Assembly (NCBI RefSeq): GCF_030646165.1
Contig: NZ_JAUTDO010000011.1
Span: forward strand, 62,001 to 126,000
Direction: 5' to 3'
Length of the DNA stretch: 64,000 nt
Source: Conexibacter sp. CPCC 206217
GTDB taxonomy: Bacteria > Actinomycetota > Thermoleophilia > Solirubrobacterales > Solirubrobacteraceae
Below are positions 1 through 64,000 of the stretch, piece by piece. A program made the translations under genes and the position numbers. Every line of letters starts with the position of its first letter. The stretch's first letter is position 1. The notes below the pieces were generated by a model. The model saw only the letters and a list, made by a program, of their open reading frames with translations, was not told the origin of the DNA and searched no databases.

Positions 1-638
1 CCGTCGCCGCCGGGCAGCGCGTCCAACTCGAACGTACTCCCCGACAGCCGCTCGACGCGTTGCGACCGCTCCACGAACCCGTCGACCGGGTCGAGGAAGC
101 TGATCCGCTCCGTGCGGTAGTGCATCGGCACGATCACGCGCGCGCCCGTCAGCGCCGCGATCCGGGTCGCCGTCTCGGCGCCGATCGTCGGACCGCCGCC
201 GACCGGCACGAACAGCAGGTCGACGGTCCCCAGCGCCCTCGCCTGCTCGGGCCGCAGCGCACGCTGGCCGAGGTCGCCGAGGTGCGCCACGCGCACGCCC
301 CCGAGCGTGAACGCGACGAGCGTGTTGGCGCCGCGCTCGGTCCCGGCCGCGTCGTCGTGCTCGGACGCGATCGCGACCACCTCGCCGATCGGCGTCTCGT
401 GCCGCCCCGGGGTCGAGCGGACCGTGACGGGATCGCCGCTGATCCCCTCGACGCCGGTGTGGTCGCTGTGCTCGTGGGTGACGATCAGGACGTCGGCGCC
501 GACGCCGGAGATCGGCGGGTACTCCCAGCGGATCCCGCGCGCGGCGGCGGCCGACATGTCGCCGAACGGGTCGACGAAGACGGTCGTGTCGCCCTCGCTC
601 AGACGGAAGGCCGACTGGCCGTGCCACTCAACCTGCAT
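1..638 (-). CDS. MBL-fold metal-dependent hydrolase (3' end outside window)
   Basis: Translating the minus strand from the ATG at 638 gives a protein beginning MQVEWHGQSAF, with the metal-binding HEHSDH motif at residues 55-60 and a DPFGD segment near residue 23. This is the layout of UlaG/YycJ-like beta-lactamase-fold hydrolases. No stop occurs before base 1, so the C-terminus lies outside the window. The start overlaps the end of the upstream MFS gene (stop at 628-630), so the two are probably translationally coupled in one operon. The substrate cannot be told from sequence; pairing with an exporter suggests a linked detoxification role, which is inference. Confidence 0.8.
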   Translation of the reverse strand, partial: MQVEWHGQSAFRLSEGDTTVFVDPFGDMSAAAARGIRWEYPPISGVGADVLIVTHEHSDHTGVEGISGDPVTVRSTPGRHETPIGEVVAIASEHDDAAGTERGANTLVAFTLGGVRVAHLGDLGQRALRPEQARALGTVDLLFVPVGGGPTIGAETATRIAALTGARVIVPMHYRTERISFLDPVDGFVERSQRVERLSGSTFELDALPGGD

Positions 639-2367
639 GTTGCTCCTCGAGTTCTGCCGTGCGCAGACGGCGTGGTGTGGGCGCGACCTCGGCCGCGTCC
701 TCTTCTTCTTGGATCGTGTGACCGCCGCGCATCAGCGACGCGGCCGCGGCGATCAGGCACGCGACGATCGCGAACGTGAACGCGGTGTGCAGCCCGTCGC
801 GGAACGGGCCGGAGATCAGCGTCGGGAAGAACGAGTTGCCGGTCAGGGCCGCCTGGTCGTGCGCCGACAAGCCGGCGAGCACGTGCGGGCCGAGCAGATG
901 CTGGACCGGGTTGTAGCCGAGGAACGCCGCGAACAGGATCGACACCGGCGGCAGCGCGCCGACGTCGGTCGCCGTGCTCGCGGGAACGCCGTGCGCCTGC
1001 AATCCCGCCGCCATCGTGTGCGGCAGCGTCGCGGCGAGGCCGACGATCATCAGCGTGAAGAAGATCCCGATCGACATCACCTGCGCGGAGTTCTGGAACG
1101 TCTGGTTCATCGCGCCGCCGGCGCCGCGCGCAGCCCGCGGCAGGCTGTTCATCACCGCCGCGCGGTTGGGCGAGGCGAACAACCCCATCGCGATCCCGAT
1201 CAGCAGCAGGATCGCGCCGAACGCGAGATAGGAGAAGTCGGTCGGCAGCAGCATCAGCAGGCCGAAGCCGACGGCCGACAGCAGCATCCCGGCGGTCGCG
1301 AACGGGCGCGCACCGTAGCGGTCCGACAGATAGCCGGAGACCGGCCCGGCGACGAGCAGCCCGACCGTCAGCGGCAGCATGTAGATGCCCGCCCACAGCG
1401 GCGTCTCGGTGAAGCTGTAGCCGTGCTGGGGCAGCCAGATCCCCTGCAGCCAGATGATCAACATGAACATCAGGCCGCCGCGCGCGACCGACGACAGGAA
1501 CGTCGACAGCGTGCCGAACGTGAACGCGCGGATGCGGAACAGCGCGAGGTTGAACATCGGGTCCTTCGAGCGCTTCTCGACGACGACGAATCCGACGAGG
1601 CAGACGACCGCCGCGCTCAGCAGCGCCAGCACGCGCGGGCTGCCCCAGCCGATCGCGGAGTCGCCGTATGGGCGGATGCCGTAGGTGACGGCGACCATGA
1701 TCAGGATCAGGCCGAGCGCGAAGGTGATGTTGCCGGCCCAGTCGATCCGCGCTCTGCCGGTCGTGTTCAGCTCTCTCAATTGCATGTACGCCCAGACCGT
1801 GCCGAAGATCCCGACGGGAACGGAGATCAGGAAGACGAGGCGCCAGTCGATCGGCGCGAGGATCCCGCCGAGCACGAGGCCGATGAACGTGCCGCTGACG
1901 CCGACGATGTTGTTGATCCCGAGCGCCATGCCGCGCTGGTGGGCGGGGAACGCGTCGGTGATGATCGCCGCCGCATTGGCCAGCAGACAGGCGCCGCCGA
2001 CGCCCTGCAGCAGGCGGAAGACGATCAGGTAGGTGGCGCCGCTGCGGCCGTCGAGCCAGTCGATCGCCAACAGCAGCGAGGCGACCGTGTAGATCACGAA
2101 GCCGAGGTTGTAGATCCTCACGCGCCCGACCATGTCGCCGAGGCGGCCGAGGCTGACGATCAGCACGCTCGTCACGACGAGGTAGCCGAGGATCATCCAC
2201 AGCAGGTAGAAGGAGTTGGATGGGACGAGCGGGTCGAGGTGGATGCCGCGGAAGATGTCGGGCATCGCGATGATCGTGATGGAGCCGTCAAGCGTCGCGA
2301 GCAGGACCGCGAGCGTGGCGTTCGAGAGCGCGATCCACTTGTAGCGGTCGGCTTGCTTGGAATGCAT
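628..2367 (-). CDS. MFS drug-export-type transporter (DHA2-like)
   Basis: The product is about 579 residues of alternating hydrophobic helices, consistent with a 14-helix EmrB/QacA-type proton-driven exporter. Family-like features include the RLGDMVGR loop after helix 2 and the DRYGARP loop after the midpoint. I place the start at the ATG at 2367; a GTG six bases upstream (2373) is in frame and also possible. The gene is divergent from a MarR regulator, and a perfect palindrome lies in the 60-base gap. Family knowledge says MarR proteins commonly repress such exporters and are relieved by the exported compound. It is followed, with overlap, by an MBL-fold hydrolase gene. The exported compound is unknown. 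Confidence 0.85.
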   Translation of the reverse strand: MHSKQADRYKWIALSNATLAVLLATLDGSITIIAMPDIFRGIHLDPLVPSNSFYLLWMILGYLVVTSVLIVSLGRLGDMVGRVRIYNLGFVIYTVASLLLAIDWLDGRSGATYLIVFRLLQGVGGACLLANAAAIITDAFPAHQRGMALGINNIVGVSGTFIGLVLGGILAPIDWRLVFLISVPVGIFGTVWAYMQLRELNTTGRARIDWAGNITFALGLILIMVAVTYGIRPYGDSAIGWGSPRVLALLSAAVVCLVGFVVVEKRSKDPMFNLALFRIRAFTFGTLSTFLSSVARGGLMFMLIIWLQGIWLPQHGYSFTETPLWAGIYMLPLTVGLLVAGPVSGYLSDRYGARPFATAGMLLSAVGFGLLMLLPTDFSYLAFGAILLLIGIAMGLFASPNRAAVMNSLPRAARGAGGAMNQTFQNSAQVMSIGIFFTLMIVGLAATLPHTMAAGLQAHGVPASTATDVGALPPVSILFAAFLGYNPVQHLLGPHVLAGLSAHDQAALTGNSFFPTLISGPFRDGLHTAFTFAIVACLIAAAASLMRGGHTIQEEEDAAEVAPTPRRLRTAELEEQHAG

Positions 2368-2379
2368 AGGCACCTAATA

Positions 2380-2396
2380 GTACAGGGCACCTGTAC
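2380..2396. promoter_or_regulatory. Palindromic operator candidate between MFS and marR
   Basis: GTACAGG-GCA-CCTGTAC is a perfect 7+3+7 inverted repeat in the short divergent intergenic region. Its size and position fit a MarR-family operator controlling both the exporter and the regulator. No binding data are visible. Confidence 0.6.
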
Positions 2397-2419
2397 AGTT
2401 TGCCTGTCTATATCTCGGG

Positions 2420-2425
2420 TATGAT
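2420..2425 (+). promoter_or_regulatory. -10 hexamer TATGAT of marR
   Basis: TATGAT ends six bases before the GTG start at 2432. This leaves no room for a ribosome-binding site, so the transcript is probably leaderless. The same TANNNT-near-start arrangement recurs at many genes in this window. Confidence 0.5.
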
Positions 2426-2431
2426 GGCGCG

Positions 2432-2884
2432 GTGAAATCTCAGGCAGAGGCTGAGCGGATGACGAAAGAGCTGACGACGGACGAGCTGGCGCACGAGCTG
2501 CGCCTGGCGCTCGGGCGCCTCGTGCGGCGGCTGCGCGCCGAGCCGGGCCCGCCGACCGCGCAGATGACCGTGCTCGGGCGGCTCGACCGCGAGGGGCCCG
2601 CGAGCGTCAGCGATCTCGCCGCGGCGGAGCGGATGCGGCCGCAGTCGATGGCCCAGACCGTCCGCGACCTCGAGAGCGGCGGCCTCGTCTCGCGCACCCC
2701 GGACCCGTACGACGGGCGCCGTGCGATCGTCGCGCTGACGCCGGCCGGGACCGAGCTGCTGCACGCCACGCGCGCGCGGCGCGAGGGACGGTTCGCCGAG
2801 GTGCTCGACAGCGAGCTGGACGCGCGCGAGCGCGAGGTGCTGCGCGAGGCGATCGGGCTGCTGGGGCGGATCGCGGACGCGTGA
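2432..2884 (+). CDS. MarR-family transcriptional regulator
   Basis: The product has 150 residues from the GTG at 2432; an in-frame ATG at 2459 would give 141. A winged helix-turn-helix is visible at about residues 45-110: a segment around VSDLAAAERMRPQSMAQTV (recognition helix) is followed by a wing ending in DPYDGRRAIVALTPAG. The DxR-x-P wing sequence is typical of MarR/SlyA proteins. The gene is divergent from the MFS exporter and shares a palindromic operator with it. It probably represses the exporter operon and itself. The ligand is unknown. Confidence 0.88.
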   Translation: MKSQAEAERMTKELTTDELAHELRLALGRLVRRLRAEPGPPTAQMTVLGRLDREGPASVSDLAAAERMRPQSMAQTVRDLESGGLVSRTPDPYDGRRAIVALTPAGTELLHATRARREGRFAEVLDSELDAREREVLREAIGLLGRIADA

Positions 2885-2906
2885 GGGCGGCGCGCCGCCG
2901 GCACCA

Positions 2907-2926
2907 GCGGGCGGCGTGCCGCCCGC
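2907..2926. terminator. Convergent hairpin terminator
   Basis: GCGGGCGGC-GT-GCCGCCCGC is a perfect nine-base-pair inverted repeat (tight loop) between the convergent marR and metallophosphoesterase genes. There is no T-run, as is common in GC-rich genomes. Confidence 0.4.
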
Positions 2927-2944
2927 CGGAGGCGCCGCCGCCGC

Positions 2945-4057
2945 TCAGTCCAGCGTCAGCAGCGAGATCTCGGGCGGGGCGCCGAGGCGGAGCTTCGGTG
3001 CCGCGCCGCGCTCGACGCCGACGCCGCGGCTGACGTAGATCCGCCTGCCGTCGAGCGTGTGCAGGCCGCCGGCGGCGATCTCGCGCGGGACCGGCGAGGC
3101 GGTCGTGAGCGGACCGATGAACGGCAGTTGGAGCTGGCCGCCGTGGGTGTGGCCGGCGACGATCAGGTCGACGCGTCGGTTCGGTGCGGCACGCAGGATC
3201 GGGGTCGGGTGGTGGACCAGCAGCAGGCGCACGTCGTCCGTGCCCGGGCGATCGTCCAGCGCCTGCGCGACCGCGACCGCTCTGGCGCTGCCGTCCCACT
3301 GCTCGACGCCGCCGACCGTGAAGCGGCGGTCGCCGACGCGGGTCGTCGCGATCTCGTTGTCGAGCACGCGCACGTCGGTGCCGGCGAAGATCCGCCGGGT
3401 TCTCGCCATCGTCTGCTCCTGGTCGCCCTCGACCGCGAAGACGCCGCCGGGCGCGTGCAGTCTCGCGAACAGCGCGCGGATCGCCGGCAGCTCCCGCTCG
3501 AACACGGCCGGCGAGCCCTGCTGGTAGTCGCCCGGCAGCAGGATCACGTCCGGTCTCAGCGCCATCACCCGCGCGACCGCCTCGCGCTCGTGCTCGCCGA
3601 CGTGCTCGAACTGGATGTCGGCGAGCACGGCGACGTCGACCGGGGCCGTGCCGGCGCGGGCGGGGGAGAGCGGCACCGGCGTGCGCTCGACGACGAGGCG
3701 GTTGGGCTCGACGAAGCTGGCGTAGACGCCGACGGGCGCCATCAGCAGCCCGAGCACGACGAGCGCGCGCAGGGCCCAACCGCCGCCGCTCCAGCCCAGC
3801 AGCGCCAGCAGGACCGCGGCGAGCGGCACGACGACGACCGCGTCGAGCCACAGCACGTGCAGGACGCCGAACTGGCGGTCGAGCCCGAGCGCGACCATCG
3901 CCGCCAGCTTGACGCCGAGCACCCCCGCGACGAGCCCGACTCCGGCCAGCAGCCCTAACGGGCTGGGTCGGAAGCGCACCATCCAGGCGACCAGCGCGCA
4001 CACGACGACGACGTCGATCGCCGCGGAAACCACGAAAGCTGTGTTTCCGGCAGGCAC
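2945..4057 (-). CDS. Membrane-anchored metallophosphoesterase (YkuE-like)
   Basis: The product has about 370 residues if it starts at the GTG at 4057; a downstream ATG preceding VRFRPS is an alternative. The N-terminal ~150 residues form several hydrophobic helices. The rest is a calcineurin-type phosphoesterase with LADIQFEHVG (D-x-Q in place of D-x-H), LPGDYQQG, EGDQEQ (normally GNHD), LLVHHPTP and AGHTHGGQ. Changes at DxH and GNHD occur in some YkuE-like members but make catalysis less certain. Start selection is uncertain because no Shine-Dalgarno is visible. The substrate is unknown, possibly membrane-associated phosphoesters. Confidence 0.8.
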   Translation of the reverse strand: MPAGNTAFVVSAAIDVVVVCALVAWMVRFRPSPLGLLAGVGLVAGVLGVKLAAMVALGLDRQFGVLHVLWLDAVVVVPLAAVLLALLGWSGGGWALRALVVLGLLMAPVGVYASFVEPNRLVVERTPVPLSPARAGTAPVDVAVLADIQFEHVGEHEREAVARVMALRPDVILLPGDYQQGSPAVFERELPAIRALFARLHAPGGVFAVEGDQEQTMARTRRIFAGTDVRVLDNEIATTRVGDRRFTVGGVEQWDGSARAVAVAQALDDRPGTDDVRLLLVHHPTPILRAAPNRRVDLIVAGHTHGGQLQLPFIGPLTTASPVPREIAAGGLHTLDGRRIYVSRGVGVERGAAPKLRLGAPPEISLLTLD

Positions 4058-4182
4058 TCGGGGGCACGCTGTCAGCGGCTCCTGAAGGTGCGGTAAAGCG
4101 CCTGGCGCGTTCGAGAGCGCCCAGAACCCCGGTATGACGGGGAAGATTCCGGCTGGATATGGCGAAATTCCGCCTTTAGCGG

Positions 4183-4461
4183 GTGGAGTGCGGCGGTCGT
4201 CTGTTCGACAGTTCGCTGGTGCCGAGACTGACGCCCACTGAACGACGCGCGCTGGCCGATGCGGTCCACACGCTGCGCGCGCGGGAGCGGCTGTCACAGC
4301 AGGAGGTCGCCGACAGAGCCGGTCTCGGCCGCAACTTCGTCTCGGACCTCGAGGCCGGCCGCCGCCGGCCGAGCTTCGACGGCGTCGTGCTCGTCGCGCG
4401 CGGGATCGGCGTCCCGCTGGGCGAGCTGATCGCGCTCTACGAGATCCTCGCCGAGCGGTAG
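4183..4461 (+). CDS. XRE-family small DNA-binding protein
   Basis: The product has 92 residues from the GTG at 4183; GTG at 4219 would shorten it to 80. A Cro/C1-type helix-turn-helix covers about residues 28-80, with LSQQEVADRAGLGRNFVSDL as helices 2-3 followed by EAGRRRPSF. The protein has no partner domain, so it is a stand-alone regulator. It ends 37 bases before the next small gene. The target is unknown. Confidence 0.75.
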   Translation: MECGGRLFDSSLVPRLTPTERRALADAVHTLRARERLSQQEVADRAGLGRNFVSDLEAGRRRPSFDGVVLVARGIGVPLGELIALYEILAER

Positions 4462-4498
4462 GGAGCCCGTTCGACTCCGCGCCGGGTAGGTTGAACGG

Positions 4499-4726
4499 AT
4501 GGAGCTGAACGACGAGCAGGTACGGATCCTTCGCGCCGCGCGCGACGGACGCATCCACTCGACCGGCCATTGGATCATCGACGGCGAGTCCCGTCCCGAG
4601 CGCCGCGCCCTCGACGCGCTCCTCGCCGAGGGCATGCTGACCGACGCGATCGCCGGTGGCAGCTGGCGCTACGAGCTGTCGCCGAGCGGGCGAGCGGCAC
4701 TGGAGGCGGCGGAGGCGGGCGGGTAG
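4499..4726 (+). CDS. Small winged-helix-like hypothetical protein
   Basis: The product has 75 residues with the pattern of a short winged helix: NDEQVRILRAA, then RRALDALLAEGMLTDA, then a wing WRYELSPSGRAAL. This resembles the DNA-binding part of many PadR/ArsR-like proteins. TAGGTT lies six bases before the ATG, suggesting leaderless transcription. It directly follows an XRE-type gene. I do not recognise a specific family. Confidence 0.6.
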   Translation: MELNDEQVRILRAARDGRIHSTGHWIIDGESRPERRALDALLAEGMLTDAIAGGSWRYELSPSGRAALEAAEAGG

Positions 4727-4802
4727 GCATCGCCGCAGCTCGTCATGGCGACGAGCGCGTGGGCGAGCACCCGCGCACGCCGTCGCGCTCGAACGACGCC
4801 GC

Positions 4803-5657
4803 TCAGCGCGTCGAGGCGGCTCGCGGCCGGGCGCCGAGGCGGGCGAGCAGCTCGTCCCAGGCAGCGGCGCGGCGAGCGACGTCCTCGCGGATCTGCGAGG
4901 GGACGCCGGGCGGGAGCGGGAGCGGCGCCGGAAGGATCTGCACGCCGCCGGGCGCATCGGCGGCGGCTGGGACCTGCGCGAGCAGTTCGGCGGCGGTTGC
5001 GAGCAACGGCGCGGGATCGGTCACGCCGCCTCTCGGCGCCGCGACCGCGAAGGCCAGCACGCCGCGCGAGGCGAGCAGCGCCGCCGCGAGCGCGACGGCG
5101 ACGGCCGCCTCTTCGCCGGCGGTCGCGTCGAGCACGACGGCGGCGGTGGACGCGGCGGTGGACGCGTCAGGCGCGCTGGCGCCGGCCGACGCCGTCGTGG
5201 CCGCGCCGGCCGGTCCATTGGCGCCAGCCGCAGCCGTCGTCTCCGCGCCGGCCGGTCCGTGAGCGTCCGCCGCCGGCAGATAGAGCGTCGCGGCGAGGCC
5301 CTCGCGCCAGCGGCGCACGCGGACGCCGTCGCCGAGCAGTCTGCGCGTGAAGGTGCGGGTGGCCGTGCGGCCGTCGGCGGCCTCGACGCGCAGATCCAGC
5401 GCGACGGGGCGCAGCGACTGCAGCGCCGCGACGTCGCCCGCGCTGCTCTTGGCCGGCGCCCATGCCGAGACCAGTTGCTGCGGCCACGGAGCGACGGCGC
5501 GCCAGACGCGGCCGTCGTCGTCGCGCACTCGCGCCCGCCACAGCACGCCGTTCGTGATCCCGCCGAGCCCGCGCGCCTGCAGCTCCAGCGGATCGTCCAG
5601 CAGCCCGAGCGCCGGCCCGCGGATCTCCAGCGCGCCCGCGCTCGCTTCGTCAGCCAT
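4803..5657 (-). CDS. Hypothetical protein, 284 aa
   Basis: I do not recognise this protein. The N-terminal ~115 residues look like a beta-rich domain (LEIRGPALGLLDDPLELQARG, VWRARVRDDDGRVWRAVAP). An Ala/Gly/Thr-rich linker follows at about 125-170, then an Ala-rich segment that could form an alpha/beta fold but lacks an obvious catalytic triad. The linker is low-complexity and may vary between strains. The gene is transcribed away from a small winged-helix gene and sits upstream of nothing obvious. It may be a degenerate hydrolase-like protein, but this cannot be supported. Confidence 0.55.
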   Translation of the reverse strand: MADEASAGALEIRGPALGLLDDPLELQARGLGGITNGVLWRARVRDDDGRVWRAVAPWPQQLVSAWAPAKSSAGDVAALQSLRPVALDLRVEAADGRTATRTFTRRLLGDGVRVRRWREGLAATLYLPAADAHGPAGAETTAAAGANGPAGAATTASAGASAPDASTAASTAAVVLDATAGEEAAVAVALAAALLASRGVLAFAVAAPRGGVTDPAPLLATAAELLAQVPAAADAPGGVQILPAPLPLPPGVPSQIREDVARRAAAWDELLARLGARPRAASTR

Positions 5658-5731
5658 CGGTCAAGCGTCGCAGGTGTGCGCGGAGTCCGCGTGACGGCGT
5701 GGCGCGACGACGCTCGCGGCGAGCCCGCCCC

Positions 5732-6106
5732 TCAGTCGTCTTCGAGCAGCGCGCGGAAGCCCGCGGCCGGCTGGACGGCCGCGCCGAGCGCGTGGGCCTG
5801 GTCGCTGAGCCACAGGTCGGAGGTGACGACCCAGGTGGCGGCGGGGTTCTCGGCGGCCTTCAGGCGGCGGACGATCTCGTCGTCGGCGGAGTTCGCGCGG
5901 GCTCTGGGGGCGTGCGCGACCTCGATCACGGTCGAGCGGATCGGCGGCTTCGGCGGGTGCTCGAAGACGACCGTGACGTCCTCGCCGGTCGCGGCGGACC
6001 ACGACTCCAGCAGGCCGACGAGGCGCACCATCGCGCCATGGCGGTCGCGCCACCAGGCGTCGGGACGGGTCCCGATCACGTTCATGCCGTCGACGAGGTA
6101 GTGCAT
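5732..6106 (-). CDS. NYN/PIN-like domain protein (YacP-like nuclease candidate)
   Basis: The product has 124 residues. It starts with MHYLVDGMNVIG, the hallmark first strand and acidic residue of NYN domains. It continues with VTVVFEHPP and a second acidic cluster SADDEIVRRL near residue 90, then WVVTSD near 105. These acidic positions are where NYN/PIN-fold nucleases bind metal, so RNA cleavage is plausible. Length matches minimal YacP-like proteins. Confidence 0.75.
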   Translation of the reverse strand: MHYLVDGMNVIGTRPDAWWRDRHGAMVRLVGLLESWSAATGEDVTVVFEHPPKPPIRSTVIEVAHAPRARANSADDEIVRRLKAAENPAATWVVTSDLWLSDQAHALGAAVQPAAGFRALLEDD

Positions 6107-6164
6107 CGGACCGCAGGTCTAGCACGCTCGCGGACAAGCCCGCGCGACGACAGAGCGATCAAAA

Positions 6165-6194
6165 GGAAACGGCCCGCCGAAGCGAGCCGTTTCC
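6165..6194 (-). terminator. Intrinsic terminator-like hairpin
   Basis: GGAAACGGC and GCCGTTTCC form a perfect nine-base-pair stem. On the minus strand the stem is followed by TTTT, so it resembles a terminator for a minus-strand transcript coming from the 6.2-6.35 kb gap. No annotated minus-strand gene lies there, which raises the possibility of a small RNA. Confidence 0.5.
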
Positions 6195-6206
6195 AGGAGG
6201 AGAGAG

Positions 6207-6302
6207 ATGTGTCTATGTGGTGATGCTGTGATCGGTGGAGGAAGATTGGTGCTGCTTGGCCCCGGTCTTGCGGGCTTCACCGTCGTCCAGCGATATGAAT
6301 GA
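6207..6302 (+). other. Possible 31-aa small ORF or small-RNA locus
   Basis: A consensus AGGAGG at 6195-6200 precedes an ATG at 6207 that opens a 31-codon frame beginning MCLCGDAVIGG and ending in QRYE. Codon use is unusual for this genome (many T- or A-ending codons) and the segment is less GC-rich than its neighbours. It may therefore be non-coding; a hairpin with a minus-strand T-tail lies immediately upstream. Both a small protein and a minus-strand RNA are possible. The 269-base gap 6107-6375 contains nothing else I recognise. Confidence 0.35.
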
Positions 6303-6375
6303 TGGGACCGCGGCCCCTTCTTGTGTGTGAGCTAGGTCACGCCCCGTCGGCGACGGTCGCTAGGGTCCTGACGCG

Positions 6376-7290
6376 ATGCCGACCATGCGCCCGTTTCTCG
6401 CCGCCGCGCTCGCGCTGCTCGTCGCCCTGAGCTGCTGCGGCGCGACCGCCCACGCCGCCGCTCCGAAGCTCTCCGTCGGGATCGGCGACGAGGACGCCTC
6501 GATGTTCACCGATCCGCTGCTGGCGCCGCTGAGAATGAGACGCGCGCGCTTCGTCGCCGGCTGGGACGCCGCGCTCTCGGCCGGCTCCGAGCGCGACTCC
6601 GCCGACCAGTTCCTCGGCGCCGCGCGCACCGCCGGCTACGACGTGCTCGTCTCGTTCGCCCACTCCGACAACCCCGGCAGAACGACGACGCTGCCGTCCT
6701 CGAGCGCGTACGCGAAGGGCGTCAAGGCGTTCCTGAAGCGCTATCCGTGGGTGCGCACGTACAGCCCGTGGGACGAGGTCAACACCTGCTCGGAGCCGAC
6801 CTGCCACAACCCGAAGGCGGCGGCCGGCTACTACCGCACGCTGAAGGCGGCGTGCCCACGCTGCACCGTCCTCGCGGCCGAGGTGCTCGACAGCGACTAC
6901 ACGGAGATGCGCAGCTATCTGAGGCAGTACCTCAGATACGTCGGCAAGCCCGTGCCGCAGCTGTGGGGCCTGCACAACTACAGCGACGTCAACCGCTTCC
7001 GCACGATCGGCACGAGAACGATGCTCGCGACGGTGCCGGGCACGGTCTGGATCACCGAGGTCGGCGGCCTCTACTCATGGGGCAAGTCGTTCCCGCCGTC
7101 CACGAGCCGCCAGGTCAGAGCGACGCAGCAGATGTTCAAGCTCGCGACCAGCAGCAGCCGGATCCAGCGCCTCTACATCTACAGCTGGAACGGCGGCGGC
7201 ACGTTCGACGCCGGCCTGCTGTGGCCCAACGGCACCCCGCGCCCGGCCTACACGACCGTCGCGGACTGGCTCGAGCGCCCGACCCAATAA
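6376..7290 (+). CDS. Secreted glycosyl-hydrolase-like TIM-barrel protein
   Basis: The product has 304 residues with an N-terminal signal peptide of about 28 residues (MRPFLAAALALLVALSCC, then AHAA). The mature part looks like a clan-A glycosidase barrel. SPWDEVN near residue 135 offers the acid/base Glu, and WITEVGGLYSW near 227 offers the nucleophile Glu. Three cysteines cluster in CSEPTC and ACPRC and probably form disulfides. TAGGGT lies nine bases before the ATG. The closest families by eye are GH39 or GH5-like, and the substrate is unknown. The cell surface is the likely site of action. Confidence 0.75.
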   Translation: MPTMRPFLAAALALLVALSCCGATAHAAAPKLSVGIGDEDASMFTDPLLAPLRMRRARFVAGWDAALSAGSERDSADQFLGAARTAGYDVLVSFAHSDNPGRTTTLPSSSAYAKGVKAFLKRYPWVRTYSPWDEVNTCSEPTCHNPKAAAGYYRTLKAACPRCTVLAAEVLDSDYTEMRSYLRQYLRYVGKPVPQLWGLHNYSDVNRFRTIGTRTMLATVPGTVWITEVGGLYSWGKSFPPSTSRQVRATQQMFKLATSSSRIQRLYIYSWNGGGTFDAGLLWPNGTPRPAYTTVADWLERPTQ

Positions 7291-7300
7291 CCTGCCGTCC

Positions 7301-8419
7301 GTGGACCGACGCGGGTTCTTCAAGTCGATGCTCGGCAAGGGCCTCTCGCATGGCGCGAGACAGGTCGACGCCGTCGTGATCCCGTTCGAGCGCGCCGCCA
7401 GAGCCGCGCGCGACGCGATGCCGCAGGAGCCGGCGCCGGCGACCGACGACGAGCGCGAGCTCGACCTCGGCCTCGACGACGGCGAGGACCTCAGCGTTCC
7501 CGCGCTGTCGGCACAGCCGCTGCCGGCTCGCGGCGTCACCAACCCCGTCGCCGACGAGGACCTGATGCGCCTGGCCGCGGACGCCGGGCTGATCCTGCGC
7601 GTCGAGGCCGTCATCGCGCTCGCGCGCCGCAGCGTGCGGCTCGTGCCCGGCGAGGAGCCCGCCGCGCCCGGCAGCCGCACCCGCCTCGGCGGCGCGCCGG
7701 ACCTGCCGGAAGACGTCGAATGGCCGCGCTGGGAGGACGAGCCGCTGACGTTCCTCGCGCAGATCGACCTGTCGCAGGCGTACGCGCTCGGCCTCGAGCC
7801 GCTGCTGCCGGCCGACGGCGTGCTGCTGCTCTTCTCCGCGCTGGACCGCACGCCGCCCGGCTCCTCGCCGCTGGACCGCGACAGCACGCGGGTGCTCTAC
7901 GTCGAGCGCGCGCGGCTGCCGGCGCAGCCGCCGGAGGCGGTCGGGCCGGCGCAGCCGCACACGGCGCTCGCGCTGGAGCTGTCCTGCGAGCTGGTGCTGC
8001 CGCGCGTGTGGGCCGCCGACGTGCAGCTGCTGGAGCTGGAGGAACCGGAGCAGCAGGCGTGGGAGCAGGTTCGCCGCGAGCTGGCCGAGCTGCAGGGCGT
8101 CGAGGCGTGGGACGCGGGCGAGCCGCTGGACTCGCGCCACCACCTGCTCGGCTTCGCCGACGAGTCGCGCGCCGACATGCCGATCGCCTGCGAGCTGGCC
8201 GCGCAGGGGATCGACGTCGGCTACGGCGCGCCGTGGTCTCATCCCGAGGCCAAGCGCGTCGAGCGCGCCGCCAGACGGTGGCGGCTGCTGCTGCAGTTGA
8301 CGGTCGACGACGAGGCCGGCTGGACATTCGGCCGCGGCCGCGAGCGGCTCTACGTGTGGGCGCCGCAGGACGATCTCACGGGCGCGCAGCTGGCGCACGT
8401 GCACGCGCTCGCGCGCTGA
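7301..8419 (+). CDS. DUF1963 (YwqG-like) protein
   Basis: The product has 372 residues from the GTG at 7301, which follows TAACCT by seven bases. The C-terminal ~250 residues carry the YwqG/DUF1963 pattern: RTRLGGAPDLPEDVEWPRW, LTFLAQIDLSQ, DGVLLLFSA, HHLLGFADE and a closing WGFG-like FGRGRERLYVWAP. The N-terminal ~110 residues are a charged extension beginning MDRRGFFKSMLGKG. The family has no established biochemical role. It starts just after the glycosidase-like gene. Confidence 0.8.
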   Translation: MDRRGFFKSMLGKGLSHGARQVDAVVIPFERAARAARDAMPQEPAPATDDERELDLGLDDGEDLSVPALSAQPLPARGVTNPVADEDLMRLAADAGLILRVEAVIALARRSVRLVPGEEPAAPGSRTRLGGAPDLPEDVEWPRWEDEPLTFLAQIDLSQAYALGLEPLLPADGVLLLFSALDRTPPGSSPLDRDSTRVLYVERARLPAQPPEAVGPAQPHTALALELSCELVLPRVWAADVQLLELEEPEQQAWEQVRRELAELQGVEAWDAGEPLDSRHHLLGFADESRADMPIACELAAQGIDVGYGAPWSHPEAKRVERAARRWRLLLQLTVDDEAGWTFGRGRERLYVWAPQDDLTGAQLAHVHALAR

Positions 8420-8546
8420 TCCGCGCCGCCTCTCAAACGGTTGTCCGGCGCTGCCCGCGTTGGGGTAGACATGCCGTCAAGGCGCCAGGAGCGGTGCCGA
8501 TCATCGGGGGGAGCAGCCGTCCCGAGACTTTGACTGCGAGAGAGAG

Positions 8547-9542
8547 ATGGATTTTCGCAACCGCACGCATGAGGAGATCCGCCGTTCCGGCGGGGTGGGG
8601 AACCTCAACGAGGGGATCGAGATCTCGCTCCATGGGCTCGCGACCCGTCTGATCGCGTGGCCCGGCAACGGCTTCCAGACGCAGAGCGTCCACGTCGTCA
8701 CGCACCGGCCGGGGGAGGAGAGCGAGCGCTACGCCTACCCGCTCGGGGAGGAGGCAGTGCTCTGCCTGCAGGGGGAGGGCGAGGTCTGGCTGCACGAGCG
8801 CTGGGTCGCGGTCGGCGCCGGCGACGTCGCCTTCTGGCCGCCCGGCGTCGCGCACGCGACCCGCAACGCGCTCGGCGCCGAGCGCGACTTCGTGCTCGTG
8901 ACGCAGCTGACGCCGCCGCCGTTCGACCTCTACGAGCCGGCCGGCTTCTACGACCGCGTCGCCGGGGCGATGCGCTTCGGCGTGATCGAGCATGCGCGCC
9001 GCGCCGCGCTGCCTGGCTCGCTCGCCCTGCGCAGCGAGCTGCGGTTGCGCGACAGCGAGCCGGACGTGCGCGCGTGGAACCTCGAGCTGGACGACGTGCG
9101 GACGCGCGGGGCGCTCTTCAACGTCTACCGCGGCGCGCAGACCGGCAGCGTCGGCAGCGCGACGCTGATGGTGCTGTGGCCCGGGCACGGCGTGCGCAGC
9201 TCCGGCTTGAACTTCGGCCCGATCGAGCCGGGCGCGCCGGCCCCGCGGCACACGCATCCGATCTCGGACGAGTGCGTCGTCTTCCTCGACGGCGAGCCCG
9301 GCGACCTGGAGCTGCGTGGCGGGCGCGTGCGCGTGCAGATGCACGACGTGCTGCTGGTGCCCTGCGGCGTCGAGCACGGCGGCGGACCGATGCGCGACCA
9401 GGGTCGCCTATGGGTCGCGGGCATCGCCTCGCCGCCGCAGCCCGACCTGCTGCTGAAGTCCGGCTACTACGACGGCGTCGCGGTCACGACGCCGCCGTTC
9501 GGCGAGCTGAGAGTGCCCGGCTGGCGCGCGCCGCGCGCGTGA
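8547..9542 (+). CDS. Bicupin-domain protein
   Basis: The product has 331 residues with two cupin halves. The N-terminal half includes HVVTHRPGEESERY, then GEGEVWLHERWVAVGAGDVAFWPPGVAHATRN. The C-terminal half includes PRHTHPISDECVVFLDG and VRVQMHDVLLVPCGVEHG. Histidine clusters in both halves could bind metal. Family members include dioxygenases, isomerases and lyases, and nothing here decides among them. A purine-rich GAGAGAGAG precedes the ATG. Convergent with the sulfotransferase gene. Confidence 0.8.
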   Translation: MDFRNRTHEEIRRSGGVGNLNEGIEISLHGLATRLIAWPGNGFQTQSVHVVTHRPGEESERYAYPLGEEAVLCLQGEGEVWLHERWVAVGAGDVAFWPPGVAHATRNALGAERDFVLVTQLTPPPFDLYEPAGFYDRVAGAMRFGVIEHARRAALPGSLALRSELRLRDSEPDVRAWNLELDDVRTRGALFNVYRGAQTGSVGSATLMVLWPGHGVRSSGLNFGPIEPGAPAPRHTHPISDECVVFLDGEPGDLELRGGRVRVQMHDVLLVPCGVEHGGGPMRDQGRLWVAGIASPPQPDLLLKSGYYDGVAVTTPPFGELRVPGWRAPRA

Positions 9543-9600
9543 GCGGCGCGGCGCGGCGCCGCGCACGCTGAGGCGCGCGGCGCTCGGCCCGTGCTGCGGC

Positions 9601-10302
9601 TCAGGCAGCCGCGCTCTGCTTCGCCCAGTAGGCGTTGACGGCCTCGATCGCGCCGCCGGTGATCGACGACTTGAAGATCTCGGTGTCGAACGCGTGCGGC
9701 AGCGGCTCGCTCGGCACGGGCACGCCGACGGCCTCGGCCAGCGGCTCCCAGCCGTCCTTCGGCTCCCACACGATCAGGCGGTCGGCCGGGACGGTCGACT
9801 TGACCTCGTCGTTCCAGCGGTTCATCGCCTTCACGAGCGGCTCGCGCTCGCCGAACGTGTTCGCCAGCGTGCCGCGCGGACCCTTCCAGAACGTGTCGAT
9901 GTTGAGGTCGACCCAGGCCGCCCAGTCCGGGTCGATCCGGTAGCGCGCCTGGCACATGCTGCGCATGAAGGAGTCGCCGAAGTAGATCTGGACGATCGTG
10001 TCGTTCATCGACTTCGCCCACGCGTCCCCGTCGCGCACGCTGAGCAGAACCTTCGCGTCCGGGTACTTGTCCATCAGCTCGCGCCAGTGATACGCCGCGG
10101 GCCAGTCGACCGTCGCCTCGAAGCCGTCGAAGACCTCGTCCCACGGCTCCTCGCCGTTGTAGGCGCGTCGCCACACGTCGACGCCCTTTCTGAGGTCCTC
10201 CATCATGTCCTTCATGTGGTAGGTCGGCAGCCCGAGCATTCTCAGCGCCAGCCACTGCGTCGTCGTCGCGGTCCGGGGAAGTCCAGCGCCGATGATCTTC
10301 AT
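9601..10302 (-). CDS. Sulfotransferase-family protein
   Basis: The product has 233 residues. The start MKIIGAGLPRTATTT contains the loop that holds the 5'-phosphosulfate of PAPS in bacterial sulfotransferases. DAKVLLSVRDGDAWAKSM matches the strand-helix carrying the 3'-phosphate-binding Arg and Ser. The length fits the compact Sulfotransfer_4-type family. AGGAG sits about ten bases before the ATG. The acceptor substrate is unknown. The gene stands alone between an unrelated cupin and a hydrolase. Confidence 0.82.
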   Translation of the reverse strand: MKIIGAGLPRTATTTQWLALRMLGLPTYHMKDMMEDLRKGVDVWRRAYNGEEPWDEVFDGFEATVDWPAAYHWRELMDKYPDAKVLLSVRDGDAWAKSMNDTIVQIYFGDSFMRSMCQARYRIDPDWAAWVDLNIDTFWKGPRGTLANTFGEREPLVKAMNRWNDEVKSTVPADRLIVWEPKDGWEPLAEAVGVPVPSEPLPHAFDTEIFKSSITGGAIEAVNAYWAKQSAAA

Positions 10303-10427
10303 CCAGGCTCCTATCGGGGGGAACGGGGTTACGGTTCGACCACCACAACCGCCTGAGGCGGTCAGGGTTGCGCGCCGGCACGCCCTCGATCTCCGGTGGG
10401 CGGCGCCGTTGCACTAACCTGCCGCGC

Positions 10428-11009
10428 GTGTCGTCGAGCGAGCAGTCAGCGTTCCCGGTCGCCATCCACCGGCCCGAGGCCGAACGGCGTGTGGTGATTC
10501 TGCCGGGCGCACGCTACCCGACGCGGGCGCCGTTGCTGTGGTTCGCGCGCGAAGTCGCCGTCGCGAAGGGCTTCGGCGTGCTGGAGGTGCTCGACGAGCC
10601 GCCGGCCGGGGAGGACCCGTTCGCGTGGATGCGCGACCGCGCCGCGCGTGCGCTCGCGCACGACCCGGCGCCGACGACGCTGGTGATCGGCAAGTCGCTC
10701 GCCAGCCACGCCGCCGAGCTGGTCGTCGAAGAGGACCTGCCGGCGATCTGGCTGACGCCGCTGCTGGACCGCCCCGAGGTGCGCGGCGCGATCGCGCGCA
10801 CGACACGTCCCGTGCTGATCGTCGGCAGCAGCGACGACCCGACCTGGCACCCGGACAGCGTCGGCTCCAGCGCGCTGATCCTGCAGATGGAGCTGTCGGG
10901 CCACGACCACAGCCTGCAGATCCCCGGCGACCCGACCGCCTCGATCGGCTCGTTGAAGAAGGTCACGAAGCGAATCGAGCGCTTTCTCGGGGGCGGCTGG
11001 CTCAGCTGA
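10428..11009 (+). CDS. Alpha/beta-hydrolase-like protein
   Basis: The product has 193 residues from the GTG at 10428. TAACCT ends seven bases before the start, so the mRNA is probably leaderless; an earlier in-frame start at 10368 would overlap that promoter. The sequence follows small alpha/beta hydrolases: RRVVILPGARYPTRAPLLWF, then TTLVIGKSLASHAA (nucleophile-elbow position reads GKSLAS), then RPVLIVGSSDDPTW with an acidic residue, and GHDHSLQI with the likely catalytic His. The substrate is unknown. Confidence 0.7.
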   Translation: MSSSEQSAFPVAIHRPEAERRVVILPGARYPTRAPLLWFAREVAVAKGFGVLEVLDEPPAGEDPFAWMRDRAARALAHDPAPTTLVIGKSLASHAAELVVEEDLPAIWLTPLLDRPEVRGAIARTTRPVLIVGSSDDPTWHPDSVGSSALILQMELSGHDHSLQIPGDPTASIGSLKKVTKRIERFLGGGWLS

Positions 11010-11101
11010 GCTGGCGCCCTTCAGCTCCTTCTTAGGGAGCTTTCGGGCCGGCTTACCTTTCGCTCAAGTGACGCTCAGGATGTCGGCCCATCCTGACTGG
11101 C

Positions 11102-12442
11102 ATGAACACACCCAAGGCCATCGTCACCCTCGCCGCAGCCGCCGTCCTCGGCGCTGCGGGCGGCGCTGCCGTCGTTGGCGTCACCGGAGACGGCGGCGGC
11201 TCGACCAAGACCGTGATCGAGCCGGCTGCATCGCAGCCCCAGAAGGTCAGCGTTGCGCAGAACAACGGCGACCAGCTCGACGCCAAGCAGGTCTACGCGG
11301 CTGCCAGCCCCTCCGTCGCGTACATCACCTCGAACATCACCGCTCAATCTTCTTCTGCCGACCCGTTCAGCGAGAACCAGGGTCAGGCCGGCGAGGCGAC
11401 CGGCTCCGGCTTCGTCGTCTCCGCTGACGGTTACATCGTCACCAACGCCCACGTCGTCAACGGCGCCTCGACCGTCACCGTGAAGATCGGCGACGGCAAG
11501 ACCGAGCCCGCTGAGGTCGTCGGCAAGGACGAGTCGACCGACATCGCGCTCCTGAAGGTCAACGCGAGCAACTTGAGACCGCTGCAGTTCGGCGACTCCG
11601 ACAAGCTGTCCGTCGGAGACAACGTCTTCGCGATCGGCAACCCGTTCGGGCTCGACCGCACGCTCACGACCGGTGTCGTCTCCGCGCTGCAGCGGCAGAT
11701 CACCGCCCCCAACGGCTTCACCATCAACGGCGTCGTGCAGACCGACGCCCCGATCAACCCTGGCAACTCCGGTGGCCCGCTGCTGGACGCCGAGGGTGAC
11801 GTGGTCGGCGTGAATTCGCAGATCCTGACCGGCTCCAGCTCCAGCGAGGGCAACGTCGGCATCGGCTTCGCGGCGCCGTCCAACACCGTCAAGAACGTCG
11901 TCGAGCAGCTCGAGCAGAGCGGCACCGTCAAGCACGCCTACCTCGGCGTCCAGATGGGCGACTCCTCCAGCGGCGGCGCGCAGGTCGGCGCGGTCACCGA
12001 CGGCGGTCCGGCGGCCACCGCGGGTGTCAGAGCGGGCGACACGATCGTCGGCTTCGACGGCAAGAACGTGCTCGACTCGGCCGCGCTGTCCGGCCTCGTC
12101 AACGCCAAGCAGGTCGGCGACAAGGTCGAGCTGACGATCCGCCGCGACGGCTCCGACCACACGCTCACCGTCACGCTCGGCGAGCAGCCGGCGGGCGCCG
12201 AGCAGGCCAGCGCGAGCGGCTCGCAGACTGACCCGCAGCAGCAGGTGGATCCGAACCAGCAGGTCGACCCGAGCCAGATCGATCCGCAGCAGCAGGTCGA
12301 CCCCGACCAGCAGGTCGACCCCAGCCAGATCGATCCGCAGCAGCAGGTCGACCCCAACCAGCAGGTCGACCCGAGCCAGGGCACGCAGCAGATCGATCCG
12401 CAGCAACTGCTGGAGCAGCTCCAGCAGCAGCTGGTGCCGTAA
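11102..12442 (+). CDS. HtrA/DegP-family serine protease with PDZ domain and Q/D/P repeat tail
   Basis: The product has 446 residues. An N-terminal hydrophobic helix (residues 5-27) anchors or exports it. The trypsin-like domain has His117 (TNAHVV), Asp147 (STDIALL) and Ser223 (GNSGGP), a complete triad. A single PDZ domain covers about 270-365. The C-terminal tail (from ~378) is a proline-glutamine-aspartate repeat of three 17-residue units, which is unusual for HtrA. A role in extracytoplasmic protein quality control is expected from the family. AGGATG and CATCCT form a small inverted repeat just upstream of the ATG. Confidence 0.92.
   Translation: MNTPKAIVTLAAAAVLGAAGGAAVVGVTGDGGGSTKTVIEPAASQPQKVSVAQNNGDQLDAKQVYAAASPSVAYITSNITAQSSSADPFSENQGQAGEATGSGFVVSADGYIVTNAHVVNGASTVTVKIGDGKTEPAEVVGKDESTDIALLKVNASNLRPLQFGDSDKLSVGDNVFAIGNPFGLDRTLTTGVVSALQRQITAPNGFTINGVVQTDAPINPGNSGGPLLDAEGDVVGVNSQILTGSSSSEGNVGIGFAAPSNTVKNVVEQLEQSGTVKHAYLGVQMGDSSSGGAQVGAVTDGGPAATAGVRAGDTIVGFDGKNVLDSAALSGLVNAKQVGDKVELTIRRDGSDHTLTVTLGEQPAGAEQASASGSQTDPQQQVDPNQQVDPSQIDPQQQVDPDQQVDPSQIDPQQQVDPNQQVDPSQGTQQIDPQQLLEQLQQQLVP
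12236..12379 (+). repeat. Three tandem 51-bp repeats encoding the HtrA tail
   Basis: Units start at 12236, 12287 and 12338, the last shortened. Each encodes QQQVDPxQQVDPSQIDP with only small substitutions. The near-identity at DNA level suggests recent slippage or expansion within the coding sequence. Confidence 0.85.
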
Positions 12443-12517
12443 CCCGGCTCAGCAGCCAGCAGCACAAGCTTCCCGCTCCGCACGCTCGCAACCCCCCGTG
12501 CCGGACGGAGCGGGACT

Positions 12518-12553
12518 GGCCCGCCCGACAGCCTCCCCTCTGTCGGGCGGGCC
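12518..12553 (+). terminator. Strong hairpin after htrA-like gene
   Basis: A perfect 14-base-pair stem (GGCCCGCCCGACAG with its complement) and an eight-base loop lie about 75 bases past the protease stop, followed by CCCTCT. It is the first of three consecutive hairpins in this gap. Confidence 0.65.
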
Positions 12554-12559
12554 CCCTCT

Positions 12560-12580
12560 GGGCTCGCTAGTGGCGAGCCC
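12560..12580 (+). terminator. Second hairpin in the htrA-groES gap
   Basis: GGGCTCGC and GCGAGCCC form a perfect eight-base-pair stem six bases after the first hairpin. It may reinforce termination or form part of an RNA structure. Confidence 0.45.
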
Positions 12581-12599
12581 TGGGAGGAGGGAGCAGGAC

Positions 12600-12636
12600 G
12601 AGCCCGGCTCGGAACTTCGGTTTCCGAGCCGGGCTC
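12600..12636 (+). terminator. Third hairpin, abutting the groES -10
   Basis: GAGCCCGGCTCGGAA and its complement form a perfect 15-base-pair stem with a seven-base loop. It ends one base before TATGCT (12638-12643), the likely -10 element of the groES-like gene. It probably insulates that promoter from upstream read-through. Confidence 0.5.
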
Positions 12637-12650
12637 CTATGCTTTCGCGG

Positions 12651-12965
12651 ATGCGCAACCAGCTCCGCCCCCTGTTCGACCGCGTCGTGATCAAGGAGCT
12701 CGAGCCCGACCGCGTACGCGAGTCGGGCCTCGTCGTTCCGGCTGGAACGCATGAGCCGCCACCCCAGCACGGGATCGTCCTGGCCGTCGGCCAGGGGCTC
12801 GACTGGTGGCAGCACGTCGGCGTCACGATGCCGGTGAAGCCGGGCGACCACGTCGTCTTCCCGGCCGCCGCGGGCGCGTGGGTCGAGGTCGACGAGGAGC
12901 GTCTGCTGGTCTGCCGCGTCGGTGAGCTGCTCGGCGTGCTCGAGCTCGTCGCCGTACCGGACTGA
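12651..12965 (+). CDS. groES: Co-chaperonin GroES
   Basis: The product has 104 residues with the Cpn10 pattern: LRPLFDRVVIKELEPDRV at the start, a mobile-loop region ESGLVVPAGTHE, GIVLAVGQG, KPGDHVVFP and a final DEERLLVCRVGELLGVLE. I chose the ATG at 12651 because TATGCT ends seven bases before it; the upstream ATG at 12639 falls inside that promoter. No groEL is adjacent, so this is an orphan copy. The next gene starts eight bases after its stop. Confidence 0.85.
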   Translation: MRNQLRPLFDRVVIKELEPDRVRESGLVVPAGTHEPPPQHGIVLAVGQGLDWWQHVGVTMPVKPGDHVVFPAAAGAWVEVDEERLLVCRVGELLGVLELVAVPD

Positions 12966-12972
12966 CCCGCGA

Positions 12973-13734
12973 GTGTCCCTGCTACAGGCGCTGGTGGTCC
13001 TCGTGGCCGGCGTCGCCGCCGGCACGATCAACACCGTGGTCGGCAGCGGCACGCTGATCACGTTCCCCGTCCTGCTCGCGGTCGGCTACCCGCCGTTGAC
13101 CGCGAACGTCTCCAACTGCGTCGGGCTCGCGACCGGAGCGGTCTCCGGCGTGTACGGCTACCGGCGCGAGCTGGTCGGCCAGCGCGCTCGCATGCTGCGC
13201 TGGGGGACCGCGTCGATGCTCGGCGCCTGCACTGGCGCGGGCCTGCTGTTCGTGCTGCCCGACTCGGCATTCGAGAAGATCGTGCCGGGGATGATCGCGC
13301 TGGCGCTCGTGATGGTCGCGCTGCAGCCGCGGCTGGCGCGGGCGCAGGCGGCGCGTCGCAAGCCGCAGATCGAGACGCGCGAGGGCGGCCCGGTCGCCTA
13401 CGGGTTCGGCTACCTGACGGGCGTCTACGGCGGCTACTTCGGCGCCGCGCAGGGGATCGTGCTGATGGCGATCCTCGGCCTCGCGATCGACGAGGACGTG
13501 CAGCGCATCAACGCGCTCAAGAACGTGATGGCGATGGTCGTCAACGTCGTCGCGGCGACGATCTTCATCGTCGTCGCGCACATCGAGTGGGAGGCCGTCG
13601 GGCTGCTGGCGGTCGGCTCGACGGTCGGCGGGCAGCTCGGCGCCCGCATAGGCCGCCGGCTGCCGCCGAACGTGCTGCGCATCGTGATCGTGGTCGTCGG
13701 CGTGGCGGCGATCGTGCAGCTGCTGGCGCGTTGA
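12973..13734 (+). CDS. TauE/SafE-family membrane permease
   Basis: The product has 253 residues from the GTG at 12973, seven bases after the groES stop codon. It is made of about eight hydrophobic helices. The first contains GTINTVVGSGTLITFP and is followed by NVSNCVGLATGAVSGVYGYR, the conserved first half of TauE/SafE proteins. The second half repeats the pattern with GVYGGYFGAAQGIVLMAILG. Such proteins export or import sulfite, sulfoacetate or related anions. The substrate is not determinable and the link to groES is probably only transcriptional. Confidence 0.82.
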   Translation: MSLLQALVVLVAGVAAGTINTVVGSGTLITFPVLLAVGYPPLTANVSNCVGLATGAVSGVYGYRRELVGQRARMLRWGTASMLGACTGAGLLFVLPDSAFEKIVPGMIALALVMVALQPRLARAQAARRKPQIETREGGPVAYGFGYLTGVYGGYFGAAQGIVLMAILGLAIDEDVQRINALKNVMAMVVNVVAATIFIVVAHIEWEAVGLLAVGSTVGGQLGARIGRRLPPNVLRIVIVVVGVAAIVQLLAR

Positions 13735-13741
13735 GCGAGGG

Positions 13742-13763
13742 GCGCGGCGACCCGTCGCCGCGC
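13742..13763. terminator. Convergent terminator hairpin
   Basis: GCGCGGCGA and TCGCCGCGC form a perfect nine-base-pair stem between the convergent TauE-type and HesB-like genes. Confidence 0.45.
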
Positions 13764-13770
13764 GCCCGCG

Positions 13771-14058
13771 CTAAGGCTGCTCGCCGATGTAGAAGCCGAC
13801 GCGCTGGCCATCGATCTGCGCGTCGAGCATCTTGTCGTCGAGTATCTGCGCGGCGGTGTCCTCGACGAACACGCGCGCGCCGGCCTCGTCGAGCACGTGG
13901 TCGGAGTCGGCGGGGACCTCGGCGACGGTCACCTCGAGCGCTCCCGGCTGCTGCGCGCCCGGCTGGGTCGCGATGCGGATGCCGGCGCCGTCGGGGATCT
14001 CGGGCGCGGCGCAGATCCCGCGGATCGCCTCTGCTGCGTTCTCCGTGATGGTGAGCAC
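13771..14058 (-). CDS. HesB/IscA-like protein lacking the cluster cysteines
   Basis: The product has 95 residues from the GTG at 14058, with GAGGAG eight bases upstream deciding the start. The fold signature of A-type Fe-S carriers is visible: LTITENAAEAIRGI, GAGIRIATQP, DEAGARVFVED, ILDDKMLDAQIDGQRVGFYI. The conserved cysteines after the third strand and in the C-terminal CxC are absent; the only Cys is near residue 16. A classical cluster-carrier role is therefore unlikely, and a binding or scaffold role is more plausible. Function unknown. Confidence 0.7.
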   Translation of the reverse strand: MLTITENAAEAIRGICAAPEIPDGAGIRIATQPGAQQPGALEVTVAEVPADSDHVLDEAGARVFVEDTAAQILDDKMLDAQIDGQRVGFYIGEQP

Positions 14059-14140
14059 TGGGTGCTCCTCTCGGTCGGTGGCGTCTTTCTCGGCTGCCCG
14101 TTGGGTGTGACGGGGAAACCGAACGGTGTCCGCGTGACGC

Positions 14141-16813
14141 TCAGGCGAGTGCGACGAGGACGCGGACGGCGTCGGCGGACTCGGCTGCCAGCGCGGCGTG
14201 GGCGAGCGCTTCGGCGTCGCCGACGTCGAGCGTGCGGATCGCCGCCTTGACGGCGGGGACCGACGGCGCCGCGACCGACAGCTCGCGCACGCCGAGGCCG
14301 ACGAGCAGCGGTGCCGCGGCCGGGTCCGCGCCCAACTCGCCGCAGACACCGACCCAGCGGCCGTGCGCGCGGGCGGCGCGGCAGACCTCGTCGACGAGCC
14401 GCAGCACGGCGGGGTGGAGGCCGTCGGCGAGCGCTCCGAGCGCGGCGTTGCCGCGCTCGGCGGCCAGCACGTACTGCGTCAGGTCGTTCGTGCCGAGCGA
14501 GAAGAAGTCGACCTCGCGCGCGAGCTGCACCGCCGTCAGGGCGGCGGCGGGGACCTCGACCATGATCCCGACCTCGAACCCGTCGAGCGGCTGCGCGCCG
14601 GTCTGCGCGAGTGCCGCGTCGAGCAGGCCGCGGGCGGCGCGCAGCTCGTCGATCGTCGCGATCATCGGGAACATCAGCTTGACGTTCGGGAATGCGCCCG
14701 CGGTCCGCACGATCGCGCGCAGCTGGGTTCGCAGCAGCTCAGGGCGGGCGAGCCCGAGCCGCACGCCGCGCACGCCGAGGAACGGATTCGCCTCGGCCGC
14801 CATCGCGAGGTAGGGGAGCGGCTTGTCGGCGCCGGCGTCGAGCGTGCGGACGATCAGCGGGAGGCCGTTCAACGCGCGCGCCGCCTGCGAGTAGATCGCG
14901 ACCTGCTCGTCCTCCGACGGCGCGCTCGCGCGGTCGAGGAAGGCGAACTCGGTGCGCAGCAGGCCGACCCCGTCGGCGCCCTCCGCGGCCGCCTCCTCCG
15001 CGTCGAACGGGCTGCCCGCGTTGGCGGCGACCTCGATCCGAACGCCGTCGCTCGTGGTGGCCGGATCGTGCGCCGCGGCGCTCGCTTGCTCCGCGGCCGC
15101 CGCGGCGAGCGCGCGCCGCTCGCGGTAGTCCTGCTCGGTGGCTGGCATCGGGGCGGGGATCAGCAGGCCGGCGTCGCCGTCGAGGATCGCTCGGGCGCCG
15201 TCTCTGAGCTGTGTCAGCCCGTCGCCGATCCCCACCACGGCGGGCACGCCGAGCGCCCGCGCGAGGATCGCGCCGTGCGAGGTGGGGCCGCCCTGCGCCG
15301 TGGCGATGCCGGCGACGGTGGCGCGGTCGAGGCCGGCGGCGTCGATGGGGGTGAGGTCGGCGGCGAGGAGGATGGATTGACCGGCGCCCGGATGGCGCGC
15401 CGGGTCCTGGCCAGCGACCGCATCGAGGGAGGCGGGGGGTGAGGCTTCGGTGGCGAGCGCTCGCAGGACGCGCTGGCCTACGTCGAGGACGTCGGCGGCG
15501 CGTTCGCGTTGGTAGGGGTCGTCGAGGGCGCGGTAGCGGTCCGCGATCGCGTCGACGGCGTCGGACCAGGCGCGCGCGGCGCTGCGGCGGTCGTCGTCGA
15601 TCGCGTGGCGGGCGGGGCCGAGCAGGGCGTCGTCGTCGAGCACGAGCGCGAGCGCGTCGAGGACCTCGGCCTCGTTCGCTCCCACGTCCCGCGCGAGCCG
15701 ATCGCGGCCCCGCTCGATCTCGCCGCGAACGAGGTCGCGCGCCGCGCTCAGAGCCGCCCACTCCTGCTCCGGCGGCCCGCTCGGCGCTTGCGCGATCGGC
15801 GTCGCCGCCCCGGCACCGCCGCCGATCCACAGCAGCGGCCCGAACGCGATCCCGGGCGAACTGGCGATCCCCGCCAGCGCGCCTTCGGGCGCGCCGGGCG
15901 GGAGGGCGCGGGCGGGCGCGGCTGGCGAGATGGCGTCGACGGCGTCGCCGGCGCCGTCCGCGCCGTCCGCGCCGGCCTCGTCCGCGTTGGCGCCCGCGCC
16001 GCTCGTACCCGTTCCACCTGCGACCACATCTCCGCCGCCCTCCGTCGCGACTTCGCGCAGCTTCTGCAACGCGGTCCGCGCATCCGGGCCTGTCGCGCGG
16101 AGCAGCAACTCGTGGCCCTCACGGACGCCGAGAGTGGCGATCGCGTTGAGGGAGGTCGCCGAGGCGGGGCCGGCGCCGGTGGTGGCGTTGCGCAGCTCGA
16201 TCTGGGCGTCGAACGCGGTCGCGGTGCGGACGAAGCGGGCCGCCGGTCGGGCGTGGAGGCCCTGGGCGACGGTCACGACGAAGCGGTCCTCGATCGCGCC
16301 GGGGGAAGGAGCGGGAGATCGGGGCCCCATGCGGTCCCCGGGCTTCCGGTCCTCTTGCGCAGCGGCGGGAGGAGCGGAAGCCGGCGCCTCCTCACCGAGG
16401 TGGGCGAGCTTGCCGGCGAGGCCGCCGCGGGCCTCGGCGGCGACGGCTTCGAGCGAGGCGCCGGACTGGGCGGACACGGCCGCCGCGACCGCGCCCTCGA
16501 CCAACGGCGCCGCCGCGAGGCGGACACGCTCAGCCAGGTCGGGGTCGAGCAGGTCGAGCGCCGTCTCGGCGCTGAGGACCGCGCTGCCGAGGTCCATCAG
16601 CACCAGCACGCCGTCGCCGGAGCCGTCGTCGGCCGCCTCGATCGCCGCCATCACGCGCGCGGCGTCGGTACCGAGCGGCGGCTCCTCGCCGGCGGCGTCC
16701 GGCTCCATCCCGCCCGCCGCCTCCAACCGTACGTCCCCGCCCATCTCACGCGCCAGCTCCGCAACCCCCAGCGCGAGCCGGGAGCTGTGCGAGACGAGGA
16801 CGATGCCTACCAC
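14141..16813 (-). CDS. dhaM: DhaM: PTS phosphoryl donor for dihydroxyacetone kinase (IIA-HPr-EI fusion)
   Basis: This 890-residue protein carries the whole phosphorelay. A DhaM/mannose-IIA-like domain covers residues 1-130, with His9 in VLVSHSSRLALG. HPr covers about 177-260, with His187 in GLHARPA. Enzyme I covers about 310-890, with His513 in GGPTSHGAILAR and the PEP-binding barrel containing LLRTEFAFL and VCGELGAD. Two Ala/Gly-rich linkers join the domains. It would pass phosphate from PEP to ADP bound on DhaL, driving DhaK. It is the last gene of glpF-dhaK-dhaL-glpK-dhaM. Having HPr and Enzyme I fused makes the kinase independent of a general PTS. Confidence 0.92.
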   Translation of the reverse strand: MVGIVLVSHSSRLALGVAELAREMGGDVRLEAAGGMEPDAAGEEPPLGTDAARVMAAIEAADDGSGDGVLVLMDLGSAVLSAETALDLLDPDLAERVRLAAAPLVEGAVAAAVSAQSGASLEAVAAEARGGLAGKLAHLGEEAPASAPPAAAQEDRKPGDRMGPRSPAPSPGAIEDRFVVTVAQGLHARPAARFVRTATAFDAQIELRNATTGAGPASATSLNAIATLGVREGHELLLRATGPDARTALQKLREVATEGGGDVVAGGTGTSGAGANADEAGADGADGAGDAVDAISPAAPARALPPGAPEGALAGIASSPGIAFGPLLWIGGGAGAATPIAQAPSGPPEQEWAALSAARDLVRGEIERGRDRLARDVGANEAEVLDALALVLDDDALLGPARHAIDDDRRSAARAWSDAVDAIADRYRALDDPYQRERAADVLDVGQRVLRALATEASPPASLDAVAGQDPARHPGAGQSILLAADLTPIDAAGLDRATVAGIATAQGGPTSHGAILARALGVPAVVGIGDGLTQLRDGARAILDGDAGLLIPAPMPATEQDYRERRALAAAAAEQASAAAHDPATTSDGVRIEVAANAGSPFDAEEAAAEGADGVGLLRTEFAFLDRASAPSEDEQVAIYSQAARALNGLPLIVRTLDAGADKPLPYLAMAAEANPFLGVRGVRLGLARPELLRTQLRAIVRTAGAFPNVKLMFPMIATIDELRAARGLLDAALAQTGAQPLDGFEVGIMVEVPAAALTAVQLAREVDFFSLGTNDLTQYVLAAERGNAALGALADGLHPAVLRLVDEVCRAARAHGRWVGVCGELGADPAAAPLLVGLGVRELSVAAPSVPAVKAAIRTLDVGDAEALAHAALAAESADAVRVLVALA

Positions 16814-16834
16814 GCGCCGGCTCGGCCGCGCCGC

Positions 16835-18337
16835 TCAGTCGCCGTCGACCCAGCCCAGCGTCCGCTGGACCGCTTCCTTCCACCTCGCGTAGCGCTTCTC
16901 GATCGCCTCGGCGGGCTCGGACGGCTCCCAGCGCTTGTCCTCGCCCCAGTTTCTCGTCACGTCGTCGGTGCCGGACCAGACGCCGACCGCGATGCCCGCC
17001 GCGTAGGCGGCGCCGAGCGCGGTCGTCTCGGAGACCTTCGGGCGGATCGTGGGGACGCCGAGGACGTCGGACTGGAACTGCATCAGCAGCTCGTTGGCGA
17101 CCATGCCGCCGTCGACCTTCAGCTCCTTGAACGGCGCGTCGGAGGCCTCGTTGGCCGCGTCGACGACCTCGCGGCTCTGCCACGCGACCGACTCCAGCAC
17201 GGCGCGCGTGATGTGGGCCTTGTTCGTGAACGCGGTCATGCCGACGATCACACCGCGAGCGTCGTCGCGCCAATACGGCGCGAACAACCCCGAGAACGCC
17301 GGCACGAAGTAGACGTCGCCGGTGTCCTCGACCGACGCCGCCAGGCTCTCGGACTCCTGCGCGGTTCTGATGATCCCGAGCTGGTCGCGCAGCCACTGCA
17401 CGCCGGCGCCGGTCACCGCGATCGAGCCCTCCAGCGCGTAGACCGCGTCCTGGTCGCCGATCTTGTAGCCGACCGTCGTCAGCAGCTTCTCCGACGGGAC
17501 CGGCTCGTTGCCGGTGTTGACGAGCAGGAACGAGCCCGTGCCGTACGTGTTCTTCGCCGTCCCCGGCTCGAAGCACGCCTGGCCGAACAACGCCGCCTGC
17601 TGATCGCCCAGCACGCCGGAGATCGGCACGCCGTCGAGCGCGGTCCCCTGCACCTCGCCGTAGACCTCCGACGACGAGCGGATCTCGGGCAGGATCGAGC
17701 GCGGGAGGCCCATCAGGGAGAGCGCCTCGTCGGACCAGTCGAGCGTTCTGAGGTCCATCAGCATCGTGCGCGAGGCGTTCGTCACGTCGGTGACGTGGAC
17801 GCCGCCGTTCGGGCCGCCGGTCAGGCACCAGATCGTCCACGTGTCCATCGTCCCGAAGAGGATGTCGCCGGCCTCGGCGCGCTCGCGCACGCCGTCGACG
17901 TTGTCGAGGATCCACTTCGCCTTCGGGCCGGAGAAGTACGTCGACAGCGGCAGGCCGCAGATCGGGCGCAGGCGGTCCAGCCCTCTGTCGCCGGCGAGCT
18001 CTCTGACGATCGCGGAGGTGCGCGTGTCCTGCCAGACGATCGCGTTGTAGACCGGCTCGCCGGTTCTGCGATCCCACAGCATCGTCGTCTCGCGCTGGTT
18101 GGTGATCCCGATCGCCTTGATCTCTCTCGGCCGCACGTCGCTCTTGCCGATCGCGTCGGCGATCACCTCTCTCACGCGCGTGCGGATCTCGTGCGGATCG
18201 TGCTCGACCCAGCCCGCTCTGGGGTGGATCTGTCTGTGCTCGCGCTGGCCGACCTGCACGATGTTGCCGTCGGTGTCGAAGATGATGAAGCGCGAGCTCG
18301 AGGTCCCCTGGTCGATCGCGCCGACGTACTCAGCCAT
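16835..18337 (-). CDS. glpK: Glycerol kinase
   Basis: The product has 500 residues, the usual length. DQGTSSSR at residues 9-16 is the ATP phosphate-binding motif of FGGY kinases. INQRE-type ITNQRET, VWQDTR and the second FGGY signature segment around [15 protein letters not shown] are present. It phosphorylates glycerol to sn-glycerol 3-phosphate. GAGGAG lies about eight bases before the ATG. It sits between dhaL and dhaM in the operon, so glycerol kinase and dihydroxyacetone kinase are co-expressed. GlpD, which uses the product, is encoded divergently beyond glpF. Confidence 0.95.
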
Positions 18338-18349
18338 GTCGTGGTCTCC

Positions 18350-18985
18350 TCATTGCGACGGTCTCTTCCAGGTCTGCGCGAGCGCATGCAGCAACAGCGC
18401 GCTCGACGTCGCACCCGGATCCTGATGTCCGATCGAGCGCTCGCCAAGGTAGCTCGCGCGCCCCTTTCTCGCCAGCAGCGGCACGGTCGCCTCGGCGCCG
18501 GCGTCGGCCGCCTCGGCACTTGCGGCAAGCGCGTCTGCGAGCGTGACCGAGTCGCCGACGGCCGCGCGCAGCGCGTCGCGCGCGGGAAACAGCGCGTCGA
18601 GCATCGTCTTGTCGCCCGCCTGCGCCTTGCCGCGTCTCTGCACGCCCGCGACCGCCGCGTCGAGCGCGTCCGCCCACGCCGCCGCGTCGACCGCGTCGGC
18701 GGAGCGGTCTCTCAACGCGCCCGCGGCGCCGATGAAGAACGAGCCGTAGAGCGGCCCGGCCGCGCCGCCGACCTTCGACAGCAACGTTATCCCGACGCTT
18801 CTCATCGCGTCGGCGGGAGCGAGCGCGTCGCCCGCCCCGTTCAGTCTCTCGACGGCGGCGGCGAAGCCACGTGCCATGTTGGCGCCGTGGTCACCGTCGC
18901 CGATGTCGGCGTCGAGGCGGTTGAGCCGGTCACGCTCCTGCATCAGCGCCTCGGCGCCGGCGCGCATCCATGCGGGGACGTCCAC
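18350..18985 (-). CDS. dhaL: Dihydroxyacetone kinase ADP-binding subunit DhaL
   Basis: The product has 211 residues. LNRLDADIGDGDHGANMARG at residues 21-40 is the DhaL signature: its acidic residues bind the magnesium ions that hold ADP. KVGGAAGPLYGSFF and GRASYLGERSIGHQDPGA are further conserved segments. DhaL keeps a permanently bound ADP that DhaM re-phosphorylates for transfer to DhaK-bound dihydroxyacetone. The start codon directly follows the dhaK stop codon, so translation is coupled. Confidence 0.93.
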   Translation of the reverse strand: MDVPAWMRAGAEALMQERDRLNRLDADIGDGDHGANMARGFAAAVERLNGAGDALAPADAMRSVGITLLSKVGGAAGPLYGSFFIGAAGALRDRSADAVDAAAWADALDAAVAGVQRRGKAQAGDKTMLDALFPARDALRAAVGDSVTLADALAASAEAADAGAEATVPLLARKGRASYLGERSIGHQDPGATSSALLLHALAQTWKRPSQ

Positions 18986-19987
18986 TCAGACCCCCCAGCG
19001 CAGCGCCAGCGTGTCGACGGGGGCGTCCCACAGCCGCACCAGCTCGTCGTCGAGCTTCAACAGCGTGATCGACGTGCCCGCCATCTCCAGCGAGGTGATG
19101 TAGTTGCCGATCAGGTTGCGCTCGATCCGCAGGCCGCGCTCGGCGAGCACCTGCGCGACGCGGCGGTAGACGATGTACAGCTCGATCAGCGGGGTGCCGC
19201 CCATCCCGTTGACGAACGCGAGCACGCGGTCGCCGGCGACGAACGGCAGGTCGGACAGGATCGGCTCCAGCAGGCGGTCGACGATCCGGTCGGCGGCTTC
19301 CAGTCCGACCCGCTCGCGGCCGGGCTCGCCGTGGATCCCGATCCCGATCTCCATCTCGTCCTCGGCGAGGTCGAACGTCGGGGTGCCGACGTGCGGGACG
19401 GTGCACGACGTCAGCGCCATGCCCATCGAGCGCGCCTGCGCGTTGACGCGTTCGGCCAGCGCGGCGACGTCCGCCAGCGGCCGTCCCGCCTCGGCGGCGG
19501 CGCCGGCGATCTTCTCGACCAGCACCGTCGCGCCGACGCCGCGCCGGCCGGCCGTGTAGGTCGAGTCCTGCACGGCGACGTCGTCGTCGACGAGCACCGA
19601 GGCGACCTCGGCGCCCTCCGCGGCCGCCAGTTCGGCGGCCGCCTCGAAGTTCATCACGTCGCCGGTGTAGTTCTTGACGATGTGCAGCACGCCGGCGCCG
19701 CCGTCGACCGCCTGCGTCGCGGCCAGCATCTGGTCCGGCGTGGGGGAGGTGAAGACCGCCCCCGGGCAGGCGACGCCGAGCATGCCGCGCCCGACGAAGC
19801 CGCCGTGCAGCGGCTCGTGGCCGCTGCCGCCGCCCGACAGGACCCCGACCTTGCCGCTGACGGGCGCGTCGGCGCGCACGATGAACGCGGGGTCGTGTGA
19901 GACCCGCAGACGCTCGGGGTAGGCGGCGGCGATCCCTTCGAGCGCTTCGCTGACCACCGCCTCCGGATCGTTGATCAGCTTCTTCAT
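18986..19987 (-). CDS. dhaK: Dihydroxyacetone kinase substrate-binding subunit DhaK
   Basis: The product has 333 residues. [20 protein letters not shown] (about 50-69) forms the substrate pocket. His219 in [11 protein letters not shown] is the residue expected to bind dihydroxyacetone covalently, as in the E. coli enzyme. NYTGDVMNF is also conserved. The ATG at 19987 overlaps the glpF stop by four bases, and dhaL follows without a gap. With DhaL and DhaM it converts dihydroxyacetone to its phosphate in the cytoplasm. Confidence 0.94.
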
Positions 19988-21018
19988 GAGGTGCCTCCGC
20001 CCGGCGTGCGGCCCGGAGTTCGTCCGGTCGTGCCGTCGGGCGCGTGCTCGCCGTCGCCGGCGTAGCCGGTCCGGGGTCCGCGGTCCTCGACCTCGATCTC
20101 CGTCTCGCCCTCGGATTCGACGCCGGTGTCCGGCTCGACGCCGCGGCCCTTCAGCATGTCGCCGATGAAGAAGTCGTAGAGATACGCCGCGATCGCAGCA
20201 CCCACCAATGGCGCGGCGATCGGGATCCACATATAGCTGTTGACGTTCCCGTAGTTGCCTGGGACGGCGATCTCCTTCCAGCCGTAGATCCAGGTCACGA
20301 GTCGCGGCCCGAGGTCGCGCGCCGGATTGATCGCGTAACCGGAGTTGGCCCCGAACGACAGGCCGATGACGACGACGATGAAGCCGACGATGAGCGGGGC
20401 CAGGTTGGACTTCGGCGGCTGGTTGTAGTTGTCGATGAGGGCGAAGATGAGGAACACCAGCAATGCCGTCGCGACGACTTCGTCGATGAACGGTCCCCAC
20501 CAATTGCCGAAGTAACCGGCGGGGAACGTGGCGAAGATCGAAAACGTCCCGACCGAGTCGGGTGTGCCGCGGACGATGTCTCTGGCCCGTTCGAGCGAGT
20601 CGATCGATGCGCCGTAGACCTGGTAGAGCAGCAGGGCGGCGACAAATGCACCGAGTACCTGTGCGGCGACGTACCAGGGAACCTTCGACCAGGCGAATCC
20701 GCGTCGCAGCGCAAGCGCGAGCGTGACCGCTGGATTGAGATGGGCACCGGTGATGCCGCCGGCGACGTACACACCGAAGGTGACGCCGAAGCCCCACCCG
20801 AACGCGATGATCAACCAGCTTGCGGTGTCGAATGAACCGCGGCCGGACTCCGGGAGCGCCGCGACCGCCATCGCGACGGACCCGACGCCGAACATGATGA
20901 GGATGAACGTGCCCGCGAACTCACCGAGCGCGTCGCCTAAATTTGTGCGCCGCCACGCTGCACCGGGGCCGAAGACCGAAGTCCCGCCAGCGTTGGGCGC
21001 TGACTTTGTGGGGGGCAT
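19984..21018 (-). CDS. glpF: Glycerol facilitator GlpF (aquaglyceroporin)
   Basis: The product has 344 residues, longer than the usual ~280 because of hydrophilic ends. There are six membrane helices and two half-helices. The pore motifs NPA (residues 95-97, in [10 protein letters not shown]) and NPARD (231-235, in [13 protein letters not shown]) are intact; the Asp after the second NPA-Arg is typical of glycerol channels rather than water channels. The C-terminal ~60 residues are acidic and Gly/Thr-rich and probably cytoplasmic. It is the first gene of the glycerol operon. Confidence 0.93.
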
Positions 21019-21040
21019 GGGTTCGATGTACCCCGAACCC
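21019..21040. promoter_or_regulatory. Inverted repeat in the glpF-glpD divergent region
   Basis: GGGTTCG and CGAACCC are separated by eight bases and begin immediately beside the glpF start codon in the 53-base divergent gap. This could be an operator that co-regulates both transcripts. No regulator gene is adjacent. Confidence 0.4.
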
Positions 21041-21071
21041 CCCAGCCTGACCCGCTGCCGACGCGCCTGCT

Positions 21072-22724
21072 ATGAAGATTCAAACCATGCGCAACCCTTT
21101 GCCTGACACCGCCTTCGAGCGCCCGTTCGACGTGATCGTCGTCGGCGCCGGAATCAACGGTGCCGGCATCGCGCGCGATGCCTCCTTGCGCGGCCTCAGC
21201 GTGCTGCTGCTCGACAAGGGCGATCTTGGCGCGGGAACGACCAGCCGATCGACCCGATTGGTGCATGGTGGGCTCCGTTATCTGGAGCATCGGGAGCTGC
21301 CGCTGGTGCGCGAATCGCTGCGCGAGCGCGAGGTGCTGCTGCACATCGCGCCCCATCTGGTCCATCCGCTGTCGTTCCTGCTGCCGGTCTACGAGGAGCA
21401 CAAGCGCGGCACGAAGATGATCCGGATGGGGATGATGGCGTACGACGCGCTGTCGATGGACAAGTCGATGTCGCGTCACCGGATGCTCAACGGCGCCGAG
21501 GCGCTGCAGCGCGAGCCCGGATTGCGGCGCGAAGGGCTGCGCGGCGCGGCCGCCTACTACGATGCGCAGGCCGAGTACCCGGAGCGCCTCGCACTGGAGA
21601 ACGCGCTCGACGCGCGCCGGCTCGGCGCCGTCGTGCTGCCGTACATGCGCGTCGCCGAGCTGCAGCGCGGGCCCGCCGGGCGCGTCACCGGCGTCGCGCT
21701 GCACGACGACCTGCACGAGCGCTCCTACGTCGCGCACGGCAGCCTCGTCGTCAACGCCGCCGGACCGTGGGTCGACCGTGTGCTGGGCGGGATCGAGGCA
21801 CCGGATCAGCGCATGATCGGCGGCACGAAGGGCAGTCACCTCGTCGTCGGGCCGTTTCCCGGTGCGCCGCATGAGGCGGTCTACACCGAGGCGGTCGAGG
21901 ACGGGCGCCCGTACTTCATCGTGCCGTGGAACGGCCAGTACCTGATCGGCACGACCGACGTCCGCTTCGACGGCGACCTCGACACGGTCGCGGCGACCGA
22001 CGCCGAGATCGACTACCTGATCTCGGAGACGAACAAGCTGATCCCGGGCGCCGGGCTGACGAGCGAGAACGTCCTCTACACGTACGCGGGCGTGCGGCCG
22101 CTGCCGGTCGCGCCCGACGGCGACGAGGGGGCGATCACGCGCAGCCACGTCGTGCACGACCACGCGCCGGGGGTCGAGGGGCTGCTGTCGATCGTCGGCG
22201 GCAAGATCACGACGTACCGGCAGCTGGCCGAGGAGGTCGTCGACGCGGCCGTCAAGAAGCTCGATCGCAAGGCCGGCAAGTGCCGCACCCATCAGATCCC
22301 GCTGCCGGGCGGGACCGCGTATCCGTTCGAGCGCTTCCGCGAGCGCTTCCACGCCACCAGCGACCTCGATCGCGAGACGGGTGAGCGGCTGCTGCGGATC
22401 TACGGCACGCGCGCGGCCGAGTTGCTCGACTACACCGACGGCCACCCCGACCTGCGCGAGCCGTTCGACGAGTTGACGGGCGCGATCGGGGCGGAGGTCG
22501 CGTTCTCGCTGCGGACCGAGCTGGCGGAGACGCTGACCGACGTGTTGCAGCGCCGCACGATGGTCGGCTTCGGGCCGCAGGTCGGCCTCAACGCGGTCGA
22601 CGCCGCGGCCGAGATCGCGGTGCGCCATCTCGGTTGGAGCGACGCCCGCGCGGCCCGCGAAGCCGACGGCTTCCGCGGGCAGGTGGACGTGCTGCGACCG
22701 CGCCTGCGTCAAGCGCAGGCGTGA
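21072..22724 (+). CDS. glpD: Glycerol-3-phosphate dehydrogenase (FAD)
   Basis: The product has 550 residues. The FAD-binding Rossmann motif VVGAGINGAGIARDA is at residues 23-37, and TSRSTRLVHGGLRYLE follows, both typical of GlpD. The C-terminal domain after ~390 matches the GlpD cap. It oxidises glycerol 3-phosphate to dihydroxyacetone phosphate at the membrane and delivers electrons to quinone. It is divergent from glpF. The ATG at 21087 is an alternative start: TATGAA overlaps the first ATG and lies ten bases before the second. Confidence 0.93.
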   Translation: MKIQTMRNPLPDTAFERPFDVIVVGAGINGAGIARDASLRGLSVLLLDKGDLGAGTTSRSTRLVHGGLRYLEHRELPLVRESLREREVLLHIAPHLVHPLSFLLPVYEEHKRGTKMIRMGMMAYDALSMDKSMSRHRMLNGAEALQREPGLRREGLRGAAAYYDAQAEYPERLALENALDARRLGAVVLPYMRVAELQRGPAGRVTGVALHDDLHERSYVAHGSLVVNAAGPWVDRVLGGIEAPDQRMIGGTKGSHLVVGPFPGAPHEAVYTEAVEDGRPYFIVPWNGQYLIGTTDVRFDGDLDTVAATDAEIDYLISETNKLIPGAGLTSENVLYTYAGVRPLPVAPDGDEGAITRSHVVHDHAPGVEGLLSIVGGKITTYRQLAEEVVDAAVKKLDRKAGKCRTHQIPLPGGTAYPFERFRERFHATSDLDRETGERLLRIYGTRAAELLDYTDGHPDLREPFDELTGAIGAEVAFSLRTELAETLTDVLQRRTMVGFGPQVGLNAVDAAAEIAVRHLGWSDARAAREADGFRGQVDVLRPRLRQAQA

Positions 22725-22749
22725 TCAGCCGCGGGCGCGTGCGCCGGCG

Positions 22750-22941
22750 TCAGCCGCAGGCGTAACAGTCGACGAGGTCATCATCGACCGCCTGCAGCGT
22801 GAGCGCCGGCGCGGCGTCGTCCTCGCGCGGGCGACCGTGCTCGGTCAGCTCGTGCAGGTACGTCGCGATCACGCCGAGGGCTGCGCGATCGTGGCGGTTG
22901 GTGGGAGTCGCGAGGACCTCCGTGATGTACGTAGCGGCCAT
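22750..22941 (-). CDS. Small protein with C-terminal CYACG
   Basis: The product has 63 residues. AAGGAGG stands about seven bases before the ATG, one of the best ribosome-binding sites in the window, so it is very likely translated. It starts MAATYITEVLATPTN, has a charged middle and ends in DDLVDCYACG. The two closely spaced C-terminal cysteines suggest metal binding, a disulfide or a modified peptide, but I recognise no family and see no modifying enzyme next to it. It lies between convergent glpD and the DoxX gene. Confidence 0.65.
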   Translation of the reverse strand: MAATYITEVLATPTNRHDRAALGVIATYLHELTEHGRPREDDAAPALTLQAVDDDLVDCYACG

Positions 22942-23008
22942 GGGGCGCCCTCCTTGGTTCGATCAAGTTCGAACATCAAGATAGCAGCACCCTTCGACTT
23001 TTCCCGAA

Positions 23009-23575
23009 CTATCTCTCCGCAGCCGGCTGCGGCGAGCCGTCGGGCGCCGAGCCGGGGTTCGGCGGCAGCTCCTCCGCCGGCGCCGCGGCGGCGTTCGCAC
23101 GGCCGAGCTTGATCGTCAGCGCCGCGCCCGCGAGGCCGGCGCCGAGCTGTGCCAGCGCCCAGCCCGTGCCCCAGCGCTCGCGTCCGCGCGCCGCGTCGAG
23201 CGAGAACGCGCCGGGGCCGGCGTCGACGATCGCGAAGACCGCGGCGCCGAGCACCGCGTTGTACTCCCAGCCGCCGTCGGTCACCCACGGACCTCTCGGG
23301 GCGTGCACGGTTGCGATCGCCGTCGCCATCGTGCCCGTTATCGCGGCACCGGCCAGCGGCGTCGCCAGCCCGAGCGCCAGCAGCGCGCCGCCGCCCGCTT
23401 CGGCGGCACCGGCGGCCAGCGCGTTGCGTCTGCCCGGCACCAGCCCGAGTCTCTCGAAGAACTGGCCGGTGCTGTCAGGGCCGTAGCCGCCGAACCAGCC
23501 GAACAGCTTCTGCGTGCCGTGCCCGATCATCAGGCCGCCGACCAGGGCGCGCAGCACTGCCAAACCGAACTTCAT
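23009..23575 (-). CDS. DoxX-family membrane protein
   Basis: The product has 188 residues from the ATG at 23575; GGAGGC about ten bases upstream fixes this start. Four membrane helices are visible, the first with GLAVLRALVGGLMIGHGTQK and GWFGGYG, the DoxX/YphA signature. The last ~35 residues are a hydrophilic Ala/Pro-rich tail. DoxX proteins are linked to thiosulfate:quinone oxidoreductase or thiol stress systems in some bacteria; the role here is unknown. Confidence 0.82.
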   Translation of the reverse strand: MKFGLAVLRALVGGLMIGHGTQKLFGWFGGYGPDSTGQFFERLGLVPGRRNALAAGAAEAGGGALLALGLATPLAGAAITGTMATAIATVHAPRGPWVTDGGWEYNAVLGAAVFAIVDAGPGAFSLDAARGRERWGTGWALAQLGAGLAGAALTIKLGRANAAAAPAEELPPNPGSAPDGSPQPAAER

Positions 23576-23666
23576 GCGATCCGCCTCCAAGCGTGTGAGA
23601 ACCATTCACTGGATTCGCCGCGGATCGCGCGCGCCAAACCCCCTTCGCGCGGGTAGGGTCTCGCGC

Positions 23667-24611
23667 ATGCTGCTCTCCGTGATGATCGAAGGCCAGGAGG
23701 ACGTCACCTGGCCGCACTGGCTGGCGTTGGCGCAGACCGCCCAGCGGCTCGGCTACACGGGGCTCTACCGCTCCGATCACTACCTCTCCGTCGTCGACAA
23801 GCGCGAGCGCGGGGCGCTCGACGCGTGGGGCACGATCTGCGCGCTCGGGCCCGTCACCGAGCGGATCCGCCTGGGCACGATCGTCAGCCCGACCTCGTTC
23901 CGCCACCCGTCGGTGCTCGCGAAGCTCGTCACGACCGCCGACCACACCTCCAGAGGCCGCGCCGAGCTGGGGCTCGGCTCCGGCTGGTGGGAGTCCGAGC
24001 ACGAGCGCTACGGCTTCCCGTTCCTGCCGCTGAGAGAGCGCTTCGACGTGCTCGAGGAGCAGCTCGAGATCATCACGCGGATGTGGGCCGACGAGCCGTT
24101 CTCGTTCGACGGCGCGCACTACACCTACGACGCGCTCGACGCGCAGCCCAAGACGCTCGCGCGTCCGCGGCCGTTGCTGCGCCTCGGCGGCAAGGGCAAG
24201 CCGCGCAGCCTCGCGCTCGCCGCCCGCTTCGCCGACGAGTACAACACCGTGCACGAGGCGCCCGCGCGCTGCGCGGAGATCCGCGGCGCGCTCGACGACG
24301 CCTGCGTCGCGGCCGGCCGCGACCCGGCCGACGTGCCGCTGACGCTGATGAACGGCTTCGTCGTCGGCCGCGACCGCGACGAGCTGCTCGGCCGCGCCGC
24401 GAAGATCTTCGACAACCTCGGCCGCGAGGTCGACGTCGTCGAGGACGGACTCGCGGAGCTGGCGAAGACGTGGCTCGTCGGGACGCCCGACGAGATCGCC
24501 GCGCGGCTGGACGAGTACAGGACCGCGGGTGTCACACACGTGATGCTGCAGCACCACCTGTTCGAGGACGATGACGCGCTCGAACTGATCGCTGAACGCT
24601 TGATCGCCTGA
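23667..24611 (+). CDS. Luciferase-like (LLM) flavin/F420-dependent oxidoreductase
   Basis: The product has 314 residues. TAGGGT ends seven bases before the ATG at 23667, arguing for a leaderless start. The luciferase-like barrel shows YTGLYRSDHYLS, then IRLGTIVSPTSFRHPSVLAK, then RAELGLGSGWWESEHERYGF and ALAARFADEYNT, all typical of F420-dependent or FMN-dependent LLM enzymes. The actinobacterial setting favours F420. The substrate is unknown. Confidence 0.85.
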   Translation: MLLSVMIEGQEDVTWPHWLALAQTAQRLGYTGLYRSDHYLSVVDKRERGALDAWGTICALGPVTERIRLGTIVSPTSFRHPSVLAKLVTTADHTSRGRAELGLGSGWWESEHERYGFPFLPLRERFDVLEEQLEIITRMWADEPFSFDGAHYTYDALDAQPKTLARPRPLLRLGGKGKPRSLALAARFADEYNTVHEAPARCAEIRGALDDACVAAGRDPADVPLTLMNGFVVGRDRDELLGRAAKIFDNLGREVDVVEDGLAELAKTWLVGTPDEIAARLDEYRTAGVTHVMLQHHLFEDDDALELIAERLIA

Positions 24612-24673
24612 ACGAGCGGCGCGCCGCGGCTGACCGACCACGTGACGGTCACTTCGGCGGCAACTGGGATCCG

Positions 24674-25240
24674 TTGATCGGCCTGAAGGCCGTCGACGGC
24701 GCCAGCTGGATCCGCGCCTATTCGACCGACACCGTCCCTTCGACCGTCTTCGCGGCGACCGAGGACGACGGCATCTACCGCTCGGTCAACAACGGCATCA
24801 CCTGGTCGGACTTCTCCAGCGGGCTCACGACGCCGGGTCAACGAGTCGTACAAGTTGCCGGCGGCGGCCAGCCCGGCGGCGACGTGCCGAGAAGAGCCGT
24901 CGCGGACCACGTCAAGCCGCGCCTGAGCGGTGCGTCGATCACGCGCGGCAGCTTCAAGGCCGGTGCGAAGGGCGTGCAGCTGCGCTTCCGGTTGTCCGAG
25001 CGCGCGACGCTGTGGATCGCGGTCGTGAAGCTGGCCAAGCGGCGCGGCACGGCGGGCAAGACGGTCGGCACGCTCGTCGCGAAGGTCGGCACAGCGGGCG
25101 CCGGGCACGTCGCCTTCAACGGCCGCATCGGCCGCAGGACGCTCGCGGCGGGCGGCTACAAGCTCGTCGTGACGCCGGTCGACGCGGCCGGCAACCGCGG
25201 CAGAGCGGTCACGCTCGCGTTCCGGACCGTGCGCCGATGA
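24674..25240 (+). pseudogene. 5'-truncated remnant of a secreted repeat/BNR-type protein
   Basis: The frame has no signal peptide or convincing start: the first usable codon is TTG at 24674 and the open frame runs back into the LLM gene. Its first 55 residues resemble a BNR/sortilin-like repeat (VFAATEDDGIYRSVNNGITW). The rest resembles the beta-sandwich C-terminal domain of large secreted proteins, LRFRLSERATLWIAVVK and GYKLVVTPVDAAGNRG. A secreted domain without an export signal suggests the leftover end of a longer gene. Confidence 0.55.
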
Positions 25241-25305
25241 CGACCGCGCGGCGGCCGTGGGGAACCGTCACGCCGCCGCCGCGCCTCAGGCATGCTGCGC
25301 AGACC

Positions 25306-26325
25306 ATGCGCATCGGGGCGATCTGCGAGTGGAAGGTCAACGCTCACTACCGGCATCTGATTCCGCTGGCCGCGCTCAGAGAGCGCGGCCACGAGGTCGT
25401 CTACGCGACCGAGGGGATCGACGAGCACGACGCCAGATCGCGGCCCGAGCTGCTGCGCGGCTGCGACGTGATCCTCGGCTACCGCGCGCTGGAGCCGCAC
25501 GAGGTGAAGGGCGTCGTGACGGCAGTGCAGCGCGGGGCGGCGTTCGTCTGGGACACTGACGACGACCTCAGCACGCTGCCGAGAGAGAGCCCGTACTACA
25601 GAAGATCGGGCGGTCTGCACGCGCAGCGGATCTTCGCGCAGACGGTCAAGACCGCGCGCGAGGCGCACGTCGTGACGGCCTCCACTCCGGCGCTCGCGGA
25701 GCGCTACCGCAGCGTCGGGATCGCGCGCGTGGAGACGATCGACAACCATCTCGCCAGCGGCGCCGCGAGTGCCCGTCGACGCGGCCACGACGGCGTCGTG
25801 ATCGGCTGGACCGCCGGCCTCGAGCACGCCTCCGAGCTGCCGCGGATCCCGGTCGTGGAGACGCTGCGGCAGCTGCTCGACGCGCATCCGCAGGTGCGCG
25901 TCGAGACGCTCGGCTTGCAGTTGGGCCTGCCGCCGGAGCGCTACGTCCACCGCGCCGAGGTCTCGTTCGGCAAGCTGCAGGAGCACATCGGCGCGTGGGA
26001 CGTGGGGATCGCGCCGCTCGCCGACATCGCCTTCAACCGCACCCGCTCCAACGTCAAGCTGAAGGAGTACGCGTCCGCGGGCACGCCGTGGCTGGCGTCG
26101 CCGATAGGCCCGTACGCGGGGCTCGGCGAGCGCCAGGGCGGCCGCCTGGTCGCCGACGACGGCTGGTTCGACGCGCTCGACGACCTGATCGCCCACCGCT
26201 TCGCGCGCGGCCGGCTCGGCCGGCGTGCGCGCGCGTGGGCGAAGACGCAGACGATCGACGGCGCGGTGGCGCGCTGGGAGTCGGTCCTGCAGGAGGCGAT
26301 CGTGCGGCGGCGCGAGCAGGGGTAG
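25306..26325 (+). CDS. Glycosyltransferase (GT4-like)
   Basis: The product has 339 residues from the ATG at 25306. The N-terminal half opens with RIGAICEWKVNAHYRHLIPL and CDVILGYRAL. The C-terminal half contains VIGWTAGLEH, then the sugar-nucleotide-binding segment NVKLKEYASAGTPWLASPIG that matches the EX7E region of GT-B enzymes, and ends with a helical tail. It probably transfers a sugar to an envelope or secreted acceptor. The gene precedes the helicase gene by 13 bases. Confidence 0.78.
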   Translation: MRIGAICEWKVNAHYRHLIPLAALRERGHEVVYATEGIDEHDARSRPELLRGCDVILGYRALEPHEVKGVVTAVQRGAAFVWDTDDDLSTLPRESPYYRRSGGLHAQRIFAQTVKTAREAHVVTASTPALAERYRSVGIARVETIDNHLASGAASARRRGHDGVVIGWTAGLEHASELPRIPVVETLRQLLDAHPQVRVETLGLQLGLPPERYVHRAEVSFGKLQEHIGAWDVGIAPLADIAFNRTRSNVKLKEYASAGTPWLASPIGPYAGLGERQGGRLVADDGWFDALDDLIAHRFARGRLGRRARAWAKTQTIDGAVARWESVLQEAIVRRREQG

Positions 26326-26338
26326 CATCGCTCCCCAC

Positions 26339-28003
<1,665 letters not shown>

Positions 28004-28054
28004 GCGCAGCGCCGCCGGCGCACGCCCGTGAGCGGCCGCCGCGCCGCGTGCCCG

Positions 28055-29005
28055 CTACCCCACCCGCTCCAGCGACAGCTCCCACAGCCGCTCGGCGTTC
28101 GCGGGGTCGAGCGCGTAGCGGGCGACGCCGCTGAAGTCCGCGCTGCGTCTGTCCAGCACCGCGGCTTCGTTGCAGTTCTCGAAGTAGCGCCCGCCGATCC
28201 CCTCCAGCAGCGGCGAGGTCGCCAGCAGCACCGACGTCGCGGCGCCCTGCTCGGTGTTCTTCTGCCGCTCGGGCGGGGTCAGGAGTCTGTTGCCGACGTG
28301 GCGTTGCAGCCGCGTCGCGATCGCGCCCGGGTTGAGCGCGTTGGCGGTGATCCCGTCGGCGGCCCAGCGCCGTGTCGCGCCGACGGCGAACAGCACGTTG
28401 GCGGTCTTCGACTGCCCGTAGGCGGCACCGGGGTCGTAGAGGCGGAAGTCGAAGTCGACGTCGTCGAAGACCACCGGCGAGAGCAGGTTCGCGCTGGAGC
28501 TGACGGCGACGATGCGCGCGTTGCGAGCGGCGGCGAGCGCGTCGTGCAGGTCGAGCGCGAGCGCGAAGTGGCCGAGGTGGTTGGTCGCGAACTGGTGCTC
28601 CCAGCCCTCCGGCGAGCGCTGCTCCGGCGTCGCCATCACGCCGGCGTTGTTGACGAGGATGTCGAGCGGGCCGTCCCAGGTGGCGGCGCAGGCGGCGATC
28701 GAGGCGCGGTCGACAAGGTCCAGCGCGAGGACGGTGACGGCTCCGGGAGCGGTCGCGTTCGTGCCTGCGGCGCGGTCGAGGCTCGCGGCGATCTCCGCGG
28801 CGACCCGCGCGCCGGCCTCCGCGTCGCGCACGGCGAGCGTGACGGCGGCGCCCGCGCCGGCCAGCGCGCGGGCGGTCTCGACGCCGATCCCCGACGCGCC
28901 GCCGGTGACGATCGCGCGCTTGCCGCGGAGGTCGATCCCCGCGGCGACCTCGGCGGCGGTCGAGCGGAATCCGAACGGGGTGGTGATCGGTGTGGTGGAA
29001 GGCAT
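28055..29005 (-). CDS. Short-chain dehydrogenase/reductase (light-dependent-reductase-like)
   Basis: The product has 316 residues. The cofactor motif TGGASGIG is near residues 36-43, NNAGVMA near 118, and the catalytic Ser/Tyr/Lys set is VSSSAN then YGQSKTANVLF. The LxGKxxIVTGGASGIG start and late WELSLERVG ending match the SDRs often annotated as retinol-dehydrogenase- or protochlorophyllide-reductase-like. Oxidoreduction of an alcohol/ketone is expected. The gene is divergent from an XRE/MmyB-type regulator that may control it. Confidence 0.88.
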   Translation of the reverse strand: MPSTTPITTPFGFRSTAAEVAAGIDLRGKRAIVTGGASGIGVETARALAGAGAAVTLAVRDAEAGARVAAEIAASLDRAAGTNATAPGAVTVLALDLVDRASIAACAATWDGPLDILVNNAGVMATPEQRSPEGWEHQFATNHLGHFALALDLHDALAAARNARIVAVSSSANLLSPVVFDDVDFDFRLYDPGAAYGQSKTANVLFAVGATRRWAADGITANALNPGAIATRLQRHVGNRLLTPPERQKNTEQGAATSVLLATSPLLEGIGGRYFENCNEAAVLDRRSADFSGVARYALDPANAERLWELSLERVG

Positions 29006-29096
29006 GATGCGAGTGTGCGCGCGCCGGGGCCGGGCAGACAGGGCCGTGGCGATCCTGGGGGTGACAGGGCCAGGAACCGGCGCGATCCCGCGGAGG

Positions 29097-29137
29097 ACCG
29101 AAGGATTGCTGTCGTAGAGCAGCAGCAATCCTTCGGT
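29097..29137. promoter_or_regulatory. Perfect 15-bp inverted repeat in SDR-regulator divergent region
   Basis: ACCGAAGGATTGCTG and its exact complement flank an 11-base centre. It lies between the divergent SDR gene (start 29005) and the XRE regulator (start 29177). It is a good operator candidate for the regulator, or a hairpin in the SDR leader. Confidence 0.55.
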
Positions 29138-29176
29138 GGTGGAAATCGGACGCGGGCGCGGGCTATCGTGAGGTGG

Positions 29177-30052
29177 ATGGAGTCCGGCTCCGCCAACCGC
29201 ATCGGCGAGTACCTGCGCGCGCGGCGCGAGCTGGTGCGGCCCGAGGACGTCGGCCTGCCCGACCTCGGCCGGCGGCGCGTGCCGGGCCTGCGGCGCGAGG
29301 AGCTGGCGCTGCTGGCGGGGATCAGCAGCGACTACTACGTGCGGCTGGAGCAGGGGCGCGATCAGCATCCGTCCGCGCAGGTGCTCGACGCGCTCGCGCG
29401 GGCGCTGCAGCTCGACGACGACGCGACGGTCTACCTGCACGGCCTCGCGCATCCGCCGCGGCGCAGACGCCCGGCACCGCGCCGGCCCGAGCGCGTGCGG
29501 CCCGGCCTCGTGCAGCTGATCGAAGGCTGGCACGAAACGCCCGCGATCGTGCAGGGCCGGCTGGGGGAGGTGCTCGCCTCCAACGCGCTCGCGCGGGCGC
29601 TGTCGCCGATCTACGAGCCGGGCGTCAACGCGCTGCGCGCGGTCTTCCTCGACCCGGCGGTGCGCGACCTCTACGGCGACGACTGGGAGCGAGTGGCGGA
29701 GAGCGTCGTCGCGGGGGCGCGCGCGTTGGCCGGTCCCGAGGTCGACGATCCGCAGCTGGCCGAGCTGGTCGGCGAGCTGTCGATACGCAGCGACCACTTC
29801 CGCCGGCTGTGGGCGCGTCACGACGTGCGCCCGCGCACCGGCGGCGGCGTGCGACGCCTGCAGCATCCGCAGGTCGGCGCGCTGGAGCTGCACTACGAGA
29901 AGCTCGCCGTGACCGGCAGCGACGGCCAGACGATCGTCGTCTACCACGCCGATCCGGGCAGCGCCTCGGCGCAGGGCTTGGCGCTGCTGGCGAGCATCGC
30001 GGCGGGGGAGCCGGCGACGGCGCGCGGCGGCAGTACGCCTGGCGCCGGCTGA
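29177..30052 (+). CDS. XRE-family regulator with MmyB-like ligand domain
   Basis: The product has 291 residues. The N-terminal helix-turn-helix shows VPGLRREELALLAGISSDYY then VRLEQGRDQHPSAQVLDALA, the strict consensus of the actinobacterial MmyB group. The C-terminal ~170 residues form the MmyB-like PAS-type domain with LASNALARALSPIYEPG and LHYEKLAVTGSDGQTIVVYHADPG. TATCGT lies seven bases before the ATG. In this group the regulator usually controls the adjacent divergent SDR gene, which fits here. Confidence 0.9.
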   Translation: MESGSANRIGEYLRARRELVRPEDVGLPDLGRRRVPGLRREELALLAGISSDYYVRLEQGRDQHPSAQVLDALARALQLDDDATVYLHGLAHPPRRRRPAPRRPERVRPGLVQLIEGWHETPAIVQGRLGEVLASNALARALSPIYEPGVNALRAVFLDPAVRDLYGDDWERVAESVVAGARALAGPEVDDPQLAELVGELSIRSDHFRRLWARHDVRPRTGGGVRRLQHPQVGALELHYEKLAVTGSDGQTIVVYHADPGSASAQGLALLASIAAGEPATARGGSTPGAG

Positions 30053-30111
30053 GCGGCCGGCTCGACGGCTCGCGCTCACCCGCGCGGGCGACGGCTCAGC
30101 GCGCGGCGCCT

Positions 30112-30756
30112 CTAACCCTGCAGGTACGCCAGCACCGCCAGCACGCGACGGTGGTCGGTGTCGGAGACCGGCAGCGAGAGCTTGCCGAAGATGTTCGAGA
30201 TGTGCTTCTCGACGGCGCCCTCGGTGACGACCAGCTGGCCGGCGATCGCGCCGTTGGAGCGGCCCTCGGCCATCAGCTCCAGCACCTCGCGCTCACGCGG
30301 GGTGAGATCGTCGAGCGGGCCGTCGTGGCCGCGGCGGGTGACGAGCTGGGCGACGACCTCTGGATCCATCGCGGTCCCGCCGCCCGCGACCCGCTCGACC
30401 GCGTCGACGAACTCGCGCACGTCCGCGATGCGGTCCTTCAGCAGGTAGCCCACGCCGCCCTGCCCGTCGGCCAGCAGCTCGGTCGCGTAGGTCTCCTCGA
30501 CGTACTGCGAGACGATCAGGATCGCGGTCCCCGGCACGCGTCTGCGCGCCTCCAAAGCGGCGCGCACCCCCTCGTCGCGAAACGACGGCGGCAGCCGCAC
30601 GTCGCAGACGGCGATGTCAGGCTTGTGCCCTGTGACCGCGCGCACGAGCGCGTCGCCGTCCTCGACCGCGGCGACGACCTCGTGCCCGCTGTCGCGCAGC
30701 AGCCGGATCATCCCGTCGCGCAGCAGCGCGAGGTCCTCCGCGATCACGATGCGCAT
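30112..30756 (-). CDS. NarL/FixJ-family response regulator
   Basis: The product has 214 residues. The receiver domain has acidic residues Glu7 and Asp8 and the phosphorylation site Asp52 (VCDVRLP). A LuxR-type DNA-binding domain at the C-terminus contains LTPREREVLELMAEGRSNGA and VEKHISNIFGKL. It pairs with the kinase gene located 19 bases upstream in the same transcript. The target genes are unknown. Confidence 0.92.
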   Translation of the reverse strand: MRIVIAEDLALLRDGMIRLLRDSGHEVVAAVEDGDALVRAVTGHKPDIAVCDVRLPPSFRDEGVRAALEARRRVPGTAILIVSQYVEETYATELLADGQGGVGYLLKDRIADVREFVDAVERVAGGGTAMDPEVVAQLVTRRGHDGPLDDLTPREREVLELMAEGRSNGAIAGQLVVTEGAVEKHISNIFGKLSLPVSDTDHRRVLAVLAYLQG

Positions 30757-30775
30757 GCCTGGGCCTCGTCGACGC

Positions 30776-32077
30776 TCATCTCGCGCACGGTACCTCCGCG
30801 TGCAGCGTCGTGCCGCTGGAGCGGGGGGAGACGACGTGCAGCTCGCCGTCGAGCGCCTCGACGCGGCGGCGCAGGCCGACGAGGCCGCTGCCGTCGGCGT
30901 TGGCGCCGCCGATGCCGTCGTCGGCGACCTCGACCACGAGTCGCCCGCCGTCGAGCCGCAGCCGCACGAGCACCCGCAGCGCGCGCGAGTGCTTGGTCGC
31001 GTTCGCGAGCGCCTCGGCGACGACGAAGTAGGCGGCGGCCTCGACCGCGGGCGGCAGCCGGTCGGGCACGTCGGCCTCGATCGTGACGGCGAGCGGGGAG
31101 CGGGCGGCGAGTGCCGTGACGGCGGCCTCCAAGCCGCGGTCGGTGAGGATCGGCGGGTGGATCCCGCGCGCGAGGTCGCGCAGTTCGACCAACGCCGTTC
31201 TCGCCTCGCCGCGCGCCTCGGCCAGCAGCTCGCGCGCCTGCTCCGGGTCGCTGTCGAACTTGTCGGCCGCCATCCCGAGGTTGAGCGCGAGCGCCACGAG
31301 CCGCGCCTGCGCGCCGTCGTGCAGGTCGCGCTCGATCCGCTGCAGCTCGGCCGCCTGCGCGCTGACGGCATTGGCGCGCGTGCTGGTGAGGACCTCGACG
31401 CGCTCGGCCAGTTGCTCCTCGCGGCTGGGTCGCAGCAGCGGGCGCATCATCGCCAGCTCGGCCTGCGTCAGCAGGTGCGCGAACCAGCCGCAGACGGGGA
31501 TCAGGACGATGCCGATGGCGGCGGTCAGCAGCGCCATCGGGAACGTGTCCACCTCGTAGATGCCGATGTTGGCGGTGTCGGGCAGCGCCCAGTACCAAGC
31601 GGGCAGGGTGACGAGCCCGAGCACGAGCCCCCACAGGGTCACGGCGACGATCGAGATCGCGAAGCCGAGCGTGCCGCACAGCAGCGTCCAGGCGAAGTCC
31701 TTCCAGCTGGCGGGGTCTTTGACGATGAACTTGAGTCGCTCGAACCAGCCGCTGCCCTTCGGCGCGTCGCGGTAGTGCTCGGGGATCGGGAGGTCCTGCA
31801 CGAGCGCCGCGCGCCGCCGCTCCAGCCGCGCGAACCAGCGGAAGGCGTAGAACGAGCCGAGCGCGACGAACAGGCCGATCAGGAAGATCAGCAGCGAGAG
31901 CGTCACCGAGACGGCCGTCACCCACAGCGTGAAGCCGATCGTGCTGGTGACGAGCCCGACGCTGTGGAACACGAAGTCGCGCCACCAGCGCGCGCTCAGC
32001 TTGGCCCCGAGCGGGCGCACCGTCATCGTCGGCGGATCGAGCGGCATCGTCGGATTATCTGTCGTAGCGTCGGTCAT
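30776..32077 (-). CDS. Membrane sensor histidine kinase (HisKA_3 type)
   Basis: The product has 433 residues. The first ~210 form four membrane helices in a sensor-like region with an Arg/Leu-rich loop. HisKA_3 motif RIERDLHDGAQARLV places the phosphorylated His at 253. The ATPase domain has EALANATKHS (N-box) and VADDGIGGA (G-box). The signal is unknown. The gene precedes its response regulator. Nearby 46142-46849 is a degraded paralogue of such a pair. Confidence 0.92.
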   Translation of the reverse strand: MTDATTDNPTMPLDPPTMTVRPLGAKLSARWWRDFVFHSVGLVTSTIGFTLWVTAVSVTLSLLIFLIGLFVALGSFYAFRWFARLERRRAALVQDLPIPEHYRDAPKGSGWFERLKFIVKDPASWKDFAWTLLCGTLGFAISIVAVTLWGLVLGLVTLPAWYWALPDTANIGIYEVDTFPMALLTAAIGIVLIPVCGWFAHLLTQAELAMMRPLLRPSREEQLAERVEVLTSTRANAVSAQAAELQRIERDLHDGAQARLVALALNLGMAADKFDSDPEQARELLAEARGEARTALVELRDLARGIHPPILTDRGLEAAVTALAARSPLAVTIEADVPDRLPPAVEAAAYFVVAEALANATKHSRALRVLVRLRLDGGRLVVEVADDGIGGANADGSGLVGLRRRVEALDGELHVVSPRSSGTTLHAEVPCAR

Positions 32078-32211
32078 GGCAGCCTTCCTCGCAGCTGGCG
32101 GTCTGATCCGTCATGCAGACAAGGATCGAGCGCCGCGCGCCGCCGCGCCATGGCGCTCACGGGCGTCTGCCGCCTGGGGACAACCCCACCTTCCGCGTCC
32201 TCCCGCAACGA

Positions 32212-32240
32212 CGAAGGCCCGCCGGGTGGGCGGGCCTTCG
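32212..32240 (-). terminator. Terminator of the tRNA-Leu transcript
   Basis: CGAAGGCCCGCC and its complement form a 12-base-pair stem with a five-base loop, six bases beyond the 3' end of tRNA-Leu on the minus strand. Confidence 0.7.
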
Positions 32241-32246
32241 CGTCAG

Positions 32247-32330
32247 TGCGGCTGAGAGGACTTGAACCTCCACGAGCCGAAGCTCACAGGCACCTGAAGC
32301 CTGCGCGTCTACCGATTCCGCCACAGCCGC
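32247..32330 (-). tRNA. tRNA-Leu (anticodon CAG)
   Basis: The minus strand folds as a class II tRNA of 84 bases: acceptor GCGGCTG paired with CAGCCGC, discriminator A, a long variable arm around TGAGCTTCGGCTC, and a T arm with TTCAAGT. The anticodon loop TTCAGGT gives CAG, decoding CUG. CCA is not encoded. Confidence 0.95.
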
Positions 32331-32440
32331 GTGGCATCGCTCAGCGAAGATACACGGTCGGCGCCCAAAAAGCGCCTCGGCCCCCGCCGCAGGACCGCCC
32401 GCCGCGACCCCCGCGCGCTTTGCTACTCTGACCGCCCCCT

Positions 32441-32513
32441 GCCGCTATCGTCTAGGGGACTAGGACGCCGCCCTCTCACGGCGGAAACCGGGGTTCGAAT
32501 CCCCGTAGCGGTA
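32441..32513 (+). tRNA. tRNA-Glu (anticodon CTC), attachment-site gene
   Basis: The 73-base cloverleaf has acceptor GCCGCTA pairing with TAGCGGT (a G1:U72 wobble usual for actinobacterial tRNA-Glu), anticodon stem CCGCC/GGCGG with loop CTCTCAC (CTC, decoding GAG), T loop TTCGAAT and discriminator A73. Its 3' part is repeated at 42622-42642, showing it to be the insertion site of the following integrative element. The gene stays intact after insertion. Confidence 0.95.
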
Positions 32514-32514
32514 T
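32494..32514 (+). other. attL: core of the integrative element in tRNA-Glu
   Basis: This 21-base segment (T loop through one base past the tRNA end, starting TTCGAATCC) is identical to 42622-42642. The integrase gene lies just inside the second copy, so these are attL and attR of the 10.1-kb element. Confidence 0.85.
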
Positions 32515-32521
32515 CACCGAA

Positions 32522-32540
32522 GGCCCCGCCACAGCGGGGC
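32522..32540 (+). terminator. Terminator after tRNA-Glu at attL
   Basis: GCCCCGC-CACA-GCGGGGC followed by TTTCGTCGTTCT. A closely similar hairpin follows attR (42653-42670), and a more diverged one lies at 43524-43547. Confidence 0.65.
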
Positions 32541-32561
32541 TTTCGTCGTTCTTGACGCTTC

Positions 32562-32582
32562 GTGGGACGGTCTGTGGGACGG
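32562..32582 (+). repeat. Direct repeats GTGGGACGG near attL (integrase arm-site candidates)
   Basis: Two copies of GTGGGACGG at 32562-32570 and 32574-32582. The same nonamer occurs twice at 42482-42501, next to the integrase stop codon near attR. Paired short repeats near both ends of an element fit arm-type binding sites of a tyrosine integrase. Confidence 0.5.
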
Positions 32583-32697
32583 CGCGTGCCGAAACGCGAC
32601 TCGTTCGCCGCGCCGCCCGCCGTTGGTGCGACGCTTCGGCGGCCTCCGATCGAGCGTGCGAATGTAGCGCGCTGGGCGTGCACCGGAGCGCGGCCTG

Positions 32698-33033
32698 ATG
32701 GCGCGCGAGCTGGTGCCGGCGAGGGTCGCGCTCGGGCGCGCCGTGGCGGTCGCGCGAGTGCAGCCGAGACTCACGCAGCACGACCTGAGCCGGGCCGCCG
32801 GGCTCGGCAAGAACGCGGTCGGCGCGATCGAGAGCGGGCGCGGCGATCCGTCGTGGACGACCCTTCGCGCCGTCGCTGACGCGCTCGGGCTCGACCTGTC
32901 CGCGCTGCTGCGGGTCGCTGAGCAGATCGAGCGCGGCGAGCCCATGACCTTCCCCAGACGCGACGAAGGCCGGCGGGCGGCCGGCCTTCGTGCGAATCCT
33001 CGACCTGACGGAACGGAGGACGCCGAAGCCTAG
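32698..33033 (+). CDS. XRE-family regulator of the integrative element
   Basis: The product has 111 residues with a Cro/C1-type helix-turn-helix: ARVQPRLTQHDLSRAAGL, KNAVGAIESGRGDPSWTTLR, AVADALGLDLSALL. It is the first gene inside attL and the best candidate for the element's repressor. The last ~28 codons run over a hairpin at 32964-32990, so the native protein may once have ended earlier. From the stop to 33327 (about 294 bases) I see no convincing gene, only a possible 19-codon frame starting at 33140. Confidence 0.75.
   Translation: MARELVPARVALGRAVAVARVQPRLTQHDLSRAAGLGKNAVGAIESGRGDPSWTTLRAVADALGLDLSALLRVAEQIERGEPMTFPRRDEGRRAAGLRANPRPDGTEDAEA
32964..32990 (+). terminator. Terminator-like hairpin inside the 3' end of the XRE gene
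   Basis: CGAAGGCCGGC and GCCGGCCTTCG form a perfect 11-base-pair stem. Its position inside an open frame is unusual and hints that the frame was extended through a former terminator. Confidence 0.45.
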
Positions 33034-33327
33034 CGAGCGCGACGGCCGGTAGCTCCCGGCGACATAGCGACGCGAGCCGCGCTTCGAGCGCGGCCCCGAG
33101 CAGGAGGTTCGCGCTACGGAGCGCGGACGGCGGGACGACCATGGCGCTCGTCTTGATGAGCCGCCAGCCGGCCACCCCGGACCTCGTCGAGAGGGCCTAG
33201 AGGGGGTCGTCGGTGTGGGTGCCGGAGAGCGTCGCGAACGAGGCAGAGACGGACGACCGGCCCCACAAGAGGGGCGCTCCAGCGTGCGCGCAGCGCGGCC
33301 GGAGGCAACGAGAGAACGGAGCAGACG

Positions 33328-33624
33328 ATGGGCTACAAGCAGCGAGAGAGGAAGCGCAGACAGCGGGCGGCGACGGAGGCGCGACGGGTCGCTTCGCGGT
33401 CGTCGGGGTCGTCGGCGTCGAAGTGGTGGCTGACGATCGCGGTGCAGGACGGGTGCTGTGCGAGGTGCGCCGGCGTGCTGCGGATCGGGCGCGAGATCGT
33501 GTACCGCCACACGCCGCGCGAGACGCTGTGCACGAGCTGCGCGGAGACGGCAGGCGTCCAGGCGCGGCCGTCGCTGCGATGGGAGCGGGCGCGGTCGCGT
33601 CGTCGGGGCGGGGGTCGGCGATGA
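33328..33624 (+). CDS. Small zinc-ribbon-like protein (first gene of unknown operon)
   Basis: The product has 98 residues, with GGAGC about nine bases before the ATG. It opens with a very basic stretch (MGYKQRERKRRQRAATEARR). Two cysteine pairs, CCARC and CTSC, follow near residues 43-47 and 68-71, spaced as a zinc ribbon (treble-clef-like). DNA or RNA binding is plausible from the basic start. Its stop overlaps the next ATG by four bases. I cannot assign a family. Confidence 0.65.
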   Translation: MGYKQRERKRRQRAATEARRVASRSSGSSASKWWLTIAVQDGCCARCAGVLRIGREIVYRHTPRETLCTSCAETAGVQARPSLRWERARSRRRGGGRR

Positions 33625-33986
33625 CGGCGCGGAGCGAGGTCGGCGGCCGCGCTGGCGGGTTCGTGCGGGTGCTGACGAGCCCGCCGTATTGGCGTCGGTC
33701 GAAGGGCGTCGGCAAGGCGCAGCTCGCGCGAGCGATCACCGACGTGGGCAGGCTGCTCGACGCGGCGGTGGAGCACGAGGACGGCGACTCGGCAGTGGTG
33801 CTCGCCGGCGCGGCCGCGAGCTTGGGGTGGCGGGCGGTCGAGCTGCACGTCTCGCCGCGCTGCGCGCTGAACGCGCTGGAGCGTGCGGCGCGGGTCGAGC
33901 CGGCGCTGGCGGAGCTGCTCGCCGGAGAGCTGCTGACCGAGCTGCGCGACGAGTTCGCGGCGCGCTACGTGGAGCGCGAGCAGTGA
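33621..33986 (+). CDS. Unknown protein, 121 aa (element operon)
   Basis: The ATG at 33621 overlaps the previous stop (ATGA), and its own stop overlaps the next GTG (GTGA). The sequence starts MTARSEVGGRAGGFVRVLTS and contains YWRRSKGVGKAQLARAI, then mostly Ala/Leu/Glu-rich helices. I recognise no family. An earlier in-frame start at 33213 is rejected because it would overlap the zinc-ribbon gene entirely. Confidence 0.6.
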   Translation: MTARSEVGGRAGGFVRVLTSPPYWRRSKGVGKAQLARAITDVGRLLDAAVEHEDGDSAVVLAGAAASLGWRAVELHVSPRCALNALERAARVEPALAELLAGELLTELRDEFAARYVEREQ

Positions 33987-34180
33987 CCGGCGTCGAGCTG
34001 CACGAGCGGCTGCGCGCGGCGGCCGAGACGGGCGACGAGCGGCTGTTGGAGCTGCTCGCCGAGCTGGAAGGCGACGAGCTGGCGGAGGCGGTCGTGGCGC
34101 TGTCGCCGGCGGCAGGGTCCGAGCAGGCGCGTCGGCTGCTCGACGACGGCGCCGCCGGCGGGCTCTGGGGGCGGTCGTGA
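33983..34180 (+). CDS. Unknown acidic helical protein, 65 aa (element operon)
   Basis: A GTG start overlaps the previous stop, and its TGA overlaps the next GTG. The 65 residues are leucine- and glutamate-rich (ERLLELLAELEGDELAEAVV) and predicted all-helical, resembling the N-terminal part of the next protein. No family recognised. Confidence 0.55.
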   Translation: MTGVELHERLRAAAETGDERLLELLAELEGDELAEAVVALSPAAGSEQARRLLDDGAAGGLWGRS

Positions 34181-34770
34181 GCGGTCGCCGCAGGCTGCTG
34201 GAGGAGCTGCGCGCGGCGGTGGACGCCGGCGCCGGCGAGCTGGCGCGCTTCCTGGCGGGCCTCGACCGCGCGGAGCTGGAGGCGCTTGTGCTGGAGCTGG
34301 GGATGCTCGACGGCTCGCTGCGGGCGGCGCGGGTGCTCTCCGTCGCCGACGCGGCGAGTACACCGGAAGACTTCCGTGGTGCTGTCGCGCTGGCGGCGAT
34401 CGGCTGCGACGACCCGAACCTGCGCGAGTGGGGCGCCGAGTGGCACACGTCGTGGGTCGCCGCCTTCACCGGCTGGCTGCGGGAGCGGCTCGACGACCCG
34501 GCGCGGTTGCTCGACGAGCTGGTGGGCGAGGGCGCGATGCCGGCGATCACGGCGCGCGCTCTCGCCGCCGAGCTGGCGGCCGCGATCGAGCGTGGCGAGC
34601 TGGCGCCCGAGCCGGTCGCGGAGGCGGTGCGGCGGGTTCGTGCCGCGCTCGGCCAGCAGGCGGCGGGAGAAGGCGCGGACGGCGCCGATCCGGAGGGCTG
34701 GGACGGCGAGGCGCGGGCGCTCGCGCTCGTCGCCGTGATCGTGTGGGCTGACGCGCGCAGGGGCCAGTAG
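34177..34770 (+). CDS. Unknown helical protein, 197 aa (element operon)
   Basis: The product has 197 residues from the GTG at 34177. It is almost entirely helical, with ELARFLAGLDRAELEALVLE near the start, a Trp-rich centre (REWGAEWHTSWVAAFTGWLR) and an acidic Gly-rich linker near 165. No catalytic motif is visible. It is the largest protein of the operon and could be a structural or scaffold component. Confidence 0.6.
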   Translation: MSGRRRLLEELRAAVDAGAGELARFLAGLDRAELEALVLELGMLDGSLRAARVLSVADAASTPEDFRGAVALAAIGCDDPNLREWGAEWHTSWVAAFTGWLRERLDDPARLLDELVGEGAMPAITARALAAELAAAIERGELAPEPVAEAVRRVRAALGQQAAGEGADGADPEGWDGEARALALVAVIVWADARRGQ

Positions 34771-34779
34771 CCGGCGGCG

Positions 34780-35073
34780 ATGGCGGGCGCGGCGCGACAT
34801 GACGACGGCGAGCCCAGCGGCGGCCGGATGCACACGACGACGGTGCGCTTCCCGGCGAGCACGTGGGTCGAGCTGAAGGCCCGCGCCGAGGACGACGGCG
34901 TGGCGACCGCGCAGTACATCCGCGAGGCGACGATCGCTCGCCTGGCGCGGGAGCAGGCGGTGCAGCAGGTGCGGCGCGAGATGCGTGCCGAGCTGGGGGC
35001 GCTCGACGACGTGCGCCGGCGCCTGGCCGTCGTCGAGCGCACGGTGAAGCTGCTGCTGCTGCGCCGGAGGTAG
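34780..35073 (+). CDS. Ribbon-helix-helix-like DNA-binding protein
   Basis: The product has 97 residues from the ATG at 34780; the ATG at 34828 before HTTTVRFP is an alternative. HTTTVRFPASTWVELKARAE then VATAQYIREATIARLAREQA is the beta-strand plus two helices of a ribbon-helix-helix protein. The C-terminal half is a predicted coiled coil. Such proteins act as repressors or as relaxosome accessory factors (MobC-like); no relaxase is seen here. Confidence 0.65.
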   Translation: MAGAARHDDGEPSGGRMHTTTVRFPASTWVELKARAEDDGVATAQYIREATIARLAREQAVQQVRREMRAELGALDDVRRRLAVVERTVKLLLLRRR

Positions 35074-35104
35074 GCCCGTCGCCGGCGTCGTCGGGCGGTG
35101 GGTC

Positions 35105-35110
35105 TACATT
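35105..35110 (+). promoter_or_regulatory. -10 hexamer TACATT of the 35117 gene
   Basis: TACATT ends six bases before the ATG, so a second, leaderless transcript may start within the element operon. Confidence 0.4.
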
Positions 35111-35116
35111 CGCGCC

Positions 35117-35497
35117 ATGCACGAGTTCGAGGTGAAGGTGAGCACCTACGGTGGCGAGCCGGAGTCGTACACCTGGCCGGCCGAGACAGCGCGCGAGGCC
35201 GCGATCGGCACGCTCGCGCAGCTCGACGATGTGGACGCGGACTACCTGGCGGTCGCGGTCGAGCCCGGCGATCCGGATGCGCCGCCGATGCCGTCGCTTC
35301 CCGGCGGAGGAGACGAGTGGGAGGGCGTCGAGGCGGACGAGGTGGCGGTGAACCCGCAGACGGGCGAGGCCGCGCGCTGGGACCCCAACGTGGTGGCACG
35401 CAAGGGCGGCCCGGCGCCGCCGTGGGTGTGGTTGGCGGAGCTGACGCCGTTCGAGGTGTTCGAGCTGCTGTACCTGCGCCGCAGACGCGCGTCGTAG
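35117..35497 (+). CDS. Unknown acidic protein, 126 aa (element operon)
   Basis: The product has 126 residues, starting MHEFEVKVSTYGGEPESYTW. A central acidic, Pro/Gly-rich loop (PGDPDAPPMPSLPGGGDEWE) separates two probable beta/alpha parts, and it ends LTPFEVFELLYLRRRRAS. No known family is evident. It could be a small phage-type accessory protein. Confidence 0.6.
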   Translation: MHEFEVKVSTYGGEPESYTWPAETAREAAIGTLAQLDDVDADYLAVAVEPGDPDAPPMPSLPGGGDEWEGVEADEVAVNPQTGEAARWDPNVVARKGGPAPPWVWLAELTPFEVFELLYLRRRRAS

Positions 35498-35589
35498 CGG
35501 CCGGCGCTGTCCGCACGCGATGTAGCCGAGATCGCCCGCTGTGGCGGGGCTCGTGGTATCGCCGTGCATTGCGTGATGTCCTGTCGTTC

Positions 35590-35793
35590 GTGACCGATGA
35601 CGCTCGATCTGCTCGTGACGCCGTGGTGCTCGACCTGCTGGCGAGAGGTGCGCGGCAGGTCCTCGTGGCGCAGGCAGTCGGCGTGTCGGATCGCACGGTG
35701 CGCCGGATCGCTCGACGTGCTCGCGACGGCGGCTCGGAAGGGACGTTGAACGTCCTGAGTTGGGGAGCGGATCGCGCACGGAGCGCGGCGTGA
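35590..35793 (+). CDS. Small helix-turn-helix protein, resolvase-like
   Basis: The product has 67 residues from the GTG at 35590. DAVVLDLLARGARQVLVAQA then VGVSDRTVRRIARRARDGG is a clear helix-turn-helix of the type at the end of resolvases and some terminase small subunits. The stop overlaps the next GTG by four bases, so it belongs to the operon. The gap 35498-35589 shows no other feature. Confidence 0.6.
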   Translation: MTDDARSARDAVVLDLLARGARQVLVAQAVGVSDRTVRRIARRARDGGSEGTLNVLSWGADRARSAA

Positions 35794-36092
35794 CCGTGGT
35801 GGAGCTGACGCCGGCGCTGCTGCTCGACGAGACGCGCTTCGCACCGCCGGCCGAGGCCGTCGCGCATCAGGCCGTGAACGCGCGGACGCCGGCGGAGCGG
35901 ACGGCAGCGCTGGAGCGGCTGACGAGCTTGCGCCGGGCGCGCGTCGCAGTCGCGGCGGCGGTCTGCGCGCAGGAGGCGCCGGAGCGCGTCGGCATGGCGT
36001 TGTGGCGGGCGTGCGAGTCGATAGGTGACGACGCGCTCCGCGAGCTGGCGGCGCAGTTGTGCGCCGCATCAACCGGAGGGCAGGATCGATGA
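35790..36092 (+). CDS. Unknown helical protein, 100 aa (element operon)
   Basis: A GTG start overlaps the preceding stop, and the TGA overlaps the next ATG (ATGA). The sequence is helical: ELTPALLLDETRFAPPAEAV, then TPAERTAALERLTSLRRARV and ERVGMALWRACESIGDD. No family recognised. Confidence 0.58.
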   Translation: MTVVELTPALLLDETRFAPPAEAVAHQAVNARTPAERTAALERLTSLRRARVAVAAAVCAQEAPERVGMALWRACESIGDDALRELAAQLCAASTGGQDR

Positions 36093-36487
36093 CGACGGTG
36101 AACGAGGCCGACGAGGCGCTTCTGCGCACGTTCGTCGGCGACGAGACGGTGGACGCCTGGCAGAAGGCCGGCGCCGGGGCCGCCGGCGCGGTGAGCGAAG
36201 GTGCAGGCGAGCACGCGACGCACGTCGACTTCGTGTGGAGAGCGATCGAGGCGGCGGAGGCGCTCGGGCGGACGGTGCCCGAGGACGTGATCGACCGGCT
36301 CGTCGGCGAGGCCGAGGAGCGCGATCAGCAGGGTGTGCCGCTGACGGCGGCCGCTGTGCGCGAGAGCGCCGGCGACGACGACGCGGCGAGCGGCGAGTTC
36401 GCCTCGCTCGCGGCCGAGCTGGGCATCGTCGAGAGCGCAGACGACGCGCTGTCGATCCATGGCATCACGACGAAGACGGAGGGCTGA
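36089..36487 (+). CDS. Unknown acidic protein, 132 aa (element operon)
   Basis: The product has 132 residues from the ATG at 36089, with GGAGGG 16 bases upstream. It is strongly acidic and helical: TTVNEADEALLRTFVGDETV, VWRAIEAAEALGRTVPEDVI, ASLAAELGIVESADDA. Small acidic proteins of this kind occur in phages as decoys or inhibitors, but nothing supports a specific role here. Confidence 0.58.
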   Translation: MTTVNEADEALLRTFVGDETVDAWQKAGAGAAGAVSEGAGEHATHVDFVWRAIEAAEALGRTVPEDVIDRLVGEAEERDQQGVPLTAAAVRESAGDDDAASGEFASLAAELGIVESADDALSIHGITTKTEG

Positions 36488-36491
36488 GGAC

Positions 36492-36812
36492 GTGGAGGCC
36501 ATGATCGAGACGGCGTGGGAGCGCGAGGAGCGGCAGGAGCGTGAGCGGCTCGACGCGCAGCACCGCTCCGGCGTCGCTGCGGAGGCGCAGCGCAAGCGCG
36601 ACCGGCAGACCGCGACGTACCAGTTCGGGCTGCGGCTGGCGGAAGCGAGACGGGTGGCGGAGAGCGCCGCGCTCGCATTCGAGGACGCGGCGGCGAGCTG
36701 GGCGATCAACGGCGACGACGAGCTGAAGCTGGAGCGCGCCGAGACGCGCCTCGCACGCGCCGAGCGCGACTTGCGCCGGATGCAGGCGGCGGCCCGCCGG
36801 TTGGGGATCTAG
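36492..36812 (+). CDS. Unknown coiled-coil protein, about 106 aa (element operon)
   Basis: The start is GTG at 36492 or ATG at 36501. Almost the whole sequence is a charged coiled coil: AWEREERQERERLDAQHRSG, AEARRVAESAALAFEDAAAS, LERAETRLARAERDLRRMQA. It could serve as a scaffold or oligomerisation element. It starts four bases past the preceding stop. Confidence 0.58.
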   Translation: MEAMIETAWEREERQERERLDAQHRSGVAAEAQRKRDRQTATYQFGLRLAEARRVAESAALAFEDAAASWAINGDDELKLERAETRLARAERDLRRMQAAARRLGI

Positions 36813-36830
36813 CGGCGCGAGGCCGGCACG

Positions 36831-37334
36831 GTGGCTCCGCCGGTGCTGCACGAGGACGCGGCTCCGCAGGTCGTCCGGCTGCTCCGCGAAGCGCGCGAGC
36901 GCGGCCTGTCGTTCGAGGCGGCATGGTCGGAGGTCGTGGAGCGGACCCCGCTGGTGCTCGCGTCCGCGCGCAACCCGCCGCCGGGGGTGGTGCTCTGGCC
37001 GTCAGACGGCGATGCGCGGAGAGCTGCGATCGAGGCGCTGCGCGGGACACGCGAGGCGTGGGAACGCGCGTACGTCGGCGCACCGGCCGGCGATGCCGAG
37101 CGCGCGCTGCCGGTGCTGCTTGCCGCGCTCGGCGAGGATGGCAAGCTGCATCCGCGAGAGGCGGCGGGCGATGACGCCGAGCAGAGACGCGCGACGGCGC
37201 ACGCGATGATCCGCCGCCGCTCGCCGATGAAGCTCATCGTGGAGATCACCGACTACCCGGAGCGGTCGGTGTCTCGTCTGCGGAAGGGTCTGCGGGACGA
37301 CCGCGTGGACGTGGCGCCGCCGGTCGGACGGTGA
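36831..37334 (+). CDS. Unknown protein, 167 aa (last gene of the element operon)
   Basis: The product has 167 residues from a GTG at 36831. The middle part (DARRAAIEALRGTREAWERA) is helical, and the C-terminal part, RRRSPMKLIVEITDYPERSV then SRLRKGLRDDRVDV, could be a small DNA-binding region. No family recognised. It closes the run of co-directional small genes; 138 bases without a gene follow before the convergent membrane-protein gene. Confidence 0.55.
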   Translation: MAPPVLHEDAAPQVVRLLREARERGLSFEAAWSEVVERTPLVLASARNPPPGVVLWPSDGDARRAAIEALRGTREAWERAYVGAPAGDAERALPVLLAALGEDGKLHPREAAGDDAEQRRATAHAMIRRRSPMKLIVEITDYPERSVSRLRKGLRDDRVDVAPPVGR

Positions 37335-37472
37335 TCCGGCGATCCGGCGGCGCGGAGGCCGGGAGATCGGCCGCGTGGCGCCGTTGCGGCGCGTAGGATG
37401 AGCGATGCTGACGTGCGTTATCGTCGGCGAGCGCCGTCCCTGCCACTCATCGGCTCGGGCGGCGTTCGTCGC

Positions 37473-37910
37473 TCACGGCGTCACGGCGGTGACGGCGGCG
37501 AACGACTCGATGTAGCCGCGCAGCGCCGGCGTCGCCTGGCCGCTGACGAGCACGTCGGTCCCGTCGTCGGCCGCCGTGAACGTGATCGTGACGCGCTCCG
37601 TCGCGCGTACGGCGATCGAGATGACGATCGCGAGCAGGACCATGATGCCGGCGATCCGACCGGCCGCCACCGGGTCGGTGCCGTCCACGAGCGCGCCGAG
37701 CAGGAACACGGCGACCGCGATCCCGAGCGGCACGCGATAGACCGCCGCCGGCACGAAGCGGCGCACGAGCACGAGCCCGGTCGGGCTGTGCGACTCGATC
37801 GCGTAGCCCATCTCGCCGAAGTGATCGCTGGCGTGCAGCAGGCGACGGAGGAGCTGCTCGGGCTCCTCGTCAAGGCTGAAGTCGTCGGTGAACGCGTGGC
37901 CTGCTGGCAC
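37473..37910 (-). CDS. Small two-helix membrane protein (element cargo)
   Basis: The product has 145 residues from the GTG at 37910, chosen because GGGAGG lies about five bases upstream. Residues ~20-50 form a small cytoplasmic domain (LLRRLLHASDHFGEMGYAIE), two adjacent membrane helices follow (VPLGIAVAVFLLGALVDG and IAGIMVLLAIVISIAV), then a beta-rich end (VTITFTAADDGTDVLVSGQA). No family recognised. Confidence 0.65.
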   Translation of the reverse strand: MPAGHAFTDDFSLDEEPEQLLRRLLHASDHFGEMGYAIESHSPTGLVLVRRFVPAAVYRVPLGIAVAVFLLGALVDGTDPVAAGRIAGIMVLLAIVISIAVRATERVTITFTAADDGTDVLVSGQATPALRGYIESFAAVTAVTP

Positions 37911-38070
37911 AGGGCCTCCCCGGTCGTCGGCGAGCCCTGTGCTCGCCGCTGGCGCCGCAGGCAATCAGACGGCGGTGCGTTGCCGGTGCAGCAGCGAGGC
38001 ACGATGCCGTGGACGACGCCGCCGGCGATGGCGCCGAGAGCTTTACGCCTCGTCGGGCGGTGCGCTCTGG

Positions 38071-38676
38071 CTATCTCGCCTCTTCGAGGGGTTCCCACAA
38101 TGGAGTCGAGCTTCTTCCTGTCTCGTCCGATTCGAGCAGCCACCAGCCGGCGACGGCGGATACCGGAACGCGCATCACCGCCACGCGGGTGGCTCCAGGC
38201 TGGGCAGGAGCCGAGATGCGAGCGTTCTCGATCGTCAGGTGAGTCCGCACGTCGGCGCTGATGATCCGCCGGGCAAGCTCAGCCGGGACCGACGTGATGT
38301 CGATGCCGCCCCTTCCACCATGTGGCTCTGCGTCTTGCTCCAGCTCTTCGAGTTGCTCTCGGAAGACGGCCACGCCTGAGGTGATCTGCGTGCTGATGTT
38401 GCGGCCCGCTCTGGTCCATTCCTCGTCGGACAGTCCATCGGGCTTCGGCAGCCGCATGTAGACGGTCGTGAGCTGGGCGTCTACTGCGTTCGCCATCGCC
38501 TCAGGACGACCGAGCTGTCCCATGATCACCATGCCGTTGACGAGAAGTGCGACACCAAGCCCGAGGCCAATATCGGCCCACAGCAGCAGGTCGTTCAACA
38601 TGGCGTCAGGCGCGCCGCGCATCTCGATGTGGGCGAGATCTAATGCAGAGGGATGCAGCGGCTGGTCGTCCGACAC
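38071..38676 (-). CDS. Membrane-anchored protein, 201 aa (element cargo)
   Basis: The product has 201 residues. AAAGGAA seven bases before the GTG at 38676 supports the start. One or two hydrophobic helices lie near residues 28-53 (LLLWADIGLGLGVALLVNGM), followed by a soluble region ending in a beta-rich domain (ATRVAVMRVPVSAVAGWWLL). Function unknown. Confidence 0.6.
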   Translation of the reverse strand: MSDDQPLHPSALDLAHIEMRGAPDAMLNDLLLWADIGLGLGVALLVNGMVIMGQLGRPEAMANAVDAQLTTVYMRLPKPDGLSDEEWTRAGRNISTQITSGVAVFREQLEELEQDAEPHGGRGGIDITSVPAELARRIISADVRTHLTIENARISAPAQPGATRVAVMRVPVSAVAGWWLLESDETGRSSTPLWEPLEEAR

Positions 38677-38783
38677 GCGATTCCTTTCGTACTGGCAAGC
38701 GAGAGAGTGAAGTCAGGATGATCGCAGCGCCTCTCCGCCCGCACGCCGGCCGCTCCGGCGGCTGGTAGATAGGCTCAGACTCA

Positions 38784-39026
38784 ATGAGCCGGCGCGCGCT
38801 CGATTCCGCGATGGTCATGGTGCTGGAGGCGCACGGCGGCGGCTGGATGGACCGCGACGAGATCGCCGCCGAGATCGCCGAGCGCGACCTGTACCGCAAG
38901 CTCAACGGCGAGCATCCGCCGAGCGACCAACTTCGGCTTCGTGCACGGCATTCGCACTACCGGCACCTGTTCGAGTTGAGCGACGACCGCGCTTCGCGGA
39001 TTCGCCTGCGCCGTCGCGTCGCGTAG
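38784..39026 (+). CDS. Small winged-helix-like protein (element cargo)
   Basis: The product has 80 residues. TAGGCT ends eight bases before the ATG, implying a leaderless mRNA. ALDSAMVMVLEAHGGGWMDR, DEIAAEIAERDLYRKLNGEH and RARHSHYRHLFEL resemble the HARE-HTH/winged-helix found in restriction- and chromatin-linked proteins. It may regulate the neighbouring cargo genes. Confidence 0.6.
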   Translation: MSRRALDSAMVMVLEAHGGGWMDRDEIAAEIAERDLYRKLNGEHPPSDQLRLRARHSHYRHLFELSDDRASRIRLRRRVA

Positions 39027-39034
39027 GTTCCCGT

Positions 39035-39484
39035 CTACGTGCCTCTCGGCGCGAGGTGGTGAGCCGTCATCGGTCGAACTGCCTCGCGAAGTGGCCGGGG
39101 CGGACCGAAGATCAGAGCCGCGAGCTGGTCGTTCGTTACGTCGTCTGCGCCTGTTGCCCGCCGCGCAGTCTGGAGCGCGTGGAGGAAACGACTGCGGCCG
39201 TCAGCCGTTCCCGTGGTCGCGTTGACCTGAAATGCGCGGAACGCCTCGACGACCTCCCCAGGCGCGTGAAGCGCGATTCGGGCTGCTGCGGAGGCATACC
39301 GGGCTTGTGCGTCGAGGCCGCCGCCGTTGGCGACTTCGGCGACGGCGCTGACGAGATCGTTCAGCGCGTCCACGAGCAGCCGGTCAGCGTGCGATCGGCG
39401 CTCGTTGTGGCGGGACAGCAGCGCACCCAAACCGATACCGCCGAGAGCGACGAGGACGGTCACGATGGCCTGCGCGACGCTCAT
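39035..39484 (-). CDS. Single-helix membrane protein, 149 aa (element cargo)
   Basis: The product has 149 residues. An N-terminal membrane helix (AQAIVTVLVALGGIGLGALL) is followed by a cytoplasmic helical domain with RRSHADRLLVDALNDLVSAV. The start codon overlaps the stop of the upstream gene (ATGA), so the two are co-translated. The family is not recognised, though phage-exclusion and other accessory modules often use such pairs. Confidence 0.6.
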   Translation of the reverse strand: MSVAQAIVTVLVALGGIGLGALLSRHNERRSHADRLLVDALNDLVSAVAEVANGGGLDAQARYASAAARIALHAPGEVVEAFRAFQVNATTGTADGRSRFLHALQTARRATGADDVTNDQLAALIFGPPRPLREAVRPMTAHHLAPRGT

Positions 39485-39930
39485 CGCTCCGGGCGCGCCT
39501 CGGAGGAATCAACGCCGTCTGGCTCTGGTTGCAGCGGTGGCGAGCCGGCGCGACTAGTGCGGGCGCCTGTCGGCTTCGGCTCCCCTGCGATGAGCGGCAG
39601 GATCACGGCTGCGACGAGCACGACTTGGGCGACGAGTGTCGTGCCGAGCGCGATGCGGCGCAGTTCGTCGAACGCTAACGCCTGGAGGCCGAGAATCTCG
39701 GAAACCCCTACGAACAGACCGATGAATGCCACTACCTTCCGATCAAACGGCCCGCCGCGATCGTGCAATCGCAAGAGGAACTTCCGCTCAACTGCCACTG
39801 CGATCAACAGCGTCGGGATCACCTGCACGGCCGTTGCAAAGTAGTCGCGTGGCGGAGGATCGGAGGTCGCCGCGAACGCGACTGCCAGCACCAACACCAC
39901 ACCGGTGACGAACGCTGTCTCTCGCCGCAT
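39481..39930 (-). CDS. Three-helix membrane protein, 149 aa (element cargo)
   Basis: The start at the ATG 39930 (RRETAFVTGV) is the most compact; a GTG at 39945 is possible. Three to four hydrophobic helices are visible: VTGVVLVLAVAFAATSD, YFATAVQVIPTLLIAVAVER, VVAFIGLFVGVSEILGLQ and TLVAQVVLVAAVILPLI. A charged tail follows. It is coupled to the downstream single-helix protein. Function unknown. Confidence 0.6.
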   Translation of the reverse strand: MRRETAFVTGVVLVLAVAFAATSDPPPRDYFATAVQVIPTLLIAVAVERKFLLRLHDRGGPFDRKVVAFIGLFVGVSEILGLQALAFDELRRIALGTTLVAQVVLVAAVILPLIAGEPKPTGARTSRAGSPPLQPEPDGVDSSEARPER

Positions 39931-40086
39931 CCATGCTGACGACACCCCACCCGGCGGCGAGACGCCATCGGCGACTCGGCGGACGGCGCTTCGTGAGCGG
40001 CTGCGCATTGGGCGAGGCTCGCAGAGACGGCGAACGGACGCGCCGGTCCGGACCGTTCCTGTCGGATCGCGCCCTCAGCCGTGTGC

Positions 40087-40115
40087 TTCAACTCGTGGAA
40101 GTTCCGGTGTACGAT
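40087..40115 (+). promoter_or_regulatory. Promoter candidate upstream of the integrase operon
   Basis: TTCAAC and TACGAT are separated by exactly 17 bases, in the 584-base region (39931-40514) between the divergent membrane-protein genes and the recombination genes. AACT and AGTT arms flank the -35 region. Confidence 0.35.
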
Positions 40116-40191
40116 CGTCGACACACGAACAAGTTGGCGCCCGCGCTGTTGGTAGCAGCCGGGCGCCTGGCCCACAGGAGAGTGCACTCCG

Positions 40192-40330
40192 ATGGACGCG
40201 ACCCAACCTAGCGCCGGAACGGCGCTCGTGCCCGCCGACCCGGCGGGCGACTTCCTCACCGCGCCGATCCGCACCGCCGGCGAGGCCTTTCTCGCGATTG
40301 CGGTGGACGTGATCGAGGTCCGAACCTGTG
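40192..40330 (+). other. Possible truncated ORF in the integrase leader
   Basis: An ATG at 40192, preceded by AGGAG 11 bases upstream, opens a frame with coding-like codon use for about 45 codons (MDATQPSAGTALVPADPAGD and on). Beyond about 40330 that character is lost, although the frame stays open across the next genes. It may be the 5' remnant of a broken gene or a short leader peptide. Confidence 0.3.
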
Positions 40331-40339
40331 CGGGAGAGC

Positions 40340-40379
40340 GCGATAGTTCAACGCTCAGCACGGCGATAGTTGAGCGCTC
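40340..40379 (+). repeat. Tandem direct repeat GCGATAGTTNNNCGCTC
   Basis: Copies at 40340-40356 and 40363-40379, 23 bases apart (about two helical turns), in the leader of the xis/int genes. This spacing suits cooperative binding of a regulator on one DNA face. Confidence 0.5.
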
Positions 40380-40449
40380 GTCGGTAAACGACAGCACATA
40401 TTTCCGTCCGAGCGGGCCGGTTAGAGTGCCGGGCGTCTCCCCAAAGAAA

Positions 40450-40484
40450 GCGAGCCGCCACCCCCTGCCAGGGGTGCGGCTCGC
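40450..40484 (+). promoter_or_regulatory. Strong hairpin in the xis/int leader
   Basis: GCGAGCCGC(C)ACCCC-CTGCCA-GGGGTGCGGCTCGC forms a 14-base-pair stem with one bulged C, about 30 bases before the ATG at 40515. No T-run follows, so it may be an attenuator, an insulating hairpin or a protein-binding RNA. Confidence 0.45.
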
Positions 40485-40514
40485 GGGGCCGCTTGACGTG
40501 AAGGAGCAGCGACG

Positions 40515-41015
40515 ATGGGCAATCTACATCCTCGGCAGGACGCACTTCCCCGGCGCGGTGCAACGCGGCGTCGCGTCGGTCTCGCGCCGAGATCAGCTTG
40601 GACGCCGCGCGGTGCGGGATCGCGGCTCGTGCGTGACCGTCCGACCCGGTGCCGTTCCGCCGCATCCGATCGACTCGGCCGCGACCTTCAAGCCGCGCTG
40701 GATGACGTGCTCGCCAGACGCACCGAGCGTCGGCGACGTGCGCGCCGTGCTGTCGAGCGTGTACAGCGTCAGTCGCGCGGCATCTGCGAGAAGCTCTGCC
40801 GAGGACGGCTCCTTGGGGCCACGAGCACAGGCGTCGCGGGCGCGATGCTGCGGCGCGGCCAGTCGGGCACCAGCGGTGCGCCAGGGCGTACGGGAGGTCG
40901 AGCACGTCCACGGGCTCGGCGGTGTTCTCGTTCATCGCGCAGTTCGGCCGGAGGTGACGGCTCCGGCTCTGCCGGCGAAGGATCGCCGCACCACCAGCGC
41001 GGGGGTGCGGCATGA
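40515..41015 (+). CDS. Basic hypothetical protein upstream of excisionase
   Basis: The product has 166 residues. AAGGAG nine bases before the ATG and an ATGA overlap with the next gene support translation. It is rich in Arg, Gly and Ser, with a helical centre (LGRDLQAALDDVLARRTERR, RRARRAVERVQRQSR). The last ~60 residues are low-complexity. I do not recognise it; a nucleic-acid-binding accessory of the recombination module is possible. Confidence 0.5.
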   Translation: MGNLHPRQDALPRRGATRRRVGLAPRSAWTPRGAGSRLVRDRPTRCRSAASDRLGRDLQAALDDVLARRTERRRRARRAVERVQRQSRGICEKLCRGRLLGATSTGVAGAMLRRGQSGTSGAPGRTGGRARPRARRCSRSSRSSAGGDGSGSAGEGSPHHQRGGAA

Positions 41016-41254
41016 CGCCGCCGAAGCCCAAGACGGTCGTCCCGATCGCGTACCAGCGGCAGGAGGCGGCGTTCGCGCTCGGCCTGTCGCCCAACCAGTT
41101 CGACAAGGTCAGGGACGAGCTGCCGTCGTACCTCGTCGGCGGCACCAAGTTCTTCCCGGTGTGGGGCTTGGACGAGTGGACGCGGAGACAGGTCGCGCGC
41201 TCGCCGGCAGCGACGATCCGGCGGAAGCGGAAGGGGCGAGCTGATGGCCCTTAG
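41012..41254 (+). CDS. Excisionase-like small HTH protein
   Basis: The product has 80 residues. PIAYQRQEAAFALGLSPNQF then KVRDELPSYLVGGTKFFPVW and LDEWTRRQV follow the MerR/AlpA-type winged helix used by excisionases. It overlaps the integrase ATG by 11 bases, the usual xis-int order. It probably directs excision by binding near the att sites. Confidence 0.72.
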   Translation: MTPPKPKTVVPIAYQRQEAAFALGLSPNQFDKVRDELPSYLVGGTKFFPVWGLDEWTRRQVARSPAATIRRKRKGRADGP

Positions 41255-42479
41255 ACGGCGCAGAGAGCAGGGGATCGAGGAGCGACATCCGAAGCGGTGC
41301 TCGTGGAACGAGGGCCGGCGCTGCAACTGCGGCGAGCCGAGGTTCCGTGGCCGCGTGTGGGACGCGGAGAAGAGCAAGTGGATTCACGGACCGTGGACGA
41401 GCAGCCGCCCTGAGGCGCGGCGGTGGCGGCAGGAGGGGCTCGTGGAGGTCCGGCGTGGCGGTCTGCGAGCGGCGACAGAGGTCACGTTCGAGCAGTACGC
41501 CGAGCGGATGATCGCTGGGATCGAGGATGGGAGCTGGCGCACGCGCTCGGGCAGAGCGTACGCGCCGGCGACCGGTCGGAGCTACGTAGGCGACCTGCGC
41601 AACTACTGGATTCCGAGCAGGTTGCGGAGCAAGCGGCTGTCGGCGATCAGGCGCCAGCACGTGCAGGCGGTCGTGGACGAGCTGACCGCCGAGTTCGAGC
41701 CGAAGTCGGTGCGGAACAAGGTCGCGCCAGTGCAGCGGCTGTTCAAGAAGGCGGTGCGGGACGGGCTGGCGCACGTCAACCCGACCGCCGACTTGGAGCT
41801 GCCGGGCGGCGGCGGGCGCCGCGATCGGATCGTGACGCCGGCGGAGGGTTGGGAGCTGGTGAAGGCGCTCCCGGTCGAGGAGCAGGCGTTGTGGGCGGTC
41901 ACGCTGACAACCGGCCTCCGGCGTGGCGAGCTGCGCGCTCTGCGATGGAGCGATGTGGACGATCTCGCGTCACGAGACGCCCGCGTCCACGTCCGCCGGA
42001 GCTGGGACGACGTGACGGGCGCGAAGGCGACGAAGACCGAGAGCGGCAGGCGGTCGGTGCCGTTGATCGGTCCGGTCCGCGTGATGCTCGCGGCGCACAA
42101 GCTCCGGACTGGACGCCGAGGCGACGATCTCGTCTTCGGGCGCCAGCCGGAGGCGCCGTTCACGCCTTCGACGGTGCGGAATCGTGCTCTCGCGGCGTGG
42201 GAGGCGGAGAACGCCCGCCGGCGCCTGACGGCAGAGGAGGAAGGGCGCGAGCTTCGCCCTGACGAGTTGCTCGTACCGATCGGACTGCACGAGCTGCGGC
42301 ACTGCGCCGCGAGCTACCTCATCAAGGCCGGGGTCAAGAGCGTCGCGCTCTCGTCGTACATGGGGCACCGGAGCACGCGCACGACCGAGGACGTGTACGG
42401 CCACCTGATGCCCGACGACCACATCGAGACGGCGGCGAAGCTCGAAGCGCTGTTCGCCGACGTGGCGAAGGGGTCGTGA
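41244..42479 (+). CDS. int: Tyrosine-type site-specific integrase
   Basis: The product has 411 residues. The N-terminus carries a small Cys cluster (C19, C27, C29) and Trp-rich arm-binding region; a SAM-like core-binding domain spans ~75-180. The catalytic residues are all present: Arg226 (TGLRRGEL), Lys in KTESGRR near 264, His349 and Arg352 (HELRH), His375 (MGHRS) and nucleophile Tyr385 (DVYGHL). It would recombine the tRNA-Glu attB with attP. Arm-site-like repeats start three bases after its stop. Confidence 0.95.
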   Translation: MALRRRREQGIEERHPKRCSWNEGRRCNCGEPRFRGRVWDAEKSKWIHGPWTSSRPEARRWRQEGLVEVRRGGLRAATEVTFEQYAERMIAGIEDGSWRTRSGRAYAPATGRSYVGDLRNYWIPSRLRSKRLSAIRRQHVQAVVDELTAEFEPKSVRNKVAPVQRLFKKAVRDGLAHVNPTADLELPGGGGRRDRIVTPAEGWELVKALPVEEQALWAVTLTTGLRRGELRALRWSDVDDLASRDARVHVRRSWDDVTGAKATKTESGRRSVPLIGPVRVMLAAHKLRTGRRGDDLVFGRQPEAPFTPSTVRNRALAAWEAENARRRLTAEEEGRELRPDELLVPIGLHELRHCAASYLIKAGVKSVALSSYMGHRSTRTTEDVYGHLMPDDHIETAAKLEALFADVAKGS

Positions 42480-42481
42480 CC

Positions 42482-42509
42482 GTGGGACGGTCGTGGGACG
42501 GTGGAACGG
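42482..42509 (+). repeat. Direct repeats GTGGGACGG near attR (arm-site candidates)
   Basis: GTGGGACGG occurs at 42482-42490 and 42493-42501, with a one-mismatch copy GTGGAACGG at 42501-42509. They match the pair near attL at 32562-32582. Confidence 0.5.
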
Positions 42510-42558
42510 TGATCGTGTGGGTTCTGATGGGTCGAACCGGGCAACGTGATGCGCGCGC

Positions 42559-42581
42559 AATCGCCCGTCGCGACGGCGATT
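42559..42581. repeat. Inverted repeat inside attR
   Basis: AATCGCC and GGCGATT flank nine bases between the integrase gene and the core site. It may bind recombination proteins or act as the integrase terminator. Confidence 0.4.
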
Positions 42582-42621
42582 CCCTGCTGTGGCGGGATGC
42601 CGGCGTCGGCGCGGCCCCGGT

Positions 42622-42642
42622 TTCGAATCCCCGTAGCGGTAT
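42622..42642 (+). other. attR: second copy of the tRNA-Glu 3' end
   Basis: Identical over 21 bases to attL (32494-32514), starting TTCGAATCC, but without the rest of the tRNA. It marks the right end of the element and is followed, as at attL, by a GC-rich hairpin terminator. Confidence 0.85.
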
Positions 42643-42652
42643 GACGAGAAAG

Positions 42653-42670
42653 GCCCCGCCTCGGCGGGGC
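42653..42670 (+). terminator. Terminator after attR
   Basis: GCCCCG-CCTCGG-CGGGGC followed by TTTTGTCGTTCT. This is a near-copy of the terminator that follows tRNA-Glu at attL. Confidence 0.65.
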
Positions 42671-42674
42671 TTTT

Positions 42675-42710
42675 GTCGTTCTGGAAGTGCTCGGTGGTCG
42701 AACCCGGTGG
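42675..42710 (+). repeat. 36-bp direct repeat, copy A (left of MNT-HEPN)
   Basis: The segment starting GTCGTTCTGG and ending GAACCCGGTGG matches 43549-43584 at 34 of 36 positions. Each copy follows a terminator hairpin, and together they bracket the MNT-HEPN pair. Confidence 0.8.
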
Positions 42711-42736
42711 GAGCGCGCTGTACCGTTCTGGTCCTG

Positions 42737-43054
42737 ATGGTTTCGGGTGATGTCATAGAGCTTGCTGGGCGCCGGCTCGCGAACGCGGCCAGATCTCCGG
42801 TTCGGGTCGTGCTGTTCGGGTCGCATGCACGGGGCGACGCAGGACCTGACAGCGATCTCGACTTCCTCGTGATCGAGCGGGACGTGCCCGACCGGCACGC
42901 GGAGATGGTGCGGCTGGAGCGCGAGGTGCGGTCGTTCGGTGTGCCGATCGACATCGTGGTCGTGAGCGAGGCGTACGCGGCCGAGTGGGCCGGAGTGAAG
43001 AACTCGATCGTTCATGCTGCGCTGAGCGAGGGCCGCGAGCTTGCCACCGCGTGA
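42737..43054 (+). CDS. mntA: MNT nucleotidyltransferase antitoxin
   Basis: The product has 105 residues from the ATG at 42737. The minimal nucleotidyltransferase motif GSHARGD (28-34) followed by DSDLDFLV (38-45) supplies the GSx10DxD active site. In HEPN-MNT modules the MNT protein neutralises the HEPN toxin, in studied cases by adding AMP to a tyrosine. The gene overlaps the downstream HEPN gene by 14 bases, as in known pairs. Confidence 0.88.
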   Translation: MVSGDVIELAGRRLANAARSPVRVVLFGSHARGDAGPDSDLDFLVIERDVPDRHAEMVRLEREVRSFGVPIDIVVVSEAYAAEWAGVKNSIVHAALSEGRELATA

Positions 43055-43433
43055 CGGTCGGGACCTCGCGCGGGTCCTGCTCGATCGCGCCGACGACGAC
43101 ATCACGCTCGTGCGGCGGGTGGTCGCCGACGCTGAGATCGCTGACGCCATCGTCGGCTTTCACGCGCAGCAGGCTGTTGAGAAGGCGCTCAAGGCAGTCT
43201 TGGCAGCGCGCGAGATCCAGTACGCGAAGACGCACGCGCTCGGGTACCTGATTGGGCTTGTCGAGGCACATGCGATCGAGGCTCCTGCCGCTGTTCTCAA
43301 CGCGGGCGAGTTGAGCCCGTGGGCAGTCGACTTCCGCTACGAAACCGACGATGAGCCTGCGTTGAACCGACAAGCGACCCTCGCGCTCATCGACGAGATT
43401 CGCGCTTGGGCGCGAGCTGCGGTCGGCGGCTGA
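43041..43433 (+). CDS. hepT: HEPN-domain toxin
   Basis: The product has 130 residues from a TTG at 43041, inside the end of the MNT gene. The helical HEPN core is clear: ADDDITLVRRVVADAEIADA, GFHAQQAVEKALKAVLAARE, QYAKTHALGYLIGLVE. The Arg and His of AREIQYAKTH correspond to the R-H pair of HEPN ribonucleases. It is expected to cleave RNA when released from its MNT partner. Confidence 0.87.
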   Translation: MPPRDGRDLARVLLDRADDDITLVRRVVADAEIADAIVGFHAQQAVEKALKAVLAAREIQYAKTHALGYLIGLVEAHAIEAPAAVLNAGELSPWAVDFRYETDDEPALNRQATLALIDEIRAWARAAVGG

Positions 43434-43523
43434 GCAAGCCCCGACGACCTCACCGCCGCGAGATCGACTCGCCCGCCAGCCGCGCGACGGGGTTCGACTT
43501 ACGACCCGTTGGGAGTACTAGCG

Positions 43524-43547
43524 AAACCCTCGCTCCGGCGGGGGTTT
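43524..43547 (+). terminator. Third terminator of the tRNA-Glu-linked series
   Basis: AAACCCTCGC-TCCG-GCGGGGGTTT followed by CGTCGTTCT. Stem sequence differs but the tail matches the terminators after attL and attR. A GGGGTTCGA tract about 30 bases upstream may be a decayed tRNA/att remnant. Confidence 0.6.
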
Positions 43548-43548
43548 C

Positions 43549-43584
43549 GTCGTTCTGGAGGTGCTGGGTGGTCGAACCCGGTGG
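43549..43584 (+). repeat. 36-bp direct repeat, copy B (right of MNT-HEPN)
   Basis: Matches 42675-42710 with two differences. It probably marks the original chromosomal sequence downstream of tRNA-Glu, with copy A carried in or duplicated with the MNT-HEPN unit. Confidence 0.8.
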
Positions 43585-43992
43585 CTACGAGGTCGGGCCG
43601 ATGAGCCGCTCGGGCGTGCCGATGCCGCGCGAGAACTCGGCCTCGGTGGGGCACGGGGCTCGTCGCGTCTGATCGGACCGAGACATGCGATGAGCTGCGC
43701 GCTCTCGGCGCGACGGGCGGGCGCCTCACGGCGCCATTGCTCGAACGTCATCGGTTGGGGCTTCATGGCTGGTTCTGCGTGCGACGACCTGCCTGCTCCC
43801 GGCTCGCCACGATGATGCCGCGCGACGCCATTCCTCGCTGGTCAGCCGTTCCGTTCTCATGAGGTGCCGGCGCCGGCCGGCAGGCGCTGCCGCCGATCCG
43901 CTGATCGAGCGTCGCCCGCCCGGCTGCGCGCGGACGACGGCGCGGGCGTGGTCGCGACCGGCCCGCGCCGTCCTATCGCTCGTGCGTCGGGC
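43585..43992. other. Gene-poor stretch with two short minus-strand frames
   Basis: No convincing gene is seen in these ~400 bases. Two minus-strand frames begin at 43766 (MKPQPMTFEQWRREAP) and 43860 (MRTERLTSEEWRRAAS), sharing the pattern T-x-E-x-WRR, but neither has a ribosome-binding site and both lack coding character after about 35 codons. They look like fragments of related small genes. Confidence 0.4.
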
Positions 43993-46003
43993 TCAGCGGC
44001 GGACCCGCGCGGGCGTGGCCGGCGCCGCGATTCGCAGCCGCGCGGTGCCGGCGCGGACGGCCGCGTTGCCGCGGTAGACGGCGGTCACCTGCGCCCGGTC
44101 TCGCGCATCCTGGCAAGCGGGCCGCGCAGGCGCAGCGTCGTCTTGAAGACGCCGCGTCTGATCGCCGTGCGGGCGCGGGCGGTGCGGGCGCTTCTGCCGC
44201 TGCCGAGGCGGTAGGCGATCTCGACGCGCCCGCTCGCGCGCGCGAAGAGGCGGCCGGCGATCGTCACGCGCAGGCCGGAGCGCGTCACGCGCGTGAGTCT
44301 CAGCGCCGCGGCGGCGCGGACCTGCGTGCGCGTCTGCGTCTCGCCGCCCGTGCGGCCGCCCGGGCCGCCGGCGGCGCTCACCGCGACGGTCGCGCTGCGG
44401 ACCGACTGGTTGCCGGCGAGTCGGTCGCGGTCACCTGCACGACGTAGCTGCCGGGTCGCGCGAAGGCTTGGTGCACGGTGGCCGCGCGGGACTCCGAGCC
44501 GTCGCCGAACTCCCAGTGCAGCGCGACCGCGTCGCGATCCCCGGCGACCGCCGACAGCGGCACGTCGTCGCCGACCTGCGCCGTGGCGAGGATCGACGCC
44601 TGCAGCGTCGGGGGGATCGCGTCGTAGATTGCGGCTGCGATCGTCGGCAGCTCGTTCGGCGGCGCGAGGGCGCCGTTGATCCACGCCAGCGCACCCCCGC
44701 CGGGGGAGATCGCGAACCCGCCCTGCAGCACGGCGCCGAGCTGCGCGGCGGCGAGCGGCTCGGCCGCGGAGAGCGCGCCGTCCTCGGCGACCGCGCGCCA
44801 GGCGATCTCCGCCGTCAGGCCTACGCGCCCGTACGCGACGAGCTCGCTGCCGTCCGCCGCGCGGCCGAGCGGCGCTGCGCCGAGGAGCGGGCTGCTCACC
44901 TGTCCGTCGGCGTCGAGCGGCCGTGCGGCGACGGCGCCGTCGCCTGAGACCCGCGCGAACCAGCGTGCCGCGCCGGAGGGCGCGTCCTCGTCGTCGGACA
45001 TCGTCATCTGCGCCCACGTGACCGTGATCGTGCCCGTGCGGGAGGCGAGCACGTCCGGGAGCGCCACGGAGCCCTGGAGGTGGTCGACGACCGTCGTCGC
45101 CGGCGCGGCGACGGCGCCGGTCGGCAGCAGCCGCGCGACGCGCAGCGCGCTCCCATCGCCCGCGAAGCTGCTCCAGGCGAGCGCCGCGCCCTCGGCGCCG
45201 GCGTCGAGCGCGATCTGCGTGTTCGCGCCGCCCGGCAGCGCCGTCGGCCCGGCGTCGACCGTGCCGTCCGACGCGAGCCGCACGACGGCGACGTCGCCGT
45301 CGTCCTCGCTCGGGGCCCAGGCGGCGAAGACCGTGCCGTCGGGCGCGGCCGCGAGCGTCGGCGTCGGCGCGTCGGAGTCGTCGTGGAACGAGAGCGCCGG
45401 CGCGAGCGGGCCGCTCGGGCCGACGCGGCGCAGCTTGACGGTCGAGCCGCCGTCGTCGTCGACGACGACCCACGCGACCGTCGCGGTGCCGTCGTCGGCG
45501 ACGGCGAGGGCGAGGCCGGGGGTCGGCAAGCTTCCGTCGCCGCCGGAGGTGGGCTCGCCGTCGAGCGCGACGGTCTGCCGCGCCGAGATCGCACCGTCTG
45601 CGCCGATCCAGGCGAGCGCGATCTGGCCGGGTGCCTCACCGGCGCCGGCGAGCGCTCCGGCGACGGTCACACCTCCCGGCGCCGTCACGACCAGCGGCGC
45701 GGTGGCCGACCCGACGGGCGAGACCGGGTGCGCCGGCAGCTGCGTGCCGTCGGCGGCGTAGCGCTGCACGAACGCGTCGCCGGCGCCGGTGCTGATGTCG
45801 TATGACCACCACGCGACCGGCATCGCACCGGTGCGGTCGGCCGCGACGCTCGGGAAGAGCGACGCCTGGCCGGGCGTTCCGGCCGGCGCCTGCTGCAGCC
45901 AGCCGGCCGCGGAAGCGGTCGCGCTGCAGACGAGCAGGCCGAGCAGCGCGACGGCGGCAAGCGGCGCCGCACGGCGCCACACAGCCCCCTGGATGCGATT
46001 CAT
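43993..46003 (-). pseudogene. Secreted PKD-domain protein broken by two frameshifts
   Basis: From the ATG at 46003 (GGAGG five bases upstream) a 541-codon frame encodes a signal peptide (VALLGLLVCSATASA) and a long beta-propeller-like repeat region. A PKD domain follows (VALHWEFGDGSESRAATVHQ, GSYVVQVTATD) but the frame stops at 44378. The PKD end and the next domain (NQSVRSATVAVSA, LRVTIAGRLFARASGRVEIA) continue in another frame after about 44424. A second shift near 44112 is needed to reach YRGNAAVRAGTARL and the stop at 43993. Two separate shifts suggest decay rather than one sequencing error. Confidence 0.7.
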
Positions 46004-46141
46004 TCGTTCCTCCATCGACGGTGGCATGGGCGACCGTCTCGCTGCGGGACCGCTCCGCGCCCGAGCCTCGCGCAGGCCCCGGGCCCCGCAAGGGACCTGA
46101 GTCCCTTCGTCGCGCGCTCGGCTGTGGCAGGGTTGCGGGTG

Positions 46142-46849
46142 ATGGGCGTCTCGTCAGGGTCGATCAGCGCGGCGCACCGCCTCACGCGGCGGCGGTCGCT
46201 CGTCGCCGCGCTGGCGTTCGCGCTGACGGCGGCGCTGCTGCTCGGGCTCGTGCTCGTGCCGCTGGTCCTCGCCGGCTTCGCATCCGGGCCGCGCTGGCTG
46301 CCGCTGCTGCTGGTCGCCGTCGGCTGGGTCAACCTCGCGGCGGGCGCGCTCGCGTGGCTGCGGCGGCCCAGCAACGGCATCGGGGCGCTGCTGCTCGCGT
46401 GCGGGATCGTGTGGCAGACGACGGCGCTGCTGTTCATCACGGTCGCGCCGCTGCGGACGGCCGGGGCGGCGCTCGCGCTGGCGCCGGTGGCGAGCGGCGA
46501 GCGCGCTACCGGCTACCTGCTCAAGCAGCGGATCACCGATCTCGACCGCTTCTTCGCCGACTTGCGGCGGATCCTCGCGGGCGGGTCGGTGCTGAACGCC
46601 GAGGTCGTGGCGGCGCTGCTGCGCCGGCCGCGCCGCGACGACGCGCTGGCGCAGCTGACCAGCCGACAGCTCGAGGTGCTGGAGCTGATGGCGCAGGGGT
46701 GCAGCAACGCTGCGATCGCCGCGCAGCTGACGATCGCCGAGAAGTCGGTCGTGCGCCACGTCTCGCACATCTACGCCGAGCTCGGGCTCGAGCCGAGCGC
46801 GACCGCCCACCGCCGCGTGCTGGCTGTCGTCGCCTACCTCGCCAGCTGA
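46142..46849 (+). pseudogene. Chimera: histidine-kinase membrane region fused to a LuxR response-regulator end
   Basis: The 235-residue frame (ATG 46142; GTG 46124 also possible) begins with three membrane helices and LRRPSNGIGALLLACGIVW, the sensor region of actinobacterial HisKA_3 kinases. After ~105 residues it switches to GERATGYLLKQRITDLDRFF, the end of a receiver domain, then a LuxR-type helix-turn-helix with LTSRQLEVLELMAQGCSNAA. The kinase catalytic core and phosphorylation sites are missing. An in-frame deletion across a kinase-regulator pair explains this. Whether the membrane-tethered DNA-binding product works is unknown. Confidence 0.75.
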
Positions 46850-46942
46850 GCGGCGCCGCCGGATGAGCCCTTCCCGCCACCGGCCGACGCACGCGCAGCG
46901 AACGCGTCCGGGCTCGTCCGGCCCATCGCGCGACCGCCGTGC

Positions 46943-48673
46943 TCACGACGGGGGCGCCGGACCCCAAGAAGTCGCGCCCTGTGCGATGTGCTCGGCGGTC
47001 AGGTACGCGAGCGCCATGATCGTGGTGGTGGGGTTGTAGCTGGGGTTGGTGGGGAACTGGCCGCCGCCGATGGCGAACAGACCGGCACACTCGTGGGTCT
47101 CACCGTGGCGGTCGACCACGGACGCCGCCGGGTCCTCGCCCATCCGGTGGGTGCCGACTTCATGGGTGGAGAGGTGCCAGGCCGGGCGCGGGGTCTCGTT
47201 CCAGAACTCGGTCATGCCCATCTCCTGACCGATCCGGCGCTTGATCCGCAGGTGGTACTCGACCGAGGCGACGTCGTGGTCAGTCCAGTCGTGGGTGATT
47301 CGCAACGCCGGTTGGCCCCACGGGTCCTCGACGTGCGGATCGAGGTCGATCGTCGCGTGCTCGGACGGGAGGCTCGCCGTCTGCGCGTACATCGCGTGCA
47401 TGCGGCGGAAGTTCTGCCGCGCCCACTCCTTCATGCCTGCACCCCATGTCGGGGCGTGCGGCGGCATCGCGTGCATTCCCTCGATCGGCTGGATGTCTCC
47501 CGAGTGGCTGGTGATCGCCGAACCCCACAGCACGCCGAGGTCGTTGTCGGGAATCAGCTCCGCGTTGACGTCGTCGATCACGCTCGCCGCCGTCAACGGC
47601 CCCATGAACGAGTTCGTGTACTCGGGCATCAGGCCGGCGAACATGCCGTAGTTGTGGGTCATGAAGTACTTGCCGGTGCAGCCGTTGCCGTCCACGCCGG
47701 ACACGAGCAGCAGCCGAGTGTTCTCGAGCGAGTAGCAGGCGAGCACCACGCGATCGGCCAACAGCTCGCGGCGGCGGCCGTCCGGGTCGATGTACCGGAC
47801 GCCTCGCACCCGCCGTCCGTCGTCGCTGCGCAGGACCTCGATCACGCGGTGATGCGGCCGCAGGTCGAGGTTGCCCGTCATCAGGCCCTTCGGCACCGAC
47901 GTGACGTGCGTGGACGTCTTCGCGTCGACGTGACACGGGTAGCCGTGGCAGAAGCCGCAGTAGGTGCAGCCGGAGCGGCCCTCGGCGAAGTCGTCGGTCG
48001 TCACGATCGCGGCCGGCTGGGGGAACGGGTGGTATCCGAGCCGACGAGCCGCCTCCACGAAGCGCTTGTCGCCGGCGCCGTTGCGCAGCGGCGGCATCGG
48101 GAAGTCCCGCGCGCGCGGCGATTCGAACGGATTGCCGCCCTCGATCGATCTGCCTCTGACGTTGCCTGCGCGACCTGAGACGCCCTGCTCCCACTCGACG
48201 CGGTCGAAGTACGGCTCCAGCTCGTCGTAGGTGATCGGCCAGTCGACCACGTCGGTGCCCTCCGGCAGCGCGCTCCTGCCCCAGCGCGCGACGAGCTCGG
48301 TGCGCATGCGGAAGTCTGCCGCCCGCAGCCGCCAGGAGGCGCCGCCCCAGTGGACGGTGCCTCCGCCCGTGCCCAGCGACGGCGGCAGATGCAGCGGCTC
48401 GTCGACCGCGAGCGGCCCGACCGCCCACGGCAGCACCGTCGCTCTGGAGCGGGCGTCAGGGCGCCAGGTGATCGGGTCACGGCCCATGTGCGGGACGATC
48501 TCCTTGCGGACGTAGTACTTGATCTCGTCGTGCTTGAAGCGCACGTCGTCGCCGTCGTATGCCGGGCCTTTGTCGAACCCGACGACCTTGGCGCCGGCGC
48601 TTGCCAGCTCGGCTGCGACGATCGCGCCCGAGGCGCCCATCCCGACCACGATCGCGTCGATCTGCTCGCTCAT
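46943..48673 (-). CDS. GMC-type FAD dehydrogenase with Cys-rich motif (gluconate 2-dehydrogenase large-subunit-like)
   Basis: The product has 576 residues. The FAD motif VVGMGASGAIVAAELA starts near residue 9. A cysteine cluster GCTYCGFCHGYPCH near 235-250 and the HVTSVPKG segment match the large subunit of gluconate/2-keto-gluconate dehydrogenases. The end contains GTHRMGEDPAASVVD and the GMC closing GGGQFPTNPSYNPTTT. Its ATG overlaps the stop of the subunit-3-like gene, so they should form one complex. It probably oxidises an alcohol or sugar-acid group; the substrate here is unknown. Confidence 0.85.
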   Translation of the reverse strand: MSEQIDAIVVGMGASGAIVAAELASAGAKVVGFDKGPAYDGDDVRFKHDEIKYYVRKEIVPHMGRDPITWRPDARSRATVLPWAVGPLAVDEPLHLPPSLGTGGGTVHWGGASWRLRAADFRMRTELVARWGRSALPEGTDVVDWPITYDELEPYFDRVEWEQGVSGRAGNVRGRSIEGGNPFESPRARDFPMPPLRNGAGDKRFVEAARRLGYHPFPQPAAIVTTDDFAEGRSGCTYCGFCHGYPCHVDAKTSTHVTSVPKGLMTGNLDLRPHHRVIEVLRSDDGRRVRGVRYIDPDGRRRELLADRVVLACYSLENTRLLLVSGVDGNGCTGKYFMTHNYGMFAGLMPEYTNSFMGPLTAASVIDDVNAELIPDNDLGVLWGSAITSHSGDIQPIEGMHAMPPHAPTWGAGMKEWARQNFRRMHAMYAQTASLPSEHATIDLDPHVEDPWGQPALRITHDWTDHDVASVEYHLRIKRRIGQEMGMTEFWNETPRPAWHLSTHEVGTHRMGEDPAASVVDRHGETHECAGLFAIGGGQFPTNPSYNPTTTIMALAYLTAEHIAQGATSWGPAPPS

Positions 48674-49272
48674 CGCGCATGCTCCTGCCCGCGCTCGGCA
48701 TGCTCGCGGCGCAGGTCCGCCAGCGTCTTGACCGGCAGGTCGAGGGCGTCGAACCCGTACGTGCCGTGCTGGCCCTCGCCGTAGCCCCAGTACGCGCCGG
48801 GGAAGCCGAGCAGCCGCCAGCCGAGGCCGTCGCGGTTGCCGCCGTAGACCGGGTCGCAGAAGGTCCCCTGGATCACGTGCTCGCGCACGACCGCGAAGAA
48901 GTACGCCAGCCGCGCCTGGCGCGCGTCGCCGGTCGCCGCCTGCGGCCGCTGCGCCGCGAGCGGATCGCAGAGCACGGTCAGCAGTTCATCCTGCTGGGTC
49001 TCGCTCAGCTTCGCGAACGGCGCGTCGCTGCGCTCGATCGCAAACGCGTCGAGCTCCTCGCAGCCGCGCCGGTAGAGCTCGCGGAGGTTGGCGTAGGCGC
49101 CCGTCAGCGCACGGTCGACGTAGACGACCGCACCGGCCTCGCGCGCGCCCGGGTCGTGCTCGTCGCCGGGCAGGATGCGGCCGGCGAGCGCGTCGACCGT
49201 CGCCGCCTCACGGTGGTTGAGGCAGGTCAGCACCGTGAGCGCCAGCAGCACGCCCTGCGCATCGACCGCCAT
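48670..49272 (-). CDS. Gluconate 2-dehydrogenase subunit-3-like protein
   Basis: The product has 200 residues. NHREAATVDALAGRILPGDE then PGAREAGAVVYVDRAL is the signature of the small subunit 3 family. YFFAVVREHVIQGTFCDPVY and WGYGEGQHG are also typical of the group. No Tat signal is seen, unlike most relatives, so the complex may stay cytoplasmic or travel with a partner. It overlaps both neighbours at start and stop. Confidence 0.8.
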   Translation of the reverse strand: MAVDAQGVLLALTVLTCLNHREAATVDALAGRILPGDEHDPGAREAGAVVYVDRALTGAYANLRELYRRGCEELDAFAIERSDAPFAKLSETQQDELLTVLCDPLAAQRPQAATGDARQARLAYFFAVVREHVIQGTFCDPVYGGNRDGLGWRLLGFPGAYWGYGEGQHGTYGFDALDLPVKTLADLRREHAERGQEHAR

Positions 49273-50855
49273 CAGGCGCCGGCCCGGTCCGCCGCCGTCG
49301 GCGCGAGCGTCCTGCCGAGCGCGAAGTCCGCCGCGCGCTCGCCGATCATCACGATCGTGGCGTTCGGGTTGCCGCGGATCATGTGCGGCAGCACCGAGCC
49401 GTCGGCCACGCGCAGCCCCTCGCAGCCGAACACGCGCAGCTCGTCGTCGACGACGCGGCCGATCGCGCACGTCGAGGTGGGATGGAACCAGCCCATCCCT
49501 CTGCGCTCGATGTGCTCGAGCAGGTCCTCGTCGCTGTCGGATCTGGGATAGACGAGCCGCTCGGTCTCGTAGTCCTTGATCGGCGCGTGGTCGGCGATCT
49601 CCATCGCGATCCGCATCCCGGCGACCTGCACGCGGCGGTCGTGCTCGGTTTGGAAGTGGTTGTGCACGATCCGCGGCTTGGCGAGCGGATTGGACGAGCG
49701 CAGCGCGACCGTGCCCGTGCTGGTCGGCCGTGTGACCTCGCTGATGTAGGTGTAGGCCGGCTGGGTCATCGCGCCGACGCCGTCGCCGGCCAGCATCACC
49801 GGCGCGACGATGATCTGCACGTCGGGCACCGGCTCCGACGGGGCCGTGCGGAAGAAGCCGCCGGCTTCGACGACGTTGGACGACAGCCGGCCGCCGCCGT
49901 CGCGCTCGTAGCGCTCCCAATCCTCGGCGCTGCCGATCCCGAGCAGGCTCTCGCCGGTCACGCCGACGATGAACGGCGTCCCGGGGTGGTCCATCAGGTT
50001 GGCGCCGACGGGCAGCTCCTCGCGCAGCTCGATTCCCATCTCGCGCAGGTGGGCGGCCGGGCCGATGCCCGAGAGCATCAGCAGCTGCGGCGTGTTGTAC
50101 GCGCCGGCGGCGAGGATCACCTCCGTGCCGGCGTGCAGCTGCTGCACCGTCCCGTCCCGGAGCAGCACCTCGACGCCGACCGCGCGACGGCCCTCGAACA
50201 GGATCCGCGTCGTCTGGGCGTGGGTCAGCAGCTCGAAGTTGGGGCGCTCCAGCGCCGGGCGCACGTAGGCGTCGGCGGTCGACCAGCGCTTGCCGTCCCG
50301 CTGGTTGAGCTGCCAGAAGCCGACGCCCTCGCGCTCGGGGCCGTTGAAGTCGTCGAGGCGGTGGTGGCCGGCGACCTGCGCGGCCTGCACCCATGCCTCG
50401 GTCAGCTTGTTGGTCGAGACGCGGTCGGAGACGACGAGCGGACCGGTGCTGCCGTGCACGCCGGACTCGAAGCGGACGTTGCCCTCGGCGCGCTTGTAGT
50501 AGGGCAGCACGTCCTCCCACGACCAGCCGCGCAGGCCGGCGGCCGTCCACTCCTCGAAGTCGAGCGGCATGGCGCGCACGTAGAGCATGGCGTTCATCGA
50601 GGAGGTGCCGCCGAGCACCTTGCCGCGCGGGTAGGGGAGACGGCGGCCGCCGAGGAAGGGCTCGGGCTCCGACCAATACTCCCAGTCGCCCGGGGTCGCG
50701 TACTGCCCGCTCCAGAGCGACGGGATCTTGTACTCGTTGCCCGCGTCCTGTCCGCCGGCCTCGACCAGCAAGACCCGTGCGGACGTCTCCTCGCTCAGGC
50801 GCCCGGCGGCTGCGGCGCCGCCCGAACCGGCGCCGACGACGATGTAATCGTGCAT
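49272..50855 (-). CDS. GMC-family oxidoreductase (choline-dehydrogenase-like)
   Basis: The product has 527 residues. MHDYIVVGAGSGGAAAAGRL carries the FAD GxGxxG motif, and the ATG at 50855 has GAGGAG eight bases upstream. GKVLGGTSSMNAMLYVR and GAYNTPQLLMLSGIGP are the two GMC signatures, and HPTSTCAIG holds the catalytic His region. It oxidises an alcohol to an aldehyde. It directly precedes the subunit-3-like gene, so the operon has two GMC-type flavoproteins. Confidence 0.88.
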   Translation of the reverse strand: MHDYIVVGAGSGGAAAAGRLSEETSARVLLVEAGGQDAGNEYKIPSLWSGQYATPGDWEYWSEPEPFLGGRRLPYPRGKVLGGTSSMNAMLYVRAMPLDFEEWTAAGLRGWSWEDVLPYYKRAEGNVRFESGVHGSTGPLVVSDRVSTNKLTEAWVQAAQVAGHHRLDDFNGPEREGVGFWQLNQRDGKRWSTADAYVRPALERPNFELLTHAQTTRILFEGRRAVGVEVLLRDGTVQQLHAGTEVILAAGAYNTPQLLMLSGIGPAAHLREMGIELREELPVGANLMDHPGTPFIVGVTGESLLGIGSAEDWERYERDGGGRLSSNVVEAGGFFRTAPSEPVPDVQIIVAPVMLAGDGVGAMTQPAYTYISEVTRPTSTGTVALRSSNPLAKPRIVHNHFQTEHDRRVQVAGMRIAMEIADHAPIKDYETERLVYPRSDSDEDLLEHIERRGMGWFHPTSTCAIGRVVDDELRVFGCEGLRVADGSVLPHMIRGNPNATIVMIGERAADFALGRTLAPTAADRAGA

Positions 50856-50896
50856 CTGACGTGCTCCTCGTGTGGCGGGTGTTGTCTCGTTCTCGA

Positions 50897-51994
50897 TCAC
50901 GACATGCAGCCCCGGGCGTCGACGGTCCAGCGCTGCACCGTGCGCCCGTCGCGTTGCACGTCGGCCTCCGCGAAGGCGTTGACGACCGGGCACGCATGGT
51001 TGGGGATGATCGTGAGCTGCTCGCCGACGGCGATCGGCTCGCCCTCCGCGACCTGCAGCCAGCCGTGCTCCTCCGACAGCGCGACGAGCGTGATCCCAGG
51101 CCGCTCGGCGACCACGCCGAAGCCGGTCGTCGTCTGCGTCCCGTGCGCGCCACGGTCGAGCGTCAGCGCCTTGGAGCCGGCGTCGACGATCGCGCGCTGG
51201 GGCGTCGGCGTGCTGACGACCGTCGTCAGCACCGAGAGCGCGCAGCGCGCGGCCGGCGCGACGCCGAGAGCGAGTTGGTTGGCGTCGTTGAAGACGTAGT
51301 TGCCGGGGCGGACCTCGGTCAGGCCGGGCACGCTCAGCGTGCCGGCGACGCCGGGGGTCGAGCCGGTGCTGACGATCTCGACCGCGTGCCCGTCCGCTCG
51401 CAGCGCGCCGGCGACCGCGACGAGCCGCTGCGCCTCGTCGCGCGCGACCGCCGCGCGCTGCTCGGGGTCGGGTACGCCGTAGGTCGCGCCCTCGTGGCTG
51501 CAGACGCCGCGCAGTCGCAGCGACGGCAACGTCGCGACAGCGGCTGCGAGCGTGCGTGCGCTCGGTTCGTCCACGCCGACGCGGTGGCTGCCTGCGTCGA
51601 CCTTGATCAGCACGTCGAGCGGGTCCGGCTCGCCGGCCATCGCTTCGGCCAGCGCTCGCGCCATCGGCTCCGCGTCCACGATCGTCATCACGTGGGCGCG
51701 GCGCGTCAGCGCACGCAGTCGCGCCAGCTTCGGCGCACCGATGAGCGGATAGCAGACGAACAGCTCTGTCAGCCCGCGGTCAGCGAGCGCCTCTGCCTCC
51801 GACAGCTTGGCCGTCGTCAGCCCGAGCGCGCCCAGCGCGAGCTGGCGGCGGCCGATCTCGGCCATCTTGTGCGTCTTGACGTGCGGACGCAGCCCCAGGC
51901 CGGCGTCGCGGGTCCGCTGCGCCATCGCGCTCAGGTTGCGCTCCAGACGGCCGAGGTCGATCTGCAGGCGCGGCGTGTCGGCCAGCTCGGTCAA
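50897..51994 (-). CDS. Fold-III PLP enzyme, D-serine-dehydratase-like (paralogue 1)
   Basis: The product has 365 residues. PLP attaches at Lys40 in LGLRPHVKTHK. The alanine-racemase-like barrel is followed by a beta domain ending in IIPNHACPVVNAF. In the eukaryotic-type D-serine dehydratases the two zinc ligands are His and Cys spaced as H-x-C, as here, while D-threonine aldolases have H-x-D. Beta-elimination of a D-3-hydroxy amino acid is therefore more likely than aldol cleavage. A second family member lies at 54891-55970. The gene follows the M24 gene by four bases. Confidence 0.8.
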   Translation of the reverse strand: MTELADTPRLQIDLGRLERNLSAMAQRTRDAGLGLRPHVKTHKMAEIGRRQLALGALGLTTAKLSEAEALADRGLTELFVCYPLIGAPKLARLRALTRRAHVMTIVDAEPMARALAEAMAGEPDPLDVLIKVDAGSHRVGVDEPSARTLAAAVATLPSLRLRGVCSHEGATYGVPDPEQRAAVARDEAQRLVAVAGALRADGHAVEIVSTGSTPGVAGTLSVPGLTEVRPGNYVFNDANQLALGVAPAARCALSVLTTVVSTPTPQRAIVDAGSKALTLDRGAHGTQTTTGFGVVAERPGITLVALSEEHGWLQVAEGEPIAVGEQLTIIPNHACPVVNAFAEADVQRDGRTVQRWTVDARGCMS

Positions 51995-51998
51995 CTGC

Positions 51999-53207
51999 TC
52001 ACCACGTCACTTTCGGGCTCGACGTGACCTGCTCGGCACCGTCCTCGGTGACGATCAGCATGTCCTCGATGCAGACCGAGCCGATCTCGGTCGGCACGAT
52101 CATCGGCTCGATGTAGAACGTCATGCCGGCACGCAGCGGGTCGGCGCCCGCCACGAAGTAGGGATCCTCGGCCAGCTCCAGGCCGCCGCCGTGGCTGGTC
52201 GTGAAGTCCCACGCGGCGAAGCCGTGATCGGCGATGACGGCCGACATCGTCTGCAGCACCACGATCGGCTCGACGCCGTCGCGCACGACCGCCAAGCCGG
52301 CCTCCTCGGCCGCCAGGCACGCCTCGAACAGCGCGACGTCCTGCGGGCGCGCTCTGCCGGGGATCCCCACGCGCGCCATGTCGGACTGGTAGCCGCGATA
52401 CTTGGCGGCCATGTCGACGTTGAGGAACTCGCCCGGCTCGACGACCTTGCCGCGCAGCGCGTAGACGTTCTTCATGAAGCTGCGCTGGCCCGAGGAGATG
52501 AACGTCTGGCATCTCTCGGCGCCGGCCGCGACGGCGGCGCCGATGATCGCGCCCGCGACCTCGCTCTCGGTCACGCCCGGCTCGATTATCGCGAGGCCTG
52601 CGTCCATCGCCGCGGACGTGATGACGCCCAGCTCGCGGATCGCCTCCTGCTCGGCCGCGCTCTTGATCGCGCGCATGCCGCGCAGCAGCTTGGAGCCGTC
52701 GACCAGCACCGCGTCGGGCAGCCGCTCGCGCAGCTCAGCGTGGATCCGCATCGGCAGATGGCGCGTGTCGGCGTAGGCGACCCTCCCGCGTGCGAGGCCC
52801 CACTCGCCGATCAGGTCGGCGGCGCCCGCCACCACGGTGTGCGGGCGCTTGGTCGACTGCGCGTTGAGCAGCACGCGCACGTCTCTCATCCAGGTCGTCT
52901 GGATGTTCGAGTGCATCGGCTCGCCGTGGTAGATCGCATTCGTGATCAGCGTCGGCTCGCCCGCCTGCGGGATCAGCACGACCGTGTCGCCCCAGTAGTT
53001 GAAGAACCCGCTCAGATAGCGGACGCTGCATTCGGCGTCGCCGCCGTAGACGACCATCGCGTCGATCTGCTCGTCGGCCAGCAGGCGCTGCAGCCGGTCG
53101 ATCCGCGCCCGGTACTCGGCGATCTCGAAGTCGAGCTCGAGTATCGGCTCGCGGTCCTCCCATGAGAACGGGACACGAGCATCGATGTCGCTCGCAAATG
53201 CACTCAT
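51999..53207 (-). CDS. M24-family metallohydrolase (Xaa-Pro peptidase/creatinase-like)
   Basis: The product has 402 residues. The N-terminal creatinase-like domain starts IAEYRARIDRLQRLLADE. The pita-bread domain retains all five metal ligands: Asp in FLNVDMAAKYRG, Asp in GYQSDMARVG, His in TSHGGGLEL, Glu in FYIEPMIVP and Glu in VCIEDMLIVTE. Members hydrolyse Xaa-Pro peptides or, in the creatinase branch, guanidino compounds. Its start is one base after the GntR gene ends, so they are co-transcribed. Confidence 0.88.
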   Translation of the reverse strand: MSAFASDIDARVPFSWEDREPILELDFEIAEYRARIDRLQRLLADEQIDAMVVYGGDAECSVRYLSGFFNYWGDTVVLIPQAGEPTLITNAIYHGEPMHSNIQTTWMRDVRVLLNAQSTKRPHTVVAGAADLIGEWGLARGRVAYADTRHLPMRIHAELRERLPDAVLVDGSKLLRGMRAIKSAAEQEAIRELGVITSAAMDAGLAIIEPGVTESEVAGAIIGAAVAAGAERCQTFISSGQRSFMKNVYALRGKVVEPGEFLNVDMAAKYRGYQSDMARVGIPGRARPQDVALFEACLAAEEAGLAVVRDGVEPIVVLQTMSAVIADHGFAAWDFTTSHGGGLELAEDPYFVAGADPLRAGMTFYIEPMIVPTEIGSVCIEDMLIVTEDGAEQVTSSPKVTW

Positions 53208-53936
53208 TCAGGTGTCCTCTTTTCGTGACGGGTCCTGCTCGTTGGTGACGATCCAGGCAAAGTCGGAGATGTGCTGGCGCATGCGGGTGCGCGCGAGGTC
53301 GGGATCGCGCGCCGCGATCGCCTCGTAGATGCCCTCGAGGTCGGCCAGTCCCTTTGCGCGCGAGCTGGCCGGCACGCGTGAGAGCACGACCTCGAGGCCG
53401 CCGAGCACGCCGGCGAAGACGATCGCGGCCGCTCGATTGCCGGATGCCACCGCGACGCGCTGGTGGAAGGCGTGGTCGTCGTAGAACAACGACTCGCTCT
53501 CGTGCGCCTGGCGCAACAGCTCCTCGAGCGCCGAGAGATCCTCCGCGGTGGCGCGCTTCGCGGCCCAATACGCGTTGGCGCCTTCCAGCGACTGGCGCAG
53601 CTCGGCCAGCTCGAGCACCGAGATGTCGCCGATCTCGACGAGCAGCTCGAGCTGATCTCTGAACTGGCGTCCACCGTCCATGCGACGGACGAACGTGCCG
53701 CCGGTGCTGCCTGGCCGGACCTCGACCAACCCGGCGCGCTCGAGCACGCGGATCGCCTCCAGCACGCCGTTGCGGCTGACGCCGAACTGCGTCGCCAGCT
53801 CGCGCTGGTTGGGCAGCCGGTCGCCCGGTCTCAGCTTGCCGCTGGAGATCGATTCGCGCACCTGCTCGACGATCGACTCGAATGTTCGCACCGGTGTGAT
53901 CCGGTTGTAGAGCGTCTCAGTGACCCTCGGCATCAT
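53208..53936 (-). CDS. GntR-family regulator (FadR/FCD subfamily)
   Basis: The product has 242 residues. The winged helix shows IVEQVRESISSGKLRPGDRL, PNQRELATQFGVSRNGVLEA, IRVLERAGLVEVRPG. The FCD domain has the metal-ligand pattern DDHAFHQRVAVASGNR and a C-terminal DPDLARTRMRQHI. It probably senses a small carboxylic acid and controls the surrounding catabolic genes. FCD regulators usually bind TnGTnnnACnA; TGGTTCAACCA is present at 63564-63574 upstream of the transporter. Confidence 0.9.
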   Translation of the reverse strand: MMPRVTETLYNRITPVRTFESIVEQVRESISSGKLRPGDRLPNQRELATQFGVSRNGVLEAIRVLERAGLVEVRPGSTGGTFVRRMDGGRQFRDQLELLVEIGDISVLELAELRQSLEGANAYWAAKRATAEDLSALEELLRQAHESESLFYDDHAFHQRVAVASGNRAAAIVFAGVLGGLEVVLSRVPASSRAKGLADLEGIYEAIAARDPDLARTRMRQHISDFAWIVTNEQDPSRKEDT

Positions 53937-53981
53937 TCCCCTTTGGTTGGCACGAGGACCGTATTGTCGTGAGGCGCTCGG

Positions 53982-54848
53982 TCACATGACGCGGGCCACC
54001 GCATGCAGGCCCTCCCTCCCGTAACCGCGCTCGACGAGGCGTCCGTAGAGCCCCGCCGCGCACGCCGCCAGCGGTGCCGCCGAGCCCGCGCCGGCAGCCG
54101 CCTGGGCAGCCGCCTCCAGGTCCTTGAGCGCGAGCGCCGACGTCACGCCGGGGGCGAAGTCGGCCGCCGCGATCCGCGGCCCGAACGCCTCCAGCATCGG
54201 CGATCTCGCCGTGCTGCCGATCAGCGCCGCGAGCGTCGCCTGCGGCTCCGCGCCGCAGCGCTCGGCGAGCGCGAGCCCCTCCGCGATCGAAGCGACCCCG
54301 ACGATCGCGATCACGTTGCCGGCCAGCTTCACCGCCTGCCCGCAACCGTGCGGGCCGACGAGCACCACGTTGGCTCCGAACGCCTCCAGCAGCGGCAACA
54401 CCCGTTCGAAGAGGTCGCGCGGCCCGCCGGCCATCACCGTCAGCGTCGCCGACTCGGCGCCTTCGCGACGGCCGCTGACGGGCGCCTCCAGGAATTCGAT
54501 CCCGCGCTCGGCGAGTCGCCGCGCGCATGCGATCGCGTACTCGGGCGTCGTCGTGCTGCAGTCGACCACGACCGCGCCGGGGGCGAGCGTCTCGGCGAGG
54601 CCGTCGGGACCGAAGATCACCTGCTCGACCGCTGCGACATCCCACACCATCACGAACGCGACGTCGGCGTCGCGAGCGGCCGCCGCGGGCGTCGGCGCCA
54701 GCGTCGCACCAGCCGCGACGACGTCCTGAGCCTTGCGCGGGCTGCGGTTCCAGGCCGCGACCCTGTGGCCCGCAGCGAGCACGTGCGCCGCCATCGGCTC
54801 GCCCATCTCACCCAGGCCGCACCAGGCGACGTTGACGGCTTCGTTCAT
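53982..54848 (-). CDS. NAD(P)-dependent 3-hydroxyacid dehydrogenase (HIBADH family)
   Basis: The product has 288 residues. Rossmann motif CGLGEMGEPMAAHVLAAG is at residues 10-27, the substrate signature APVSGRREGAE near 122-132, and catalytic Lys174 in GQAVKLAGN. Family members oxidise beta-hydroxyacids such as 3-hydroxyisobutyrate, tartronate semialdehyde (in reverse) or D-phenylserine. Beta-hydroxyacid oxidation fits the neighbouring D-amino-acid enzymes. Confidence 0.88.
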   Translation of the reverse strand: MNEAVNVAWCGLGEMGEPMAAHVLAAGHRVAAWNRSPRKAQDVVAAGATLAPTPAAAARDADVAFVMVWDVAAVEQVIFGPDGLAETLAPGAVVVDCSTTTPEYAIACARRLAERGIEFLEAPVSGRREGAESATLTVMAGGPRDLFERVLPLLEAFGANVVLVGPHGCGQAVKLAGNVIAIVGVASIAEGLALAERCGAEPQATLAALIGSTARSPMLEAFGPRIAAADFAPGVTSALALKDLEAAAQAAAGAGSAAPLAACAAGLYGRLVERGYGREGLHAVARVM

Positions 54849-54890
54849 CGTTGCTGCTCCTCGAGCTCTGTTCGGCAGGTCGGCATCGCG

Positions 54891-55970
54891 TCAGGCTCCG
54901 ATCGGCAGCGTGCCGTGGTCGTGACCGTCGTCGGTCACGACGACGAAGCGCCGATGCAGGCAGACGGTCGTGTCGGAGTGGCTCGGGACGAGCGCCACCA
55001 GATCGCCCGTCCTGAGCGCGTGGGCGCCGCCGGCGACGCGCCCGTGCTCGTCGCCGGCGGGCGTGTAGGCCGCGCCCGGCGGGAATGCGACGGCGGCGGG
55101 ACCCAGGTCTCCGCTGACCGCTTTGACACCGGCGTCCACGATCAGCGTTGCGTCCGGCCGCACGCCGAGCACGCTGGCGATCACGAACGCCGCCTGCTCA
55201 TAGCGGTCGACGCCCGCGGCGCGGTAGGAGGCGTCGGCGAGCGCATAGGAGCCGGGCTGCACCTCGGTCGGCAGCGAGTGGTCGAGCGCGGGCTCCAGCG
55301 TTCCGGTGCCAGCGCAGGTCACGCGCTGCACCGGGTGGCCGGCCTGCTGCAGCTCGTGCACGCACGCGGCGGCCGCGTCGTAGGCCGCGTGCGCCCGCAG
55401 ACGCCGCTCGGCGGCGTCGGGCAGCTGCTGCAGGTGCCCCTCGTAGGCCTGCACGCCGACCAGCTCCAGCGCCGGCGACGACGCGATCCCGGCGGCGATC
55501 GCGACGAGCTGACCGGGCGCCGCGCCGGCGCGGTCCTGCCCGGCGTCGAGCTCGATCAGCACGCCGACGCGGTTGCGAGATCCCGCGCCGGCGACTGCCA
55601 GCGCCTCGACCTGCGCGACGTCGTCGACGACGACCGAGACGGTCGCGACCGCCGCCAGCTCGAACAGCGCGCCGAGCTTTGCCGGCGCCAGCGCCGAGGT
55701 GAGATGCAGATCGGTCACGCCGCCGCCGACCATCGTCTGCGCCTCGGCGAGCGTCGCGGCGCAGACGCCGACCGCGCCGTGGCGCAGCTGCGCATGCGCG
55801 ATCCAGGGGCTCTTGTGCCCCTTCACGTGCGGGCGCAGCGCGCGTCCGGCCGCGGTGCAGGCGGTCTGCATCGTCGCGAGGTTGCGCTCCAGCGCCTCCA
55901 CGTTGACGACGAGCGCGGGGGTGCGCCCGCGCACGGCGGCGCCGAGCCGGTCGAGGGCCGCCGGTCTCAT
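54891..55970 (-). CDS. Fold-III PLP enzyme, D-threonine-aldolase-like (paralogue 2)
   Basis: The product has 359 residues from the ATG at 55970, which overlaps the stop of the D-aminoacylase gene. PLP Lys50 lies in RALRPHVKGHK. The C-terminal metal site reads VPSHSDTTVCLH, giving H-x-D, the ligand pair of D-threonine aldolases. Retro-aldol cleavage of a D-3-hydroxy amino acid into glycine and an aldehyde is therefore expected. It differs from paralogue 1 (H-x-C), so the two probably catalyse different steps or use different substrates. Confidence 0.82.
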   Translation of the reverse strand: MRPAALDRLGAAVRGRTPALVVNVEALERNLATMQTACTAAGRALRPHVKGHKSPWIAHAQLRHGAVGVCAATLAEAQTMVGGGVTDLHLTSALAPAKLGALFELAAVATVSVVVDDVAQVEALAVAGAGSRNRVGVLIELDAGQDRAGAAPGQLVAIAAGIASSPALELVGVQAYEGHLQQLPDAAERRLRAHAAYDAAAACVHELQQAGHPVQRVTCAGTGTLEPALDHSLPTEVQPGSYALADASYRAAGVDRYEQAAFVIASVLGVRPDATLIVDAGVKAVSGDLGPAAVAFPPGAAYTPAGDEHGRVAGGAHALRTGDLVALVPSHSDTTVCLHRRFVVVTDDGHDHGTLPIGA

Positions 55971-57553
55971 CTCGCGCGCAGCACCCTTCCCGGCGTGGCG
56001 CCCGTCAGCTGCGCGTCGCGCACGACCGGGACGCCGGCGACGAGCACGTCGCGCACGCCGACCGGCGCCAGCAGCGGCTCGTCGAAGGTCGCGCAGTCGG
56101 CGATCGTCACGGGGTCGAGCACGACGAGGTCGGCGACGCAGCCGGCCTCGACGCGGCCGCGATCGCTCAGCCCGAAGCGCTCCGCGGGCATGCGCGTCAT
56201 CTTGTTGATCGCGGTCCCCAGCTCCAGCAGCCCGCGCTCGCGGCTGTAGCGGCCGAGCACGCGCGCGAAGCTGCCGGCCCACCGCGGGTGCGGCTTGCCG
56301 GCGAGCGGGATCCCGTCGGAGCCGACCATCGTGAGCGGGTGCGCGAGGACGCGCTCGACGTCGTCTTCGTCGAGCATGTGCAGGACCATCGTCACCTCGG
56401 CGCGGGCGTCGGCCAGCACGTCGAGCACGAGCGCGTCGGGCTCGCTTCCGGCGTCGCGCGCGAGCGCGGCGATCGAGCGGCCCTCCAGCTCCGGCGCGGA
56501 GCGGCAGCTGGAGATCACGATCCCGTCCCAGCCGGCAGCGCGCGCGTAGTTCTCCCAGCCGGGCGGTCCTTGCACGAATGCGCGCCGGATCCGCTCGCGG
56601 GCGCGCGGATCCTCGAGCCGCTGCAGCATCGCGGCGATCCCGCCGGCCTGCGCCCACGGCGGCAGGAGCGTGTACAGCAGCGTGCTCGCGGCCGTGTAGG
56701 GGTAGACGTCCAGCGTCACGTCGAGCACGGCGGCGGCGCGATCGATCTGCGCCAGCGTCTCGCGCGTGCGCCCCCAGTTCTCGCGGCCGGCGACCTTGTG
56801 GTGGGAGATGTGCAGCGGGCAGCCGCCGCCCCGGGCGATGGCGATCGCCTCCTCGATCGAGCCGGTCACCATGTCCGTCTCGCCGCGCATGTGCGTCGCG
56901 TACGGGCGTCCGTAGCGGGCCGAGACGCGCGCCAGCTCGATCAGCTCCTCGACCTGCGCGTAACGGCCGGGCGGGTAGATCAGGCCGGAGGAGAAGCCGA
57001 CGACGCCCTGCTCCAGCGCCGCGTCGAGCATCCGCAGCATCCGCTCCAGCTCCTCGGCGCTCGCCGGCCGGTCGTCGAAGCCCATCACGCCGGCGCGCAG
57101 GCTGCCGTGGCCGATCAGCGGCGCGAGGTTGCCGTGCAGCCTGGCCGCCTCGGCAGCGCTCGCGTAGCCGTCGAAGTCGGTCCAGGGGATCTCGGCCGGG
57201 CCGAACAGCGTCTCGGTGTGCCGCCGGAACGAGCCGGCATGCTCGGGCAGATGGGGGAAGGGGCTGAAGCCGCAGTTGCCGCAGACCTCGGTCGTGACGC
57301 CTTGGCGCACGTCGGCGGTCGCGAGGTGCTCGCCCTCGGGACCGAAGAAGCAGGTCATGTCGGAATGCGTGTGGGCGTCGATGAAGCCCGGCGCGACCGC
57401 GAGGCCGGACGCGTCGATTCGCTGCGCCGCCTCGATCCCGTCCAGCGTGCCGACGGCTTCGATGCGCCCGTCCCGGACGGCCACGTCGGCCGGCTGGGGC
57501 CGGCCCGCGCCGTCGAAGACGAGGCCGCCGGTGATCAGCAGGTCAGATGGCAC
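55967..57553 (-). CDS. N-acyl-D-amino-acid deacylase (D-aminoacylase)
   Basis: The product has 528 residues, the family's usual length. PGFIDAHTHSDM supplies the first metal histidines, and VCGNCGFSPFP and LIGHGSLR are family hallmarks. THMRGETDMVTG with LHISHHKVAG and MVGSDGIPLAGKPHPR complete the metal-dependent barrel. It removes the acyl (or carbamoyl-like) group from an N-substituted D-amino acid. The first 11 bases overlap the end of the reductase gene and its end overlaps the aldolase gene, so the enzymes are co-produced. Confidence 0.9.
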   Translation of the reverse strand: MPSDLLITGGLVFDGAGRPQPADVAVRDGRIEAVGTLDGIEAAQRIDASGLAVAPGFIDAHTHSDMTCFFGPEGEHLATADVRQGVTTEVCGNCGFSPFPHLPEHAGSFRRHTETLFGPAEIPWTDFDGYASAAEAARLHGNLAPLIGHGSLRAGVMGFDDRPASAEELERMLRMLDAALEQGVVGFSSGLIYPPGRYAQVEELIELARVSARYGRPYATHMRGETDMVTGSIEEAIAIARGGGCPLHISHHKVAGRENWGRTRETLAQIDRAAAVLDVTLDVYPYTAASTLLYTLLPPWAQAGGIAAMLQRLEDPRARERIRRAFVQGPPGWENYARAAGWDGIVISSCRSAPELEGRSIAALARDAGSEPDALVLDVLADARAEVTMVLHMLDEDDVERVLAHPLTMVGSDGIPLAGKPHPRWAGSFARVLGRYSRERGLLELGTAINKMTRMPAERFGLSDRGRVEAGCVADLVVLDPVTIADCATFDEPLLAPVGVRDVLVAGVPVVRDAQLTGATPGRVLRAR

Positions 57554-59528
57554 GTGCCGCCCGCTCGCCCTCGTGGATCGCCTCGAGCATCGTGCGGCTG
57601 GCGAGTGCGTCGCCGATCCGCTCCAGCTGGCCGACCCTGTCCTTGAGGTCGAAGTAGACGTCGGCGACCGGTGCGTGCCAGCCCGCGAGCACGACCGTCT
57701 CGACCCCGTCGAGCGTCTTGCTGGCGCCAGCGCTCGAGACGTGCACCAGACCGGGCTCGACGCCGACCACGTTGGTGAACGGATGCAGCTCGATCTCGCT
57801 GGAGAAGAGCCGGGGGAGCAGCTTCTGCTGCGTGAAAGCGCCGAGCTTGGCGCCGACGTAGGGGAGCGTGGTCGCGAGCTTGACGCGGTGACCTCTGCCA
57901 GCGAGCTGGAGCGCGACCGAGGCGCTCTTCCAGCTGCCCTCGCCGTCGTCGACGACGAGCACGGAGTCGCCGACCGGCGCGTCGTCCTCGAGCAGGTTCC
58001 AGACCGAGATCACGTGCTCGGAGTCGAGTCCCGGGACCTCCCAGATGCCGAACGACTTGTTGCCGATCAGCTCGCGTCTGGGTGCCGAACCGGTGGCGAC
58101 GACGACCGCGTCGGGCTCCAGCGCGAGCACCGCGTCCGCGTCGGCGTCGACGCCGACGCGGACGTCCACGCCGTGCTGCTCGGCGCTGTGGCGCAGCCAG
58201 CGGATCGTCTCGCCCAGCTCCTCGCGCCCGGCGACCGACGCAGCCAGCCGCAACTGCCCGCCGAGCTGGTTGCGGCGCTCCAGCAGCGTCACGTCGAGCC
58301 CGCGGCGCGCCGCGACCTCCGCTGCCTTGAGCCCGGCCGGTCCGCCGCCGATCACGACGACGCGCTTGGCGTTGGCGGCGGGCGCGAGCGTCCCGATCCC
58401 CAGCTGCCGCTCGTTGCCCGCCGCCGGGTTGTGCACGCAGGTGATCGGCGCCGCCTTGAAGAGCATGTCGATGCAGCCCTGGTTGCACGCGATGCATCCG
58501 CGCACGTCCTCGCGGCGGTCGGCGATCAGCTTGTTGACCGTCTCGGGGTCGGAGATGTGCTGGCGCGTCATCGCGACCATGTCGACGTGTCCGCTGCGCA
58601 GCGCCTGCTCGGCGATCTCGGGGTCGTTGAGCCGCCCGACCGCGAAGATCGGCATCGCCGGGACAGCCTCCTTGATCGACGTCGCGAGGCCGAGCCAGAG
58701 CCCCCGCGGGTGCTGCATGTCGGGGATGTTCTGGCCGTCGGATCCGTACGTGCTGGCCTTCACGACCATGTAGTCGACGGTCTCGCTCGCCGCGATCCGC
58801 CGGGCGATCTCCTGCGCCTCGGGCAGCTCGATCCCGCCCGGGCTGTAGTCGTGCCCCTGGACCTGGATGCCGACGACGAAGTCGGGGCCGACCGCCGCGC
58901 GGACCGCCTCCAGCGTGCGGTGCAGCAGCCGGGTGCGGTTCTCGAGCGAGCCGCCGTACTCGTCCTCGCGTCTGTTCATGTAGGGCGAGACGAACGACGA
59001 CAGCAGGTAGCCGCCGTAGCCGGAATGGATCTCGACGCCGTCCATGCCGGCCTGCTTGGCGCGCACCGCCGTCGCCGCGTGCCCCTCGACGATCGCGTCG
59101 ATGTCCTCCAGCTCCATCGCCTTCGGCATCTCGCCGACGGCCGGGCACGGGATCGCGGACGGTCCCCACACCTCGCGCTTGGTCCAGAGCCCGTTCTGCT
59201 GACGACCGGAGTGGCCCAGCTGCATGAACATCTTGGTGCCGTGGCGGTGGACCTCGTCCGCGATCCGGCTCAGGCCCGGAATCACCGCGTCGGTGAAGCC
59301 GTCGACCTCGCGGGCGTTGTTGCGCGACGTCTCGTGGACGCCGGGGAAGCCCATCACGATCAGGCCGATGCCGCCCTTGGCGCGGTCGCCGTAGTAGGCG
59401 ACATGCCGGTCGGAGGCGGTGCCGTCGTCGGCGGCGAAGTTGGTGACGTGCGAGGTCATCATGACCCGGTTGCGGATCGGGACGTTGCCGACCGTGATCG
59501 GCGAGAGCAGGTGCTCGTAGGTGCTCAT
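57543..59528 (-). CDS. NADH:flavin oxidoreductase / TMADH-like Fe-S flavoprotein
   Basis: The product has 661 residues from the ATG at 59528 (AAGGAG ten bases upstream). The OYE barrel has HSGYGGYLLSSFVSPYMNRR near 168-187. Cys345, Cys348, Cys352 and Cys364 bind a 4Fe-4S cluster. The second half is a pyridine-nucleotide-reductase domain with VVIGGGPAGLKAAE near 392. The layout is that of 2,4-dienoyl-CoA reductase, trimethylamine dehydrogenase and N-methylproline demethylases. An oxidative demethylation or enoate reduction of the imported compound is possible. Confidence 0.88.
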   Translation of the reverse strand: MSTYEHLLSPITVGNVPIRNRVMMTSHVTNFAADDGTASDRHVAYYGDRAKGGIGLIVMGFPGVHETSRNNAREVDGFTDAVIPGLSRIADEVHRHGTKMFMQLGHSGRQQNGLWTKREVWGPSAIPCPAVGEMPKAMELEDIDAIVEGHAATAVRAKQAGMDGVEIHSGYGGYLLSSFVSPYMNRREDEYGGSLENRTRLLHRTLEAVRAAVGPDFVVGIQVQGHDYSPGGIELPEAQEIARRIAASETVDYMVVKASTYGSDGQNIPDMQHPRGLWLGLATSIKEAVPAMPIFAVGRLNDPEIAEQALRSGHVDMVAMTRQHISDPETVNKLIADRREDVRGCIACNQGCIDMLFKAAPITCVHNPAAGNERQLGIGTLAPAANAKRVVVIGGGPAGLKAAEVAARRGLDVTLLERRNQLGGQLRLAASVAGREELGETIRWLRHSAEQHGVDVRVGVDADADAVLALEPDAVVVATGSAPRRELIGNKSFGIWEVPGLDSEHVISVWNLLEDDAPVGDSVLVVDDGEGSWKSASVALQLAGRGHRVKLATTLPYVGAKLGAFTQQKLLPRLFSSEIELHPFTNVVGVEPGLVHVSSAGASKTLDGVETVVLAGWHAPVADVYFDLKDRVGQLERIGDALASRTMLEAIHEGERAARAI

Positions 59529-59556
59529 GGCGAGAACTCTCCTTGCGCGGACGGGG

Positions 59557-61131
59557 TCAGCTGACCGGCTCGGTCGCCGCCACGCCGTAGCAGGCCGACA
59601 GGATCCGGTGCTCGTCGGGGTGATCGAGGTCGGCGACCAGCTCGCCCTCACGCATGACCAGCACCCGCTTGCAGAGCGTGATCACCTCTTCGATCTCGGA
59701 TGAGATCACCAGCAGGCCCTTGCCCTGCTCGGCAAGCTGCTCGATCAGCTTGTAGATGTCCTGCTTGGCGCCGACGTCGACGCCCTGCGTCGGCTCGTCG
59801 AGGATCAGCAGTCTCGCGTTCGCGTTGAGCCATTTCGCCAGCAGCACCTTCTGCTGGTTGCCGCCCGACAGGGTCGAGAGCTCGCGCTCCGGGTCGGGCG
59901 GGCGCACGTCGAGCTGCTCCAGCAGCTCGCGCGTGCGCTTGCGCTCGCTGCCTCTGCGGACGACCCGCAGCAGCGGGTTGAGCAGGTAGCGCCGCAGGCT
60001 CGGCAGCGTCAGGTTCTCGCGCACGCTCATCGTCATCACGCCGCTGAGCGCGCGGCGGTCCTCGGGGAGCAGGCCGATCCCGGACGCGATCGCGTCGCTC
60101 GGGCCGCGCAGCCGCATCGCGCGGCCGTCGACCTCGATCGTGCCCGCGTCGGCCCTGTGGTCTGCGAAGATCACGTGCGCAAGCTCGCTGCGGCCGGCGC
60201 CGACGAGGCCCGTCAGCCCGACCAGCTCGCCGGCATGCAGCTCGAAGGAGACGTCCTTGACGGCATCTCGCCAGCTGACGCCGTCGAGCTTGAGGACGAC
60301 TCTCTCGCCCGGCGTGTGCTCCTTGACCTCGTAGACCGCGAGGCTGCGTCCGACGATCGCCTCGACGAGCGCCTGGCGCCCCGCGAAGGCGCCGATCGGC
60401 TTCGACGCGACGCGCTCTCCGTCCTTGAGCACGGTGACGTGGTCGGCGATCTCGAAGATCTCGTTGAGCCGGTGCGAGACGTAGACGACCGCGACGCCCT
60501 GGGAAGTGACTCTGCGGATGACCTCGTAGAGGTTCTGGATCTCGGTGTCGGTGAACGAGGCGGTCGGCTCGTCGAAGACCATCAGCCGTGCGTCGGCCAG
60601 CAGCCCGCGCGCGATCGTCGCCAGGCACTGCTCTGCGATCGACAGCTCGGCGACGTCCCGGCGCAGGTCCACGTCGAGACCGACCTCGGCCGCGACCTCA
60701 CGGGCGGTGGCGTGCATCGCGCGCCAGTCGACGATGCCGCGCAGCCGTCGTCGGTAGCCGAGGCCGAGCGTGATCACCTCTGCGACCGACAGCGACGGGA
60801 TCACCTGCGGGTCCTGGTGGATGAACGCCAGACGCGCGTGCGCGCTGTCGCGCGGGTTGCGGATCGCCGCGTGCTCGCCATCGATCAGTATCTCGCCCGC
60901 GTCGGGAAGGTAGGCGCCGGCGAGGAGCTTGATCAGCGTGCTCTTGCCGGCGCCGTTCTCGCCCACCAGCGCGTGCACCCTGCCGCCGTGGAAGGCCACG
61001 TCCACGTCGTGCAGCGCGCGCACGCCGGGAAACGACTTCGACAATCCGCGGACCTCGACGACCGGGGCGGGGGCGGAAGCGACGTCCGCGCCGGGGCGGT
61101 CGCCGTCGCGCTGCTGCAGCGAGTCGCTCAT
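59557..61131 (-). CDS. ABC importer ATPase, duplicated (RbsA/MglA type)
   Basis: The product has 524 residues with two nucleotide-binding halves. The first has Walker A GENGAGKST (57-65) and Walker B LMVFDEPTASF. The second has a degenerate Walker A (GLVGAGRSELA), signature LSGGNQQKV and Walker B LLILDEPTQGVD, the normal pattern for this carbohydrate-uptake-2 class. It energises import through the adjacent permease. Its start overlaps the permease stop by four bases. Confidence 0.93.
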   Translation of the reverse strand: MSDSLQQRDGDRPGADVASAPAPVVEVRGLSKSFPGVRALHDVDVAFHGGRVHALVGENGAGKSTLIKLLAGAYLPDAGEILIDGEHAAIRNPRDSAHARLAFIHQDPQVIPSLSVAEVITLGLGYRRRLRGIVDWRAMHATAREVAAEVGLDVDLRRDVAELSIAEQCLATIARGLLADARLMVFDEPTASFTDTEIQNLYEVIRRVTSQGVAVVYVSHRLNEIFEIADHVTVLKDGERVASKPIGAFAGRQALVEAIVGRSLAVYEVKEHTPGERVVLKLDGVSWRDAVKDVSFELHAGELVGLTGLVGAGRSELAHVIFADHRADAGTIEVDGRAMRLRGPSDAIASGIGLLPEDRRALSGVMTMSVRENLTLPSLRRYLLNPLLRVVRRGSERKRTRELLEQLDVRPPDPERELSTLSGGNQQKVLLAKWLNANARLLILDEPTQGVDVGAKQDIYKLIEQLAEQGKGLLVISSEIEEVITLCKRVLVMREGELVADLDHPDEHRILSACYGVAATEPVS

Positions 61132-62150
61132 GACCGTCTCAGCAGGCCGGAGGCGGCGACGGCGAGGATCAGCAGCACGCCCTTGACGATCGCCTGCCAC
61201 TCCATCGGCACGCTCGTGAGCGTCATGCCGTTGGTCAGCAGCGCGAGCGCGAGCACGCCGACGATCGTGCCGGCGATGTTGAAGCGACCCTGGCGGAACG
61301 TCGCCGAGCCGAGGAACGCCGCGGTGAACGCGTCGAGCAGCAGCGTGCCCTCCGACTGCAGCGATCCGATGTTGGTGGTCGTCGCGATGACGACGCCGGC
61401 GACGCCGCAGCAGGTGCCCGAGACGATGAACGCGATCATCCGCGTGCGCCCGACGTTGACGCCCGACAGGCGCGCCGCGTTCGCGTTGCCGCCGACGGCG
61501 TGGATCCAGCGTCCGACGTCGGTGAGGTGGAGTATCGCCGCGAGCAGCGCGAGCACGGCGACGGCGATCAGGATCGTCGCGTTGATGCCCAGGATCTGCG
61601 TGTCGCCGAGCGAGTCGAACGACGGCGGCAGACCGGTCGAGATCGTGCCGGTCTCGGTCAGCAGCAGTCCCAGCCCGTTGAGCACGAACAGGCCCATCGC
61701 GAGCGTCGCGATGAACGCGTTGACGCGCAGCTTCGTGACGACGATGCCGTTGACGGTGCCGATCACGGAACCGAGCAGGACCGCGAAGACGAAGGAGAGG
61801 AAGACCCATCCGTGCGTGACGCCGAGCTTGGCCGCGAGGATGTCGGCGACCATCGCGGTCGCCGCGATCGAGAGGTCGAACTCGCCGACGATCAGCACGA
61901 CCGTCACGCCGCCGGCGATGATCGCCAGCGTCGCGCTGTTGGTCAGCACGTTGGAGAGGTTGTTGGTGGTCAGGAAGGTCCCCGACGGGGCCCGGATCGC
62001 GAAGTACGCGATCAGGGCCGCGAAGAAGACGAGCGTGCCGTACCGCTCGAAGAAGAGCCGCCAGTCCCGGCCCGCCGCACGTGCGGGTCCGTCGGGGCGC
62101 CGCGGATCGACGGCAGCGGGCGAGGGTGTGGTGTCAGTCAGCTCGGTCAT
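61128..62150 (-). CDS. ABC importer permease (RbsC type)
   Basis: The product has 340 residues with about ten membrane helices. GGVTVVLIVGEFDLSIAATA is the conserved GGxDLSVG-like region of RbsC/YtfT permeases, with GEFDLS instead of GGIDLS. GNANAARLSGVNVGRTRMIA is the cytoplasmic EAA-like loop. It forms the channel for the substrate delivered by the binding protein. The gene lies 20 bases after the binding-protein stop. Confidence 0.92.
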   Translation of the reverse strand: MTELTDTTPSPAAVDPRRPDGPARAAGRDWRLFFERYGTLVFFAALIAYFAIRAPSGTFLTTNNLSNVLTNSATLAIIAGGVTVVLIVGEFDLSIAATAMVADILAAKLGVTHGWVFLSFVFAVLLGSVIGTVNGIVVTKLRVNAFIATLAMGLFVLNGLGLLLTETGTISTGLPPSFDSLGDTQILGINATILIAVAVLALLAAILHLTDVGRWIHAVGGNANAARLSGVNVGRTRMIAFIVSGTCCGVAGVVIATTTNIGSLQSEGTLLLDAFTAAFLGSATFRQGRFNIAGTIVGVLALALLTNGMTLTSVPMEWQAIVKGVLLILAVAASGLLRRS

Positions 62151-62170
62151 CGGACGATGGGCACGCGCGG

Positions 62171-63298
62171 TCAGGCGTTGGGGTCGTAGATCGGGAGGAT
62201 CGTGCTGGTCGCGTACTGGCCTCTGGGCGGCAGGTTGGCCGCGGTGACGAGCACGCTGGGAACGGTCGTGACCGGGCCCAGCGACTCGCGCGAGGCGCCG
62301 TTGAAGAGCTCGTCGAGCGCTCCCACGGCAGCGCGCGACATCAACTCGCAGTCGGCGCCGTTGGTCGCCGCGAAGCCGGGGTTCTCGCGCATCAGGTCGA
62401 GCGTCTCGAGGTTGCCGTCGGAGCCCGTGACCCAGACGTCGTCGCGGCCGGACTGGTCGATCGCCTGCAGCGCACCCATCGCCGGCTCGTCCCAGCCGCA
62501 CAGGACGGCCTTGAGGTCCGGGTACTTGGGCAGCATCGCGGCGACCTTCTGGCGCGCGTCGTCGATCTGGCCCGGAACGCGAACCGGGACCTTCTCGACG
62601 ATTCTGACGTCGGGCGCGTAGTAGCCCAGGCCGGCCTCCCACATGATCCGGCGCTGCACGCCCGGCGTGTTGTCGTCGAAGTAGAGGACCGCGACGTCGC
62701 CCGAGTAGTCGATCCGCTGGAGCACGTACTCGAGCATCGGGCCCATCCCGATCCAGTCGCTCGGGTAGATCACGTGCTCGATCCCGTTGGTCGGCTCGTT
62801 CCAGATGCCGACGACCGGGATGCCCTGGTCGGTGGCGGCCTGCAGTCTGTTGCCGAGCGCGGCCGAGGGGCCGTTCAGGATCACCAGGCCGTCGACCTTC
62901 TTGGTGATGAAGTCCTGCGCGATCGCACCCATCTTGGTCGTGTCGCCGGCGGCGTCCACGACCTCGAACTTCCAGTCGATCTCGGGACCGATCCGGTGGA
63001 ACTCCTTGATCCCGCGAGCGAGCGTGCCGACCTCCGAGACGTAGGAGACGACGCCGATCGTCTTGCCTCCTCTGATTCTCGAGAGGTCGATGTCCTTGCC
63101 CGACGGCCCGACGGGCGCGTTGTTGGTGCCGCCTCTGGCCTGACCGTCGGAGGTCGTGGTCTTCTGTGCGTCCGCGTTGCCGTCGGAGCCGCACGCGGCG
63201 AGCAGGCCGCCGCTGGCGGCGAGCCCGGCCGTGATGCCGGTCGTCGCAAGGAATCGCCGACGGCTCACGCCGGTCCTGGTGATCTCAGACTCTTCCAT
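62171..63298 (-). CDS. ABC importer substrate-binding lipoprotein (periplasmic-binding type 1)
   Basis: The product has 375 residues. An N-terminal twin-arginine-like SRRRFLATTG and lipobox LLAACGSDG (Cys36) indicate Tat or Sec export and lipid anchoring. The mature part is a RbsB-like two-domain fold: GKTIGVVSYVSEVGTLARGI, VDGLVILNGPSAALGNRLQA, ALQAIDQSGRDDVWVTGSDG. Sugar-binding relatives also bind purines, autoinducers and polyols, so substrate class is open. It is the first gene of the catabolic operon. Confidence 0.9.
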   Translation of the reverse strand: MEESEITRTGVSRRRFLATTGITAGLAASGGLLAACGSDGNADAQKTTTSDGQARGGTNNAPVGPSGKDIDLSRIRGGKTIGVVSYVSEVGTLARGIKEFHRIGPEIDWKFEVVDAAGDTTKMGAIAQDFITKKVDGLVILNGPSAALGNRLQAATDQGIPVVGIWNEPTNGIEHVIYPSDWIGMGPMLEYVLQRIDYSGDVAVLYFDDNTPGVQRRIMWEAGLGYYAPDVRIVEKVPVRVPGQIDDARQKVAAMLPKYPDLKAVLCGWDEPAMGALQAIDQSGRDDVWVTGSDGNLETLDLMRENPGFAATNGADCELMSRAAVGALDELFNGASRESLGPVTTVPSVLVTAANLPPRGQYATSTILPIYDPNA

Positions 63299-63605
63299 TA
63301 CTCACAGTTCCTCTCGTGCATCCCAATGACAAATCGCACTCTCGCTCGATGAGCGAGATCAATCCCCAGCTACATCCAAGCAATGCGGTCTGTGTGAGAC
63401 CGCCGGTGCGGGGTTAGTCACTGAACTAACAGTTACGGCAGCACGGACGATGACGGACCGTTACCCGTAAGTTCACTAACTGGGGCGCGCCGTCGGCCTG
63501 ATTCGAACGAGCGTCGCGACCTATGGGTTCATCTCTCCACCGACCCCCTGTGACTAGGGTCAATGGTTCAACCAAGAACGACCCTACCATTCGGCCAAGG
63601 TTGCG
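63299..63605. promoter_or_regulatory. Palindrome-rich control region of the catabolic operon
   Basis: This 307-base gene-free stretch upstream of the binding-protein gene holds four palindromes: GCGGTCT-GTGTG-AGACCGC (63385-63403), GTTAGT-CACTGA-ACTAAC (63413-63430), AGTT-CACT-AACT (63470-63481) and TGGT-TCA-ACCA (63564-63574). The last fits the GntR/FCD operator pattern. Base composition is lower in GC than the flanking genes. No tRNA or small gene was found in it. Confidence 0.6.
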
Positions 63606-64000
63606 TCAACCACTTTTTCCGGCGAGCTCCAGACGCTGCGCCTTGAAGCTCGAGATGACCGAGGAGACGGCCTGCTCGATCGGGATCCGCTCGACGCTGG
63701 AGGCCCCGACGAAGCCCTGCGCGCCGGTTTCGCGATACAGCGTCTCGACGTTCTCCGGGATGTCGAACGGGCCGCCGTGGGCGAGCACGAGAACGTCGTC
63801 GCGTCTGGCGCGCGCGGCTTCGAGCATGCCGTTGACGCCGGCGACGGCGACGTCGAGAGGTGAGACCTCGGTGAAGCCGTCCATCCCGCCGCTGGTGCCG
63901 CCGACGTGGGTCACGACGCAGTCGACGCCGGCGTCGGCCATCGCCGCAGCCTCCTCCGGCAGGAACACGTAGGACATCGTGAAAAGCCCGCGTTCACGGG
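63606..64000 (-). CDS. PEP-hydrolase-family (TIM-barrel) protein, 5' end outside window
   Basis: The frame is open to the window edge and reads RERGLFTMSYVFLPEEAAAM just inside it. It continues with AGVDCVVTHVGGTSGGMDGF, DVLVLAHGGPFDIPENVETL and GFVGASSVERIPIEQAVSSV. These match the C-terminal part of proteins named phosphoenolpyruvate hydrolase family (TIM-barrel signal-transduction-like), often found beside Tm-1-like proteins. Its function is not established. It ends 307 bases before the transporter operon on the same strand and may belong to it. Confidence 0.75.
   Translation of the reverse strand, partial: RERGLFTMSYVFLPEEAAAMADAGVDCVVTHVGGTSGGMDGFTEVSPLDVAVAGVNGMLEAARARRDDVLVLAHGGPFDIPENVETLYRETGAQGFVGASSVERIPIEQAVSSVISSFKAQRLELAGKSG

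Follow-up and report, generated by a model that had tools for sequence, protein, structure and literature searches.

A run of genes at one end of the window, by which the whole 64,000-nucleotide stretch of Conexibacter sp. CPCC 206217 DNA analysed here is meant, raises the question of which compound its products take up and degrade, and whether they form a single pathway. The original prediction was that they import and break down a D-configured, N-substituted, beta-hydroxylated amino acid derivative. Our answer is a tentative one: the genes may make up an inducible operon that allows growth on a 2-amino compound that is N-acylated, D-configured and beta-hydroxylated, whether the acid or the corresponding alcohol. 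The gene families, their metal and cofactor residues and the operon-like spacing are observed; from these we infer the reactions, their order, the substrate and the induction. The features are as follows.

46943..48673, minus strand: gmc1, GMC oxidoreductase akin to fructose dehydrogenase large subunits (Pfam GMC_oxred_N/C)
48670..49272, minus: g2dh3, gluconate 2-dehydrogenase subunit 3-like protein (PF13618, 97.5 bits)
49272..50855, minus: gmc2, choline-dehydrogenase-like GMC oxidoreductase (PF00732/PF05199)
50897..51994, minus: plpA, fold-III PLP enzyme (PF01168 and PF14031; TTG start picked by score)
51999..53207, minus: m24, Xaa-Pro-dipeptidase/ectoine-hydrolase-like M24 metallohydrolase (PF00557)
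53208..53936, minus: gntR, GntR/FCD regulator (PF00392 and PF07729)
53982..54848, minus: hibadh, beta-hydroxyacid dehydrogenase (PF03446 and PF14833; also PDB matches)
54891..55970, minus: plpB, fold-III PLP enzyme (PF01168 and PF14031; best PDB match 4v15)
55967..57553, minus: daa, long-form N-acyl-D-amino-acid deacylase (PF07969)
57543..59528, minus: oye, FMN domain and pyridine-nucleotide oxidoreductase domain (PF00724 and PF07992)
59557..61131, minus: abcA, RbsA/AraG-type double ATPase (PF00005 in two stretches, scan over 59557-61809)
61128..62150, minus: abcP, RbsC/AraH-type permease (PF02653; alternative start 62174)
62171..63298, minus: sbp, RbsB-type binding protein (PF13407)
63299..63605: intergenic region, 307 bp, with three perfect inverted repeats (arms 6-7 bp, at 63341, 63386 and 63413)
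63606..64000, minus, continuing past the window edge (full gene C3:125606-126481): PEP-hydrolase-family gene, PEPH (PF09370)
C3:126689-127894, divergent, just beyond the window: UPF0261 (Tm-1-like) gene (PF06792/PF23189)

Organization of the cluster

The cluster is real: the gene bounds, set by codon scoring, give a run of 13 minus-strand genes from 46943 to 63298, and significant Pfam or NCBIfam scores confirm on this strand all the gene families named in the original prediction. Five of the 12 junctions in the run overlap, by 4 bp (gmc1/g2dh3, plpB/daa and abcA/abcP), 1 bp (g2dh3/gmc2) and, provided that the GTG start of daa is correct, 11 bp (daa/oye); the remaining seven gaps measure 0-45 bp. 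The close spacing does not extend to the PEP-hydrolase gene, which runs past the window edge and lies 307 bp from the binding-protein gene, so that it is probably transcribed separately. The G+C content of the cluster (67-75%) is within the range of the flanking sequence, a tRNA search found none inside it, and in 44000-64000 all Rfam families stay below their gathering scores. The assembly is listed with 97.4% completeness and 6.6% contamination.

The inverted repeats of the intergenic region are a candidate operator or promoter; a pattern scan of the region found no sigma-70-like site. An operator common to the upstream regions of sbp and UPF0261 was rejected, because the two share no 14-mer even when two mismatches are allowed.

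The D-aminoacylase and the two PLP enzymes

The daa product aligns with D-aminoacylase (PDB 1m7j, 351 bits) through the motifs HxH, GNCG, THMR, SHH and GSDG, which we take to be the metal motifs; family and motifs together place it among the N-acyl-D-amino-acid deacylases.

Both PLP enzymes share sequence family, the RPHxK region and a metal pair with D-threonine aldolase (AxDTA, 4v15) and D-threo-3-hydroxyaspartate dehydratase (3wqc). According to the available part of PMC4401734, a D-serine dehydratase has a His-Cys pair and a D-threonine aldolase a His-Asp pair. In plpA, aligned to 7dib, 3wqc and 4v15, the pair is His-x-Cys (PNHAC), as in the Zn-dependent D-serine/D-hydroxyaspartate dehydratases, and suggests a dehydratase activity. 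In plpB, aligned with 4v15, it is His-x-Asp (PSHSD), the aldolase type. Unlike AxDTA, however, plpB has Gln in place of the catalytic base His193, the equivalent of which is retained in five of the six fetched homologues nearest to plpB. Both proteins fall below the BhcC cut-off of 690 bits (plpA 164, plpB 213).

The GMC dehydrogenases

The gmc1 protein carries the iron-sulfur cysteine motif C-x2-C-x2-C-x4-C, and its best PDB match is fructose dehydrogenase, with the cysteine region included in the alignment. In the FAD-dependent fructose and gluconate dehydrogenase complexes the small subunit is exported by the twin-arginine (Tat) route and a cytochrome c subunit is present. The gmc1-g2dh3 pair resembles these complexes in joining a cysteine-motif GMC large subunit to a subunit-3 partner, but differs in that inspection of the g2dh3 N-terminus and upstream frame revealed no Tat signal, and family searches of the cluster genes turned up no cytochrome c. 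The g2dh3 of a congener (G001) showed no Tat signal either; two relatives (L059 and L060) have a Tat-like N-terminus. The lack of such an N-terminus is consistent with action on an imported substrate, and the pair hints at a Tat-less, cytosolic branch of the GMC/subunit-3 dehydrogenases. The second GMC protein, gmc2, scores 470 bits against NF002550, below the cut-off of 605.

The flavoprotein, the importer and the remaining enzymes

The oye product, with the Cys-rich motif CIACNQGC, appears to be ene-reductase-like, within the TMADH/DCR/mycofactocin OYE_2 superfamily. The earlier description of it as TMADH-like stands at the family level only. The Tyr and His of the YGAH motif have an active-site role in TMADH and histamine dehydrogenase; in the alignments with the histamine dehydrogenases 3k30 and 6de6, oye has HSGY at this stretch, and amine oxidation is therefore not indicated. 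In the PDB ranking, NCR and 2,4-dienoyl-CoA reductase stand above the amine dehydrogenases, and amine oxidation or demethylation by oye was rejected on both grounds. Against mycofactocin OYE_2 (TIGR03997) it scores 646 bits, below the curated cut-off of 793; an MftC match exceeds its cut-off in the genome of the window and in none of 14 controls.

In m24, an Asp, Asp, His, Glu, Glu set, presumably the M24 metal ligands, aligns with proline dipeptidase. The closest NCBIfam of hibadh is tartronate semialdehyde reductase (TIGR01505, 230.6 bits, below the cut-off of 340.75), with HIBADH next. The abcA protein reaches 491 bits against NF008442 (cut-off 689), and the N-terminus of sbp has RRRFL and a lipobox-like LLAAC.

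A possible degradation pathway

By combining these assignments, it is possible to describe how the operon might work. 1) The RbsABC-type transporter would import the substrate. 2) In the cytosol, gmc2, gmc1-g2dh3 or both would oxidise an alcohol, yielding or trimming the hydroxy acid. 3) The D-aminoacylase would then take off the N-acyl group. 4) The free D-beta-hydroxy amino acid would be converted to a keto acid and ammonia (elimination by plpA), to glycine and an aldehyde (retro-aldol cleavage by plpB), or both. 5) The tartronate-semialdehyde-reductase-like enzyme, the ene-reductase-like flavoprotein and the M24 hydrolase might tidy up the products. Induction would be under GntR/FCD control.

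This reading is favoured because daa matches D-aminoacylases best in the PDB, plpA and plpB have His-x-Cys and His-x-Asp pairs respectively, PLP and D-aminoacylase genes adjoin elsewhere, g2dh3 has no Tat signal, and the published chemistry, in the parts of the accounts available, spans steps 3 and 4 (the Ong pathway) and, as proposed, steps 2 to 4 (the chd cluster). It is weakened because no second full set was found, plpB lacks His193, the cluster genes gave no family match to RidA, an aldolase or a keto-deoxy-sugar kinase (KdgK), there is no obvious role in the scheme for the M24 and ene-reductase steps, and the congener has gmc1-g2dh3 without the D-amino-acid genes.

Relatives of the cluster

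Five cluster proteins (plpB, daa, oye, sbp and gmc1, but not plpA) were used as homology probes, and with these the full gene set was seen in no second genome searched. Matches to daa at E<=1e-90 occur in none of the 145 other genomes of the family and at E<=1e-110 in 5 of the 395 other genomes of the phylum, where oye has none at E<=1e-140; as only 3-10 candidates were scored per genome, the counts for daa and oye are lower bounds. The co-occurrence of daa, both PLP paralogues and oye across Actinobacteria, to which the original prediction looked, did not materialize in these searches, and co-occurrence is thus unable to confirm a single pathway. The substrate class of that prediction keeps the importer, the deacylase with its metal motifs and the dehydratase- and aldolase-type pairs on its side, but not co-conservation.

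Partial sets do recur: a PLP enzyme next to a D-aminoacylase, M24 with GntR and a PLP enzyme, and gmc1-g2dh3 in the congener. Examples of the first from elsewhere are G157, G435, a Chloroflexi MAG and a Variovorax plasmid, all of other lineages. A Haladaptatus plasmid was rejected as a cluster, its relatives of daa (43%) and oye (43%) being about 44 kb apart.

The second partial set bears on the unlikely alternative that the genes serve general scavenging of N-acyl-D-amino acids and D-amino-acid peptides, from cell walls or natural products, with no special beta-hydroxy substrate; m24 would be the peptidase, daa the deacylase, and the PLP enzymes would act on D-Ser and D-Thr. In a genome of the same family (G015), GntR (38%), M24 (44%) and a plpB-like protein (45%) are grouped with an MlrC-family M81 metallopeptidase, the one M81 gene of the PLP loci on which Pfam was run, and with a Peripla_BP_6-type ABC importer; in Haladaptatus, D-aminoacylases lie near M81 and dipeptide epimerases. 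The importer of the window, however, is of the sugar (Rbs/Ara) rather than the peptide type, and such scavenging has no need for two GMC dehydrogenases and a tartronate-semialdehyde-reductase-like enzyme.

It is quite unlikely, though arguable from the congener, that the operon is a patchwork of a sugar or alcohol oxidation module (importer, gmc1-g2dh3 and UPF0261/PEP-hydrolase) and a separate D-amino-acid module. The congener operon (L056) carries SBP, abcA, abcP, UPF0261, PEPH, VOC, g2dh3 and gmc1 on one strand; it resembles the window in that an Rbs-type importer, PEPH and UPF0261 accompany gmc1-g2dh3, but in the 30.6 kb examined tblastn at E<=1e-8 gave no match to daa, plpA, plpB, m24, gmc2, gntR or hibadh. 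Identity to the window is 72-74% for gmc1 and 60% for g2dh3, and a 78% DNA match stops within g2dh3, 44 bp short of its start. The congener binding protein is nevertheless a different one, with no match to sbp, and the congener UPF0261 (56%) shows no greater similarity than those of another family (58-60%); only gmc1-g2dh3 are therefore clear orthologues. In the window this pair belongs to the same tightly spaced run as the other genes, and a 32% relative of oye lies near the congener module, on the opposite strand, which also speaks against two modules.

Comparison with published pathways

One of the closest published counterparts of the preferred reading is the Ong pathway of oxidative chitin degradation. 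In Pseudoalteromonas prydzensis, GlcNAc1A is handled by a D-aminoacylase homologue, OngB, and then by a fold-III PLP enzyme, OngC (PMC9537276, available part); a deacetylase of the D-aminoacylase fold thus precedes a PLP deaminase on a D-configured beta-hydroxy amino acid, and the pathway has an importer and a regulator of its own, as does the window cluster. The importer of Ong is, however, an SSS symporter rather than an ABC system, and GMC, M24, OYE and HIBADH proteins are absent from the ong enzymes named there.

That the cluster degrades GlcNAc1A or a related 2-acetamido aldonate in the same way, with daa as deacetylase and plpA as the deaminase giving a 2-keto-3-deoxy acid, is very improbable. 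In its favour, GlcNAc1A belongs to the N-acyl-D-beta-hydroxy amino acids, the cluster has a sugar-type importer and gmc1 is sugar-dehydrogenase-like. The specificity loop of OngB, however, contains Ser292 and Gln298 (PMC12017989, available part), and daa, compared with PpOngB, has Thr in the Ser292 column; at the Gln298 loop some 41 extra residues are inserted, and no Gln aligns there. Two OngB-like proteins served as references, one from Pseudoalteromonas sp. NC201 (its best PDB match is PpOngB, 580 bits) and one from Vibrio; the neighbouring putative OngC proteins are 21-27% identical to plpA and plpB, and because the records carry no annotation there, they were assigned solely by their position, their length and a weak similarity to fold III. 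With the OngB residues not kept, the putative OngC distant, and RidA and KdgK not in the cluster, membership in the Ong pathway was rejected. The reductive uric acid route (PMC12507026, available part), which has the D-aminoacylase homologue UacY, was likewise set aside; the cluster genes include no XdhD, SsnA, YgeX or M20 family.

The chd cluster of Nocardia testacea CS1 has a proposed chloramphenicol route in the order GMC oxidation, amide hydrolysis and threonine-aldolase-type cleavage (PMC13400229, available part), the order of steps 2 to 4 above, but with an IclR regulator, an oligopeptide-type transporter and nitroaromatic genes. That the cluster acts on chloramphenicol or another N-acyl 2-amino-1,3-diol, with a GMC enzyme oxidising the primary alcohol to the acid, daa deacylating it and plpB splitting the resulting acid, of the D-phenylserine type, into an aldehyde and glycine, is scarcely credible in spite of this order and of the reported oxidation of chloramphenicol by Pseudomonas putida enabled by the GMC gene capO, because the chd enzymes, annotated as hippurate hydrolase and L-threonine aldolase, are by annotation from other families, no nitroaromatic family is found among the cluster genes and plpB lacks His193.

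The original prediction knew of no described pathway combining these parts. The available portions of the Ong and chd descriptions do not contain the whole set, but they do contain its deacylase-PLP core and its logic of GMC oxidation, hydrolysis and aldol cleavage. An unlikely further possibility is a new, convergent route: after import, GMC enzymes would oxidise an N-acyl 2-amino polyol or diol in the cytosol to an N-acyl-D-beta-hydroxy acid, this would be deacylated, and the stereochemistry at C3 would decide between the eliminating and the retro-aldol PLP paralogue; such a route would be separate from both Ong and chd. Aldolase-type and dehydratase-type paralogues here share an operon-like run with a D-aminoacylase and an importer of its own, so that the natural substrate can be searched for directly through the binding protein.

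At 20 UPF0261/PEPH loci of the phylum, several of them on short contigs, PEPH is near UPF0261 in 17 of the 20, and none has a daa match. The genes at the window edge are a further instance of a split Tm-1-like pair (UPF0261 and a PEP-hydrolase-like protein) next to catabolic genes.

Organization of the cluster

Codon scoring together with Pfam and NCBIfam matches bore out the original prediction of a minus-strand catabolic cluster; the PEP-hydrolase-family (PEPH) gene ends past position 64000. The catabolic operon is real and probably functional. The assembly amounts to 5.9 Mb (completeness 97.4%, contamination 6.6%), and the window, which corresponds to C3:62001-126000 in it, has a G+C content of 72%.

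46943-63298, minus strand: thirteen genes, transcribed in the order sbp, abcP, abcA (importer), oye (flavoprotein), daa (D-aminoacylase), plpB (fold-III PLP enzyme), hibadh (beta-hydroxyacid dehydrogenase), gntR (GntR/FCD regulator), m24 (M24 metallohydrolase), plpA (fold-III PLP enzyme), gmc2 (GMC oxidoreductase), g2dh3 (subunit-3-like protein), gmc1 (GMC oxidoreductase)
44378-46015, minus strand: protein with a PKD domain that weakly matches a beta-propeller repeat, past the gmc1 end of the cluster
32246-32515, opposite strands: tRNA-Leu(CAG) and tRNA-Glu(CTC), with 109 bp between them

At five of the twelve cluster junctions the genes overlap by 1-11 bp; at the remaining seven they are spaced by 0-45 bp. 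The 307-bp region 5' of sbp contains three perfect inverted repeats, which could be due to chance. Beyond it lie the PEPH gene, cut by the window edge, and then a divergent UPF0261 gene.

Conservation of the gene set

Five of the thirteen cluster proteins (plpB, daa, oye, sbp and gmc1) served as probes, and the best few candidates per genome were scored, so that the counts are lower bounds. PlpB was found in at least six of 60 other relatives at E<=1e-20 and in at least three of 395 other phylum genomes at E<=1e-40. Daa occurs in at least five of the 395 at E<=1e-110; when the other 145 genomes of the family were probed, none of the best few candidates in each reached E<=1e-90. At least one of the 60 relatives has oye at E<=1e-110, and at least five have gmc1 at E<=1e-60, one of them at 74%. 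Among the best few candidates of each genome, there was no oye at E<=1e-140 in the 395 phylum genomes and no sbp at E<=1e-30 in the 60 relatives.

A plpA-like gene adjoins the daa relative in two (L039, L047) of ten daa-derived loci (L029, L030, L039-L043, L047, L120, L121). Fourteen PLP-derived loci (L009, L010, L019-L024, L044-L046, L122-L124) include daa in two cases and M24 with GntR in one, absence at fetched loci being weak evidence because several contigs end near the match. Of the five other genomes with gmc1, four supplied loci for comparison (L056, L058-L060); g2dh3 is present in each, and one of them (L056) also has UPF0261, PEPH and the importer genes.

The probe counts and these neighbourhoods therefore largely refute co-occurrence of the whole set in the genomes searched, the outcome that the original prediction had itself named as counting against it. 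Modules of two and three genes do recur. Among the searched genomes, the entire operon has so far been seen only in the source genome.

The PLP enzymes

PlpA and plpB share 35% identity, and the PDB matches of both include D-threonine aldolases and D-hydroxyaspartate dehydratase. According to PMC4401734, the metal pair is His347/Asp349 in the aldolase and His/Cys in the dehydratase. PlpA carries a His-Cys pair (PNHAC) and plpB a His-Asp pair (PSHSD). In an alignment of 16 homologues fetched here, the ten nearer plpA have His-x-Cys in eight cases, His-x-Asp in one (L046) and an unclear pair in one (L009); all six nearer plpB have His-x-Asp. We infer that plpA and plpB belong to separate subfamilies of long standing and did not arise by a recent duplication. 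The position of the AxDTA base His193 is Gln in plpB and His in five of the six homologues nearer to it; this Gln speaks against a simple aldolase reading of plpB.

Several congeners have a plpA relative (44-47% identity) in a different gene run, as in L021:7805-14403; L022 and L023 resemble this locus in gene lengths. In L021, where Pfam was run on six genes, the relative is accompanied by MalK-type ATPase, IclR, RidA-like, amidohydrolase, SDR and SelA-like genes.

The deacylase and the Ong pathway

Daa carries the family metal motifs and is a D-aminoacylase of the long form; its PDB matches include PpOngB, the GlcNAc1A deacetylase. In the Ong pathway (PMC9537276), KDG, acetate and ammonia are formed from GlcNAc1A, which is an N-acetyl-D-beta-hydroxy amino acid, by a homologue of D-aminoacylases together with a PLP enzyme of fold III. 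An unannotated stretch of Pseudoalteromonas sp. NC201, with an ORF layout similar to the ong cluster, served as reference; its OngB-like protein matches PpOngB with 580 bits and daa with 38% identity. By the residue criteria of PMC12017989, daa is ruled out as an OngB-type deacetylase, because it has Thr in the PpOngB Ser292 column and an insertion of ~41 residues in the Gln298 loop. Putative OngC proteins, one next to the NC201 OngB-like protein and another from Vibrio, are 21-27% identical to plpA and plpB. The two OngB loci among the daa-derived ten have the distant OngC type, detected by tblastn in L121 only. The cluster may thus work in an Ong-like manner; its membership in the Ong pathway is not supported by the daa residues and the OngC identity.

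Redox genes

NCR and 2,4-dienoyl-CoA reductase rank highest among the PDB matches of oye, with histamine and trimethylamine dehydrogenases lower; the YGAH motif of histamine dehydrogenase is HSGY in oye. Oye scores 646 bits against mycofactocin OYE_2 (cut-off 793), and the source genome has a match to the mycofactocin radical-SAM protein MftC (G000:C12:643444-644454; 656 bits, cut-off 265). A connection of oye with mycofactocin is possible. A 37% oye relative in L061 (G055:C77) lies close to an Rbs-type importer, a molybdopterin-binding protein and an isochorismatase.

The four-cysteine motif of gmc1, which presumably holds an iron-sulfur cluster, falls on the fructose dehydrogenase cysteine region in the alignment. 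No twin-arginine signal is present in g2dh3 of the window or of congener G001, so these are probably a cytosolic form; the signal is seen in L059 and L060, two relatives at a greater distance. Gmc2 is choline-dehydrogenase-like (470 bits against a cut-off of 605).

Proposed route

The best common reading of the cluster is that the substrate would be imported, its alcohol group oxidized and its N-acyl group removed, and that the resulting D-beta-hydroxy amino acid would then be eliminated or split by retro-aldol cleavage. The last two steps are shared with the Ong route (PMC9537276). The route proposed for chloramphenicol (chd cluster, PMC13400229) has the same order of steps, but by annotation its hydrolase and aldolase belong to other families. 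The importer, being of the sugar type, hints at a polyol-like substrate, the deacylase residues at an amino-acid-type one. Among literature listings for this gene combination, only the Ong paper was judged close; a uric acid paper and microcystin-degrader papers also surfaced and were not.

The UPF0261-PEPH pair

UPF0261 and PEPH form a split Tm-1-like pair at C3:125606-127894 (window 63606 to L008:1894), which was compared with loci L092-L119. The two genes are near each other in 17 of 20 phylum loci and adjacent in five of eight annotated plasmid loci, with ABC importers beside all five. This recurrence, together with the importers beside the plasmid pairs, suggests that the bacterial relatives of plant Tm-1 act in catabolism. 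Horizontal transfer has been proposed as the origin of the plant gene (PMC5028733).

A congener operon (G001:C244, L056:10054-19008) comprises an Rbs-type importer, UPF0261, PEPH, a VOC/glyoxalase-like gene, g2dh3 and gmc1, and a 32% oye relative is found near it on the other strand. In L117 (G138:C25), a 34% oye relative lies immediately next to UPF0261 and PEPH.
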